This document shows, piece by piece, positions 1 to 64,000 of a DNA stretch of 64,000 nt. Below the pieces are notes generated by a model. It was not told where the DNA came from. It made no database searches and saw only the letters and a list, made by a program, of their open reading frames with translations. Both the position numbers and the translations under genes were made by a program. The DNA comes from Lepiota brunneoincarnata. Taxonomy: Eukaryota > Basidiomycota > Agaricomycetes > Agaricales > Agaricaceae. Positions within the stretch are counted from its first letter, which is position 1; the number at the start of each line of letters is the position of its first letter. Location: contig JAEBUN010000021.1 of the NCBI GenBank assembly GCA_023014365.1, positions 620,001 through 684,000 on the forward strand, read 5' to 3'.

Positions 1-1006
1 CGAACGACGTTCAGCAGGTTTTGAAAACGCTGAGTTATGGAGATCTCACTGGAATTGTTGGTCTGGATCACTTTCTGCCATGGTACACCTGGCCCATCGT
101 AACCCAACACATAGAATCCTGCTTGTGGAGAAAAGTCAGCAGCATACCATGCCTGTTTGCTGGCGTTGGTTAAAGGTGTTGGCTCTGTTGAACCGGATGA
201 GCTGAGTGTGGGGATTGGAGTTGAATAAATATGTCGTTCGATTGATGAAGGATTAGCTGCCTCAAAGTATCTACATGTAAATTGATCAATACTTTGCGGT
301 TATCGATGCGCACAGACTCACACGAGGCCTTTCTTTTTGTCAACAGCTTTAATACCCCCTGTCACCTCCCACTTGCCAGAGGTGAGGAAGCGTGGTGTAT
401 CAGAATTAGCCGAACTGAATAACGCAATATGATTATAACCCTCGGTAGTGGGGACGATATTAAGATATGGGTTTGAACCCCCTGTGGTCAGCTCTGTTGG
501 AAGGGGGTATATATTCTGGGACTAGATTTCAAATTTAAATAAGCTCATCCCGGGGAAATTATAGATGAAGTAACCGTAACTCACATTGTCAATCCAACCA
601 TCATCGCCCTCTTCCCCACCCTTCCCCAATTGTCGGACCACACGCCCATACGTCCTGGAATGAGCATCGGCAGCGTTCAGAGCGAACAAGATAACATGTC
701 CGTCATCCGCATTTCGATTGAGTTCTTTCACAAGCAGACTCGCTTCCCCTACGCATGCGACCTCGAGAATAATGCTATCATCCGCCGGCTTCCGACGCTC
801 CCAGTCCAAAGTAAGAGTCGCGTGTTCCAGTGGTAGGTCCAAAGTTGATGATGCCGTCTTGGCAGCTTCAAGGTAATGGCCGAGGTCGAAAACATGCAGG
901 GAAACAAGGGGATTGTTGTAGCCTGGTTTGGGGTATTTCATGACGACCTCGTCGGTATATGGAACGACGGTATTTGAATCTTCGGTCGGGCGAACCTTTT
1001 TATAGT
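1..1006 (-). CDS. Dipeptidyl peptidase IV-like serine peptidase (S9B), N-terminal propeller, partial
   Basis: Removes N-terminal dipeptides in characterised family members; the catalytic alpha/beta-hydrolase part would lie beyond the left edge. Three exons read in one frame on the minus strand: about 1006-585, 521-322 and 270-1, with introns GTGAGT..TAG (584-522 and 321-271). Propeller landmarks appear in the family order: KYPKPG, VKELNRNADDG, EEGDDGWIDN, IYPLPTEL, EGYNHIALF, FLTSGKWEV, IERHIYS and YVLGYDGPGVPWQ. The first Met in this frame is at 941, but coding resemblance continues upstream to about 1006, so the true start and the membrane anchor are probably in a further exon that I could not place. 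No stop or frameshift is seen in the visible part. Family call is from remembered DPP IV motifs; splice sites are read directly. Confidence 0.8.
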
Positions 1007-1022
1007 TGGTCGATCAACCACT

Positions 1023-1976
1023 CATTAGGAGGGATCATGGTGCGGGGGACGCGTGACTATTGTTGGAAAAGGTCAAAGTGGCCGGCAGCCGGTAGTTCAT
1101 AGGGAAAATGAGTACCAAAGCATTGTGATGGGAGAGGCAGGAGTTGGTTGTGGGGTAAAGAAAGCGGTCGCAGGGATCATACGTAGCTCTGGCTGGAAGA
1201 GTGTTGGGATGAAGGCAAGGTAACATACGTGGCACTGCTTGATGGTTGCGGTGTGCCAAAAGGCACAACTGATGTGCTCGTCTATTCACTAGTGGAGGTG
1301 TTAGTCAAAAGGGGCAGGCAAGGTAGACGGATCTCTTACGGTCAACAATCAAATCCCAGAGGGAAAGTCGGCATTGCTACCAGCTGGGGCCCCGACTGAG
1401 CATGCGTGCAGAACAATGAATAGCTACAGGCCCTGAAAGAGGTTTTCCTGAATCGTGCGACAAGCTAGCGTGCCCTGTAACCTGCAACGCTGGGAGTAAT
1501 GAAGTAAACGCAGCTTTGATTGCCACCTCAGGCATCGGCCTAACCCCACATTGTTCTGAACCCTGCTTTACGCTCAGTGCCTTCTGGCACAATCCAACTA
1601 ATCACCCCCTCGCTCTATGCTCCTAGTCGCAATATTGGGAGAGATGAAGAAAAGCACATGGTCGTTGGGACATTATTTAAGCACTACCATGAGTCATAAT
1701 CTAGGAGGATGCTCTAGGATCTACATGTGCATTTATATCGTACTATAGACAGTCACAAACCTAGAGCTGTGACTAGCTGCTCCGCGAAAATGCGACCAGG
1801 GAACGGTGTACTTAATCTACTGAGATTTCATCTTGTGGGGAAAAGCTATTGGGGTTGTAGAACATAACAATGAGGGTAGCATTGGAGGGGGCAAGGAAGG
1901 GCATTGTTTGCAATTCCTCAACCTTGTTCTCGCACCCGCTGAGGAAACAGAAGAAAATGAAGCGACGGAAAAGACA
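1023..1976. other. Intergenic, no supported gene
   Basis: Only short overlapping reading frames without recognisable motifs. The stretch 1070-1200 resembles 48,895-49,010 at nucleotide level (shared blocks around GGCAGCC, AGAGGCAGGA and AGTTGGT), so a diverged duplicate exists in the right half of the window. It may be the 5' part of the peptidase gene. Confidence 0.4.
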
Positions 1977-3518
1977 TTATCCGATAACCCTCAGGGCGAT
2001 ATACTGGATAACCATGGCGATAAAGAAGCACATAAATACTTGCCATGACCGCAACAATCCAGCAGTTTGAAAAAAGCGGGGTGAGTTATCAGCACTGGTC
2101 CTAAATTCCTGGGGCGATATGTTAGTGATTTGTTTGACTGAGTATTCGGATAGCCCAGAACCTTCGTGCTCCAGAGTTTAATCTCAAAAATAGACTCGTT
2201 CGCATCGCTGGTAGCGGAGGCAACGAGGTATTCATCTTCGCTTGTATGTGCCTGTGTGGAGTAGTTTAAGCCTTACAATGTGACATAAGGCGTGGTTGGG
2301 CACTCACATCAACAACCTGGACAAGGGTTCCAACTGGAGCGGAAATTGAGCAATAATGATATGAGATTCATGGTTCTGACTTACTGGGTCCATGATAGAG
2401 AGATGTAACAAGTAAACCACTCTGTTGGTCGAAGAGACGGACACAGCCGTCATCGCTCCCAACAGCGATCACAGTGCCTCTAATCACCGGTGCTAAGAGT
2501 AGTGGCACATTTCGCTGCACGATGTGCCGAAGGACCCGGACTGGTTTCACTGGTGGTAGGTTGTAAACATCGATCCCGGTGGCTAAGTTCGAAACCAAGA
2601 GCGTCCGCTTATCAGCACACAGAACGGCGCATCCGCTTGGAGGCATCGATGCTATATGGGTACTAAGCTCTGCGGTAATACAAAGTGGATGCTTACATTC
2701 TTGTAGAGAGGATGTAATGTTCAGATAGCCTCCATGGATCAAGCTGATAGATAAGTCTGATTATAGATGGTCAGACTAATATGTGAAATTACGGAGCTAC
2801 GCACAATTCATGTGATTGCAAGAACGCCACAAGCACTTTGTTACCTGAATCCAGGAACTCGACGGAATGGGCAATGGAACACCGAGGCGGTGTACCACCC
2901 AACTGAGATAGTCGACCTGAGAAAATCAAGTCAGGGAAAGGTAGGGCGGCGAGTAGTGAACATTACCTTGAGGGTTGATATTCCAGACTATGAGCCGGCC
3001 ACCACCTACGGTCGCCACACGAAAGTTAACGGGGTCGAATGCGAGGTCCTGAACTGCGTCTTCATGTATTAGATGTTTCTGAACGAATGCGTACTCCTTT
3101 TTGGTGATTTTCCGATATATGTGAATGGAACCATCAGCGCAGCCAAAGATAAAGTATAGGAGTGAGCCGTCCGTCGCCAGCGGAGCCCATATTGCGCTAC
3201 AAATGGCACCATGTTCCGGAACGTGAATTAACCACTCAGGGGTGGAGGGGATTGCCCGAATATCCCAGATTATCACTTTGCAATCATCACCTGTTGAAAT
3301 ATCAGATTGTGTACCAAATCAATCATGTAACGAGCTACCTCCACTCAGCAGCTGAGACCCATCACTGCTGAACTTGAGCACGTTGATTGGCATGTCGTGG
3401 TGGTGTGTCTCAGGGCTAGAGAATACATCTCTGAGGAAGAACTAGTAATGTTATTTGTTAGGCTTGTAGGAGGCCACCCTGGAACGGGATATTGTACCTG
3501 CGGTATTTGAGAAACCAT
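1977..3518 (-). CDS. WD40-repeat protein with C-terminal transmembrane tail
   Basis: Eight exons can be joined in one frame: 3518-3498, 3441-3339, 3290-2967, 2916-2805, 2662-2385, 2333-2308, 2251-2162 and 2108-1977. They total 1,086 nt (361 aa plus stop) with GT-AG introns throughout. WD-type strands include INVLKFSSDGSQLLSGG, KVIIWDIR, YFIFGCADGSIHIY, VQDLAFDP, RVATVGGGRLIVWNI, VIAVGSDDGCVRLFD and FEIKLWSTK. The last exon ends with a hydrophobic helix (VFMCFFIAMVIQYIAL), suggesting tail-anchoring with the propeller in the cytosol. The start ATG gives a very short first exon and is the least certain point. A paralog with the same exon phases lies at 8,975-10,530 on the other strand. Specific function unknown; WD40 propellers usually act as interaction platforms. 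Confidence 0.8.
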
Positions 3519-3615
3519 TAAAACGATGGTAGGCGGATGAGAAGCCTAAAATCTAATGGCTGTTACTTATACCTGACTGCTCTATTGTTGCGTTCCTTCC
3601 CGCTCAGAACAAGTT

Positions 3616-3691
3616 TGTCACCATCGTGACACCCGCTCGGGATGTCACTATTGTCGGTATGTCACTTTTGTGACACCCACTCGATTGTCAC
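3616..3691. repeat. Tandem pair of ~31-bp palindrome-containing units
   Basis: Two imperfect copies (3616-3646 and 3660-3691) share the order GTCAC, four bases, GTGACACCC, CTCG, TGTCAC. Each unit contains inverted GTCAC/GTGAC arms. It lies just upstream of the WD40 gene start, so it could be a regulatory site; that is inference. Confidence 0.5.
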
Positions 3692-3705
3692 AAGCGAGAA
3701 CAAGG

Positions 3706-4430
3706 TGCCAGACGACAATAAAGTCGTTATGGGATACCTGGATACATTGTAGTCAACACATATAAGTGCAAGTCGGTGCTAGCGATACTACATACGTGCC
3801 ATGACCGGAAGTTTCAGAACGCTACGAACCATATTCCCAGAACCAGCAGTTCCTAGAATCCATGCATCCTTGAGGGCAACCTACCCCATAGTTGGAATGG
3901 GGAGTGATGATGGAGGCCCTGCGAGGATTGCAGGTGAGGTTGTGATGAAGCCGAGGGGGGAGTTGGGGCGTCTTAGTAGGGGAGGATATTCATTGAAAGA
4001 AGTACTCGCTTGGGATAAAGTGACGTACAAGGCTGTTCAGGTAGACGTCTTGCTTCATGTTTGAAATGTCCTGATCCCTGGCAGGGGTGTGTTCGTAGAG
4101 CAATAAACACTCATCTAGAACCTAATGAACCTTTTATAAAGCAAAGTTCAGAAAAGATCAAGATAGTTTGCGAAGAGGTACGTAGCTCAATGACTGCGTC
4201 GTGCAATCTAACTATGTCTATAGGTAAATAGTCAGTATCCGATTTTAAATAAATACCACAACAATTGGGTGACAATCGACTTTATACATGGTTCACTTCG
4301 GAACTGCCAACGTAATAGATAAACTAGAGACCGCAGAGGCATAGCGCAGACTTCGCTTTTGCAAGGCTGTTCGTGCTATAACAACACATTTCCAATAGCA
4401 CAAAATTTCCCGGAGTATGCTAAAATCAAA
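3706..4430. other. Intergenic, no supported gene
   Basis: A short plus-strand frame (3801-4064) has no recognisable motif or exon context. No repeat or RNA gene was seen. Confidence 0.4.
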
Positions 4431-6332
4431 TTATTGCAAAGTCCACTTTAGAAGGGGTATCAAATCGAGACCGCTCGTCGATAGGAGCGCATTTACAAGT
4501 TTTGCAAATGCTCCGTCCATGTCAGGCTCCAATATCTTCGGGATGTCGAGGAGAGGTAGAGTGGAAGGCCATGGTTTGATGCCCATGTAAAAAAGCGGAT
4601 TAGAATAGTTCGTATGGTTCCCGGAAGCAAATCGGTCGACAGCATCGAGTGGAATGCTATGCGGTAGCATCTGAACCTAGCGTGCAGTTGCGTATGTACC
4701 GCCAGCAATTTTCCAGGTGGGCAATGACTTGAGGTGAGGACGACCAGTGAAGTATTTATGTGTTCGGAGAGCAAAGTCGTTCTTGATCCAGAACGAGCCG
4801 ACGATGTGAATCAGCATTCAACGCATTGAAGAGGGCATCTATGCTCTGCTTAGAGCGGTCGAACTACACGCTCGATGTCAATGGGGAGATGTTTTATTGT
4901 GGGATCGTACATCAAGAGGGAGTCGAGAAACGTTGACTGGGACCCCATTTGAATGAGACGCTCCGATACCCGTTTGCTTTGTGAGAAATCGGCAAGGGCG
5001 ATAGGCGTCGTTTCGCAGCCATTGATGAAAGACAAAGCCTGGCTTGAGAGTGGGTACGAGGGGATACGTTTGCAGAAGATGGAATCCGAAAATAGGGAAA
5101 AACTCTCCAAAACCGTATCCACTTGCAGAGTTCGGGACTCACATCCTCCAACGTAGGTAAGACTGATAGGTGATCCTTTAATAGTTCCCCTATGTTCGCG
5201 CTTGTTGTCGTCTTGACATTTAATTGGCTGAAGGTGAGGAGTTTTTGGGCAGCCGTTTTGTGGTGCACGAGACGGGATTCGAGAACTGATTTCTCGAGGA
5301 CCTCAGATGGAGCGACAGATGGAGCGACAGAGAAGCATGATTTGGACAACTCTTCAAATTGAGTAAACGTGCCATCCTCCAATGGAAGCACTGGAAGTCC
5401 AAGTAAAGGAGCGTATCCTTCCTGGGATTGATAACCAATTACGCCTTGTATATGTTCGAATTCAAGTGCTGATGCATCGAACAGGGGCCGGTTGGCCAGA
5501 GTTTAGTTTCGAACGTACTCCGGGGCCACGAGCGAAACAGAGTTCACAGCGACATTCCGGAGTCATTGGGTCACCGGCGAAGGCAACGCGACCAAATTCT
5601 GGGGTTGAATCAGTTTTTGAGCTGTGCGAATGGGAGTGGGAAGCCAATATGAGAGATGGGCGGAGGGACAAGACATGATCGTGGAAGCGACTCCTGGGGA
5701 TCGGAGCCTCAGATGTAGCTGCCATTTGATAGACCGCATCAATGATCATAGTTGAGACGGTCTTGTAGGTAACCGATAGGACAGCTTTCAAATTCCCTGG
5801 CCAGTACACTGTATTGTCCGAGACCTTTGCACGGTCCTCCAACGAGGACAGGTACAGCTACGGTATAACAGCCAATAGAACCATCGATTGTAGGATGATC
5901 GCATGTTTTCATATTCATCGAGCCGGATGGTCCTTGCTAGGATAAACGATGCAGAGACGTGAATGGGAAGATCGAAGGATATAGGAAGAGGAAGCGTCGA
6001 GAATGGGTCATGGCTACTGGCAGGCAACTGGCAAGCAGCAACCCAAGCAACTGGGGGCATCCCGAGGCGATACTGTTCATGTAGCGAGGAAGGGGATATC
6101 GCAATTTATTCGTGTACTGCGATGGAGGTGACACATCAGACTTGAGATCTGAACAGAGTGCTGGATATCGAGACTGTATGGCAACCCACCTAAAACCACT
6201 ACCTGATGGGGATGTGTCATAGGCTAATGGGTTGTGTGATAGACTCGAAAGGAGAAAAGAAAACACGTCGTTCAAGGAAGTGACATTAGTGAAAGTTTGA
6301 AAGTTGCTGAAAGAAAAAGAGAATGTAGACAA
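4431..6332 (-). pseudogene. Decayed sacsin-like (HSP90-type ATPase related) gene
   Basis: Minus-strand coding islands resemble the large fungal sacsin-like proteins. An upstream segment reads LPIHVSASFILA..IRLDEYE (around 5,900-5,980), similar to the sacsin LPVH-type motif. A later one reads LLGLPVLPLEDGTFTQFEEL (around 5,340-5,420), then ALADFSQSKRVSERLIQMG and KHLPIDIERVVRPL (4,850-5,020), and a tail ending at 4,431. One intron GTGAGT..AAG is plausible near 5,125-5,145. The islands lie in different frames with stops between them (for example after VVRPL near 4,852), so no full-length product is possible. The N-terminal ATPase motifs are not visible. Family assignment comes from remembered motif similarity and could be wrong; the broken state is read directly. 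Confidence 0.5.
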
Positions 6333-6565
6333 AGTAGAGGAAGGGGTTGTTGATAATCGTTCACTTTTTACATAGTCTTAGCAATAACTACTGTCCAAAC
6401 CATCTATTTGGTTTGTCCATATTTGGATCTGTACAAACTATTGTTCGGTTCCAACAGAAACAACCACCGGAAAGATCTTGCAAAGCAAGGTGTTACAAAC
6501 ATGGATTCAACTGCGGCTGGTTTATGGTGTGAGAAACTCAGATAAAGGAAGAAAATAGTACTTAC

Positions 6566-8572
6566 CAGCTCAGGGAGTGCCCTCTGGGCGGCATACTCAA
6601 TAGATATCTGCTGTCCCTCAGTCAGCCCATTCCGCCAGAGGTCATCATAATAGTTTTCAGGGAGTTGAGCAGGAACCCCCTTCAGGCAATCATTGGGATC
6701 AACACTGTCTGATGCAGCTTCCCTGTAGTGGAAATAGCTTGAGTTGCCAATGGCTTTGATCTTACCATCCCCAGTACTATCAACAAAGTCAAGAATCTTG
6801 GTAATGGCAGGGTTCCACCAACTTGCCCTGATGCACCGTACTTTCTTGTGCTGGGTACCATATGCCTCAACCTCGGTTTCATCACCACTCATCCCCCCAT
6901 CCCCTAATTCTGTAAGGAGTGAGTTGACATGATCCCAAAATACTGGATTATCTTTTCTTCGATTCACAACAATGTTCTTCCTCTGGCGATACAGCTTGCA
7001 AAAAGTTAAGCCACATATAACATGCAGTAAGGACCAAATTTGCACATACCCCTTTCCTGCATCCAAGGATCCAATCGCGCTTTTTGGCTTGATCATGCTT
7101 GGTTCGTACCCTCATCACCTTTTGACTTGGACTCTCCAAAGAGCCTGGAGGTGGAGGCTGACCATCAAGGTAAGCAGTCCTCGTACGTTGCAGACGCTGT
7201 TCAAGGGCTTGCTTCAGTGCTAGAAGTGTGATCTTTGCTTGATCAACGTCGAGGAGATTGTATGGGGTGGACACTGGCTCTATGGGTTTGCCACTACATC
7301 TGGGTGTCCTGGGTGAGGCACTAAGTCCTTGTCCTTCTGCTGAGAGATTTTGTATGGTAGTCCGAATGCGAGCCTGGAGCTCTGAGGCAAGTAGTACAAG
7401 CAAATCATTGTTCTACCAAGACTTGGAGCCATTTGATAACACAGCATTCCAGTCAAATCATGGGTTATCAACTGTGGGGCCAGGACAGCCTGCTTGTCTA
7501 TCCTGATAGTTCTTGATATCTGCGCTAGGCGGAGGGGGTGGGATAGTATCATGAGGGGAACGCCATAAATTTTTCTCCTTGACAAAACCTGAAATTATCC
7601 TCTGAATAAGGCTCATTAGTTAAGGCAGCCGGGGAGGTAGTAATAATTACTCACATTTAGTTGTAGATCCGCTAGAGTCTCTTTCGATCCTTCCTCAACA
7701 GAGGCTTGCCCATCAGATCCATCCATTGGAAAATCCTGATTGGGACTGTTGGAGGGATTCCGCCTATATCGCGGTTTCCCAGCGTGGTGTACAGTAGGAG
7801 AGTCTGGAGGGGGCCGCTGGAGTTGACGTTCAACTTGCTGCTGTACCTACTTGTTGATTTGTTGGGAAAGGTTCTCCGACACCTGGCTAGCAATGGCAGA
7901 TGACATTGCCAGAGTCTGATTTGGCTACGAGAGTGTTACCGGACTGGAAGCCATAAATAGTCAATCCACCTACCGATAGAGTTGGGATATTTTGACTAGC
8001 TTGCTGGTTGAGAGTGGACAGCTGTAAACCAAGCTATTGGAGGCTGCTTCCAACAAGTGAACTGACTTACAATTAACAGTACTAAGGTTTGTAAGATAGC
8101 GGGATTTTGGATAATGCCCTGAGAATCTTGTGAGCATTCTGTATACTAGGGTCGTGGTATGGACTCACAGCGAGTTCGGGAGGTATTGGGATAGACTAAC
8201 CGCTGGTGACCAATCGAACATACGCATGAGCTCAAGCACGTACCTCCTGAGCAGGATTCAGCGAAGTTAGAATCCCCAGACAGCCGGGATGGTTGTTCTG
8301 CCGTGCTAGGATGAGCTGCCCCATCTGTAACGTGAGACTGTCAAAAGCTATCAAACCGTACATGATGCTATAGATAACTTACTTACCCGGCGTCCATCGA
8401 GGACCTCCATGTCCACGTCCAAGTCTGAGCCAGACGCCCCTGTAGCCGGCGTAGCATGATCACTAGTAGTCGTACTACAGCCAGACATTAATAGAGAAGT
8501 ATCAAAAGAAGAAGTTACCTGCCTCGTCTGAGCAGGACAAGCGGAGCTGTTGGGGGTGGAGTTCGGTTGCAT
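6566..8572 (-). CDS. Uncharacterized basidiomycete multi-exon protein (transposon-neighbour family)
   Basis: Start ATG at 8572 opens a Ser/Thr-rich N-terminus ending LDVDMEVLDGRR before an intron (GTAAGTAAGT). The next exon reads LTLQMGQLILARQ. Later exons hold a long conserved part: ITLLALKQALEQRLQRTRTAYLDG, an intron at about 7046-6996 (GTATGT..AAG), then LYRQRKNIVVNRRKDNPVFWDHV, LGDGGMSGDETE and NYYDDLWRNGL. The RRK-charged block followed by LGxDGMSxDE is a pattern I associate with a repeated Agaricomycete family often near Tnp2 transposases; its function is not known to me. Internal exon joins between 7,400 and 8,350, and any exon after the donor at 6,565, are unresolved. No frameshift was found in the parts read. 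Confidence 0.5.
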
Positions 8573-8974
8573 CGTGGGTGCGGTGGTTGTATGTTCATGA
8601 CGGCTTTTTAAAGGCCATTGCACTATTGTAGGGAGATGAAGGAGAGCACGATCGATAACAATTGTCCTCTGACTGGACAATAAATAGCTATAAGACAAAG
8701 TATTCATGGCCGGAGCGATTACTATAACAGGAAGGGGATGAATACAAACAAGAAGAAACAATGTAACAAAAAATCGCTCACCGTACAATAGCATTCGGTT
8801 GTCATAGACAACGAGGAGCAGGTTATAAGGAAGTCCAACCACAGAGAGTGCAGCCAGATACTAGCCGGTTTTGCTCTACCACTCAAACCTCAATCACCGA
8901 CAGAATGCAGCTGAAATCTAACATGAGTGAAATGTCCCTAATCCCATAATATCTATTAACCGAAAAGCGACCAC

Positions 8975-10530
8975 TTGCAGTTGACCCATAGCCTCAACTG
9001 TCACACGCGTGCTGTTAATACACTCAAATTCAGTCCCAATTGTTCAAAGCTCTTGAGCGGGGGTAAGTGGCTCCTAATGACGTGTCACAAGTCAGCTCAT
9101 GTCACAGCAGACGACTGCAATACTTGCCATATGGGACCTCAAGAGGGGAGGCTACCAAAAGATCAACATCCCTTTGCATGGTGGAATCTGCTCTGCGATA
9201 TGGACACCTTTGAGCTCACAAGACATATCAGCAACTTTTGTGTTTGGGTGCGCAGATGGGGCATTATTTTTGTGCTGAAGGGAATCCTCACCTTTGCAGG
9301 TAAGCCAGAGGAAGTTGACAGGGGAAAGGGTTCTGATGTTTAACCAGCTGTATGAAATTTGCGGCAGCCAAGAAACCTTCAGTGATCAAATCGAGGAGCT
9401 CGCATTCGACCCCCTTCATCAGGCACTGTTGCAACAGTTTCACAGGGAGGAATCAAGGTATATGAGATACGTGACCAAGGTGAGGTATATCTTTAAGCCG
9501 CTGAAACAATCCATTAACATTCGGTTAGATAAACTTGTCGAGATCACGAGTGAGCGATTTGAAGAGAAGTACATACCTGCAGGGACTCGGGTTTTTGAAC
9601 AACGGCTGATGAGTTGCTGGTGTGTTTCCTCAAGTCACATGAAGTGTAAGATACCCACTACCCAGGTTGCCGAGCCGCTTAAAGCATATATGGTATAGTC
9701 GATCTTACAGAGTAAATCCCTGGGCTCAAAGATGGTCAACGAAGGTCGGGTCACGAATGTAAGGACGAAGTACCGCACGAGGACATAGCTGATTTTTCAT
9801 GTTAGCGGTCACGCAGCTGTGGCTCCTAATGGGGAGACATTGGTTGTCTCGACTTTGGAGAAAGAAGTAAGCTTGTACGCGCTACCACCCGCACAGATGC
9901 CTGTTCAAGTTCCAATTAAATCCTTCCATCGAAATGTTGAAGAAGGGGTACCATTTCTAGTGTCTTTCGCACTAGATAACCAAGCTATCGTCATTGGAAG
10001 CGACAGCGGATGTGCCCAGGTTCTGAGTAGCGGCGAGGAATTCAAGCCCCATGACCTTCCACATTGGCTGAACGTCAGGACTGGGCTACTACGAGCCAAG
10101 AAACGGGAGAACAAGAGTCAAAAGATGGTGCAGGTTGTGGCGGTAAGTATAGTTCCTCTTGAGCTATATTGATCCGCTATTAACATATATTTAGGCACAT
10201 CAGTATGGAAATAGTTACCTTGTCGCAACTGGAACATCTGGAGACTGAAGGGAACAAAGGCATGGGAACAGCACAAATAAAGGTCTGGTTGATCAATACA
10301 GGGGTCAGTACGTGTTGAACCCTCTGAAATAATATCGTGGGATAACACACCCTAGGCACCTAGCAACCAGAAAAAGGTCCAAAACATAGTACAGGCATCA
10401 ACGTCAGGACCAGGAACTTCTCAAGTGGTCCTGATTGTGCTTCTGGTCCTCTTTGTGCAAACTATCTCGAGCCGTTTTAGGCTGGAGTTTTTCACGTTCT
10501 TCATGGTAACCATCAAGGGCTGGAAATCAG
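8975..10530 (+). pseudogene. WD40/transmembrane-tail paralog, frameshifted
   Basis: Second copy of the 1977-3518 WD40 gene, opposite strand, with matching exon order. The first exon ends NTLKFSPNCSKLLSGG before a GTAAGT donor. Homologous pieces follow in several frames: ILAIWDLK, GGICSAIWTPL, FVFGCADGALF, IEELAFDP, TVATVSQGGIKVYEI, DELLVCFLKSHE, then an exon from about 9,807 (APNGETLVVSTLEKEVSLYALP). The 3' exons include YLVATGTSGD and a hydrophobic tail (VVLIVLLVLFVQTI) near 10,430-10,475, as in the intact paralog. At least three frame changes (near 9,115-9,135, 9,420 and 9,600) plus a TGA after GALFLC block a full product. Alignment is by eye against the sister gene. Confidence 0.7.
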
Positions 10531-10820
10531 TAGACCTGTGTGCCACTGCGCCAATCGCTGCAAAAACCAGGCCTTTCTGGCGTTCAGTACAGAACCTGTA
10601 GTAGTCGTTTATATTGCTTCTGTATACTACCGCAATACATGCACCAGCATATCTGTGTCCATAAGACCTCAACAACCTGGTTCCTGAAAAGTAGGGATTT
10701 AGTGTCACAAACCAAATGAGAGCGATTCATACCTCCATGACCATAACAACCCTCCAAGACCTCACACAGATCTTCCACTACAACTCCCTTGGACTTGTCT
10801 TCCTACGTCGCAGTGGGTAG
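10531..10820. other. Short frames, no supported gene
   Basis: Minus-strand frames (to 10,778) begin shortly after the palindrome pair at 10,827-10,903, so a gene fragment of the palindrome-associated family may start here. No protein motif was recognised. Confidence 0.3.
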
Positions 10821-10826
10821 AGCGAT

Positions 10827-10903
10827 GTGCTTGGATAATCCAATACACAAAACCCCCCATGTACATCTTGAGGAGATAGTAGTGTTTGGATAATCCAATA
10901 CAC
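10827..10903 (-). repeat. Palindrome pair, left arm of long inverted repeat
   Basis: Two 22-bp near-palindromes of the form GTG..TGGATAATCCA..CAC at 10,827-10,848 and 10,882-10,903, separated by 33 bp. The reverse complement of the whole block aligns with 20,048-20,120, including CAGTGT before the first palindrome, GTTTTGTGT in the spacer and ACATCG after the second. Confidence 0.75.
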
Positions 10904-10978
10904 TGGTATCGCGAAGGCCAGCATGGGTGACGGACGGCCTGGACTGGACATCGATGATGATTGGGGGAAGGGAAGATA

Positions 10979-11075
10979 CACAATGTCATGCACCCACTCA
11001 ACAAGGTCACAATGTCAAGTCACAATGTCACTCACCCTGCTCAATGAGTCACAATGTCAAGTCACCATGTGACAA
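10979..11075. repeat. GTCACAATGTCA short tandem repeats
   Basis: Several copies of GTCACAATGTCA-like units (near 11,006, 11,018, 11,048) and shorter relatives lie between the palindrome pair and the following gene. Confidence 0.6.
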
Positions 11076-11138
11076 CGTCTGTAATTGTACTTCCGCTTTG
11101 CATTCGCTTCACTCACTCACAAATTCTACCCTGATTGT

Positions 11139-11209
11139 GTGCTGGACTATCCAGGCACATCTCCCACATATTTGACAAGACTGTTGTTTGGTTTAACCAC
11201 ACAGTCAAT
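11139..11209 (+). promoter_or_regulatory. Palindrome plus conserved 29-bp module upstream of coding start
   Basis: GTGCTGGACTATCCAGGCAC (11,139-11,158) is followed at 11,181-11,209 by a module beginning CTGTTG, with GGTTTAACC in the middle and ending CAGTCAATC. The module ends one base before the ATG at 11,211. The same pair occurs inverted at 19,831-19,896 and, more diverged, at 19,007-19,070, each time next to a related N-terminal coding piece. Conservation beside the start suggests a promoter or 5'UTR element; that is inference. Confidence 0.6.
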
Positions 11210-11210
11210 C

Positions 11211-13742
11211 ATGGAATCCCTGCCTGGCAGGGTACATGTCGTTAATGGAGATTTATTCTACTCGCCAAACTGCACCCGCAATTTTGCACTCCCAGATGCT
11301 GGAGAAGATGTTCGGCAGCTTCTGAAAACCAGGAACTCTACCTTTTCTGACTTACAGCAACCCTGGTGGTGGACCCCCACGACTGAATGGCTTGCCTTCA
11401 TACCCCATTTCCTGGTTTTGTTCACAGGGCACCTTCTTGAAGTCCTGGCTTACATTCCTCGTCGTATCATACCTAACGACAAGTACGGATACATACTTCC
11501 ACAGCACCTCGTAAGCCAGTGGCTAGCTGTGGACGAGCTCCTGGCGCGAGTAACGAAGGAGCTGGCCACAAATTATTCACTTCAATACTGCTGTCCGTAT
11601 CCGCCATACCATTTCAAGTACCACGTCGGCCACAATTCTCGGGAACGATCCCTTTCCCAAGCTGTTCTCGGTCGTGATTGGTTCGCTGTCTGGATTGGTT
11701 TGCTTTACTGGATGATCTGTAAAATCCCTGATCCTGATCACCGCGAGGGTATCACTCCCCCCGTCTGGTACACCCGCATTGTTCAACTCCGGGTTGGACA
11801 AGCTATCCTTGATAGCTTGCGAACGACACCCATGTTCCATAAAGCTTGGTTCATTGATCGTATTGGTCTAGTTCTACCTTTCCCAACCAACTCCGCCCAG
11901 CCTCGGGTCTCTTGGTTTATATCCTGCGGTATTCCCATTTGGTATCGTTGGAGTGCATTTGAGGTAGATGCTCTGCGTAGGCACCCACATTTCCCCCTTA
12001 AACCCCCACCCGAGTGGCAGCTCCAGGAAGCAACCACTTGGATTTCGCACCAGCCAGAAAACGTTACCCTTGACACCCCCGCTTCGCCATCCGCACCCGA
12101 CCCCCCATCACTTGCTATCCAAGAGCGGTCTGCTCAAGAAATACTACGAGCCTTCTTCCAGAATCGGGATGGTGAGAATTCCAGACGAAGGGAAAAAGAG
12201 TCATCTGCCGCCCGTCAAGCGCGCGAGAATCGTGAGCGTGAGCCACCCACCGCTTCCGCCCCGGTTTATGTATGGGACTGGAGTTTTGATACCCCACCAC
12301 AATACATTCGAAGCCTGGTTCGCAAAGGGGACCGTTTTACAACACTCATGGACTTCAGTTCCAAGCAGAAGTGATATGACTCATTCTTGAACGAGTGGAA
12401 TTGTGCTCATGAGCTAGGTCCTGACAACAGCTCACCAACGTGGGGAGGTGGTGATTACACGATGAACTTTGAAGAAGGCTGGAACGTTGATACCGAGGAC
12501 CTAGAAACAACGTTTCTTGCGGCCAGAAATCCACCAGACCCTATTCCGGTAGCAGTAGCCCTTGCTGCCAACTGTGACGCACAGCTTCTTGAAATATTAT
12601 ATGTTCATTTTGGATTCACCCCACCATTACCTCTACCAGATCATGTTGATGGCGAACGCAGCGCGATAGAACGCAAATGCCTATTGTCAATCACGGGGAT
12701 GTCTAATGTAACGAAGGATTCCCCCTCTTTGAACAGCGCTATTGCAACGTTGGCTATGCAGTTTATACGACACTTTTGGCAGGTTCCACCTGTCAAACCC
12801 ATGGCAGACTACTGGGATCTTCATCATCTCAATCGCCTCTCCATCACAACATCACCGCGACTTTCTGCAGTACGAATTGTCACAGCGCTGTCAGGAACAA
12901 CGTTCTACATGTTTGATTTTGGTGATCATTCGACAGTACCATGGAAGCTTGCCGTTTCCGATGCGTCAGTGGTGATGTTGATCTGTCGGATGGACAAGAG
13001 CCTTCAGGAGAAAGAAATTGCCCTGAAATTACTGGAAGCTGGCATCCCATTCCGAACTTTGCGGTTAGCACACGATATCCGAGGGGTCCTTCAGGAAAGG
13101 CCAATGCCTGTGTCTATCCCCCTTCGCATTGCAACGGCACAGTTCTCGGCCATAGACTTCGAGTTTTATCAATACCAGTCAGCTGCTCTTCTCAAGCAAC
13201 GCCATGCCCGAGCTGCCTTATTACGTGGAGGCTTCCTGCGACGTATTTCAAAGGAAACACTTAGTTTCAGTAGTGCGCTGGAGGGTCCAACTGCTTGCTA
13301 CCCTGAAAGTCGGCCCATGTTCTCTGCATTTGATCAGGGGGGAACAGAATATGTCGATGATGAGTTGACAACAGACGAAGAGGACCTCCTGTGTGGTCTC
13401 TACATGATGTTTACAGGTAAGTGAAAACTGTCGGATTTGAGATGTCCTTTTCACATAATTTATACAGGGCATGGTGAGCAAACGGCAAAGATGTCTTGGT
13501 TTCCATTGGCTTCAACTTGGGAGGGATGTGGATTGCGTCAGAATCATTGGACCGCCCAAGATGAGGACTTCTACATCAAGAGAGTCGCGGGCATCAAAAG
13601 TGGAGATACTTCCTATGGTCCGTTACCCCTGAATAAGTGGCGTGACAGAGTGCGTGGGTACAAGGAAGTTCGACAGGCTAAAGCACAGTTAGAGAGCTGG
13701 TCCAAGGCTGAGCTTCACACGCACATTGATCGTTCACATTAG
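11211..13742 (+). CDS. Uncharacterized basidiomycete protein, interrupted by one in-frame TGA
   Basis: Exon 1 runs 11,211-13,416 and exon 2 13,468-13,742, with a GTAAGT..CAG intron and the phase preserved (827 codons). The ATG at 11,211 was chosen because it directly follows the conserved upstream module. The only break is TGA at 12,372-12,374; the same frame continues with YDSFLNEWNC, so the stop could be a CGA-to-TGA change. Features: N-terminal VHVVNGDLF, a central Trp-rich part, a charged Arg/Glu region (about residues 325-360), an acidic segment (YVDDELTTDEEDLLCGLYMMFTG) and a C-terminal SWFPLASTWEGCGL..YIKR motif. I recall the last pattern from expanded Agaricomycete families of unknown function. 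It may be a recent pseudogene. Confidence 0.6.
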
Positions 13743-14630
13743 CTACCATCGTCCCTCTCTAATGTTCGCATTCATATTTACAACTGTCCAATAATATGAT
13801 GATATATCTGCCTTGTTTGTCAAACAATGAGACGTAAACTGTGTATGTATAAGCGTCTATCTTTCGCAGAGCTTCAAATAAAAAGCTGGGAAAGCGAACG
13901 CTCTGGGGGAGGGAACACGCCTTCACATGCATAGCCTCACGTACACTTCCCCTTGCCATTGTCTCACCCATTCTCGACGCGCCTCAGGAAACTTGAGCAC
14001 CATCCTCAACACTCCCGGTAGTACAATGCCCTCTCTTTAGAACGGTTAATTCTCATTGTTTCCTGTAGTCACTTTTGACTTTCCTTCATGACATATTCTG
14101 TGTTTCCTAGGTAGCTATCTTGGGCTCATATAGAATTCGGGTGTTCGAGCGCCTCACTAGCCAGTAGACCCTTCTTCCCTCCTTCTCTTGCTCCCGACGG
14201 ACTTGGGCCTGAGTGGTCATTTCGTTGGCCTGGCTCTCCTTTTATCGTTTTGTTGATGCCTTCGCTGATCATTCTTTAATACAAATCAGGAAAGAGTTGT
14301 CAAGGTGGATGGTTTATATGGTACAGGTGAGCTAGCATATATCAAAGTGGTACAAAGTGAGATGAGAAGGGGAGAAGGGGGAGGGGCCCAGCACACAAAG
14401 GGCGATCTACACACCGATCTTAAGCTCCGTCAACACAGGTATCAAGTGTCATTATTTAAAAGGTGCTATGACGACTCGTAAATAGTCCTCATGCAGAAGC
14501 AGCTGAACATCCCCTCTGACAAGGAAGCCTGGTGTGTATTCGTGAAAGGGGCGGAACGTCCTCGGCGATATGATCTACTTATTAGTCGGGAATAGCTTCA
14601 AGAAGTGTGCCGCCAGCTCACCTGCACCTT
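13743..14630. other. Intergenic, no supported gene
   Basis: No recognisable coding, RNA or repeat signal beyond very short frames. Confidence 0.4.
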
Positions 14631-14639
14631 CCCCTGTGG

Positions 14640-16410
14640 TGCGAACACTTGTCGTATGGGCTCCAGGCACAGGTCACCATTTGACTCCAAGTTAAATGTC
14701 ATTTCTGCAGTCGGATTCCAATCTTTGGCTGCTTGGAACACCCGGATCAAGATTGAAGCCCTTGCTGGTTCTGTCGTCTCCTCCCTTCGCTATTGAAAAT
14801 CAGAAATCTAGACAAGGTAACAAATAGAACGAACAACAGTGGAGCTTCTGGGATGTCTTCTGTGAGCTGATCTAAGGGGTTGCCAGTGCCGTTTTCTTCG
14901 GAACTTCGTCAATTAGAATAAATCCAGTACACTTTACGTTGTATTACTCACTGACGGGTTTGGTTCGGAAGCGGCTCTCCTTCCATTACAATATCTGGGG
15001 TGAAGATACTGGCTGTAGGGTCACCGGGCCCAACTGGTATATGCCCGCTACCCACTTCTCGTTTCTGGAGCCTCTGGCGAGCATACTGCATTATATTAAC
15101 CCCTGGCAAACTCAAAAGAAACATACGCCATACCATTTGGAGTGCATTGATATAATCAATTTTTATTTTCCGGTTATGGGTCCTCTTTCCTGAGGATGAG
15201 ACGATGAGCTGAAGTCTATTGCACAGCTCTTCTAGTACCACTTTGGTACATCGGCGTAGAGTGGACTTGCTAACAGGACCCTTCTGGAGGGAGGCCTGGA
15301 TCTTGTCAATCATGGCCATTATCATAAATAGGAGAAAGGATATTTGGGGACTGTTGCGACAGGACGAGGCTTTTAACCTAAGGAAGAACAATAATACTTG
15401 TCATGTAGAACAGGACATCATTACAATATAACAGTACAAAGTGATACAAATCATTGAAGGGAAGCGTATCCAACTCCAAGACAATAAGGGTGAAGTGTGA
15501 TTAATGAAACGACCACGGACTCGTCCCCGCAGCTTCGTAAAATTGATGTTACAACTCCACAGTGGGTAAGGAGGCTTCGAGGAAAAAGAGGGAGTGACTT
15601 GAGTGAGGAAGGTAGAATGCAGGTTATACTGTTGCCCAGGTGGCCTTACTGCAGTGGAGACCGCCTCGTCATTAGGGGCTGAGGTATCTAAGTACAGGTG
15701 TGCTACTTAAATACCTAATGAAAATGTGCTAAGGGCAGGATCCCGCATGCAGTAGAATTATGTTCCTTACATCATTCTGAGGGTCCATCCAGGCTTGAAT
15801 TGGCACAGGCAGTCCCTGAGGGAAGACAATGGTTGGTAAGCCCAGCTGAGAACGAAGAAGGGCTTACCACTGGAGTCCTTTCGTCGCCTACTGAGGTCAA
15901 GTTTAATCAATTCTCTAGTCACCCAGCTGTTTTTGAAGTGGGCAAGTATTGGATATTCGACAGCCATCTAGAGAAGAAATTGAGCTCAATAAACCGGGAT
16001 AAGAACGTTATTGGAGATACCTGAGAGCATAAGTCATCAATATTCGTGCTGTTCTGCTTGCCAAAAGGGGTGTCCGGGTTCAGCATAGTGGATATCAATG
16101 TTTGTATAGTTTCCTGAGGTGGTCAGTATATTTGGGGTGGGGGGCCAAGGAACGTTCTCACCATAATTTCTTGATGCTGTGCTTCAGCAATACATGCTTT
16201 ACGGAAGAGAGCTGACATGGACTTAAAGGTCGTTTGGGGTTTTGGGATGGTTTCCCATAGTGCTTCTGAGCTGGGGGTTGTTGTTGGGAGGTATTTACGC
16301 CGTAGAGTAGTTGGTGGTGGGGTGACCATACGCTCAAGGGAAAATCGACGTCGAAGAGTTGAGGGGGGAAAGCAGCGTTGGATGCGGTGCGTAGTCCGGG
16401 TTGGCGCCAT
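14640..16410 (-). CDS. Uncharacterized multi-exon protein, minus strand
   Basis: Start ATG at 16,410 opens an 83-codon exon (to 16,162) ending EAQHQEIM at a GTGAGA donor. Exon 2 (16,113-16,021) reads ETIQTLISTMLNPDTPFG. Exon 3 (15,967-15,868) reads VEYPILAHFKNSWVTRELI and ends at GTAAGC. Exon 4 reads GLPVPIQAWMDPQND. Phases agree across these four. Further downstream are frames with APNDEAVSTAVRPPGQQYN (about 15,650-15,690), MIDKIQASLQKG..RRCTKVVLEELCNRLQ (15,200-15,320) and ILIRVFQAAKDWNPTAEMTF (about 14,690-14,760), which may be later exons. The exon 1-2 pattern matches a family I associate with the 6.5-8.6 kb gene, so the two may be relatives. Function unknown; the 3' half is unresolved. 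Confidence 0.45.
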
Positions 16411-17387
16411 GGTAGGAGTCAGAATAGCCCTACTGTATCATTTATATTATAGGAGTCTTTAGTCGGGCCGATTGCTATCCACTGCACACAAAAAGAACCT
16501 GCAGGGCATCTGTGAGCGGGTAACGAAGGTAACAAAAAGAAGGTGTCGGTGTCGGCCTACGTGTGAAAAAAGACAATCACCCACTCAAGAGAGGAAGGTA
16601 TTCAGGAGGAGCAAGAGGGCGTTTACTTGTGACATCTCTCCGAAAGGTTATCATCATTCGAAATGAATAACCACCAGTTTGAGGTCTGAAAATTCATTCG
16701 GACGTCAGGATAAGATAGTAATTGTTGCATTAACAATCAAGATTTACCTTCACAGCAATTAGCCCTCCGATGAAGAACAAACATCGACTTGGAAGTATTC
16801 AGCAATGTAAGAGCGTTGGGTCGGAAATAAACTTTTTGTCAAAGCTTAGAAACCAATGAACCTTTTATCAAGCCCTGGAAACCATTGGTAGCTTATTATC
16901 TCGCTACGGAATTTAAGAGAGCCACCTCCAGACGTAGCCCCCATTAACCACATTCCCCACTCTCTCATATTACGGAACATGCACTTTATCACCACTTCAG
17001 CCTTTCTCGGCAACCCCTGCCGGTTGGGTTTCATCAATACAGGAGGAGCTGCTGGACAGGTAGTAGCTTGCATGCTGGAAATTCAGAATGTGCTGACGCA
17101 CCTTACAGCTTTTTGATGTCATGAATCTCATGAAGCAGGCCCTCGGTAATGGTTGTACCTTAGGAAAGCGGAAGGCATTCGTAGAGATCGAGAGAAATGA
17201 GTCTGAAAAAAAGCGAAAATTGGTGGGTCATGAGCATGGAAACAAGTAATTGACTGACCGGTTCTCATTAGAATTCCGGGCAAGCCGAACAGTTACTGAG
17301 TCCCACGATCTGTGAGGCGAGGAAGGTGTGTCTAGGAGAAACATAATTCTGAGTTGACGCGATTGATGCTTACATTAGATACAACCA
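16411..17387. other. Intergenic, no supported gene
   Basis: Short frames only. This stretch separates two divergent genes (minus-strand gene from 16,410 and plus-strand F-box-like gene from 17,388) and may hold both promoters. Confidence 0.4.
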
Positions 17388-18860
17388 ATGTTACCCGATG
17401 AACTCCTTTTGAAGATATTTGGTGACGTTGACGATCAAGGGTTGATCTCCCTAGCGCACGCGGACAATGCCTTCATTGGTTGCACTATGGACATCTACCG
17501 CTCGAGGCTCGAGGAAAGGGGAATTCTTGATGAGCGCTTCAGTTCTACCAGAATCACGTTGGTAGGAATGCCGGTCACCAAAGAAGATATCACTTTCCTC
17601 TCTTCGATCCTCCTCCCCCACCTCAAGAACATCAGCCTCGACTGCGACTTGTTCAATCTGCTTGCGTTTAATCAGAGTGTTTGTCGCATGATCCAAAATG
17701 CGGCTAAGATTTCTGACTTACAAATTCAAGTCTACTGCAAGGAGATAGGACTTCTTCGTGACCCACATACGATCTCTGTTTTGGAGGACCTCTTGCAGTC
17801 TGCTGGAACCAAGAAAAAGCTCCTCAGCTTTGGGTTGGTACTCGGTGATGATTTTAAACCTGCCAGGATAGCGCCAGAGCTGGAGGGGCCACCCGGGTCC
17901 CACATATATATCCCACCGGTCCAAACCTCAAGGCTTGAGATCAGTACAGTATTCTGGCACACGAAACACAGATCGTTATCGAGCATTCTCCAACCGCTGT
18001 TGGTGAACCCATTTGTCTCCGTAGTATGGGTTTACCACCACCGTGGGTACGGAGCTGACTGGCGCCAAGTTAACCTCAAGAATGCTCATACTATGCGTAT
18101 GCTCAGTGATGATCACGTTAGGATACCCCGCAGCCTCTACGAACGTCATCCGAAGTTGACCAAGATTACGACAACATACCCATTCGCAACAGTACACCCT
18201 CCCACCCCTCCTGGCTGGGGCTTCCGCAGTGGGTCGATGCAGAACACCCGCCCAAACACTATCCCACCATCCATCCGATTTCTCGAAACGTCACCAAATT
18301 TTGCCTGGGAATCGGGCTACAACTCGAATCTCGAGAGTTTATGTATCAGAGCCGTGGAACCATGGTCCGCGACCCTAGCATCCGATCCATCCCTGGTATG
18401 CCAGAAGGTCAGAGGTATGACACGTGTGTTTGGAAATATCTTTGCGCACCATATCGAGGGTACAAAGCTGGAATTTGAGTTCCCCAACGACATCTCAGGG
18501 CACTGTAAGGCTATGGGCAGTTCTGCCTGCTCGTGCTCCCTGCTCGTGGAGGGTTTGACCTCAAGGACAGAAGTGGTGACTTTCCGCGTGGATTCACTGG
18601 TGCCGGATCTTTATGTGAGTACTTCATTCAACTTCCACGTATCCTCGCACTTACTGGACTTAAAGGGCTACTTTTTCGAGCTATTGAAAGACTTTCCAGC
18701 TGTTCATGAGCTTAGCATCCGGACTTGGTTGTGTAAAACATCAGTGGATCAAGAGAGGGAATTCGCCATTAAATTACGGGAACAACTCACGGGATTAACT
18801 ACGATAGAAACCCCCCATGGTATTTGGAACATGGATGGTTTGTCCCCAGTACTTTCATAG
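17388..18860 (+). CDS. F-box-like protein, single exon
   Basis: An uninterrupted 490-codon frame. The N-terminus LPDELLLKIFGDVDDQGLISLA is an F-box-type helix pattern; such proteins usually act as substrate receptors for SCF ubiquitin ligases. The rest is a long variable region with spaced hydrophobic segments typical of fungal F-box/LRR-like proteins, although no clear LRR consensus is seen. The start is supported because the F-box begins at residue 2. No intron is needed. It lies between uncharacterized genes bounded by the palindromic repeats, and nothing suggests decay. Confidence 0.7.
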   Translation: MLPDELLLKIFGDVDDQGLISLAHADNAFIGCTMDIYRSRLEERGILDERFSSTRITLVGMPVTKEDITFLSSILLPHLKNISLDCDLFNLLAFNQSVCRMIQNAAKISDLQIQVYCKEIGLLRDPHTISVLEDLLQSAGTKKKLLSFGLVLGDDFKPARIAPELEGPPGSHIYIPPVQTSRLEISTVFWHTKHRSLSSILQPLLVNPFVSVVWVYHHRGYGADWRQVNLKNAHTMRMLSDDHVRIPRSLYERHPKLTKITTTYPFATVHPPTPPGWGFRSGSMQNTRPNTIPPSIRFLETSPNFAWESGYNSNLESLCIRAVEPWSATLASDPSLVCQKVRGMTRVFGNIFAHHIEGTKLEFEFPNDISGHCKAMGSSACSCSLLVEGLTSRTEVVTFRVDSLVPDLYVSTSFNFHVSSHLLDLKGYFFELLKDFPAVHELSIRTWLCKTSVDQEREFAIKLREQLTGLTTIETPHGIWNMDGLSPVLS

Positions 18861-19006
18861 TAGTATACAAGCTTCCCTTAATCCAGCTGAGCCTAGCATC
18901 TCCCAGTGTCTTAGATAGTGTTGTACCGATATAATGCATGTAATGACGTGGATGGTACCCCATTGTACGAAGTGACAGAATGTGTCCTCGTAAGGCGATC
19001 AATGAT

Positions 19007-19070
19007 GACTGTGCGGTGAACCAGCAACAGCCACTATGAAGGGATTCTGTGCCTGGAACTTCCAGTACAC
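19007..19070 (-). promoter_or_regulatory. Diverged copy of palindrome plus upstream module
   Basis: On the minus strand a palindrome-like 22-mer (19,049-19,070, centre TGGAACTTCCA) is followed by a module resembling 11,181-11,209 (19,007-19,030). A minus-strand frame then reads SLIALRGHILSLR, weakly like the N-terminus of the 11.2-kb gene. It looks like a truncated family copy. Confidence 0.5.
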
Positions 19071-19573
19071 AATGAGCGGGTGGACGGTTAAAGTGAGTGG
19101 AGCAGGCGGACGACTTACAAATTGACTTATCATGGTTGCCATAAGCACTAATGGCAACTGATATGAGGCATTTACTGCAGCTGGCTTTGTGGTAAACAGA
19201 ACAGGCGAGTAGATTGAGGGCGAGAAAGGGCAAAGAAAGAGAGGAGAGTATGAGAATACCCAGTAATACAGGTCGAAGGCGGCAAGGTTAATACTCTGGA
19301 CGTTGGCAGCAACCCTAGAATTTGAATTTCGCTCCATGAACGGGCTACAGGCAGCCAAGGGGCAGAGACGGGCTTACATGTCAGGGAAAAATCTGAAGAT
19401 AATCACCCACTCAGGAAGGGAAGGAATTCCAAAGGAGCGGGGATAGGCTTACACGTGGGAAAAAATTGATGACAATCGCCCACTCAGGGGAAAAGGGAGC
19501 AGGCAGGCGCTGTTTGTAGCTTTCGCTCTAGAGGTGTCACCTCTGAGAGTGAGCGGTCATATATTTGAGCATT

Positions 19574-19896
19574 CTACACGTCAGAGATAGCGATTCTTGC
19601 ATCATTAACCAAACCATACCTCCGGCAGCAACCAGCCCGTTGGAGGACACGCTCTTCGAGGTCCGATGGTTCATGCGGCAGAGCAGAGCCGGCATTCTTG
19701 GGCCATATCCCGGTGTTTTCGTAGCACCATATAACCTGCTGGCGTGTCAATTCCTGTGAACTCAGGTGGATTTGCTCCTGCGCGCATAGATTGTTTCCAT
19801 TGATAAGGTAGACTGCAGACCCCTTGGACAATTGACTGTGCGGTTAAACCAGCAACAGTTTATTAGGGAATAGGTGCCTGGATAATCCAGTTCACC
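19574..19896 (-). pseudogene. N-terminal fragment of the 11.2-kb gene family with its upstream module
   Basis: The minus strand starts with the palindrome (19,873-19,896, centre TGGATAATCCA) and the conserved module (19,831-19,858). A short frame then reads SKGSAVYLINGNNL..QELTRQQVIWCYENTGIW and stops at 19,574. VYLINGNN aligns with VHVVNGDL at the start of the 11.2-kb gene. Only this N-terminal part is present, so it is a truncated duplicate in inverted orientation. Confidence 0.5.
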
Positions 19897-20047
19897 GTGG
19901 GGACCGACTTCGAGTCAGGAAAGCCTGAGCGGGTTGAACTTGCTCCTGTTTGGTGTCGTTGTGGTAGGGTGTGTATTGTCATGTTTATCACCCCACGCAC
20001 CCGCTCTGAATCTTCACCATCCCATCCCACTGTAGCACTCCGAACAA

Positions 20048-20120
20048 CAGTGTCTTGGACTATCCGAACACTGCCATTTCACGTACGAGGAAGATTTTGT
20101 GTGTTGGACTATCCAAACAC
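20048..20120 (+). repeat. Palindrome pair, right arm of long inverted repeat
   Basis: Near-palindromes at 20,048-20,073 and 20,101-20,120 (centres TTGGACTATCC) mirror the pair at 10,827-10,903. A plus-strand ATG frame (MTEEGVLEGAVFVWDGWQW) starts about 20 bp later and reaches a GTGAGT donor, so this may also be a gene 5' region. Confidence 0.7.
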
Positions 20121-20591
20121 ATCGTCTCGTCTTATTCATGATGACTGAGGAAGGTGTGCTCGAGGGAGCCGTTTTCGTCTGGGACGGTTGGCAGTGGGCG
20201 CAGATGAAACGAAAGTATCTGTGAGTATGGTGTGTTGGGTACACAAACGAACCACTGACTACACCCCCTGCAGCAAATGCAAGATAGTCCTATCCTCCCG
20301 CTGAATATCGTTATTGCGGCCTCGGCTTTTTCATATATGGGTCTTTCCATTCCTTCCTTGTTCTATAGTAACGCGTATAATGGCAATATTGGTCTTTTGC
20401 CAAGTTCGGCCGTAATAATCACGGTCCCAAAGTACAATGTCTCCAATCTGGAGGACAACCATGCCCAATTGTGGCCATAGGGCTCGCGTCCTCCTTTATG
20501 AGGGACTGTGGTGATCAACCCTCTATTTCGCAGCGTCACCAGTCCTCCCCCGTCATTAGTATTTCCTTCCTATTTGACACATCGCGCCTTC

Positions 20592-23500
20592 ATGGGGAGA
20601 GCCGACCCGTCAGCCCTCGTCTTGTGCCATTGTAACTGCTGCAATGGTAAAGCTATTTCTCAATCACTGCACGTCCTGCACCTAGAAGCTCAGGAGCTAT
20701 CGGGCCGATCGGTGACAACGAATCCCTCCCACCCATCTCCGCCCAACCCTCGGGACCCTTCCATGATGGATCCAACACATTTCTCGCAGTTGCTAGCACT
20801 TCATCAGTCGACCAACACAAGAATCGGCTCTCTCAAGCGCGAGTTAAAGCACTGGGGCGGGTGTCCACCATCAACAGTGTCACCACGACTTCACCTGAAA
20901 TCAGACCCATATTCGTACCTCCAAAGTGAGCAAGAATATTTGGAAGATCTAGAACGTCGACTCCAACATTCTCCTCACCGTGGAAGACCTGACTGCGAGC
21001 TGGTGATTGAGGCTTGCTTGGAGATTGTTCGAGAGGCACGATCATTAGTGGCGTCTCATCTGGAGAGTTTGAAGCAGTCGACTCAACATAAGTCGAACAT
21101 GCGTAACATCTATAACACCGGTGAGTCTTACGGTTCTTGGAGGCGGGATTCGGTTATACTTAGATGACTTTCAGCCCATCATTTCGACCACCCTCTCGCC
21201 AAAGCGGACCCAACCATTGCCATTATTTTCTTCATGGCCGCTGTGCTACACCTTTTGGCGGCATGCTCCCGATCTGTGGCAAATTTTTGCCTACAAATGG
21301 TGAAGCTCGCAATGAAAGCTTCATGCACTGACAAGGGTCAGATCAACGTAATTGAGAGCATTCCATGCGATGTTCGAACTGTCCGCAAGATGCTTCCTCT
21401 CGATCCCGTTGTCACCACATATGCTGCCTGTCCCTCATGCCATTCGCTCTATCCGCCAATCTCCCAAGATGGTATCAGTGTATATCCTTCTCGATGCACT
21501 TCCGTCCGTTTCCCTGAACAACCGACCTGTGATGCGCGACTTTGCAAGCTGGGTGTCAAGGACGGAACCAGTATTAGGGTTCCAATACGTCCATATGCAA
21601 TGCAGAGCTTCACTGCGTTCCTGGGAGAATTATATTCCCGCCCGGGGATCGAAGCTGCCATTCGTTCGACAAACCAGGGATTACGGGAGGATTCCGTTGT
21701 ACGGGACATCAACCAGAGTCAAGCGGTTCGAGAGTTTCGGGACTTGGAGGGCAATATTTTTGTTGATTCAAAGGATGAGATCAGGACCGTTTGGAGCCTC
21801 AGCTATGATGGTTTCAACCCTCTTCATAACAAGGCTGCGGGCAAATCAACATCTTCCGGAGTTCTCGCGATGATCTGCCTAAGCCTCCCGCCGGAACTTC
21901 GTCACAAACCAGAGAATATCTACCTCGTCGGTATCATCCCTGGTCCCAAGCAACCCGCCGCCGATGGCCTGAACCCATACCTCGCGCCTCTGATTGACAC
22001 TCTCACAACTTGCTTCTGTGAAGGCACATGGTTCACTAAGACTTACGAGTGTCCGGCCGGCCGAAGATCGCGAGAAGCTGTGATCCTTAGTGTCAATGAC
22101 CTGCCTGGTTCCCGCAAAATTACTGGATGTGCTGGTCACTCTGCGACTCGCTTTTGTTCTTTGTGCTATCTGCCGAAGGACGATATAAACAACATTGATC
22201 GCACCACTGATGCCTGGAAGCCTATTACGATTGAAGAGTATTGCAAGGCTGCAAAGTCTTGGCGCGATGCCCCTAGCAAATCCCGCCGTGCAAAGCTCTA
22301 CAAGAAGAATGGTATTCGTTGGTCCGAATTTCTTCGCTTGCCGTATTGGGACCCTGTTCGATACGTTATTATCGATGGTATGCACAACCTATTTCTTGGC
22401 CTTGTAAGGCACCACTTCCGGGTCATCATTGGCACGCATTGGGAAGACAAGGCCTCTGAAGACGACGAGTTCCACTCATCTCCGCCTCAGGAAAAGGACC
22501 TACAGAAGGGCCGCCAACTTCTCACGCAGAATCCGAGTATTGCAAAGCTCCGCCGCCTTTCCGTTGCTGTGCTGCGGGTGTTGTGCGAGGACCATCATGT
22601 ACTCAATCAAGTACCTAGTCGCCGGCCGAAAAAGATGGACTATATTTCAACATTACTTGTAAGCATAATATCCGTCATGCCCTTTTATTGTCTAATGCAA
22701 ACCCAGGCCCCTGGAAGTAAAGAGTCATCACCCACTGTAACTCCAGAATCTCACATAATCGACGGGGACCTCACACAAATATCTGCCGACGAGGAAATTG
22801 ATACGCTGGATACCCCAGCCCCTCTCCTGAATACGCCAGAGCTCCAGCGAATTCACAGTGATATACAATCCACAAGCCGACCCACCTGGAAGACAAGTCC
22901 GCCACGTAAATTTGGCACCCCTGCGCAAGGGAAGCTGAAAGCTGATGAATGGAGAGCATCCGTTGAGTTCGACCTCCCGGTGTCACTACTAAAGCTATGG
23001 GCCACCAGCCCAGATGAACAGGATGATCTCACGAACAAGGACTTACTCGCAGCCATCCACAGTACCATACTCCTTTCCATAGCCATCAGCTACGCAACCT
23101 CCCATTCCACCACCGCCTTCCATGCCGACCAATACCTCCGCTTTATGACCGCCTATATTGTATCAATCTGTCAGCTTCGTCCTGACATAAATCTCCATCC
23201 TATTCATCACAACGCCCTTCACCTGGATCAATTTTTGCGTCTTTTTGGCCCCATCCATGGATGGTGGATGTTTCCCTTCGAGCGACTCATTGGTATGCTC
23301 CAGAATTTAAATACCAATTTCAAATCAGGTTTATTCAATATCCCACTGAAGTTATAAATGCTAAATACCTGTATAGGGGAGCTGGAGAAGACAATGGTCA
23401 AGTCTTTTTGTGCAGCATCCAAGCTGCGAACCCTCTTGCACCGCATTAGAGCCAGGGACCCTGAGCTTGTTGATCGAGCCATCGAAATATTCAATTCCTG

Positions 23501-24149
23501 CTTTCCCTCCAGTGAACTTGGGACTCTCACAAACGATGCCAGGTCGCTCTCCTGTATGACATGTACAATCGGTGATGGAAAGGCAGCCCAGATGGATAAG
23601 AAGATTCATACCTATCTTCGACTCTTCAGGCCAATCAATACCTGCCAAATCATTGAATACTCTCGATGTGTCGCAAATGGGAAGGAATTTGGTGTATTTT
23701 CTGCGACAAGCAGAAACAGTCGTATTTTCTATTGTACTCGGACTGACCAAAAGCTGAAACCAGCACTAATACGCTCTATCTTCACTTTTGCAGGAATGGA
23801 GCCTGGTCAGTTTTATCTCGTCATCCATTGTCACCAACAAGCACAAAATCACCCTATCCTTGACAAATATCCACAGTTTGGTGCCGCCTTCTGGTCGAAA
23901 GGAACCGAGAATGAACCTGAAATTCTCTTGAGCTCAAATGTTACAATACATGGTGCCTTTGCTCGTCCGTGGGACCATGATACTTTGATCATGAAGCCTG
24001 TAATGGAGGTCAGTGACTCTGCTGATGTTCTAACCAGCCCCTTTGCTCATGATTCAAATAGGAAATATGGCATTCTTGACTGCCCCCCAGTTGAGCTATA
24101 TCAGGCCTGCCCGCGTCACCCATCCCCTGTAGCATGTTGGTTCAGTTAG
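20592..24149 (+). CDS. Tnp2-type transposase (Plavaka/CACTA superfamily), apparently intact
   Basis: Four exons join in frame: 20,592-21,120, 21,175-22,658, 22,707-23,328 and 23,377-24,149 (3,408 nt, 1,135 aa). All introns are GT-AG and 48-54 bp. Tnp2 landmarks: VWSLSYDGFNPLHNKAAGKS, ICLSLPPELRHKPENIYLVG, a C/H cluster (CAGHSATRFCSLCY), RWSEFLRLPYWDP, VIIDGMHNLFLGL and FPFERLIGMLQNLN. Candidate catalytic residues are D387, D577 and E863. The N-terminus has a CHCNCC motif. The start at 20,592 was chosen as the first ATG before that motif. No stop or frameshift was found, so an active product is possible. CACTA-type terminal repeats were not located. It lies directly right of the inverted palindrome arm at 20,048-20,120. 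Confidence 0.88.
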
Positions 24150-24395
24150 TGAGGAAGTGTGTAGCGACATGTGTGCTCCTTACCATTGTTTCCTCCGTTC
24201 CCAATACCTGACACCTCCTAGGGGGCAATGTCCACTCTTAGCGCACTTTTTCAGTTGTTTCTCTTAGCTACTATATTGACTCTCCTCCGCAATGTATTGT
24301 TGGCATGTCCAGATAATTTTATGTGACTCGTAGTATAAAAATGGGTGTCCAACACCCTGATATCCTAGTCGGTAGTCAACCCCCCATACACACAC

Positions 24396-24716
24396 ATGCT
24401 CTCTCCCTTTCTATCGCTTATTCTCACTGTCTTTTCTGATTCCCTCGTGATCTACGCTCTCTTTCCCCCCCTCTCAACCACCTACAATAGATCAGAGCCC
24501 ATGCAATTGATTCACCGATTACGCTTGCAATTTCATTTTCTTCTTATTTCGTTGATAATACAACCCATCATTCCTCAACCAGAGTCCGCCGCAAGGGGCT
24601 TCAAGGACCCTCCAAAGTCACATGCCAGGGTCCCACCGACAAGCTTTAAAGCGACAGCCCAGAAAGGAGCAATGCTGACGAGGAACACGCAGTTCTTGGA
24701 GGTGAAGATGATGTAG
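24396..24716 (+). CDS. Hypothetical small protein with hydrophobic N-terminus
   Basis: A 106-codon frame preceded by a TATA-like AGTATAAAAA about 60 bp upstream and a CA-rich leader, as in many basidiomycete promoters. The N-terminus is hydrophobic and could be a signal peptide or membrane segment; the rest has no recognised motif. It could equally be a chance frame. Confidence 0.25.
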   Translation: MLSPFLSLILTVFSDSLVIYALFPPLSTTYNRSEPMQLIHRLRLQFHFLLISLIIQPIIPQPESAARGFKDPPKSHARVPPTSFKATAQKGAMLTRNTQFLEVKMM

Positions 24717-25904
24717 GAAGATCCAGGTTGCTCTTCTGTATGGAAGTGTCATAGATGGGGTCATACTGTTTCTCGTTTGAGCTAGAAATCGACGAGGACG
24801 AGGAAAACAGGATGGAAAGAGAGAACCCAATACTCCACGGACCTAAGCCCCTAGACCGTTTCGCCGGTCTGACTAATTGTCTGCCATTTTCGTTGCTAAC
24901 GACGAACTCGTTTTACACTCTCCAAGTCCACAGACTGGCTGCTGCCCACCGACTCTCGAGCGCTTGAAGGTACGGTTGTAGCACTACAACAGGGCAATAG
25001 AATAAGTATCTACGCACCTAGCAGGGCTTTCTATTCCCCTGGGGCCCAAGTTATTGCCCCCAACATTCACCCTTGACGGTAGTTCCTCCACTAAGTCGGC
25101 GCTGAACGAGGTGAAAACGGTATCGACATCACGATTAAACGAAGAGCAATTAGAAGAGATATTGAGGACAGATAGGTAGCGAGCAGCCTCAAAAGATTAG
25201 ATATTTCTGAATGGCAGGTGGAGAGTTGAGAATTGCGGAGACAAGGTTTGGCCATATCAGTTGTGAGTGTTCCTACTACCCCACCGCTGGAAGCACTCTA
25301 CCCGGACTCAGTCAACGCAACGCTTACTACCTTCACCATCGCCTACTCGCCGGTAACACTTAAACTAACTCCCGAAGATTCTACAAAAGCATACGACAGT
25401 TCTCTCTTAGAATACCAGGGCCAGTGATGTCCCCGACAACCCACAATACTACAGCTTGAGCTTTGTAGACAATTGCTTGCTGTCCTCGCCCTTGCTACGC
25501 CTAGCTACAAACATCGGTTTGGATAAATACCTTAGCCGGCCACCGACTTATAAATCCATCCATATGACTTTCCAACGAGGCCCACTCCCGCGCCCACTCG
25601 TGGGCCACTCAATCTGTACACTCTACCGATTCTGAATCGTTGACATAATCTGTAGATTGGGCATATTATTGAATAGAACCTGATTAGTGTATAACATCTA
25701 TTATAGGTACAGAGACAATAAACTAATTCTATCTCGGTCATTGCAACAGATTCTAGATCTTTTAAGTTGATCTGTGTCATAAACAGATCCTTTTATTGTG
25801 TCAGACTCGGTTCTAAAACACGTGATGGGTACCGAGTGTACAAACGAATCTGATTCTTATAACTATTCTTTTGTACCCCCGATTCATAGGACCGATTCTG
25901 GCAG
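24717..25904. other. Intergenic, no supported gene
   Basis: Short frames only. The right end of the transposon carrying the Tnp2 gene may lie here, but I could not see its terminal repeat. Confidence 0.35.
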
Positions 25905-26534
25905 GTCTCAGGTGATTCTTCTGCAAATATCCCGGGATGTCTGACCTGTTCGATCTGATCCGGTGTAGCTACGCTCAGGATATGTGCATCAACCCGTATA
26001 TTGAAGCCGGAGCACGCTCTAAGCAAGACCTCGCAGTATTTGCACGGTATGTAGCGTGGCTAGATAACTCAAAGGTGAGACACGTGTGCTACAGGTAGCC
26101 CAAATTCAACACTTCACACTCGTCTAGAGCTGTCGCGAGCATCTTCCGAACTTTGTGCGCGTAGCAGGGATGTCCAAATCGGAGGATGAATGCCTGACTA
26201 ACTGCGTATCGACATACGAGAAGGCGATCCCTTGGGTATGCACTCTTGTCCCTTCATGACTGTGCGCCGAGCTTTACCAAGGCACTTGCAGGATTCAATG
26301 GATATAGCTAAGATATGCGATAGACCTGTGCGGTAAGTATCAAACTATCGCATGTATATGAAGGATCTCACAAGTACTGCCAGCCCTGCACGCTATGTTT
26401 ACGTTGGATATGAGGAACGAACGAGATTGGTGGTGCTACAGGATCTCAAAATAATCTCCCACTGCATGCGCACGCACCAGGATATCACGTGGCAGTTTTA
26501 CTCAAACGGGACATGGGGTTTAGTGTCGTTGTGA
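25905..26534 (+). pseudogene. 3' fragment of a NACHT-family gene
   Basis: Nucleotide and protein similarity to the 3' part of the NACHT gene at 50.4-52.8 kb: YPGMSDLFDLIRCSYAQD, then RYVAWLDNSK before a GTGAGA donor, FVRVAGMSKSEDECLT after a CTAG acceptor, and SPARYVYVGYEERTRL..SHCMRTHQDI near the end (stop about 26,534). The NTPase part is missing, so this is a 5'-truncated duplicate. It carries the same intron layout as the longer copy, so it arose by DNA duplication, not from a spliced transcript. Confidence 0.75.
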
Positions 26535-26624
26535 ATAACCTCACTGCTGGCGTATCACTATATTCGAACGGTAGATATCCTTTACGGCCTGGCACCCATA
26601 AGTAAGGCTACATGGCAACAACAA

Positions 26625-26680
26625 TGTTAGAATACGAGTGTTCGTTAGCCTCAGAAACTCGTATGCGCGAGAACTGAGGC
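26625..26680 (-). repeat. LTR-end fragment related to copia element B
   Basis: About 55 bp starting TGTTAGAATAC match the block at 46,927 next to the gag start of element B, with differences mainly at CG versus CA/TG sites. The match stops after GAACTGAGGC. It is probably the outer end of a truncated 3' LTR of B or of a sister copy. Confidence 0.55.
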
Positions 26681-26693
26681 TTAGGGCTGCGCA

Positions 26694-26860
26694 CCGTGAC
26701 CGTACAGTACGGAGTAGACGGTAACCGTAGTACGGGTGCCGTACCCGTGCCGTTCAGGGTCAGCTCGACCACTCAGACGGACGGTAGACGGGACGGTCAT
26801 TGACCGTCCAATACCGTCCAAAGTACGGCCGTCCATGGCATTAGACGGCATTAGACGTTA
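26694..26860. repeat. CCGT/ACGG-rich tract
   Basis: Around 17 short CCGT or ACGG words in about 165 bp, many in inverted arrangement (for example CCGTAC near GTACGG, and GGACGGTC near GACCGTCC). No other part of the window has this density. Its origin is unknown. Confidence 0.6.
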
Positions 26861-26932
26861 ATCTCTGATTAAACTCTATTGTGACAGGATCAACATAACA
26901 AAGAGTCAAGGATGCTCACGGACCCCACCAAG

Positions 26933-27270
26933 TGTTGAACTGAGTAGAGTCAATAGTATCAGTGACACACTGATCACTAGTCACTAGCTCGAGTTGATCA
27001 ACAATCACTGATGTATTCACACATTGTTAATAATAGTGTGATTTGATAAGCCCACTGATTTGGTCAAGTGTAAAGGTTCTTTGTATGTAGCTCCCCTTCA
27101 CATAATAGGATTTGGCTAGTCTAAGGTCCCATCCTGTCAAAATGGACATGAGGCGTGAAACTCGGTGTCCACTAATTGACATCCCCAAGGGATGGGTGTA
27201 CATAACAACTAATTACTTATATATCATAATTTGTTACTAACTAATAAGTGATCTGTCACTTTATTTAACA
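26933..27270 (-). repeat. 3' LTR of copia element A
   Basis: 338 bp. Its outer end (TGTTGAAC, plus strand) abuts CCAAG; its inner end (..TTTATTTAACA, plus strand) adjoins the purine-rich tract. The last 17 bp recur at 43,102-43,118 as the truncated 5' LTR. Confidence 0.85.
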
Positions 27271-27370
27271 CAACCCCCTGACAGAACACTTCTTTAATTT
27301 GTGTAGTGGATCACCAATGCACAACCCCCTGATCCACTGCACACCTTCACTTATCCAACTTCCTATTCCA

Positions 27371-28757
27371 TCATTTCCTTAAACCTATAAGATCACAGAA
27401 CTTCTCCACCTTGACTTGGGCAAGAGGTTTTGTAAGCAGATCAGCTGGCATGTCATCAGTAGACAGGTGCTCAAGCTGTAGCTTTTTCATTGCCACCTTC
27501 TCCCTCAACCAATAATAACCCATGTCCAAGTGTTTCATCCTCCCATGGTGATCAGGGTTTTTGGCAACAGACATTGCGGACTGGCTATCAGTGTATAGTA
27601 CCGATGGGGCACATGGAGTATATCCAAGCTCTCCTAGCAATTTTTGCATCCACAGGATTTCTTTTCCAGCTTCATTTCCAGCCACATACTCTGCTTCAGT
27701 AGTTGACTTGGTGACTACAGGTTGAAGCTTGCTTCTCCAACACACAACCCCCTAACCCAGCTTCACCAAATATCCTGTTGTGGATTTGCGAGAGTCCTTG
27801 TCTCCTCCATGATCAGCATCACAATATGTCACAAACATCCTATCACCAATACTGGAATCAGATCCATATGTGAGCTTATAGTCCAATGTACCCCTTAAGT
27901 ATCGGAACAAGTGTTTAACAGCTGACCAATGAGCCATTCCAGGGTTAGCATTGAAGCATGCTAGTACCCCTACAGCATAAGCAATGTCCGGACGTGTTGT
28001 AGTGGCCAAATACATGAGAGAGCCAACAGCATTCATGTAAGGGATATTAACCATCTTTTGCTTTTCCTCTGGAGTTTTTGGACAGTCATCTAGTGTAAGG
28101 ACCTTATTAGGTATCATGGGTGTTGTTCATGGTTTGCACTCTGTCATTCCAAACTCTTCCAACTTCTTTAGAATATATTGACGTTGGGACAGTGTCAATA
28201 TGTGCTGTTGCCTATCTTGTTTGATTTCAACACCCAATAAGAACAATGTTTCACCTAGGTCCCTCAATTTGAAATGTGAAGATAATTCCTCCACAAACTG
28301 GTCCATTTTCTCAACAGATTTTGATGCAATTGTGATGTCATCCACAAACACGGGGACGATTACCCGTACATCATCCTGGGCATAGAGGTAAACTGATGGA
28401 TCACTGTGCAACCTATGGAAATTCATCCCTTCCATTACAGTTGCAAGTTTTTCACTCCACAGATGAGGTGACTGCTTTAACCCATATAGGGACTTGTTCA
28501 GTTTACAAACATACTCTGAACCCCCTTGCTCAAACCCTTCTGGCTGCTTCATATATACTTCAGCATCAATATCACTATTGATAAAAGCATGAGATATGTT
28601 CACAGTACGCAGATTTAGGTCTTCAATAGCAGCCAGAGCAAGTATAGTTTGGATGGTACTCTGATGCATAGTTGATGCAAAGGTTTCAAAATAATCTTGT
28701 CCTGGTTGCTGACTAAATCCCTTTGCTACAATACAGGCTTTGTAATGCTCTATAGAG
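27371..28757 (-). pseudogene. Copia A pol, reverse transcriptase and RNase H part
   Basis: Minus-strand frames continue the polyprotein cut by element C: CIVAKGFSQQPGQDYFETFA, VCKLNKSLYGLKQSPHLW, FVDDITIA (the usual Y/FVDD catalytic site) and FLLGVEIKQD. RNase H follows: TRPDIAYAVGVLACF, YCDADHGGDKDSRKSTTGYL and STTEAEYVAGNEAGKEILW, ending at 27,371. Stops at about 28,127 (TGA) and 27,750 (TAG) break the frame. Complete reading resumes at 41,764 on the other side of element C. Confidence 0.85.
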
Positions 28758-29106
28758 TGTCGAAACACGATCATTCAGCTCAACGATTGTTTATTGTTTT
28801 CCTTATTTCATATTCCCTCTTACCATGGACACTGTATGTACACGAATGAACAATTTTATTATACTACTAGGTTACAAGGTGTACTTTCATTCTAGCGTAA
28901 ATAGGAGTACATAGTTTTTCTTTCTCTTATTTAAGTAGCCTACCAAAACGGCCTAGGATCCAGTCTTCCTTACTGGATCCTAGGTGAGTAGTATGTTGCG
29001 TTGTGTCTCTGTTTAATATTGATCTAGTCTTCCTTACTGGATCCTAGTGATCCTATCTTATATATTCCATGTCCAATATATCTACTGTGCACTTCTATTC
29101 TCGTTA
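28758..29106 (+). repeat. 5' LTR of copia element C
   Basis: 349 bp, TGTCGAAA..CTCGTTA. Differs from the 3' copy at about eight positions, essentially all C/T or G/A changes at CpG sites inferred from the solo LTR at 49.5 kb. Contains two copies of CTTCCTTACTGGATCCTAG. Confidence 0.9.
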
Positions 29107-29118
29107 GGTTATGGGCCC
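29107..29118 (+). promoter_or_regulatory. Putative primer-binding site of copia element C
   Basis: GGTTATGGGCCC directly follows the 5' LTR and contains the gag ATG. The same 12-mer directly follows the LTR of copia element B (46,915-46,926), so it is conserved between families. Which tRNA it would pair with was not determined. Confidence 0.55.
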
Positions 29119-30618
29119 CGAGAGCGATTCCTCGTCTGTGACACTCCAGTTCCCCAAATTAAATGGTAGCAACTACTATGTTTGGTCCAACAATATGAAG
29201 GCTGCCCTCCAAGCTCGACTTCTCTGGCTTGTTGTAGAGGGCATGGAAGACTGCCCCCCTAAACCCTCTCTGAGGCCTCCTGTTGCTGCCGAAAACAAGC
29301 CACTCCTTACATCTGACCAGGGCTATAAGGATTGGATCCAATTGAAGCAGGATTACCTGCGTTGGTTGAAGTCTGATCATGCGGCTATGGGTTTGATGCG
29401 GGGAGCTATTGAGTTCGGCCAGCGGGAACACATTGCCAATGTTGACACATCAAAGGAGATGTGGGATCGTCTTCGCAAGATCCACATCACCGAACGCCAG
29501 AACATCAATGTTCACTATTACTATCAGGAACTCTATACCAAGAGATGGGACAAGCGTACCACCATGTCAGATCTCATCGGATCCTTCCTGAACCTCCGTC
29601 GCCGTATCACAGAAGCAGGCCAGAAGTTGGATGACATTCATGTTGTCCATGCTATCCTACTTTCCCTACCTCGCTCGACCATCTGGGATGTCGTCAAGCA
29701 GAACCTTTTGGATAAGGGAAAGTTTCTCACCTTGGATATGGTTACTGCCGAGCTTGTGTCCGTGCATGACCATGCTGAACGTGATCGCCTTGTTGAGGAG
29801 TCTGAGAAGAAGGTTAAGGCTGAGCAGTTGGCCCTGCTTGCCAAGTCGGTGGGGAATGGGAACTCTGGGAAGAAGGGAAAGAAGGGGAAAGGCAAATTGG
29901 CAAAGAAATCCACTACTCCTGCTTGCCCTCTGGATTCCGAATGTCATATCTGCCACCTAAAGGGACATTGGGCTCCTGAATGCCCTTCAAGGTCCAAAGG
30001 GAAGGACAATACCGCTAAATTGGGTGGATCCGCAAATATTGCTGTTGAGCAATTGAAACCCTCTGGCGATCGCGAGGTTGGAGTAATGTTGATGGCTTCA
30101 GCTGATGAAGCTGTCGCCTCTGGTATCTTGCTAGATTGCGCTGCCATGGCCCACATGTTCATGGATCGTGATTTCTTCATTTCCTACCAGGAGTCTGCTG
30201 ATGGTGAATATATCACGGTCGGTGGCCGTAATAGGGTCCCTGTTGCTGGCTATGGATCAGTTATGTTCCGTTCCATTCTTCCAAAAGGTCACATCAATAT
30301 AACCCTTCAGAATGTCCTTCACGTTCCTCGACTGGGTGCCAACCTTGTCAGTTTAGGTGTTTTACAACAAGGGGGAGCGAGCTACCACAGTTGTGGATTG
30401 AAAGAGTTGACACTCTCGAAAGGCAGCAATGAATTATTCCGAGCGGTCCTTGCAGGGTCAGCTGGTACATTGTATCATATCCAATGCACGAAAATCGGCA
30501 GCGATCTGGCTTACCTTGCTAAAGGGCAACTATCCATGCGTTTGTGGCATTGTCGTATGGGTCATTTAAACCCTTGGATCATCGACTCGATGCGCCGTGA
30601 TTTCCTTGTGAAAGGCTT
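29111..30618 (+). pseudogene. Copia C gag, protease and integrase start
   Basis: Starts at the ATG 4 bp inside the primer site. Gag region: FPKLNGSNYYVWSNNMKAAL, then YYQELYTKRWDKRTTMSDLI, a Lys/Gly-rich stretch and a zinc knuckle CHICHLKGHWAPEC. The protease region reads LLDCAAMAHMF where copia proteases normally have D-S-G-A, so the aspartate remains but the following Ser-Gly is lost. QNVLHVPRLGANLVSLGVL and LWHCRMGHLN follow (pre-integrase). The frame is cut after FLVKG by the gypsy element and resumes at 38,732. Confidence 0.85.
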
Positions 30619-31004
30619 TGTTACCCGGGTTAGGGGTTCGCTCTTGAGTAGCACGGTGTTCGACACAGGATGTCTATACAGACTTGGTCCTGTCCTACTA
30701 AGCGTGACTTGGAGACGACGGAGCACTATAGTCCAGCCGGTTTAAGGGCAAAGAGGTATAGGAGGCAAGAACTGTATAACACTAAGATAAGGATACAAGG
30801 CATTGTACTGTATCCTTATATACTTCTAAGTGTGGCTGTACTCCTACTATAATAATCCAGACCGGGGTAACTATGAGTCAGAGATAAGAGAACATGAGGC
30901 ATATACTAAGAATAGTCCTTCTGATGTACACTACTGATAGTTTCATAGTGACATGGGAATGTGAACTAAAAATAACTGTCCTTCTGATGTGGTTTCTGAT
31001 AACA
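30619..31004 (-). repeat. 3' LTR of the chromovirus
   Basis: 386 bp, TGTTACCC..TGATAACA in plus-strand reading. No difference from 38,341-38,726 was seen by eye. Confidence 0.93.
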
Positions 31005-31285
31005 TTAGGTCCGTTTCTAGAGTTGTTTTCCATACAACTCGTTAGTTTCCTTCTTCCGGGTATTCGGCTAAGTGATTTGGTTCGTAGTAGTCGATCTGGG
31101 GTAGGTCGGTGGAGTCTGGTCTGGGGGGAATGACGGGGGAGAAGGTAGGAGTGGGAGTTCTGTGAAGATCGAGTACGGCGGCGGTTTCTGGGGATGGGGG
31201 TTGTCCTGGGTAAAAGATATCATATAGAAGGCGTCTGAAATGGGGACTTTCGATTCTTTCTTCTGGTGGGGTGAGTTGGTTTGTT

Positions 31286-32410
31286 TCAGAAGGAACCGCA
31301 TGGTTCTCCTGTGATGTTTGACTCGGCCACGTCGTCGTAGCATTCCTCGTAATAATCGTCGTGGGTGAGATCGATGTATCGATGGTGAGTTGTGGGAACG
31401 GCCGAGGGACGGGTTGTAGGATTTCTGGAGTAGGGGGCGTGTCTAGTCTTTCGACTTGGGCATTCGGTCCGTTTATGGCGCGGTTGAAAGACGGCGCAAT
31501 GGGGGCATCTGTATTTGATGCAATCGTATGAGTAGTGTCCTGGGGCATATTGCTTGCATCTGAGACAGGCAAATTGGGGGCAATCCATGGCCCAGTGTCC
31601 TGTGTGTCTGCATTGGATGCAGACCGATCTGTCGGTGGTTCGGGGGTTGGTTCACTGGTGAATGGGGTTGGGGGAGTTCCGAACCGGGACATTGTTACTG
31701 GTGACGGTGTGGGTGGTGTCCTTGGTGGGGGTGAGAAGTCTGAAGGGATTTCTGATACTGGCGGGCTTTCTTCCCTTACTGGGGGCGGTGGTGATAATAG
31801 CGGCAGTGGTCGTCGTGGTAGTGGTGGGGATGGTTGTGGTGGGGGGCTGCGAGGTATGTACCTCATTTCGTTTGGGTAGGTTCTTCGACACCTCGGACAT
31901 GAGGCCCGATCTTGAGCGGAGAAGTCGCTCGAGTGATTCTGCCCAGGCACGTTGCGTATTGTACGCAGTAGCGAGAGCCTTAGTCTGTCGTACGTGGTGG
32001 GTATAGTCGTACCAGAGTTGTCGGTCGTATTCTGAAATTGGAGTGTGTTCCAATTTAATCGTAAAGGCTCCGTCGGTGGCAGCCTCGCGCAGATCTCCGT
32101 CAGAAGGGTGATCTGGTCCATATGATCGTACTCCAGCTGTATGGTATCTAAGGGAGGCGGCTGGGGCAGCTGTTGGTTCTGGAGTGTCGTTGGGGTCGGG
32201 GGTCTCGTCCCTGGGGGAGGCGTATGTTGCGGCGAAGGTGTGAGAGGGGGTGTAGGGAGATGGGGCCGGAACGGGAGTTGTTTGAAGTGTTGTATGTTCG
32301 ACGTTTGCATTGTTTATAATGACGACGGAGGATGATGAGGAGGTTGGTGAAGGTGTTGTTGAAAAAGGGGGAGTAGTTTGGGGGCGAGTGAGGTCGAGGT
32401 TCATGGGCAT
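31286..32410 (-). CDS. Third ORF after pol: Pro/Thr-rich protein with three zinc knuckles, one in-frame TGA
   Basis: ATG (32,410-32,408) lies two bases after the pol stop (TAAAGATG). The frame runs to 31,286 with a single TGA at 31,652-31,654 (about 375 codons). Composition: Thr/Pro/Ser-rich N-terminus, a helical central part (EYDRQLWYDYTHHVRQTKAL, WAESLERLLRSRSGL), then after the stop three knuckle-like motifs: CIQCRHTGHWAMDC, CLRCKQYAPGHYSYDC and CPHCAVFQPRHKRTEC. Such knuckles bind nucleic acid in Gag. An uninterrupted 422-codon frame (31,042-32,310) overlaps in another frame; it is Pro-rich and less convincing. The role is unknown; its position is where env-like genes sit in other retroelements. 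Confidence 0.6.
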
Positions 32411-32412
32411 CT

Positions 32413-35400
32413 TTAAGTACGTTTGTTGTGGGAGCGAAGTTGTCTTTGGTTGGTTCTGGTGGGTTCTTGTTCTTTCTGGAGAATTCCATGAGCTTCTTTA
32501 TACTTGGTCAAGTACTCTTTGGCGTTCTCATGAAGCGTTTCATCGGTGATCCATTCGTTCTCCGTGTGGGAGTATCCTTTCCATTTGACGTAGTATTGGA
32601 GTTTTCCACGATGTTGTCGGTGGTTTAGAATGGCTTCTATTTCGTACTCTTCTTCTTCATTGATGATGTCTGGTGGTGGTGGAGTCGGATGAGATCCGTA
32701 TGCTTCTGTTTCGGCGTATGGAGTTAGAAGGTTTCTATGGAATATTGGATGTATCTTCCATTTGATCGGAAGTTTTAGTTTGTAGGTGAGCGGCGATAGG
32801 ACTTCTGTGATAAGGAAGGGTCCTAGTCGTTTTGGGGATATTTTGTTGGAAATGAAGGGGAGTTTGAGGTTCTTGGCTTCTAGCCATACCTTTTGACGTG
32901 TTTCAAGGGGTTTGACAGTTCTTCTGGTTCTTTGTTTCATAATGTCGGCGGAGAGTTGATGTGCCGCGTGTGCTTCCTTTCTGGCATCATCGAGGAGTCT
33001 GATGCGTTCGTCTACTGATGGAAAGTTCGATGTTTCCATTACCGTGGGTATCGGTGGAGGGTTGTATCCCATGATTAGTTCAAATGGGGATTTCTGCCTC
33101 GAGGCATGTATTTTGGAGTTGTGTGCGAATTCGGTGATAGGGAGGGTTTCTGACCAGTCAAGGGGATTCCTGGTGCAGTATATGGCGAGATAGGTCTCGA
33201 TTTCTTGATTGTATCGTTCTGTGGAACCATCTGTCTGGGGATGGTATGCGGTTGAAAATGCCTGTTGGATGTTAAGGCGTTTGGCTAGCTGTCTGAGGGA
33301 GTTGGCGGCGAATCTGGGGTCTCGATCTGATATGATTTTGTCGGGTAGTCCGAATCTGGTGAAGACTTTTTCTATTAATAGTCGTCCGATGTCATCGGCG
33401 TTTGATCGATCTGAGGTTGGGATGAAAATTACCCCCTTCGTAAGGCCGTGGTCCACCACGGACAATATCGCATTATGGCCGGCGCTAGGCGGTAGACCGG
33501 TGATAAGATCCCATGAGATCTGAGCAAATGGGCGTTTAGATGCTGGTGGAGGGATCGGTTGAGTCGGTGCGTGATCCGGTCTGCGTATAATTTTATGTTG
33601 CTGACACTCTGGACAGCCTTTGACATAGTTCTTTATGAATGTTGACATTCCTGGCCAATACACTTCTTTCTTGGCGAGGCGGTACGTTTCCTGTTCTCCA
33701 GGGTGGCCACGTGTGGGGTGGTCGTGGTACCTTGCGATGACATCGCATCTGAGTTGGAGGTCCTCTGGAATGATGACACGTTCTTGGAACGTGAGGAGTG
33801 AACCGTTCGGGGTTGGAACTGTTCCGAAGTCCTTATCGGCGGTGTTAGGGTGGGCTTCTTTTAGGAGTTTGAACGCTTCGGTGGTTCTAGCGTCGTATTT
33901 TGGTGATTCTGTGATTCTTTCTTGGAGTTCTATGTCGACGGTGGCGATAAAGAGGCGTTCTGGGAGTACTGTGATCATGTTTTGATCTTCTATGTCAGCG
34001 GTGGCGACGAAGAGGTTATTTGGAAGCATGGTGATGTCTTCGTTATCGTTGTCCTCGTCAGGGATATGGTCTGGACGTCTTGATAAGGCGTCTGGTGCGG
34101 GGATCTTTGATCCTGGGACATGTTCTAATTTGAAGTTGTAGTCAGCGAGGGTTTGTACCCATCGTGCTTGTCGGCGGTTGATTTTCTGGGGTTTGCGCCA
34201 GTATGTGAGGTTTTGGTGGTCCGTTCTGATACGGACAGTATGGGGGCTGCCAAGGAGGTAGTGGCGCCATTCTTCGAGGGCTCGGATAATAGCGAGGAGT
34301 TCCCTGTCGTAGATGTCATAATTGCGTTCCGCTGGTCCGAACGTCTTTGAATAGAATGATACGGGTTTCCGTATTCCGTTGATGTCGTATTGATACAGGA
34401 CAGCTCCTGATGCGAATTTAGAAGCATCGGCTTCTATTTCGAAGGGTTTTGTGGAGTCGGGCATGAGGAGTACCGGTTCCTTTAAGAATTCGTTTTTGAG
34501 CGTTTCGAATGCTTTCTGTTGTTCTTCTTTCCATTCGAATTTGTTTGATTTAGAAAGGAGTTGGTTCAGGGGTTTGGTATGGTGGGAGTAGTTGCGGATG
34601 AACTTTCGGTAGAAGTTGCAGAATCCGATGAATTTCCGAATATGTCGGACTGTTTTTGGTACTGGCCAGTCTTCTATTCCCTTGAGTTTTCCGGGATCCA
34701 TTTTGATCTCGTCTGGCGTGATGATCATGCCGAGGTATTCGAGTCGTTGTTTGTTGAACTCGCATTTTTCCGTTTTAAGATAGAGATCGTTTTCCTGCAG
34801 GATTTGCAGTACTTTTTCCGTAAGTCGGTCGGTTTCTTCCTGGGTTTTACCGTAGATTAGGATATCATCCATGTAGATGATGATTCCTCCTTTCTCCATT
34901 ATTTCGGAGAATAGTGTGTCCATCATATGTTGGAACGTCGCGGGACTATTGCAAAGTCCGAAAAACATGACAGTCGGTTCGAAAAGACCCATGGGAGTCT
35001 TGAACGCTGCTTTCCATTGATCGCCATCTTTGATTCTGACGTTATTGTATCCTAGGCGGACATCGAGCTTAGTGAAGTACTTAGCTCCTTTGAGTTTATC
35101 CATGATGGAAGAAATCATGGGGATTGGGTAGGCGTTTTTGACGGTGTGATCGTTTAGATAACGATAGTCTTGGCAGGGTCGGAGGTCTCCTCCTTTCTTG
35201 GCAACAAAGAAGAAGGGTGATGCCATAGGGGATTTTGAGGGGCGGATGTAGCCTTTTCGGAGGTTTTCATCTATGAATTCCTTCAGCGCTTTTTCTTCGG
35301 CAGGTGCCACTTGATAAGGTTTCATTGATTTTGCTTCGAATGTCGGTTTTAGTTCGATTTCATGATCAAACGTTCTTGATGGTGGGAATCGTTCGGAGGC

Positions 35401-36072
35401 CTTCTTGTTGAATATTTTAGCCCATCGGGCAAATCTCCGAGGGATCTCGGGTGGTTCCTTGTTTGATTCCGGTTGTTTTCCTTTTTGGTTTGCCGATTTT
35501 GTCGGATTATGTTGCTCATTGTGGAGCGTTGTAGCGTGTGTCGCTTTGGCGTTTACTTCTAATGGGGTTAGAAGCATGGGGTTCATTTCTCTTTCTAGAG
35601 AGAAGGTGTCGAGGTCAACGTTTGACAGGTTGACGTATTCTTCGGGATTTTCCTCGGGTTGAGAGGTTTTTCCGGCCATTATGTCCATGGCGATGGAGTT
35701 GAGTTCGACAGGTCGTCGTAGGGTTCTGAGGAGTTTGGAAAAGTCTTGGTGATCGATTTGGGGTTTCCAAGAGAATGTCTTGGTCTTCCAGTTGATGTCG
35801 GGATTGTATTGTTCCAACCAGGGAAATCCAATGATGAGGTCCTTCTCACCAGTGTTTGTGACGTACGCTTCTAGCGTGCAATCTCTTCCATCGATGATGG
35901 TTCTGATTTTAATATATTCATGGATCTTGCCATGTTGATTGTCAGTTCCGTCAACGTTACTGAGTGGAATTGGTTGGTCCAGCCGTTTGGTTTGATAACC
36001 ATGTCGTTCAACGACTTTGTGGGAGATAAAGTTCCCTTGGGCTCCTGAGTCTATCAGGGCGGTGATGGCCAC
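32413..36072 (-). CDS. Chromovirus pol polyprotein (protease, RT, RNase H, integrase, chromodomain)
   Basis: About 1,220 codons without a stop. Protease site LIDSGAQGNF at the start, RT with IYMDDILIY (YMDD at residues 400-403), RNase H (FEIEADASKFASGAVLYQ, RELLAIIRALEEWRHYL), integrase zinc finger H..H..C-x2-C (HPTRGHPGEQETYRLAKKEV and GCPECQQHK) and DDE core (SWDLITGLPPS, IISDRDPRF, HPQTDGSTERYNQ). The C-terminal chromodomain (about 1,142-1,197) reads YEIEAILNHR and YYVKWKGYSHTENEW. The frame is open further upstream past 36,072 and overlaps the 3' end of gag in the +1 frame, so pol is probably made by +1 frameshifting; no ATG is needed. Confidence 0.93.
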   Translation of the reverse strand: MAITALIDSGAQGNFISHKVVERHGYQTKRLDQPIPLSNVDGTDNQHGKIHEYIKIRTIIDGRDCTLEAYVTNTGEKDLIIGFPWLEQYNPDINWKTKTFSWKPQIDHQDFSKLLRTLRRPVELNSIAMDIMAGKTSQPEENPEEYVNLSNVDLDTFSLEREMNPMLLTPLEVNAKATHATTLHNEQHNPTKSANQKGKQPESNKEPPEIPRRFARWAKIFNKKASERFPPSRTFDHEIELKPTFEAKSMKPYQVAPAEEKALKEFIDENLRKGYIRPSKSPMASPFFFVAKKGGDLRPCQDYRYLNDHTVKNAYPIPMISSIMDKLKGAKYFTKLDVRLGYNNVRIKDGDQWKAAFKTPMGLFEPTVMFFGLCNSPATFQHMMDTLFSEIMEKGGIIIYMDDILIYGKTQEETDRLTEKVLQILQENDLYLKTEKCEFNKQRLEYLGMIITPDEIKMDPGKLKGIEDWPVPKTVRHIRKFIGFCNFYRKFIRNYSHHTKPLNQLLSKSNKFEWKEEQQKAFETLKNEFLKEPVLLMPDSTKPFEIEADASKFASGAVLYQYDINGIRKPVSFYSKTFGPAERNYDIYDRELLAIIRALEEWRHYLLGSPHTVRIRTDHQNLTYWRKPQKINRRQARWVQTLADYNFKLEHVPGSKIPAPDALSRRPDHIPDEDNDNEDITMLPNNLFVATADIEDQNMITVLPERLFIATVDIELQERITESPKYDARTTEAFKLLKEAHPNTADKDFGTVPTPNGSLLTFQERVIIPEDLQLRCDVIARYHDHPTRGHPGEQETYRLAKKEVYWPGMSTFIKNYVKGCPECQQHKIIRRPDHAPTQPIPPPASKRPFAQISWDLITGLPPSAGHNAILSVVDHGLTKGVIFIPTSDRSNADDIGRLLIEKVFTRFGLPDKIISDRDPRFAANSLRQLAKRLNIQQAFSTAYHPQTDGSTERYNQEIETYLAIYCTRNPLDWSETLPITEFAHNSKIHASRQKSPFELIMGYNPPPIPTVMETSNFPSVDERIRLLDDARKEAHAAHQLSADIMKQRTRRTVKPLETRQKVWLEAKNLKLPFISNKISPKRLGPFLITEVLSPLTYKLKLPIKWKIHPIFHRNLLTPYAETEAYGSHPTPPPPDIINEEEEYEIEAILNHRQHRGKLQYYVKWKGYSHTENEWITDETLHENAKEYLTKYKEAHGILQKEQEPTRTNQRQLRSHNKRT

Positions 36073-36124
36073 GGGTTTTGATGTCCGTTCACTCCAAATC
36101 TCGATGGGTAGAAAAAGGGATCGT

Positions 36125-37969
36125 TTATTCGGGGATAGTCGTAATTGTACAGAGTTTATCGAGAAAATGTCCTTCTGGGAGTGAGAGTACGAAATGTCCT
36201 TCTGAGTTCTGGAACGTGCAGGGGCACATCTGTCGACAGCGTTCCTTTTTAAAAATCCTGGAATGGACGCATCTCCGGGTCCTCACGACGGCAAGGGAGT
36301 ACTTGCGTTGCGGTGATTGCTGGGCGTTCCGGTTTGGGAATCCGGGACGAGTGTTTTGTTGTCCAGGGAAGGGACGGTTGGGGTTTCTCGCAGGGCGAGG
36401 GGGATTAGTGCGCATTCCTGGGAAGCGTCTAGCTGGCGGTGGTTGGGGGCATTTACTGACCCAATGATCTTTGGCTCCACATTGGAAGCATTCCTGGTTT
36501 TGGTATGATTTCATTTGTTGTCTGGTGACAACGGCATCTAACTCCAATGGTTCTTGTGCGGAGTTTTCTTCGGTGTATTCCGGTTGTGGGATTTCAGGAT
36601 AAGGGTCTTCGAATCCTTCTTCTATAGCGGCATGGTCTACTTCCATGGCATGTGGGTCACGTGGGGTAAATCGTGGAGCGTTGCTCCTTTGGTAGAATTG
36701 TGCGTAGGGTACGTTGTTGTTTGGACGGCTTGGTCCGCGGTTGGGTTGGTATTGGTTTCTTTGGGGAAACGTGTTTCTGGGGGTGCCATAGAGGGCGTTG
36801 ATTCGGCGGAAATTGTCATCGAGTTTGTTTGCTCGGGTGTACCAAGCGGTGATAGTTGTCGGGGGGTTTTCCGATTCGTCGATCTTCATGGCAATGCGGC
36901 GATCGATTGCTTTGCGGTATAGATCGATTAGAGTGCGATCTTCGTTTAATCCGGATTGTCGGACGAGTTCTTTGAACTGAGCGTTAAACTCGGTCATCGG
37001 TTTGCCTGCTTGGTGCAGGGTTTGAAGCCTGGTATGCGCGTACGCATGTTCGTCTGCTGGGGTGAAGTCGGCTCTCAGTCGAGCGGTGAAATTGTCCCAT
37101 GATTCCATGACTATGGGTTGTCCTTGTGGAGTTTGGGCATTTCTCTCGTGGAGGTATTGTCTAGCCCAGGCTCGGGCATCTCCTGATTGCATTGTCGAAA
37201 GGACGAATAAGGTCCTAGCGAGGTCGGTGTTGTAAGTGGTCGCATTGGCGAGCACGTAAACTTCACATTGGAAGATCCAGTCTTCGAATAGTCTTCTAGT
37301 TCCATCGAAGGCAATGGGTTTGAGGAGTCCTAACTCCTTTGGGGTAGCTGCGGCGGCCATTATTTGTAGTTGTCCGGGTGGTGGCGGCGGTGGTGACGGA
37401 GGTTGCGTTGGTCGGAAAGGTGGAGCCGGTAGGGCTAAGGGTATGGTTGGTGCGGGTAATGCGGGTGGTTGTGGATCGGGGTCTGATTGGTTGTCGTCTG
37501 TGATGTAGACGTCTGAGTCGTTATCGGTTTGAGGAGTTTTTCCTTGATTTACGGCGTATTCGTGGCGTGTGAGTAAGTTTTCTTCTGATGCGGAAAGTCC
37601 TCTTGGTTGTTTGAGGGCGTTCTTAAGTCTTTGGAGTTCGTAGTCGTTTAATGGATCTACTTTAGCGCGATATTCTTCGGCCTGCTTGCGTTTCCTTTCT
37701 TCTTGTTCGTAGTGTTCTTTTAATTCTTTTTCGTGTTGTAGTCTTTGTCGTTCTGCTAGTTCGTCAGCAAAGCTAGTTCTTGTTCGTGTTGATGTACTTG
37801 GAATGGGTGAGTCGAATGGGGATGGAGGATAGAACGGGGATGGTGTCTGAGTGGGGATAGGGTTTCTTCTGGGATCCGGGTTCTGGGTTCCTGATCCTGA
37901 GATTCTATTTCTCGATTTGGGGGGAGGGGGTGATGGGGATTCTCGGGCCGAGAATTTCTTTGGAGGCAT
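36125..37969 (-). CDS. Chromovirus gag
   Basis: 614-codon frame starting MPPKKFSARES. Pro-rich N-terminus, a charged coiled-coil-like segment (ELAERQRLQHEKELKEHYEQ), the Ty3-type capsid region (FDGTRRLFEDWIFQCEVY, then TRLQTLHQAGKPMTEFNAQF and FKELVRQSGL), and a zinc knuckle CFQCGAKDHWVSKC near the C-terminus. Structural protein of the virus-like particle. It begins 12 nt after the stop of a small leader frame, and its 3' end overlaps the pol frame. Confidence 0.92.
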   Translation of the reverse strand: MPPKKFSARESPSPPPPKSRNRISGSGTQNPDPRRNPIPTQTPSPFYPPSPFDSPIPSTSTRTRTSFADELAERQRLQHEKELKEHYEQEERKRKQAEEYRAKVDPLNDYELQRLKNALKQPRGLSASEENLLTRHEYAVNQGKTPQTDNDSDVYITDDNQSDPDPQPPALPAPTIPLALPAPPFRPTQPPSPPPPPPGQLQIMAAAATPKELGLLKPIAFDGTRRLFEDWIFQCEVYVLANATTYNTDLARTLFVLSTMQSGDARAWARQYLHERNAQTPQGQPIVMESWDNFTARLRADFTPADEHAYAHTRLQTLHQAGKPMTEFNAQFKELVRQSGLNEDRTLIDLYRKAIDRRIAMKIDESENPPTTITAWYTRANKLDDNFRRINALYGTPRNTFPQRNQYQPNRGPSRPNNNVPYAQFYQRSNAPRFTPRDPHAMEVDHAAIEEGFEDPYPEIPQPEYTEENSAQEPLELDAVVTRQQMKSYQNQECFQCGAKDHWVSKCPQPPPARRFPGMRTNPPRPARNPNRPFPGQQNTRPGFPNRNAQQSPQRKYSLAVVRTRRCVHSRIFKKERCRQMCPCTFQNSEGHFVLSLPEGHFLDKLCTITTIPE

Positions 37970-37981
37970 GGTGATATTTGT

Positions 37982-38311
37982 CTAGCGATCGATTATCGCT
38001 AGAAGTATGAAGAATTGGGTGGCGATTATGGATATCCCTGAATATAGATTCCACGATCTGACGACGCAACAGTGACAGGGGCACGTGATACGTTCGAGTT
38101 CTAGGGTGATGATTCGATAGGCGATGAGGGTGGCGGTAGAGGTGAAAACGAAAATGAGTAGGTAAGCCAGGTCTTCTGGCGGGGAGAGGTTGAGGGACGT
38201 AGCGATGGCTACACAGAGAGGCGGTTTTCTTTCGCACGTCGTTTTGAACGACCAGGGTACCTCGACGCGTTCAGTACGTCGGTGGAGTAGAGCAGAGTAG
38301 AGGGCGAGCAA
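37982..38311 (-). CDS. Small leader ORF with two hydrophobic segments, upstream of gag
   Basis: 109 codons from an ATG 17 nt past the primer site to a stop 12 nt before gag. Two hydrophobic stretches (LAYLLIFVFTSTATLIAY and ISIIATQFFILLAII) could span a membrane. A second frame of similar size overlaps it, so chance is a real alternative. No family recognised. Confidence 0.3.
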   Translation of the reverse strand: MLALYSALLHRRTERVEVPWSFKTTCERKPPLCVAIATSLNLSPPEDLAYLLIFVFTSTATLIAYRIITLELERITCPCHCCVVRSWNLYSGISIIATQFFILLAIIDR

Positions 38312-38327
38312 GAGATAAGCAGCAAAG

Positions 38328-38339
38328 TATCTTAGTGTT
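38328..38339 (-). promoter_or_regulatory. Self-priming primer-binding site of the chromovirus
   Basis: On the element strand AACACTAAGATA lies one base after the 5' LTR. It is a perfect 12-nt complement of TATCTTAGTGTT inside the same LTR (38,500-38,511), which is about 33 bp after a TATATAA box, where transcription should begin. This is the arrangement known from Tf1 and sushi elements. Confidence 0.75.
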
Positions 38340-38340
38340 T

Positions 38341-38726
38341 TGTTACCCGGGTTAGGGGTTCGCTCTTGAGTAGCACGGTGTTCGACACAGGATGTCTATA
38401 CAGACTTGGTCCTGTCCTACTAAGCGTGACTTGGAGACGACGGAGCACTATAGTCCAGCCGGTTTAAGGGCAAAGAGGTATAGGAGGCAAGAACTGTATA
38501 ACACTAAGATAAGGATACAAGGCATTGTACTGTATCCTTATATACTTCTAAGTGTGGCTGTACTCCTACTATAATAATCCAGACCGGGGTAACTATGAGT
38601 CAGAGATAAGAGAACATGAGGCATATACTAAGAATAGTCCTTCTGATGTACACTACTGATAGTTTCATAGTGACATGGGAATGTGAACTAAAAATAACTG
38701 TCCTTCTGATGTGGTTTCTGATAACA
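38341..38726 (-). repeat. 5' LTR of the chromovirus
   Basis: 386 bp. Element-strand promoter: TATATAA (in AGTATATAAGGATAC), then the inferred transcript start ATCTTAGTG about 33 bp later. Followed by duplicated target bases GGCTT on the outer side. Confidence 0.93.
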
Positions 38727-38731
38727 GGCTT

Positions 38732-41396
38732 GGACATTTACGCACCTCGTGAGTTCGACCATCTGTGCAGCGGTTGTGCGAATGGGAAGTCTCACCATCT
38801 GCCTATGCCTGACGTAAGCTCAAGCCGTTATTCCAAGATGGAACTGCTGGTACTTGACCTGACTGGACCAATGTCTGTTCCAAGTTGGGATGGGTATTTA
38901 TATGCACTCATCGTTGTGGAGGTGAGCTGCCGTTATCCTGTGGGTCGCCTCTTGAAGGATAAGGAAGGGGCCGGCGTCACTGTTCGGGATATTGTGGCCA
39001 TGTTGGAACGCCAATCTGGTCTGAAGACTCACCGTCTCTGAAGCGACAATGGGTCCAAATTTGTTAACTCTGCCATGAATCAATTCTGTCGTCGCAATGG
39101 CATCATTCACGAAACGACTATCCCTTACCTCCCTGAGCAAAATGGCATCGCTGAGCATGCCATCGCCATTTTCTTTGAGATGATCCGGTGCATGTTGCAC
39201 ACCAGTGGCATGAACCTGCGTTTCTGGGGCAAAGCTTTCATGTATGCTGTCCACATTCGCAGTTTAACACTCACCTCTGGTTTAAAGGGTATCACCCCTT
39301 ACAAGGCATGGACTGGACGCAAACCTGATGTTTCCCATCTTTGGATCTTTGGATCTCTTGGATGGGCTCATGTTCCCAAGCCGGTGTGTAAAGGCAAGTT
39401 GGAGTCGAGGGCAGTGAAGGTTCAGATGCTTGGATGGTGGACCGATGAGGCCAAGGGATATCGTCTTGAGGATTTGGAGAATGGCAAGTTGATTGCCTCT
39501 CGTGATGTCCAGTTTTACGAGGATGATGCCCCCAGCGAGTTAGCCATTGTGGATGTTGATGAACCGATGGTCTCACCTGAGACAGTTGATCGTTTGGTTG
39601 ACAACGCTGTTGCAGCGGATGTTCCCAAGCTTGGTCCAACCACCACTCTTCCCACGGCTGTCCCCCCAGATCCTGTGCCTACCGTTGACGTTGAACGTCC
39701 GGTTACCCCTCCCCATGAGTTTTCAAGTGGGAGCCTCCCTCAGCTGCCACCTGCATCTAGGAAATCCAATCGTGTACGCAAACCTGTCAAGCGCCTTGGG
39801 TTCTTGGCTATCGATGATATGTTTTCCTTAAATGGACGTGTGAACTTTGCTTTTGTTGCTGTCGCCGATGAACCTCGCACTTACCAGGAAGCCCTTCGTT
39901 CTCCCTACTCGAAGCAGTGGGAGAGTGCTATCAAGTCCGAGTTTGCTCAATTGAAGAGGGCTGGTGTTTTCAAATGGGTGGACGACTTACCCAGGGGAAA
40001 GAAAACAGTTGGAAGCCAAATTGTCTTCAAGGAGAAACTGGATGGACATGGGAAGTGAGTTAAGTTCAAAGCTCAGATCATAGCTAAAGGCTTCTCGCAG
40101 ATACCTGGAGAGGACTTCACCAAAACCTTCTCATCCGTCACCAAGTTCACCACTCTCCGCATTTTCCTCACCCTCGCTGCCTATTTAGACTTTGATATTC
40201 ATCAAGTCGATGTCGTCGCTGCCTACTTGCAAGGAGATCTTGACGAGGAGATATACATGGAGGTACCAGATGGTGTTGAGAAGTTGGGGACCGGAGGTCG
40301 TTATTGGAAGTTGCGAAAGGCCTTGTATGGTCTGAAGCAAGCTGGGAGGCAATGGAAGAAGAGATTACATGAAGTTTTGACTAAGCTCAACTTCATCCAT
40401 GCATTCGCTGATGACTGTTTATACATCAGACGAGAGAATGGGAAGATTACTCTCCTTGTACTTGTCTACGTCGATGACATGGCAGTCGCTGGCCCTGGTG
40501 GCACTTGCATTATCTTGTTCAAGACTGCCCTCAGCCAAGACTTCAAGATTACCAACCTAGGCGAGCTCAAATACATGTTGGGCATCCTTGTTACTCGGGA
40601 TCACCCCAACTGCCTCATTTACCTTAATCAGTCAGCATATATCCACCAAATCCTTGCCTGCTTTCGCATGCAGGATGCTGCTCCTGTCTCCACTCCACTT
40701 GCTGTGAAGCACGATCTCTCCACCTCCCATTCCCCCAAGACCAAAGCCGAGAAATGAGCTTACAAAGAATATGCAGGTAATATTCATTACCTCTCGCTTG
40801 TCGGCTCTCTCCTCTTTGCTACTCAGACTCGACTGGACATCCAGTTCACGCGCATTTTGCGCTATCTCAAGGGTACTGCAAATTTCCACCTTGTCTTGGG
40901 TAGGCGCAGGAACGATTCCTTCAATCTCGTTGGTTGGACAGACTCAAGTTGGGCCCAAGATCCTGATGATCAAAGGTCCGTTGGCGGTTTTGTATTCGAC
41001 GTGGCTGGTAGCTCCATCTCGTGGTCCTCAAAAAAACAGCCAACCGTTGCCACTTCCTCCGTCGAGGCCAAATATATTGCGTCTGCCAATGCTACAAAGG
41101 AAGCCATTTGGCTTCGTACCCTACTCAAGGAGCTTGATTTCCCACAGACGATGGCAACTGTCATTCACGCTGACAACCAGGGCTGTATTGCCCTCGCCAG
41201 TAATCCCATTGCTCATTCACGCGCCAAACACATCAACATACGACATCACTTTATCCGTGAACGTGTCAAATGTAATGAAGTCAGGCTCTGCTATGTCTCT
41301 ACGAAGGATATGCTTGCAGACATATTCACCAAAGCCCTCCCTCGCGATGCTTTTATAAAATTTTGCGCCGGTCTCGGTGTGGTTGCTCCCAACTGA
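38732..41396 (+). pseudogene. Copia C integrase, reverse transcriptase and RNase H
   Basis: Continues the frame cut by the chromovirus: HLCSGCANGKSH (zinc site), integrase core around LLVLDLTGPMSV, SDNGSKF and LPEQNGIAEHA, then KPDVSHLWIFGSLGW. RT: IIAKGFSQIPGEDFTKTF, VVAAYLQGDLDEEIYMEV, LRKALYGLKQAGRQW and YVDDMAVAG. RNase H: GWTDSSWAQDPDDQRSVGG, SSVEAKYIASANATKEAIWL and ADNQGCIALASNP. TGA stops at 39,039, 40,056 and 40,755 and a short deletion joining LDIQFT directly to RILRYLKG disable it. The stop codon at 41,394-41,396 lies 18 bp before the 3' LTR. Confidence 0.9.
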
Positions 41397-41414
41397 CGTC
41401 TCACTGAGTGGGAG

Positions 41415-41763
41415 TGTCGAAATGCGATTGTTCAGCTTGACGATTGTTTATTGTTTTCCTTATTTCATATTCCCTCTTACCATGGACACTGTATGTACAC
41501 GAATGAACAATTTTATTATACTACTAGGTTACAAGGTGTACTTTCATTCTAGCGTAAATAGGAGTACATAGTTTTTCTTTCTCTTATTTAAGTAGCCTAC
41601 CAAAACGGCCTAGGATCCAGTCTTCCTTACTGGATCCTAGGTGAGTAGTATGTTGCGTTGTGTCTCTGTTTAATATTGATCTAGTCTTCCTTACTGGATC
41701 CTAGTGATCCTATCTTATATATTCCGTGTCCAACGTATCTACTGCGCACTTCTATTCTCGTTA
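41415..41763 (+). repeat. 3' LTR of copia element C
   Basis: 349 bp. Near its start CpG sites appear as TpG, while the 5' copy has CpA at the same sites; the solo LTR at 49.5 kb keeps CpG. Confidence 0.92.
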
Positions 41764-43095
41764 TAGAGCCATCTGCATTGTGTTTAACCTTGAACACTCA
41801 TTTAGACCCAATTGCTTTCTCCCCTGGAGGCAGTGGTACAAGTGACCAAGTTCCATTTGTGAGGTAGGCATTAATCTCCTCTAGTGCTGCCTCATACCAT
41901 TTATCACCCTCACCATTTGGTTGCTCTAATGCCTCAGAGTATGACTGTGGTTCCATCTCTTGGCTAAACTGAGCATTCTGTTGCTCATCCTCTGATTCTG
42001 AGTCAGTGACCAGTGGTTTAGGCTCTCTATGCTTCCAATATCCTAATGGGTGTGCCACATTCCATTTGGGCTTTTGAATAGCAATTGGTCTAGAGTCAAT
42101 TTCAGGTTCACTTGGTAGGCCTTCTCTGATATCATCATCCAGTTCATCATTTGCTTCAACTTGTCCAGTTGGTGGTATTTGTACACATGGAGTCAATGGG
42201 TCAGTGAGTGGTACCAGGATTGGTTCAGGGGCTGGTAGAACAGGTTCTTTATCATTTATATCATTAGGTTGCAATTGGTGATGGAGAGGACCATTTAAAC
42301 CAACACGCTCATCAAACTTTGCACATTCACTGATAACTGTTTTCTTTGTAACAGGATTGTAAAATTTCCACCCCTTATATCCTTCAGGATACCCAATGAA
42401 TACACACTTTTCTATATGACTTCCAAGTGGTGACCTTTTATCCTTTTGGATATGGACATATGCGATACACCCCCAAACTCTAAGATGACTAACATCAGGT
42501 TTCTTGCCATACCATGCCTCATATGGTGTCATACTTGGTAGTACAGATGTGGGACAGCAATTCCAAACATGAACAAGTGCAGCAAGACATTCACCCCAGT
42601 ACCCCTTTGACAGATTAGCTTCTGAGATCATAGCTGTGATCTTTTCATTAAGTGTTCTGTTTGCTTGTTCAGCAACACCATTTTGTTGTGGCCTATTTCG
42701 CACAGTATATTGTCTAGCAATGCCACAATCATCAAGGAACTTGATAAAGTTTGATCCCATATATTCACCCCCTTTGTCACATCAGAAGGTTTTCAGAGTG
42801 TGTTCAGTTTGATTTTCTGCAAACATCTTAAACCGCTTGAATGCATCAAATACATCACTCTTTCTCTTTAAGGGTATGACAACCTGAAATCAAGAGAAGT
42901 CATCAATAAATGTAACCCAATAATTGAAACCACCCAATGATGTTACTGATACTTGGTGAAGATCAGAGTGAACAAGTTCCAATGACTGTGATGCTCTATG
43001 TTCTGAAGGGGGGAATGGGTTTGCATGCATTTTTCCTGCTAGACATGGCTCACAGATTGGATCAGGCTTCTCAGATGAGCTTACTGTCATTCCAC
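41764..43095 (-). pseudogene. Copia A pol, integrase part
   Basis: Minus-strand frames from the zinc-finger end of integrase (PICEPCLAGKMHANPFPPSE, LELVHSDLHQVSVTSLGG, NYWVTFIDDFS) through CDKGGEYMGSNFIKFL, RPQQNGVAEQANRTLNEKI, KKPDVSHLRVWGCIAYVH and IEKCVFIGYPEGYKGWKF to the linker before RT (YEAALEEINAYLTNGTW, PPGEKAIGSK). TGA stops lie near 42,892, 42,782 and 41,801. The part upstream (gag, protease, integrase H-H site) is deleted down to the LTR stub. Confidence 0.88.
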
Positions 43096-43101
43096 TAACT
43101 A

Positions 43102-43118
43102 TGTCACTTTATTTAACA
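43102..43118 (-). repeat. Residual 5' LTR of copia element A
   Basis: 17 bp identical to the inner end of the 3' LTR (TGTCACTTTATTTAACA in plus reading), with an adjoining shared ACTAACTA. Directly followed by target duplication CCAAG (43,119-43,123). Confidence 0.8.
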
Positions 43119-43123
43119 CCAAG

Positions 43124-44118
43124 GCCACAACATCAAACATCATTCGGGATGCATATGTACTGCATCACTATTTGGAACACAAACCATTCTTTTAAATTCC
43201 CTCATTGGCCTAACAAGGCCTGTTGATTTTTCCTCCATTTCGTCAGTGAGTGTGTCAAGCCCATGCGTTAGGCAGCTGCTGGTCCAAACACTTATGCTCC
43301 ACAAGTATGCTGGCTCCATTTTCAATGGGAGGCTTCATAATTTATCCTGCATTTTGAGTCTTGACCTTGAAAGCATGGAGATGGGGTTGAGTGGGAATGA
43401 CAAGGTTTCTCAGTGTCACCAACAAAATATTTTTACAGCAAGAAGATGGGATAAAATGCACCTCACCATAGTTGCGAAGTCTGACACCCCCCCTCTTGAC
43501 ATGTCAGATCAGCCTGCTCTAGGACCCGATGGCCAATTGCTCAACACATCCAAAATGGACTGGTACAACAATCCAGATGATAGCCACCCAATCCAACCTT
43601 GCTCTAATTGATAGCTTGCTGGAAAGGCAGTCAACTCTCATGTCACATGCCTACTTGAATTTGGAGGGACTCAAGTGTCCAAGGAAAAGGAACAAATCAT
43701 CAAGGACAATTCTGCTGTGCTATATGCAGGTGTATATACATGTCTTGTGTACTACCTTTTCTGAAACCTGATATTGTATTTTCAAAGCCAGAATGGACTC
43801 AGTTTGTTGCTATTGTTGTTATCTCGCATTTTCAGTAGATTGACTATCCATTAGACATATTCAATCCTCAGTTCATTCTTCTTGGCATCCACTCTTCACC
43901 CTAATGTCCAAAAGAAGGCCAAATGAAGTCATTAATCATGCCACTGTTGACCATACAAGTCTGTACTACGGCTGTACCTGTACCCATCCCATAGCCATTG
44001 AGGCTCTACTTATCAGACTAGATGGATGGCAGACAGGTCAACCATACCCATCACCTGACCATTGTTTTGACAGCCATACCCATCAGATGGTATGGTTTGC
44101 AGCCCTACTGAGGCTGCC
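43124..44118. other. Sequence between nested elements, unrecognised
   Basis: Short frames on both strands with no familiar motif. It may be the remains of another insertion into element B. Confidence 0.3.
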
Positions 44119-44536
44119 TGTTATCAGAAATCCCCTTAATGTCCCCTTATCAGAAGCCTCACCAGAAGGAACTCTTATCAGAAGCACCCAAAGTATATAA
44201 ATAGATAGAAGACCTATCATCCTGAAACAATCAGAAGTACCATCAGAACAATCTATACTTAGATAGATAAGGATATGACTCACTTACCTGGGTCCAGATA
44301 TATATAGTAGGAGCATAGCCACACATAGTAGTATATAAGGATACTGTACCATACCCTTGTATCCTTATCTTAGTGTTATAAAGTTCTTGCCTCCTATACC
44401 TCTTTGCCATAACCGGCTGGACTTATAGTGCTCCATCATCTCCAAGTCACACTTAGTAGGACAGGACCAAGTCTGTATAGACATCCTGTGTGCAAACTCT
44501 GTGCTACTCAAGAGCAAACCCCTAATTCGGGTAACA
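44119..44536 (+). mobile_element. Solo LTR related to the chromovirus LTR (opposite orientation)
   Basis: TGTTATCAG..GGTAACA, 418 bp. Its right two thirds match the reverse complement of the chromovirus LTR with many substitutions, including the TATATA box region and TATCCTTATCTTAGTGTTAT. The flanking five bases (CTGCC and AGGGA) do not match, so no target duplication is visible. Older than the full element. Confidence 0.75.
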
Positions 44537-44610
44537 AGGGATGCCTAAAGTAAGTATAGTCAAGAATGGGCTCAGGATAGGGTCATGCATGCCAGTGAGG
44601 GTTTGCATCT

Positions 44611-44790
44611 GCATCGGAGGGGTGTAAGAGGGAATTCCAAGTACTGGGGTGTCAGGGGACAGATTTCCGAGCATTGGGAGGCTGGGGATCGGATTTCTGA
44701 GTGCAGGAGGGCTGGGGATTAGATTTCCAAGTGCAGAAAGGCTGAAAATCGGATTTCAGGGTGCAAGAAGTCTGGGAATCAGAATTCCCA
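44611..44790 (-). repeat. 30-bp tandem repeat inside copia B coding remains
   Basis: Six consecutive 30-bp units (44,611, 44,641, 44,671, 44,701, 44,731, 44,761), the last five clear. On the minus strand the units read as ten-residue repeats such as SDPQPPNARK and SNPQPSCTQK. Confidence 0.85.
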
Positions 44791-46910
44791 ATCTGCAGTT
44801 GTGAGCAATGACCTGGAGTTCCCCTTACAACAACTGCCCTTTCCCCTCCACAGACCTTAGCCATCAGGAGTTGCATTGTCTTCACATATGTGCATGAATC
44901 ACAGAAAAAATCCACAGGCCCATCAGTATCTAACTTCAGCCCAGTAACCATCCCATTTTGCACAAGATTCAAGGCTGCTGCCAGCAAGATATGACCAAGT
45001 CAACAGTGTATCATATCAAGGGTAAGTGAATCCCCAACAGTATGTACCTCATCACCACTCTCCCTGAAGACTTTATAAAGCCCCCTTTCACTTCTTGGTA
45101 TCTCTGCTATGCATGCACCTCCAGGATCCCAAATAATACACTTCCCATTGCTGAACATAGTTGAGAATCCAGCATCATCCAAGCAGCCAATCGATACCAA
45201 GGTATATCCTGCCTCCAGGGAATACAGTACCTGTTAGGGGAAGTAAGAGCACTGGAACCAAGTTGATATTTGGGTGGCAAATACAATCAACACCCACACT
45301 ACTTATATACATAGAGGTCTGTGCACAGACTGGGTAGCCAAACACTATGTAGCTACTAGAATATAATGTACGCAAACAATATACAAACAACATTAGTTGT
45401 ATGTGGATCAGACTTGGGGATGGGGGTGGCCGAAGGCTGAGGCTGGGCTTAGGCATCAGGCATTGTCTAGAGAGGCCAAGCCCAGACACCCAACCACAGA
45501 CCCCTAGATATACCTTGCATAAGGGAGTGCACATAACGCTAGTCCCCTTACAGTACCTCACTGAGTCATAGTTGTGATGTGCTGTTGCCATTTGGTATGT
45601 TAATGATAATTTCTCCTTTACCAACTGCACTGAAGCACTGTTTATTTGCTGCACATAGAGGTTTTGCTGGGATGGCTTCAAAGGTACGGAATACATCACA
45701 GTACAAAGAGATGTGTCTGGACAATCCAGAATCAAAAACCCCTACTTGTACTTGCCCCTCACTGACCTTCACAACATCACCTCCTCTACTTCCTCATTCA
45801 TTGGTGCCACATAGGCAGATAAGCCATTACCATTATCCAGTTTTGGACCATCAGTATCCAGTTCATCCTCTAAGGCCATTATTTCTATGTATGTCATCAC
45901 CAAACAGATCACATTCCTTGGCTAGTTTGACTTCCAGCATGACAAAAGATTCATCTCCATCTTCCTTCTCCTTGACAGCATTCACTCCCCCTTTTGTTTG
46001 CTTGGGTTTCTCCTGAGCTGGTTTCTCACCATTGGCCTTTTTCTTCTTTGGGCATTCATTTTCCAATGACCAGGTTTGCCACATTTGTGGCATTTTCCAG
46101 GCATCCTGCCCTTCTTGCCATCACCTTTGACCCCCAGGGCATCATCACTGCCCTCAGCCTTAGACCCACCATGCAGTCTTCCAGCTGAGCATGACCTTTC
46201 CCACTTGTCAGAGATCATCATAATCAAGACATCTGGTTTGATAGTGAAGTTGAGATTGGCACGCAAGCAAGCAGCTGATAACTGAGCTGATGCATAGGAA
46301 GATAGCCACCTTGGTAAGGATTGGATAACTGTACTGCAATAATCATCATCACTGATTTGTACCCCTACTGATGTTAATTCAGCACACTTGGAGCAAAGCT
46401 CCCCCAGAAAAACTCAAACATCTCCCCTGTCCAAACATCACACTGTCATGAACTCACAATGCATCCTTGCCTGTGAGAAGGCACCTTTATATGTGTATTC
46501 CTTTGTGACTGCCTCCCACATGTCTGCCACAGATCCAAGTTCAGCTATGATGATCAACGTCAAGTCAGGAATCTGCTGGATGAGTAGGGACTGTGCAATG
46601 GATTTGTTATGCTCCCATATGTGTATGTCATTGAGGGAAACTGGAAATGTATGAGGGGGGGGTCCCTAGCCATGTCACCGTCGTCCTTATCCTTTTCCTT
46701 GTCACTGCTTGACTTGGACCTGACCTGCCTTGGTGCTGCCAACAACAAGGCCATAGGCTTTGGTTGTTCCAAGCTCCCATTGAAATGCCCCCATAACCCT
46801 TTTCCCTGGACTGCTGCCTTGAACCGCAATCAGAAGATTGACCAGTTCAATCCTGATAAGTCCAACTTGGGAACACTTTGGGGTAGCACATTGTTTATAG
46901 TAGTAGCCAT
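44652..46910 (-). pseudogene. Copia element B gag, protease and integrase start, decayed
   Basis: Gag ATG at 46,910 directly after the primer-like GGTTATGGGCCC (46,915-46,926). Gag reads LPQSVPKLDLSGLNWSIF, then after TGA LRFKAAVQGKGLWGHFNGS; a zinc knuckle CHKCGKPGHWKMNA follows (about 46,065-46,105). Protease site FDSGLSRHIS near 45,720. Then LVSIGCLDDAGFSTMFSNGK, GLYKVFRESGDEVHTV and the pre-integrase C-x2-C (FFCDSCTYVK) up to the tandem repeat. Frames shift repeatedly. RT and RNase H of this element are not present. It differs from element A, whose integrase start overlaps the same domain. Confidence 0.75.
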
Positions 46911-46926
46911 ACTGGGGCCCATAACC

Positions 46927-47230
46927 TGTTAGAATACAAGTGTTTCGTTAGCCTCAGAAACTTGTATGCACGAGAACTGAGGCTGCTGGTGATTCGAGCT
47001 ATGTTATTACAGAACAATAAAAGAGCAAGTAATTGTCCTGGTATTCTAGCTACCATTTACATAGGGATCAAGAGAGAAAAAAAGAAAAAAAAGATCGGGA
47101 GCCAAAACACCGGAAAGTGGGTCCAAGTAGTCAATGCTTGGACCCCCCGTTGCATTTCCAATAAACAATTCTGCGGAGGTGTTATTACCTTCAAGGTCTC
47201 CTGTCCTCGTGCCGTTTGTGAGTGATAACA
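46927..47230 (-). repeat. 5' LTR of copia element B (outer limit inferred)
   Basis: The inner end TGTTAGAATAC (46,927) adjoins the primer site. The outer end is placed at GATAACA (47,230) because it mirrors the TGTTA..TAACA pattern and because the duplicated 47.24-kb repeat starts just after. No matching target duplication was found. Confidence 0.45.
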
Positions 47231-47238
47231 TTGAAAAA

Positions 47239-47435
47239 CCTTCTCATATAGGGACCAACTAGGTGGCAGGCAACTGGAAACAAGGAAACTCCAGGGTCCA
47301 AGCCTTATGCATGAAGCTGTGTGTTCTAAGCTGCAATGTGGCAGGCGCAACCCTCTTTGTTTCCGAGGGATTGGCAGGTAACTCGAGCGTCCACACTATG
47401 AGATACATATACGGTCCAACAACGTCACACAACTT
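47239..47435 (+). repeat. ~200-bp inverted repeat, left arm
   Basis: Closely matches the reverse complement of 50,062-50,260, with shared blocks such as AGGGACCAACTAGG, AACTGGAAACAAGGAAACTC and TTTGTTTCCGAGGGATTGGC. It lies directly before the cysteine-rich pseudogene. Confidence 0.8.
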
Positions 47436-48315
47436 TTGGCTTGTTACACCTGCGACGCATCCGGGCTCTGTAAATATCCATGGCCAGGCATACGCATTGT
47501 CAGTTTCGACAGCGCCCCATGGTCCCTCAATGTCATGGACGCGTGGAACATGAGTAACACAGAAGAAGAGGGAAGCCTAATCGCGAGGCAGGTACAATAC
47601 ACCATGACTAATGTTGCCCTTTCAGGCGCAGAATATTCACTAACAAACTCCCCAGTTCCATCAGTGCCAGAATCCAGGCTGGGTCTCAATGCCCAGGCCC
47701 ATGACCGTGCTGCCCTCCCTCTGAGTCCCTCACACACTGTTTGTATGTTAAACAATTTGGAGAATCACGCCCCTGATGCACGTGATGACCACAAGGCTGT
47801 ACCCAGTCAGGCACACATTGCCCCAGTCTGCGCACCAAACATGGGCTGTTGCCTCACTGGGAGTAGTACCAGAGAGTGAGCCCTTTTAAGAATTGAATAG
47901 CCCTCCGATTGCCAATCGCAACTTTTTTTTTCCCCAAGTCTGTTGTCCTACTGGAATCGCACAGTTCTGCGAGCAGGGATGTCCTAGGTACTGCCCCGGC
48001 TCTGGATCTTGCTGTAGTTCTACGAGCTCACAAGCTCATGTCGACAGATCCGAGCCGTTTTTCCCGCGACATACCGTTTTAGGACATCCGTTCCGATTCC
48101 GTTTATAGGCCCCGGGCATGGTTTCGCCCTTTTATGGATATCTGTGGGTAGTGTATATACTACCTGGCTTGCCGTTAGGTACCTCAGTACTCGCGTTTCG
48201 AGTCACTGAAGTGAGCACTCGTATTTCTTATGTTTCCGCCTATGATACTTATGCATATGAGTAGACATATACTTTCTACATATTGCCTTTCATCCGAAAC
48301 GTGTTGTGGTCAGTG
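47436..48315 (+). pseudogene. Cysteine-rich secreted-protein paralog, disrupted
   Basis: Exon 1 remnant reads DASGLCKYPWPGIRI..NTEEEGSLIARQ and ends at a GTACAA donor, matching exon 1 of the 55.3 and 58.3 kb genes; no signal peptide remains. Exon 2 begins near 47,655 (HQCQNPGWV) but has lost one base before the C-P-G-P block and has a TGA there. Exon 3 (from about 47,802) starts CCTQSGTHCPS. Exon 4 (from about 47,938) reads CCPTGIAQFCEQGCPRYCP and GSCCSST, then is interrupted by about 240 bp of unrelated sequence; its end (ETCCG before GTCAGT) reappears at 48,285-48,305. Clearly non-functional. Confidence 0.75.
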
Positions 48316-49496
48316 CTAGACCGGCATTACCTTTCTCAGTTCTAGTAAAGACCCTGTTGTCCTTTTATTGCCATTGTGCGGAATTACTAAAGAGCACGTC
48401 ATCCGGACTGTTGAACCCTATATTAAAACAATACAGCGTGGCATCAATTTTCCTACCAAGTGAAACATGGAAATAGCATTACACGTTTGCTTCTTGTTCG
48501 ACCAGATTATCCGTTAACCAAGGGCCTGCGAATCCTCCCATCCACAGTATGTGACACGGCTAACCTTTCCTCTATTGGAAGCAGGAGCTTCGCATAGGAA
48601 TAGTCCGAGCCTGACTATCGAAGTGTCCAAGGGCAGACCACTAGCATGACGGGGATATGTCAGGAAACTTTCCCAGGAGGCAACGAACAAAGAGACTCCG
48701 GAAGAGTCGTAGGCTGGTTGCAACCGGATTTGACGCTGGAGACACTTCTGGTATCGAGGGTGCGATGGACGCCCAAGCCACGGATTCAAGGAAATTGACG
48801 TAATGGGTCGGGGTCGGGTTGGGAGGCCGAGAAAAGGGAATGAGACACCGAGAGAGGCCGTGGTGTATACTCGCCACTATCCTCAGAAAAGATCGAAGGG
48901 GTCGGTGGTCGGCAGCCCGCAGGAAAATTGAACACCAAAATATCACGAGGAGAGAGGCAGGAAGTTGGTAATGAGGCAAATAAGGGCAGCCGCTGGGGAC
49001 CATAGGTCGGACTGAAAAAGACACAAGCATGGCCGGGACGAGGAGCGCAAAGCCATGTATGTGGGATTGCAGTGCATCAGGAAGGGTTTGTTTGATCGCG
49101 TTTGAGCGCCATTACCATCTCCAGCTGTCTCCCGGGGTTGGTGTATTCCGGGTCTCCGATGAATTTGATCAATGTCTTCACAAAGACGAAGAGGCCCGAC
49201 GCCGGAAGCGTGATTGCACTGATAAATTCCTCCAATCATGTGTAATACCAGGGGATATTTGGGGAGAGGACTCGGCGACTAGTGTCATAATTGTTCTTGG
49301 CTCATTTAAGTCGCAGAATGAACACTCCTGCCACTGGGGGTTGTCCGGCAGAATCGCATAAGAAAGGAACAAAGACCACCTCCGACACGTGTCCGAAGTT
49401 ACCCACTGTTGGTGCCACAGCTCAAACACACGGAATCAACTGTCTGTTCTAGGTCTCGAGGTGGTTGCTACCTTTGTTGTTGCAGGGACACTTCGC
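48316..49496. other. Intergenic, no supported gene
   Basis: Frames without recognised motifs. 48,895-49,010 resembles 1,070-1,200, so part of the stretch is a diverged duplicate of sequence next to the peptidase gene. Confidence 0.35.
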
Positions 49497-49501
49497 ATCA
49501 T

Positions 49502-49851
49502 TAACGAGAATAGAAGTGCGCAGTAGATACGTCGGACACGGAATATATAAGATAGGATCACTAGGATCCAGTAAGGAAGACTGAATCAATATTAAACGGA
49601 GACACGACGCAACATACTACTCACCTAGGATCCAGTAAGGAAGACTGGATCCTAGGCCGTTTCGGTAGGCTACTTAAATAAGAGAAAGAAAAACTATGTA
49701 CTCCTATTTACGCTAGAATGAAAGTACACCTCGTAACCTAGTAGTATAATAAAATTGTTCATTCGTGTACATACAGTGTCCATGGTAAGAGGGAATATGA
49801 AATAAGGAAAAACAATAAACAATCGTCGAGCTGAACGATCGCGTTTCGACA
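49502..49851 (-). mobile_element. Solo LTR of the copia C family
   Basis: 350 bp with matching 5-bp duplication ATCAT (49,497-49,501 and 49,852-49,856). Same structure as the 28.8/41.4 kb LTRs but with more CpG sites intact. Formed by recombination between the two LTRs of a former full element. Confidence 0.95.
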
Positions 49852-50061
49852 ATCATTGGCGATACTCCAGTTATGAATTTGACAAAGGTTCTATAGCGGG
49901 GTAATTGCTTTGTTCCTGGAAGACGGCGTATGAACCCATTTCAAATGACCATTGAAGGTACTCTCAACCGGATGACCCTGGAATAAATCGACAAGGGCCT
50001 TGTAGTCTCCAAGGTCTAAATATAACCACAAGGGCATACCCAAATCGGGACCCTACCCAGA

Positions 50062-50260
50062 AGTTGTGTGACCTTGTTTGACCATATATCGCATGGTGTG
50101 GACGCTCAACTTTCCCGCCAATCCCTCGGAAACAAAGAGGGTTGCGCTGCCACATTGCAGCTGAGGATGCACAGCCCCATGCATAAGGCTCGGACCCTGG
50201 AGTTTCCTTGTTTCCAGTTGCCCGCCGCCTAGTTGGTCCCTATGTGAGAAGGTTGATGCC
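50062..50260 (-). repeat. ~200-bp inverted repeat, right arm
   Basis: Reverse-complement partner of 47,239-47,435. Beyond about 50,062 the similarity fades; the copia solo LTR lies 200 bp further left. Confidence 0.8.
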
Positions 50261-50421
50261 AAAGTCAGCAGCGCGCCTTTCCAATCAAGTCACCCATGTA
50301 CGGCACGAGACGGGAGGCCTTGAACGTAGCAACGGCGGAATAAAACCCCCCCCTGTTGTTGTTCTTCTTCATTGCGCTTCCCTCCCCACCCCGTCTCTGG
50401 TCCTCACGCTCTCATCTATTC

Positions 50422-52788
50422 ATGCTCCCCAAGTTACGCGGTCTGTTCAAGAAATCCAAGGGTTCCAAGAGGCCCCACCTGCAAGGGCCACCAGTCCCAA
50501 GTAAGTACACCTCCCTACCATGCGATCTCAATCGGCTGAGGGTGGGCTTCTGAGGGAACGAGTCGGGCGGGATGTTCAATAACCCGAGCAATTTTGTGGT
50601 GAATAACTCACCCATGATCAGCGACTCGCAAGTCATCATCCAGAACATAGAGGACGGAACAACAGGTAACGACTCCATAAATTGTACTATGGCCATAGAG
50701 GATCTTACCATCTACATCTAGTTCTTGTCAGCCTTAAGGAGGGCATTATGCCAGGAGCGGGGCTGGACTCCGCTGCTCGATACCCCCAAGCCAAAATGCT
50801 ACCAGGGTACTCGTACTACGCTGATCAACACAATCCAAGAATGGTTGGACAACGAACAGAGGGAACGAGACATGTTGTGGCTACGCGGCCCCGCTGGCGT
50901 CGGCAAGTCTGCAGTCGCACAGACCATTGGAGAGTATTGCCAGGAGAAGGGGCGACTTGGTGCGGCTTTCTTTTTCTCAAGACCCAACAAACGCAACGAC
51001 CCCAATCGCGTCATTCCGACTCTCGCATACCAGATTGCGGTGCAAGTCCCGGAATACAAGGCGTTGGTAGGGAGGCAGCTGGCCGGCGACCCCGCGTTGA
51101 TGGAGAAGACGCGACGGACTCAATTCAAGAAATTGATTATGGAACCGCTCGCAATGATCAAGCCGAAGAAGAAATTGTTAATTGTGTTGGATGGACTGGA
51201 CGAGTGTGAAGGGGAGGCAGAGCAACGCGAGCTTGTGGAGCTTGGTTAACGGCGCTGTAATCTCCAACACCAGGCTGCCAGTTCTATGGATGATTTGTAG
51301 TCGTCCAGAATCTCACTTGAACTCCTTGTTTGCGAGGGTTCACGAGCCGATTTGCTACTGGAGGGAGGAACTGCCGATCAATGGCGAGGAGTCGACTAAG
51401 GATGTCGATTTGTACCTCCGCGACAGTTTGAACAGGATCGGCGAAGAATACCGAGACGATCTCGTGGCAGATCCTTGGCCACCGGAGGAATATGTCAGTG
51501 CAATCGCGCTTGCGGCTTCGGGCCTTTTCATCTTTGTGGAGACGTTGATCAGGTTCATCGGAGACTCGAAATATGCCAACCCCGAGAGACAGCTGGAGAC
51601 GGTTATAAAGGGGCTCAAACGGACTCGTGATATCGGCACTCGCGATCCAATGGAGGCATTGGACCTGCTCTATACGCAGATCATGTCGGAGATTCCTGAA
51701 GACATACTTCCAACCACATTGCTAATCCTTGGATTCTTCATCTACTATCAGCCTCACAGACATTACAACGAAATCCCTGCCATACACGCCGCCAGCCTCA
51801 TGGACCTGACGCGGCTTGATTTCCTACAGAGCACTTCGCAAGCTGCACTCTGTTATGGTCATTCCTAATCCACAGCGGGCCACCTTTTCGGGTTTGGAGG
51901 TTTATCATGCCTCATTCACAGATTACCTTCAAAATCCTGCGCGATCTGGAAAATTCTCCCCAGATCCACAGGCGATATCTTGTGTTGTGCTAAGGAACCA
52001 CATCAAGAAAGCTCAAATCTCTTGCAACGGGGGAGATATACTCGAGTTCATGTGGTCAATCCGGGACAAGACCGTGGAGAACGCCTTAGCCTTTTGGCTC
52101 CGCCTTAGGGATTGGTTTCGGACGTTCGCAGAGCATGGGTCGCTCTTCCGTGAATATGACGAGCCATTCTTCCGCAAATATCCTGAGATGTCTGACCTGT
52201 TCGATCTGATCCGGTGCACTTGCGCTCAGGATGTATGCATCGACCCCCATAGGACCAAAACCCACTTACGCTCTGGTCGAGAACACGTGACGTTTATGCG
52301 GTATGTAGCGTGGCTGGATACCTCAAAGGTGAGAAATATGGTATACGGGTGACCCAAATTCAACACTTCACACTCGTCTAGAGCTGCCGCGAACGTCTTC
52401 CGAACTTTGTGCGCGTAACAGGAATGTCCGAATCAGAGAATGAGTGCCTGACTGCTTGCATGTCGACATACGAGAATGTGATCCCTGGGTACGCACTGGT
52501 CTCTCTTCATAACTGTATGCCGAGTTTACCAAGGCACTTGTAGGACTCAGCGGACTTGGATAACATATGCACGTGGACCTGTGAAGTAAGTATCAAATTA
52601 TTGCATGGATATGAAGGATCTCACACAGCGCTGCCAGCCCTGCACGCTATGTTTACGTTGGGTATGAGGAACGGGCGAGATTGATAGTGATAGAAGGTGA
52701 CAACATGATCTCCCACTGCATGCGCACGCACAAGAATATTATGTGGGGTTTTCGTGACAGGAAACCATTTTTTACCTACACTGGACGC
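50422..52788 (+). pseudogene. NACHT-domain NTPase (NLR-like) gene with two frameshifts
   Basis: Exon 1 (50,422-50,500) is a short basic leader (MLPKLRGLFKKSKGSKR). Exon 2 (50,555-50,665) reads GGMFNNPSNFVVNNSPMISD, typical of Agaricomycete NACHT proteins. Exon 3 from 50,732 holds Walker A (GPAGVGKSA) and Walker B (LLIVLDGLDEC). A 1-bp change near 51,242 shifts the frame before VNGAVISNTRLPVLWMICSR; a second near 51,826 precedes ALRKLHSVMVI. The remainder reads FSGLEVYHASFTDYL, EMSDLFDLIRC and RYVAWLDTSK; 3' exons give NFVRVTGMSESENECL and ARYVYVGYEERARL..SHCMRTHKN. NACHT proteins act in non-self recognition or programmed death. The two shifts could be real decay or assembly errors. A pogo-like element begins at the last codons. 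Confidence 0.82.
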
Positions 52789-53731
52789 TGAAATAACCCA
52801 TGCCTATAGTAACTCATAATCTATAATAACCCATGGATTGGGGCTGCCACCGATTTGGTGGGCGGGGACAACCCATAACTCTTCAATACTCCGTAACCCA
52901 TAAGGTTTTCGAGGGTCCTAACCCATATGTGGACTGTTTCAGGTGGCCAGGGCTGCCTAACTCGGTAGTCTCCCACTCTTGTAACGGCTCAAATAAAGTA
53001 GATTTGCAATCTCAGAATGCCGAAACTCACAGTTTATTCAATTTTGGGGAGGAACAGAGCAAGCTCCCCTGGATACAGAGCATCTACTAGCAAAATTTCA
53101 CTCATTCTCTCACCCCTCATCACAACTATGGGCAATAATCCACTCAACAGGCTCAAGAGCGGGCTTAAGAAACTCAAAGAGCAAGTAAAAACACGTAGGA
53201 ATGTACTTTTTGCACGCCTTAGTCAGGCAAAGAAGCTTTCCTCAGAGTCTGAATGCGAGGTCATCTGTACCCGAATTTCTGATCAGGAACTCGCTGACTC
53301 AGTTAACGCAAAGAGAACAGCAGCAGAGATGATGGAAATTAATGGGGGAGATGATCATGGTGACGATGTGGAAGAAGTCCCCCCAAAGCCATCCCGCCGA
53401 CAACTTCTTGCAGCATCACAGACTATTTAGCAATACATAGCTGATGTGGATTCTGAATTTGCACTTCAGCTCGAGGCAGCCCTTTCGAAGTTCGGTCACC
53501 AGACCCAGCTTGAAGGGTCTCGCGCACTCCAGCCGACATTAATTACCGACTATTTCTCTTCTACTTAGTTGCAGTAGAGCTACTATATACCCTTCATTAT
53601 AAAATACATGAGTTTAGGCCCGCCCGCTCCGGGAACCCCGGTCCGGAGAGGCCTTTGTGGCAACCCATACTCTATGATAACTCATGGGTTTAGGGTGTCC
53701 ACTAAAGTATGGGTTATTTCAGAATCGACTG
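52779..53731 (+). mobile_element. pogo-like (Tc1/mariner) DNA element, internally deleted
   Basis: 953 bp flanked by TA (52,777-52,778 and 53,732-53,733). Ends are inverted: left CACTGGACGCTGAAATAACC, right (reversed) CAGTCGATTCTGAAATAACC. Subterminal ATAACCCAT motifs repeat at both ends. Only the transposase C-terminus is left inside, so it needs help to move. Confidence 0.82.
53130..53567 (+). pseudogene. C-terminal remnant of pogo-like transposase
   Basis: 145 codons, one in-frame TAG (53,428-53,430). Lys-rich start (RLKSGLKKLKEQVKTRRN), acidic middle, and the tail LQPTLITDYFSST, a TxxDYF ending seen in many fungal pogo-type transposases. No DDE catalytic motif is present. Confidence 0.55.
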
Positions 53732-53733
53732 TA

Positions 53734-55254
53734 TTGTGTAGATGAGCACACATAGTGCAACAGATTTACGAGTACAACAAATATATTCCGAAGTTCGGAG
53801 GGTGCAGCTAAACTCCAGGAGTCGCGACCACACAACACTCGCCCACATACTACATAATAGAAGTACAAGGAAAAGAGAAGATATTCCAACCCCCCCCTGC
53901 AGTGATGCATTGAACGTCATAGACCGAGTTGTTCCAGCGCCAATCTCCAACAGCAGACAATGGCTGCTCACGTTACCCCCGTCGTTCCCCCCTCCACCAA
54001 TCCAGGCAAGGCCGCGGAGACAACCATACTCCCAGCTCCTTCACCACTCAGAAAAATACTACACCAAACTTGACCCGTAGAGACTTCATGCGGGCGGCGG
54101 ATCGCGTAGGCGATTCTCGCTACCAAATTCTTTCTCCTCGCGTTCCGAACTATTCTTTTCCCCGTCCAAAAGCTTCACCTCGCAATATAAGGACTACCTA
54201 GAAATTTGTATTGCGAGATAGCAAATGTAAGGCTGCTGCTGGGTTCTGGGGTAAAGACGTGTATTCGGTAACTACGTGGCACGTTCTGTGTGTCCGAATT
54301 TCTACAAGTCTCGGAACAAAGGGTGGAATAATGTAAAAACGAGGGCACGAGGCTGATAACGAGCGGGTTTCTGAGGGCGTCCATACACGAACTCTCATCT
54401 ATTAGTTATCTAAAGTCTTCAATCTTGTCTCTCCCTCCTCCCTCCCTCCCTCCCTCCCTCTCTCTTGGGTCGAAGTCCCGTGACTGATGGACGCAGTTGC
54501 ACTCCTGACCATGTGGACAAGGTGTATTAACATATTATTTATTGTGCCGCATGTGGCACACTTGCCTCTGGACCTTTCTCCTCCACCCGTCGCCCTTTAA
54601 TCATGTTACATGCACAGTACCACCGGATCCAAACTCACTCTCCTGATCCAGTTCGCAATTCTCCTTTTGCAGGAGGGTTCATAATCACACCGGCATATTC
54701 ACCAGTGTTCCTGCCAAGGCTCGCACGGACGAGTGGACACTCTGATCAAGCTCCGGTGAACATCTCCCGGACATAACGGACATTCAACATCGTGATCCGC
54801 AATCACACCAGTCAGCTTCCGCTATCATCTTAAATGCGAATAATCACGTTATTCACTCTTCCACTTGGAGTCTTGCCTCTAATATAGGACTACCTGTCCC
54901 TTCGCGGGATGAGCATAGCTAGTGGATATCCTTCTGGAGTTGATTTTAATCACCCCAGGTTTTGGCGCCTGACAAATATTCGCGGTAGGGTCGGGATTCC
55001 ATAGCTATCATGGAGCGCAGAAGTAAGCTTTGAATGGTGTCGGGAGCATCAGTCAAGCTGTATCCAACGTTTCTTGTCATTCTTCTAATCGGTTCAACAT
55101 ATCCTTTCTCACCTTTGGCGCTTGCTCCGCCATTAGATGTCTATCACTACGGTTTGTACTGGCGCGCGGTCCTCAGGCTCCAACGCAAGTTGCTTCATAT
55201 AAACAATGATTTTGTACCAATTACCCCCCATTTTCAATCAGAGCACAGACGAGA
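53734..55254. other. Intergenic, no supported gene
   Basis: Several short frames without motifs. Contains the CCCT-type simple repeat at 54,424-54,464. Confidence 0.4.
54424..54464. repeat. (TCCC)n simple repeat
   Basis: About ten consecutive CTCC/CCCT units, pyrimidine-only on the plus strand. Confidence 0.9.
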
Positions 55255-56837
55255 ATGCTGTTCTTATATGCAACGTCTTTCACTCTCCTCTCCACTGTCT
55301 CGTGTGCAAATGCACCTCTCAACAACAGCCTAGATGTCTTCGGGCCTAATAATCCATGGCCGGGCTCTCGCGTTGCAGAGACTTACAGTCTCGTAGACCC
55401 TGTAGGCATGGGTGGTTTGAAACTAGGAGGAGTTAGATTCATGAGACAAGTACGATTGTTTCGAACATTTCTCTCTTCCTCGAGTAAACCTTGTAAATAA
55501 CGATAAACTCCCTCAGACCTCTCAGTGCGAGAACCCAGCTTGGATCCCCCAATGCCCGGGACCACGGCCATGTTGCCCTCCCGAGAACATCGTTTGTACG
55601 TTCAAAAAAGTCGCATTAGGTTGGAGAGAGTCCCGCTGAAATATCGAATAACTCCCAAGGTTGTGATGGTTTTTGCTGCCCCTCTGGGCATACGTATGAC
55701 CATTGTTGTCCTACTGATACCACCTTCTGTGGAGGCGCAGGTGAGTTACTCTCGCGTTTTGATCAGGACTATCGAGTTAAAGCTCATGTGTATTTGCGCT
55801 CTTTTAAGTCTGCTGTGATCTGACTGAGACTCAGTGTTGCGAGCAAGGAAGGGTTTGCTGCCCTAAAAATGGATTCTGCTGTGGTTCAACCTGTTGTCTT
55901 CCATTTGAAACATGTTGTGGTCAGTGTTCCTAACCCCTCTTCACCTGAGTGCAACGATAAATATATTTTTTTCAGGTGATAATTGCTGTTTATCAAGTGA
56001 GCGGTGTGAGAATGGACGCTGCGTCAATAATCCGGTAAGCATGATGCCAATGCAACTTTCTCACGACTTGCTGTAATGTTCAAGTTCCCGATCCACACAG
56101 ACCCCTTCTCCAACCCCATCTGTTGGAGTCGGTGGCGGTAGTGGCGAGGGTGAGAGCGAGGGCGATGACGATGACAATGAAGGGCCGGAAGTAGAGACGG
56201 AGGTTACCATTCAGCCCTCGGACCCTGGTATCGACTATTCTGGCAACTGGACAGACACCGGCGGATCATGTAACAATGGAACCAGAATCACCTTTGAGGT
56301 GGAATCAAAATTCACCTACAAGTTTAGGGGTATATATTTATATTTGTCAACCAGCTCCGTTGATCTAGTAAATCCATTCTCTCGACTTTAGGCAATGAAA
56401 TGGTCGTTAGCTTTGTCGCCAAGGATGAAGAAGCCGAAGTCAGCGTCGAGTTGGATGACGTTGAAATCGGAAAGGTCACCATTCCCGCGCAAACTTCTGT
56501 TTCACAATGTCAATTGCAAGACTCGTGGAGGAGGAATTTTTTCACGTCCTCGGATGAGCAAGAGATTTCCTTTACTTTCTTAGGCGCTCCGGTATCGGCT
56601 GCAGGCAAGAGGGCACCAACGGCACTTGAGCTAGGGCAAATAAGGTCTCGTTCCTTTCTTTTTTTAATTACACGAGAGTTGGTGTACTAAAAGCTCAAGA
56701 TAGATATGTACCAGTCTCACAATCAGGCTCGGGCACCCAGCCAAGCGTCGCGATCCCACAAGTCGCAGGCCTCTGCAGCTTAATCATGGGCTATACAGCA
56801 ATCGTGGTGATGCTGATTGCTTGGGGTTACGTAGTTT
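55255..56837 (+). CDS. Cysteine-rich secreted protein with added C-terminal beta-type domain and hydrophobic tail
   Basis: Exons: 55,255-55,449, 55,517-55,595, 55,660-55,740, 55,809-55,919, 55,976-56,034, 56,101-56,329, 56,392-56,644 and a last exon from 56,727. Signal peptide (LFLYATSFTLLSTVSCA), then Cys-pair blocks: PCCPPENIVC, GFCCPSGHTYDHCCP, CCEQGRVCCPKNGFCCGSTCC, FETCCGDNCC and CENGRC. An acidic linker (GEGESEG-type) precedes SGNWTDTGGSCNNGTRITFE..YKFRGNEMVVSF, a domain type common in basidiomycete membrane proteins. A hydrophobic tail (LIMGYTAIVVMLIAWGYVV) is encoded in the last exon but one base out of phase with the exon 7 donor used, so either the donor differs or the tail is frameshifted. 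Extracellular, probably anchored; function unknown. Confidence 0.7.
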
Positions 56838-56856
56838 GACATAAGTGTGCATAAGC

Positions 56857-57162
56857 TCACGTTGCTACCGGTTGTAAGTTCTTATTACTCGTTGGTTCTG
56901 ATGAACAGCGCTCATAGATTGCCAGTACTAACAAAGTACCTTCCTCCAAGCGGTCGGGGTCTAAGACCTTGGCTCGACCAAGGTGGTTTTTCCTGAGCAC
57001 ACTCACTGTGTAGCCCAAAGCCTCCTGGCCAGCAAGAACCTTCGTATACTCCCCAGATTTTGTCCAACATTCCTGGGCTTGCTTTGTGGCGACGAGGAAG
57101 ACCATTGGTGGTGAAGTGTTAGAAGTTTCAAAACGCAGAGAGCGAGAAACGTAGGGGCTCAA
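56857..57162 (-). CDS. Hypothetical small frame, minus strand
   Basis: 101 codons: VFLVATKQAQECWTKSGEY, AGQEALGYTVSVL and EEGTLLVLAIYE. Regular composition but no recognised family; it may be a first exon or a chance frame. Confidence 0.25.
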   Translation of the reverse strand: MSPYVSRSLRFETSNTSPPMVFLVATKQAQECWTKSGEYTKVLAGQEALGYTVSVLRKNHLGRAKVLDPDRLEEGTLLVLAIYERCSSEPTSNKNLQPVAT

Positions 57163-58280
57163 GTTATGAGCAACAGGGTGAGGAGGGTGGTTGATTAACT
57201 CATCTGTCAGACGACCAGTGCATCACCAAGTCCCTCCTCGTCCGGCAAGTGGCCGGCAGTTGGAGAGCTGAACTGGCCTGAGGCCCGTCATCCAGGATAG
57301 GCGATGTCGCTCGCCAGGGGGTAAGGGATATGGAGACTGTCTCCAGCGTGATAAAGGAGCGGGGGGGGGGATCTGTTTGGGGCGCTGAAAGTGTTGATGT
57401 GCAAGCGACGATTACATACCCCCAAAGGATACCCCTCGAGCCTGGGCTTTGCTATCCCTCTAGACTCCTAGAACATCAGTTCTCGCTTGCGCTTGCCCTT
57501 CGGGTATGAAGGCGGAACAAACGAGGGTTAATCATATATTGAGGGAGTATCGGCGCTGATGGTTGCATAAGATGTTATATGACTTGATTTTCGCACTGGG
57601 TAGCAACCGACGCTTGATTGTGTTCGACCTGTCGGACTATCACACATTATGTCTAACCTGTGTGCCAGCCGACGTCCCAGATACGTCGGGGTAGGCAATA
57701 TTTGATGGTAGTAGTGCGTCAAGCTTCTAGCCAGGAGTTCGCGGGCTTGTGCCAGCGCGCTGAGAAGCTAGAATTGCATTAAAATATCGGGCGAACAGTT
57801 CTACCCAGAGATGGGTCTCGGAGTCGGCCCGACCACAAAGGCAAGAAATACGCGGGAATGCCGTGAGAACCGTCATATGGTAACCGAGGAGACAAACCGG
57901 ATGTCAATAAAATTCTAATCTTAGTTCGTTCTTCGGGCATCAGGGCTAGTTGAACATTTGCGCGCTGAGCGCCGCTGGGGTATCGTGCAGGTAACTTCCC
58001 TCGGGAGTTGATGGAAGAAAGGGCAAGGGCGCATTGCAAAACATATCGCGGGCCACAGGAGGTTGGGCCGAGAGAACGACCAACCGGTTTAGGACCCAAA
58101 TAGGTTACATCCCTTTAAGCGAGCGCACAACCGCATCTTGCAGTGCTTTGGTTGCCAACACACTTGCGATGAACCTGCGATTCGTACATGGCCTGCAGGA
58201 AAAAATCCTCTATATAACGGGTCCTCATGTCTCGTAAAATGAGTGACCATACCTCCCCTCCCCCCCGCACATAAGTAAAT
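57163..58280. other. Intergenic, no supported gene
   Basis: No recognised coding or repeat apart from a poly-G run at 57,361-57,370. The 3' part is the promoter side of the following gene. Confidence 0.4.
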
Positions 58281-59456
58281 ATGCTGGCTTTGTTTACTTC
58301 TTTCCTCGCTTTGGTTTCCATTGCCTCGTGTGCAAGCACATTCGACAACAGTACCGCCGACGCCTCCGGGCTCACTTCATGGCTAGGCGTCCGCACCGCT
58401 GACAGCAGTCCCTGGACCCTCAGTCTCATCGATGGAGCGAGCATGGGCGGCTCGAAAGCAGGCGGGAATCTGCTCTCGAGACAGGTACGATTGCTTTAAT
58501 ATCTATCCACCCGGTTTGCCGAATATTTTTCCAATGACCGTAATCTCCTACCACAGGCCTTTCAGTGTGATCCAGGCTTTGTGGCTCGATGCCCAGGCTC
58601 AACCCCATGTTGCCCCACCGAACTCACTGTTTGTGCGTCACTCACTTCATTATGTCTCCCTGGAATGTGCATCTGAGATATTAAACGAACGCAAGGCTGT
58701 AATGAGCAGAGAACCTGTTGCCCCCCCGGATCGGTGTGTGCACCAGGAGGTTGTTGTCCCGGAGGGACTTCGCCCTGTGGTACAGAGTGTCAGTGCCCCC
58801 AATGTTCAAGTCAGAGATCGAGTTAAAACTAATTTATGTCAAAAAGCCTGTTGTCCTGGTTCGACGCAATGCTGCGCGGGGTCGGCTGCATGCTGCCCTA
58901 ATGAGGGATCCTGCTGTGGTGCTGGCTGTTGTCTTGCGGGAGAAACGTGCTGTGGTTAGTGTCCTACCTCGCATCACACATCCGCTCGACGATACTGAAA
59001 TACCTTCACAGGTGGTTTGTGTTGTCCGTCAGGCTCGGCATGTCAGGATGGGCGTTGCTTCGGTTCTTCCGGCCCCTCCGGATCTTCCGGATCTTCCCGT
59101 GCTTCCGGATCTTCCAATTCTTCCGGCGCTTCCGGCTCATCTGGTTCTTCCGGCTCATCTGGCTCTTCCGGGTCTTCTGGCCCTTCCGAGTCTTCTGGCC
59201 CTTCCGGGTCTTCAGGACCTTCCGTACCTCCCCGCCCTTCCCCCTCTTCGGGCTCTTCTGGTCCCTCCAGTCCTCCCGATTCCTCCGATTCGGTAAGTGT
59301 TGCCATATCCCTTATCATAGTTACTTTTTCGAACTACTCGAGTAGGATGCGAACGACAATGCAGCTTCTGCAGCTACAACTGCGGGTTATGAATCGATGG
59401 TGTTGATCACCGGGATCTGTGTGGTTTCATTTCCTTATATACTAAACATGTTGTAA
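58281..59456 (+). CDS. Cysteine-rich, Ser/Gly-repeat secreted protein, likely GPI-anchored
   Basis: Six exons join cleanly: 58,281-58,484, 58,557-58,632, 58,696-58,779, 58,847-58,954, 59,012-59,292 and 59,346-59,456 (287 aa). Signal peptide LALFTSFLALVSIASCA. Cys-pair blocks of granulin-like spacing: PCCPTELTVCC, TCCPPGSVCAPGGCCPGG, ACCPGSTQCCAGSAACCP, GSCCGAGCCLAGETCCGG and LCCPSGSACQDGRC. A low-complexity Ser/Gly/Pro stretch (about 60 residues of GSSGSSGS type) follows, then a hydrophobic C-terminus (MVLITGICVVSFPYIL) after a small-residue region, fitting a GPI signal. Exon phases match the 55.3-kb paralog, confirming the model. Cell-wall or surface role is likely by inference; no enzyme motif. 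Confidence 0.82.
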
Positions 59457-59960
59457 CTGGTCTATCAATTCCTTTAATATCATCATCCTCAAAGCAGACA
59501 TAGTGGACAGTGCACCTGTCACCCTCAGACGTCGTGCACTAAATTCTGAGTAACTATAACTCATTTTCCAGTGCGCCAGTGCGCCAATGCATCAGGTGAG
59601 CATCCACCGAGGGCTATGCGTTAAGAGAGGGTTGACTGTAGCTTGGGTTTCTTGTTTATTGATTGTGACTGGAAGATAGATGTGGGGTTCTTTCCTTGAC
59701 ATGCGCCAAAACTCGGCGCGATAAGCAGTCAGTGGTCGCAGCTAAGTAGAAGCATTTCTTTCGGAGAATTAGAGGCCACATCTCAGGCGTTCATTGTGGG
59801 TGCACATCAATTACGCTTGGTAAGGTATTTATGACTTGAACCCAGGAGCGTGGACACAACCTCCCTCTCATCCAACTACTTTGCCCAGCCAAACACAAAT
59901 CATACTGCTAGAGCTAGGCAAGATCCGCAAATCCAACACGGGTGTCACCAACATCGAACG
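59457..59960. other. Intergenic with a lone pogo-like element end
   Basis: 59,600-59,642 ends GTTAAGAGAGGGTTGACTG followed by TA, resembling the right terminus of the element at 61,576-62,343. No matching left end was found nearby, so it looks like a truncated copy. Confidence 0.4.
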
Positions 59961-61460
59961 CTATAGACCGAAAGAGTCAGCTACCCTCAAACTCCTGCCT
60001 GGTGTGGCAAAGCAATACTCACTAGTGTAGACATTAGTTAGAAAGACATCACCAATCAACCAAGCTGCTCCAGTGTCAAAACTACACACACTTTTGGGGG
60101 GTTCCTTGAGATTGGATGACTTACGTTCATTGTCGTTGGTACCAATAGTCCCACCAACACAATCCTCGGACCCTTTTGAGACTTGCCCCAGGTTGAACTT
60201 ATCTCGGGAGATTGCAAAGGATTTCCCACCAAATGTCAACGAAACATCGGGAACATCATTGCAAGGCACTGAACACGAAGCTCCAGTATCGATGATAGCT
60301 TCTTGATCCCTGGTAGTCGGCGTATCGCCCACACTCATAGCATCTAGAGGAACTTGCCAGAATCCCTGCGATATCGTCAGTATCGGTGGCGAACTTGAAC
60401 AACTTGGGAGAACCAGACTTTTGTGGTAACAGGAACATAAGTAAATTCGCCAGTGAACAAGTCGTTGTTGACGCCACCCAAAAATAACTCGGAGCCCGAC
60501 GAAGCCAGTCTAACACTGAATTGCGAACCATCAACTTGTCCCTGAGCAATCAATGTTTGGAAAAACGGATCTTCATCATAGTCAGCAATTCCACGGAATG
60601 CCATCCCAAGTACACCGTCGGATGGGAAATGGTTAGCTGCGAATTCGGCCTTGGTGGCTGTTCCTGTAGCTTGTTCAGCTGCCTAGGAGTGCTTGGCGGT
60701 GAGACACGAGCAATTTGGAAGGTATAGGGAGGGATTTAGTTCTTACCGTTAGGCCAGCCATGAAAACAGTATCGCTGAAGACATTCCCAGAGGCATTTGA
60801 GCCGTCAACGAATGTCAGGTTAAAACTCCGCCCAAGATCATTAGCAGTCGAACTTGAGTCTGGGTTATATTTTTTATGTCCTTCACAGCCCTTCGAACGA
60901 CAATCGCTGTCAGGTAAATATAAGTCGGCGCTTCCTGGATGTGCACGGTCTCATAAATGCGTTTCCGAAAGCTCCTTGAGCGGTCACTTACCAGTATCAG
61001 TAATTCCAGCGGGAAAGCGGAGGGTCAAGTGCGGTGGATCTCACCCGTGAATGACTCGGGCGGTGTGCCGACTGATATCGTCCCATGCCAGGAGGTGTTG
61101 CTATTAGATACCAGGGGTGCTGCTCCCGTGTCCCTCCTATGTACGTTCCTGCGGTAGGATGGATGGTATTTCCCTGTGTTCCTCTCGTAGGCCTGGAACG
61201 CGCGTTCGAATTTCCTAGCGCGTAGGAACGAAGGGAGGGGTCAGGAACTTGAAGTTTGATACATACAAGTAAGCATACGTGGCAACCCACCTTGCAACTT
61301 TGCCGATTTCAGCGCTTAGTGCCCTTGGGTTGACAACTCCCCGTTCGTCTACGAATAGATTCGAGCGTTTTGATAATTTGATGACCGAACCCGACCTCGG
61401 AGAAAGAGGTAGAGAGAATGCACAACTGGGATGGGGGCGTTGTTGAACTTCTTGCCACGT
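59961..61460 (-). pseudogene. Pepsin-type aspartic protease (A1), probably defective
   Basis: Minus strand. Propeptide: SKRSNLFVDERGVVNPRALS, an intron (GTGGGT..CTAG), then KFERAFQAYERNTGKYHP. Mature start: SWHGTISVGTPPESFT; the first active-site strand TDTGSADLYLP lies one frame away from it, so a 1-bp shift is likely near 61,040. Then FNLTFVDGSNASGNVFSDTV, GMAFRGIADYDEDPFFQTL and SGSELFLGGVNNDLF. The second site AIIDTGAS is followed almost at once by VPDVSLTFGGKSFAIS, where about 40 residues are normally present, so an internal deletion is likely. WLIGDVFLTNVYT marks the C-terminal end, with a probable final intron. No convincing signal peptide. Secreted proteolysis would be the family role. 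Confidence 0.65.
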
Positions 61461-61575
61461 TCATATCCTACTCAGGGTGGTGTTTGGCCGGAAGCGATTT
61501 GTGAATTATACCATACACTGCCGGGATATGTTAAGTGAGCGCTAAAGTTGGTCCGCTTCGCTTCCAAGATGGGTA

Positions 61576-62343
61576 CAGTCAAAGCTGTCATAACCGATAG
61601 CGGTCAAAACCGATAATCTGTCGTAACCGATAGTTGGTGGTAGTAACCAAATTGGTTAGCAGGGATTTGGGCCCCATAACCGATAAATCTGTACTATCTG
61701 ATAACTGATAGGTAATTTGGGGGACCAAAACCGATAGGGACTTATGAGACACCCATAATAATGAATGGAATATTCAAGAATACAACAGGTCTGACCTTTA
61801 ATAACACATTTTGTGTGACTTTTGGTGGCAATGAAATTTTTTGGTACCCTTTATTCTACCTCACATTTGACACTTACTTTCTCAAAAATGACTACTATTT
61901 CAATCAAAGTTCTCAGGAAGCTCTGAAAAAAAATGCAATCACAGAAGGCAGAACTTGAAGCAGCGTTGGCCAAGAAACAGCCTATTTCAACTGGGGATGA
62001 GGATTGGCTGGATAATGAGGAAAATCTTGTCTGGGAGGAGCAAGTTGTCAGTTTACTTGGGGCACGCTCCAATGGTGACAAGATGGAAATGGATGGATTG
62101 GGAAAGGAAGAAATGGATGCTGTTCAGAGGTTGCGAGAGGCGCTTCTCTCAAGAACACATCTATCACTGATTATTTCTCTTCGAAGGCTTGCTTTACGAC
62201 GCTTTAGCACCCATGTATTGCATCTGGAAAAGAATTACATAATAATACTCTATTTTCTCTACTTTTTCAAAAATCCGATAAGCTGTCGTAACCGATAGTG
62301 CCAGGGTGTGACCGAGGCCCATCGGTTAAGAGAGATTCGACTG
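61576..62343 (+). mobile_element. pogo-like DNA element, short non-autonomous copy
   Basis: 768 bp flanked by TA (61,574-61,575 and 62,344-62,345). Ends: left CAGTCAAAGCTGTCATAACC, right (reversed) CAGTCGAATCTCTCTTAACC; repeated AACCGATA motifs near both ends. Inside, 61,933-62,200 encodes an acidic transposase C-terminus (EDWLDNEENLVWEEQVVSL, then a STITDYFSS-like tail in another frame). Same superfamily as 52,779-53,731 but a different family. Confidence 0.8.
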
Positions 62344-62698
62344 TATTGACATCCACAAGATGTTAAGACCTCCCCCTTCTACTGATGGATGCTAACCTTC
62401 AAGCTTCAGGACTTTGGCTAGCTACTCCATTCTACCATATTACCTAATGGCAGTGTTTCTTCCCGCCCTTGGTTCTAGGTCTATGTGGATGGATACGATC
62501 GTCAATAGTCACGGTGGTGTGAGGATGTTGTCGAGAACATAAAGACGTCGGATTGGTGGAATGTTTCGTTCCCGGGAAGGACTGGGTAAAGAGTACCTGT
62601 TCCTGGTAAGCGCGAGGTACTTTTTCCATAGAATGGCGCTCATAATTTGTGACTGACGTGACCATACCCGACTATGTGCACTCTTCCTTTTGCACCGT
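62344..62698. other. Intergenic, no supported gene
   Basis: No recognised feature. Confidence 0.4.
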
Positions 62699-63491
62699 CA
62701 TGGTGTCAGTACATGAGACTCGAGACGAGGTCGACATGATACTCCAACTTCAGGAAAAACGCGTATCACTTTTCCGAAGGCTCAATACCGCGCGAGTATC
62801 GACTCGAGTCCTTCCACCAGAGGCTTTATCACTCATATTCGAATATGCCACCTGCCCTTCTGCCCATTTCTGTCCAGACACCTGCACCTTCGTTCAGCCT
62901 GGTGCTTATCCGTATGACTCCTTTCGCCCACGCTTCACCCCCTGGCCGAATCTTGACCCTTAGTCACGTCTCATCACACTGGCGTCAGGTCATATGGTCC
63001 ACACCTCAACTGTGAACTGGTTTGTCTGTTATCGTGGACAATAAAAATACACATCACGTTCCTGATATCCTGTAGCTTTACTTGCGCAATGTCCGCCGCC
63101 TTTCACTCATCCTCGACCCTAAATTCGCAGTGAGACCCTCTCACATCAAGCAGGCCATCCCATTGATCGGTTCCGTGCTGTGTGGTGTGCCAAGAGAGCG
63201 GATCCCTCATCTCAACAAACTTCACCCGACTCGAATACATCAGCATTCGGGGAACCTCTGCCCTATCCCGAAACCCCCCCCCCCCCCCCCCCGCCCCTAC
63301 TCCCCGACGATAGTCTCTCCCTCCAAGCGCTTCATCGTCTACGTAGCGTTCGACTTCAGGCTGCGTACCGGAACATTTTGTTCCCCGGCTCTTCGATAGC
63401 CCATCTCGACCTCGACACGTTTCCTTTCTATGCTTGCGCCCAGCTACTTACTGGATGCCCCAACCTTATCAGTAGCGATGTAAACATATAA
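62699..63491 (+). pseudogene. F-box-like gene, disrupted
   Basis: The start MVSVHETRDEVDMILQLQEK is followed by the F-box-type LPPEALSLIFEYATCP. The frame shifts near 62,960 before TLSHVSSHWRQVIWSTPQL, a motif that normally follows the F-box in Agaricomycete proteins, then meets TGA where Trp is usual. YLRNVRRLSLILDPKF continues around 63,078. A 19-base poly-C run lies at 63,274-63,292 inside the former coding region, and the frames differ on either side. Not functional as read. Confidence 0.65.
63274..63292. repeat. Poly-C homopolymer, 19 bases
   Basis: Unbroken C run followed by GCCCC. Length may be affected by sequencing error. Confidence 0.85.
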
Positions 63492-63617
63492 TCTCATTAC
63501 GATCCCCCCCCCTTGTCAGATGCGACTCGAAATAGACAACATATTTAGACACATTGTCCACATGGTCAGAGCACTCCTGGCCCCGGTCCCTACTTCTTAC
63601 GCATGCCCCCCGCTGGG

Positions 63618-64000
63618 TTAAACGAAAAAACAGGGGTGGAATGAATTACGGGCAACAAAGTCCCACTTAATATTCTGGTGCGTGCGCATGCAGTGAGAGA
63701 TGACTTTGTGATCGTATATCACCATCAATCTCGTCCGCTCCTCATACCCAACGTAAACATAGCGTGCAGGGCTGCCAGCACTTTGTGAGATTTCTTCATA
63801 TGCATATGATGGTTTCATACTTACTACACGGGCACAGTGCGTATGTTAGCCATATCCGTTGGATCCTGCGAGTGTTTTAATAAAGCTCGACGCATAGCCA
63901 TGAAGGGACAAGGATGCGTACCAGGGGGATCGCATTCTCATATGTCATCATGCAGTTAGTCAGGCACTCATTCTCTGATTTGGACATTCCTGTTATGCGC
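63618..64000 (-). CDS. 3' end of a NACHT-family gene, running off the right edge
   Basis: Minus strand, matching the 3' exons of the 50.4-kb NACHT gene. From the edge: coding for GMSKSENECLTN and YENAIP, an intron region, then a last exon with GSPARYVYVGYEERTRLMVI and SHCMRTHQNI, ending at a stop at 63,618-63,620 after FHPCFFV. The NTPase domain would lie beyond 64,000. The C-terminal extension differs from the 52.8-kb copy, where a pogo-like element replaces it, so this may show the undisturbed 3' end. Confidence 0.7.

What the first reader, a model, noticed from the sequence alone, without database searches (positions are those of the whole stretch)
26625..47230. Three to four retroelements nested in order, each with its target duplication
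The gypsy chromovirus (GGCTT) sits in copia C (TAGAG), which sits in copia A (CCAAG). A lies between an LTR-like fragment and the remains of copia B. Three of the duplications are read exactly, and coding frames rejoin across each insertion (C gag-pol across GGCTT, A pol across TAGAG). The order gives a relative insertion history. The outermost B relation is less certain.
Basis: seen in the sequence. Interest (0 to 1): 0.75.

Follow-up and report, generated by a model that had tools for sequence, protein, structure and literature searches.

The report
Five-deep nest of fungal jumping genes
A 20.5-kb stretch of a fungal chromosome is one old mobile element into which four more inserted in turn, like Russian dolls; the order can be read base by base, but nests of this kind are common and none of the parts is of a new kind.

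Summary
Five elements are nested, each with an exact target duplication: copia B (AACAA) > a hAT-like DNA transposon X (8 bp, CTGAGGCT) > copia A (CCAAG) > copia C (TAGAG) > chromodomain gypsy G (GGCTT).

Copies elsewhere in the same genome hold unoccupied sites with one copy of the duplication: 24 of 29 A-family loci for C in A, three C insertions for G in C, two X relatives for A in X. For X in B and for B itself no unoccupied site was found; these rest on the duplications and on ends fixed by homologs.

A lost 1,799 bp through a 9-bp repeat, with most of its 5' LTR, but keeps both termini. B also took a gypsy LTR with non-matching flanks and two more LTR pieces.

LTR dating fails here: all 10 differences between the C LTRs are CpG-type. 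CpG loss is strong right of A and nearly absent in the 300 bp left of it. Ordinary in kind.

The parts
26625..47163 (-). Copia B, outermost element (span with all inserts); duplication AACAA at 26620-26624 and 47164-47168
   Evidence: Ends as in solo LTR L070 and copy L071; duplication exact
26625..26681 (-).
   Evidence: 100% identical to L070
26682..44107 (.). hAT-like transposon X (span with inserts); own sequence 26682-26932 and 43124-44107, 1,235 bp; duplication CTGAGGCT 26674-26681 and 44108-44115
   Evidence: Ends TAGGGCTG/CAGCCCTA; relative L076 has its own 8-bp duplication TTGCCAAC
26933..43118 (-). Copia A (span with inserts); own sequence 26933-28757 and 41769-43118, 3,175 bp; duplication CCAAG 26928-26932 and 43119-43123
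   Evidence: Copy L069; unoccupied X sites in L076 and L084
26933..27270 (-). A, 3' LTR (338 bp)
   Evidence: Match to both LTRs of L069
43102..43118 (-). A, deletion junction: 9-bp repeat TGTCACTTT (43102-43110) and the last 8 nt of the LTR end; 1,799 bp missing
   Evidence: junction found once in the genome
28758..41763 (+). Copia C (span with insert); LTRs 28758-29106 and 41415-41763; duplication TAGAG 28753-28757 and 41764-41768
   Evidence: unoccupied site in 24 of 29 A loci
29108..30618 (+). C, gag and start of pol, no in-frame stop
   Evidence: Pfam gag and Pol_BBD
38727..41396 (+). C, rest of pol: integrase, SH3, reverse transcriptase; stops at 39039, 40056, 40755
30619..38726 (-). Gypsy G with chromodomain, innermost; LTRs 30619-31004 and 38341-38726, identical; duplication GGCTT 30614-30618 and 38727-38731
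   Evidence: unoccupied site in L073, L074, L086, L088
32413..36282 (-). G pol: protease, RT, RNase H, integrase, chromodomain
   Evidence: Pfam
36125..37981 (-). G gag
   Evidence: Pfam Retrotrans_gag
44116..44118 (-). Three further bases of B's left LTR between X's duplication and G2
   Evidence: GCC as in L070
44119..44536 (+). G2: complete 418-bp LTR of a gypsy family related to G; flanks CTGCC and AGGGA do not match
44537..44829 (.). H: end part of another LTR; its start is missing
   Evidence: Copies L081-L083 continue to the left
44835..46926 (-). B, remaining interior (interrupted at 45232-45552)
   Evidence: 74% and 85% identity to L071
45232..45552 (.). 321-bp LTR-like insert in B, TGTTAGGG..CCCTTACA, duplication GTACC 45227-45231 and 45553-45557
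   Evidence: absent from L071
46927..47163 (-). B, right (5') LTR

Best explanation
Serial insertion of five mobile elements. Copia B inserted first (AACAA). A non-autonomous hAT-like transposon X then inserted in B's left LTR (CTGAGGCT), copia A in X (CCAAG), copia C in A's pol (TAGAG) and gypsy G in C's pol (GGCTT). On the side, B's left LTR took a gypsy LTR, G2, three bases from X's duplication. The rest of that LTR, about 2.6 kb of B's interior and the start of an H LTR were lost, most likely by recombination between two G2 insertions. A lost 1,799 bp through a 9-bp direct repeat. Shown: the five duplications, the order, and unoccupied sites for the three inner steps. Inferred: that each element moved by its family's usual machinery (integrase for the LTR elements, a transposase supplied in trans for X), the G2 recombination, and that the CpG decay of the older layers comes from cytosine methylation.
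For: Exact duplications at all five levels with ends fixed independently. Unoccupied sites with a single duplication: C in A, 24 of 29 A loci outside the window; G in C, four loci at three insertion sites with duplications GCAGG, ATTAA and CAGCC; A in X, L076 and L084 of three relatives tested, the third (L085) matching the left flank only. A's length is exactly 4,974 - 1,799 = 3,175 bp. Phases agree. LTR differences 0 of 386 for G and 10 of 349 for C do not contradict the order.
Against: No unoccupied site for X in B or for B was found; the left flank 26493-26624 had no match elsewhere. Only 68 bp of B's left LTR remain, counting both sides of X and the second copy of its duplication. B's left piece is 100% identical to L070 and 94.7% to B's own right LTR, though all 3 differences are CpG-type. 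Of 29 A loci, 2 match the left flank only and 3 match neither flank. No reads were available, so a chimeric assembly is not excluded directly.
Confidence: 0.92

Rival explanations
1. B does not enclose the nest: the left LTR piece with X is one insertion and the right-hand B remains are another, brought side by side by deletion or rearrangement.
For: The left piece is closer to L070 (100%) than to the right LTR (94.7%); about 2.6 kb of B's interior is missing between them.
Against: AACAA flanks both outer ends (chance about 0.001). The 3 differences between the two LTR pieces are CpG-type, and CpG decay differs between the two sides of A in X as well.
Confidence: 0.08
2. The junctions are assembly errors joining unrelated repeats.
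For: The families are repeated in this genome, and no reads were available.
Against: Misjoins would not leave exact duplications of 5, 5, 5, 8 and 5 bases at element ends, nor flanks that meet with the same 5-base overlap in other copies.
Confidence: 0.01
3. G2's unequal flanks come from a plain deletion beside a single G2 insertion, not from recombination between two G2 insertions.
For: Parts of B and H are missing next to it; no second G2 site is left to see.
Against: The G2 LTR is complete at both ends (418 bp, like its relatives); a random deletion would rarely stop exactly at an LTR end.
Confidence: 0.2

Closest known systems
Nested transposon clusters, as resolved by REANNOTATE (PMC2672092; passages read)
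   Same: Order of insertion follows from containment; described there as observed in diverse eukaryotic genomes.
   Different: Here the order is backed by unoccupied sites in the same genome for three steps; five levels with a DNA transposon in the chain.
Basidiomycete chromodomain gypsy elements (clades such as MarY1, Laccy1, Tcn2; PMC2864245, passages read)
   Same: G has RT, RNase H, integrase and a C-terminal chromodomain; named relatives at 55% identity or more in RT-RNase H are mushroom-type fungi.
   Different: Clade not determined; no tree was made. Primer site looks self-priming.
Ty1/copia retrotransposons
   Same: C and A have integrase before reverse transcriptase, and 5-bp duplications.
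   Different: C's LTR ends in TA instead of CA, as does B's.
hAT DNA transposons
   Same: 8-bp duplications in two copies and short inverted ends TAGGGCTG/CAGCCCTA; the hAT rule itself is recalled.
   Different: 1,235 bp; no Pfam domain in the one ORF tested, so assigned by structure only.

Membership tests
Nested transposon insertion | Exact target duplication at each element's ends | tested here: met
   5 of 5 levels
Nested transposon insertion | Unoccupied site with a single duplication | tested here: met
   Met for G in C, C in A, A in X; not found for X in B and for B
Ty1/copia (A, C) | Integrase before reverse transcriptase; 5-bp duplication | tested here: met
Ty1/copia (B) | Copia domains in the coding remains | not tested
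   No Pfam hit in the two B-region ORFs tested (45175-45741, 45543-46016); filed by LTR form, primer site and 5-bp duplication only
Chromodomain gypsy (G) | RT, RNase H, integrase, then chromodomain | tested here: met
Self-priming gypsy, Tf1 type (G) | Primer site complementary to the element's own LTR | tested here: met
   12 nt complementary to LTR positions 216-227
Self-priming gypsy, Tf1 type (G) | The complementary stretch lies at the start of the transcript | not testable with these tools
   Transcript start unknown
hAT transposon (X) | 8-bp duplication and short inverted ends | tested here: met
   Window CTGAGGCT, L076 TTGCCAAC
hAT transposon (X) | Encodes a hAT transposase (autonomous members) | tested here: inconclusive
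   ORF 43117-43611 has no Pfam hit; no autonomous relative was looked for
Half-tRNA primed copia | Primer site complementary to the anticodon loop of initiator tRNA-Met | tested here: inconclusive
   A, B and C share GGTTATGGGCCCC after the LTR; the recalled tRNA pattern has 0 exact matches in this genome

The most novel reading that the evidence does not exclude
The CpG decay in the nest records a methylation boundary older than copia A. Within the single element X, CpG-type sites are intact left of A's insertion point, half lost in the first 150 bp right of it and mostly lost beyond, as if a gradient had been laid down along the unbroken X and then split by A. The nest order would then date a chromatin boundary.
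Probability: 0.3. Interest if true: 0.5.

Novelty: new member of a known kind. Interest (0 to 1): 0.3.

Why it matters
It gives a strictly ordered insertion history in a fungal genome, against which molecular clocks can be checked. The check is instructive: all differences between the C LTRs are CpG-type, and two copies of one C insertion whose flanking bases (about 100 bp) are identical differ at 158 positions, 139 of them CpG-type. Plain LTR dating would overstate ages in this genome. The CpG asymmetry inside one transposon is a testable trace of an old or present methylation boundary.

Tried and rejected
Rejected: A as an element without a right end. It ends in the true LTR terminus, reached through a 9-bp repeat.

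Rejected: 44119-44829 as the 5' end of one gypsy element. Three copies of its second half (L081-L083) continue to the left with other sequence, so it belongs to a separate LTR.

Rejected: L073 and L074 as independent unoccupied sites. Their flanks are identical, so further copies were fetched; L086 and L088 hold the site, L087, cut at a guessed offset of the same copy as L088, matched neither flank.

Led nowhere: tRNA and Rfam scans (0 hits); the recalled initiator-tRNA pattern (0 matches); Pfam on ten other ORFs of the window (1 hit); paper searches for half-tRNA priming in fungi (0 papers), for LTR dating and CpG (3 papers listed, none read), for CpG depletion in mushrooms (12 of 892 listed, none read).

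Not resolved: whether X or G2 entered B first; whether A was deleted before or after it inserted; the clade of G; the species.

Full report
WHAT IS THERE. The window is part of a 55.6-Mb assembly in 95 contigs (G000:C16:620001-684000). Among the 120 listed relatives of G's RT-RNase H, those with a given organism at 55% identity or more are Lyophyllum, Agaricus, Candolleomyces, Coniferiporia and Antrodiella; named animals, a green alga and an ascomycete (Berkeleyomyces) lie at 40-46%. That the genome is from an agaricomycete is inference. Self-comparison shows two LTR pairs: 30619-31004/38341-38726 (identical) and 28758-29106/41415-41763 (10 differences in 349). Pfam finds a gypsy pol with a C-terminal chromodomain on the minus strand inside the first pair, and copia domains on both sides of it on the plus strand. 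Further out, on the minus strand, lie the two halves of another copia pol: reverse transcriptase in 28127-28774 and the integrase SH3 domain in 41798-42781.

G IN C. GGCTT stands at both ends of G. The two 150-bp flanks, searched apart, meet with a 5-base overlap GGCTT in L073 and L074 and in L086 and L088. L073 and L074 have identical flanks and the same duplication GCAGG; the copies around L086 and L088 have CAGCC and ATTAA. So four loci stand for three insertions. In L073 and L074 one reading frame runs through the site, and the window pieces are in phase with it; in the window that frame has stops at 39039, 40056 and 40755 before its end at 41394.

C IN A. TAGAG stands at both ends of C. 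Of the 30 loci fetched for the A family one is the window itself. Of the other 29, 24 hold an unoccupied site with a single TAGAG, 2 (L045, L064) match the left flank only, and 3 (L053, L063, L065) match neither. L069 repeats the place of L040 and is not counted.

A IN X, AND A'S DELETION. A starts at 26933 after CCAAG. Copy L069 is 4,974 bp with 338-bp LTRs. In the window the match to L069 breaks off at 43110, but the next bases are the outer end of the LTR. TGTCACTTT occurs in L069 inside the element and again 17 bases before its right end; the window copy jumps from one to the other, loses 1,799 bp (the gag side, the primer site and most of the 5' LTR) and keeps 3,175 bp, exactly the difference. 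CCAAG follows at 43119. The junction occurs once in the genome at up to 3 mismatches. The sequences left and right of A meet with a single CCAAG in L076 (91% identity on both sides) and in L084 (82% left; right in two pieces, 83% over 24 bp and 78% over 99 bp); a third relative, L085, matches the left flank only.

X IS HAT-LIKE. In L076 the same element is flanked by TTGCCAAC on both sides; in the window by CTGAGGCT. The ends are TAGGGCTG and CAGCCCTA. Eight-base duplications and such ends are those of hAT transposons (recalled). X is 1,235 bp without its insert and the one ORF tested has no Pfam domain. Its right part has 7 matches in the genome including itself.

X IN B, AND B. The 57 bases left of X are the start of a B-family LTR, 100% identical to L070; after the right CTGAGGCT three more bases follow as in L070. 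L070 is a solo LTR with its own duplication AGACC and the end CCAATA; L071 is a B copy with two LTRs and the duplication AATAA. With these ends B runs from 26625 to 47163, flanked by AACAA on both sides. So the left fragment and the right remains are one insertion, and the 20,539 bp grew inside it. The left flank 26493-26624 has no match elsewhere, so no unoccupied site could be compared. B's coding remains gave no Pfam hit in the two ORFs tested; it is called copia from its LTR form, its primer site and the 5-bp duplication.

SIDE EVENTS IN B. G2, a complete 418-bp LTR of a family related to G, stands 3 bp right of X's duplication; its flanks CTGCC and AGGGA differ. To its right follows the end part of another LTR (H, 44537-44829); the three copies read continue to the left. 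After H come ACAAC and then B's interior, matching L071 from position 3179, so about 2.6 kb of B's interior and most of its left LTR are missing. Recombination between a G2 in B's LTR and a G2 in the H LTR would explain this; it is inferred. A 321-bp LTR-like insert with the duplication GTACC sits at 45232-45552.

CLOCKS. G: 0 of 386 LTR differences. C: 10 of 349, all 10 within 6 CpG-type dinucleotides. In other copies, L073 has 8 differences (7 CpG-type), L074 5 (4 CpG-type), L071 21 (17 CpG-type), L069 0 of 338. L073 and L074, one insertion in two places, differ at 158 of 4,938 aligned positions, 139 of them CpG-type. CpG sites therefore change far faster than others here, and LTR distance is mostly a count of CpG decay. 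CpG observed/expected: G 1.03; C 0.62 and 0.68 (copies elsewhere 0.67 and 0.68, so C as a whole is not decayed); A 0.18 and 0.07 (L069 0.30); X right 0.15 but X left 1.22; B right 0.14 (L071 0.46, L070 1.43); G2 0.12 (L077 0.06, L078 0.46, L080 0.22). So the ladder of CpG values across the nest is only partly decay: A and G2 belong to families that are CpG-poor anyway. CpG methylation of repeats is reported for mushrooms: Marasmius oreades, PMC9674265 (passages read); review PMC7862722 (passages read).

AN ASYMMETRY. Against L076 and L070, CpG-type sites lost in the window are 1 of 23 in X left of A and 30 of 37 in X right of A, 0 of 5 in B's left LTR piece and 11 of 17 in its right LTR (counts; Fisher tests: p about 2e-9 and 0.035). 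Sites that decayed alike in both copies cannot be seen. Other divergence of the two X parts from L076 is 2.0% in both, so this is not a difference in age. X's left part is not protected as such: it is decayed in L076 and L085 and intact in L084. Either decay stopped at A's left LTR, or a gradient existed before A came. The first 150 bp right of A have lost 3 of 6 sites against 27 of 31 further on (p 0.07), which hints at the second; the sample is small.

PRIMER SITES. One base after G's LTR, 12 nt are complementary to positions 216-227 of its own LTR; by chance about 386/4^12, or 2e-5 (my arithmetic). Copy L080 shows the same site after its LTR. This is what self-priming elements look like (mechanism mentioned in PMC2864245, passages read). 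A, B and C share GGTTATGGGCCCC directly after the LTR, which I recall as complementary to the anticodon loop of initiator tRNA-Met; the pattern search for that loop gave no match.

JUDGEMENT. Nested insertions are common across eukaryotes (PMC2672092). Nothing here is a new kind of element. The useful extras are the strict order, the failure of LTR dating under CpG decay, and the CpG asymmetry.

Noticed in passing
26625-26932 against 43119-44107 and 46927-47163: CpG sites intact left of A, mostly lost right of A, within the same transposon and the same LTR family.
   Followed up: partly
L073 (C88:5850-10920) and L074 (C14:2904280-2909350): One C insertion in two contigs: about 100 flanking bases identical, element different at 158 positions, 139 CpG-type. 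Alleles or a duplication; strong CpG decay either way.
   Followed up: partly
49502-49851: Solo LTR of the C family, minus strand, duplication ATCAT.
   Followed up: yes
24300-25914: Repeat family with a sharp edge at 25914 in many copies; a tnp2 transposase domain lies upstream at 21168-23357.
   Followed up: no
25915-26499, 52166-52752, 63657-64000: Three copies at about 80% identity of an unidentified segment on this contig; the right flank also has partial copies along C16.
   Followed up: no
L072 (C1:474000-480500): A relative of G (about 95%) ends exactly at a B-family interior there: another gypsy in a copia B.
   Followed up: no
38328-38340 and G LTRs: G's primer site is complementary to its own LTR, a self-priming signature.
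   Followed up: partly
59961-60509: ORF with part of a eukaryotic aspartyl protease domain.
   Followed up: no
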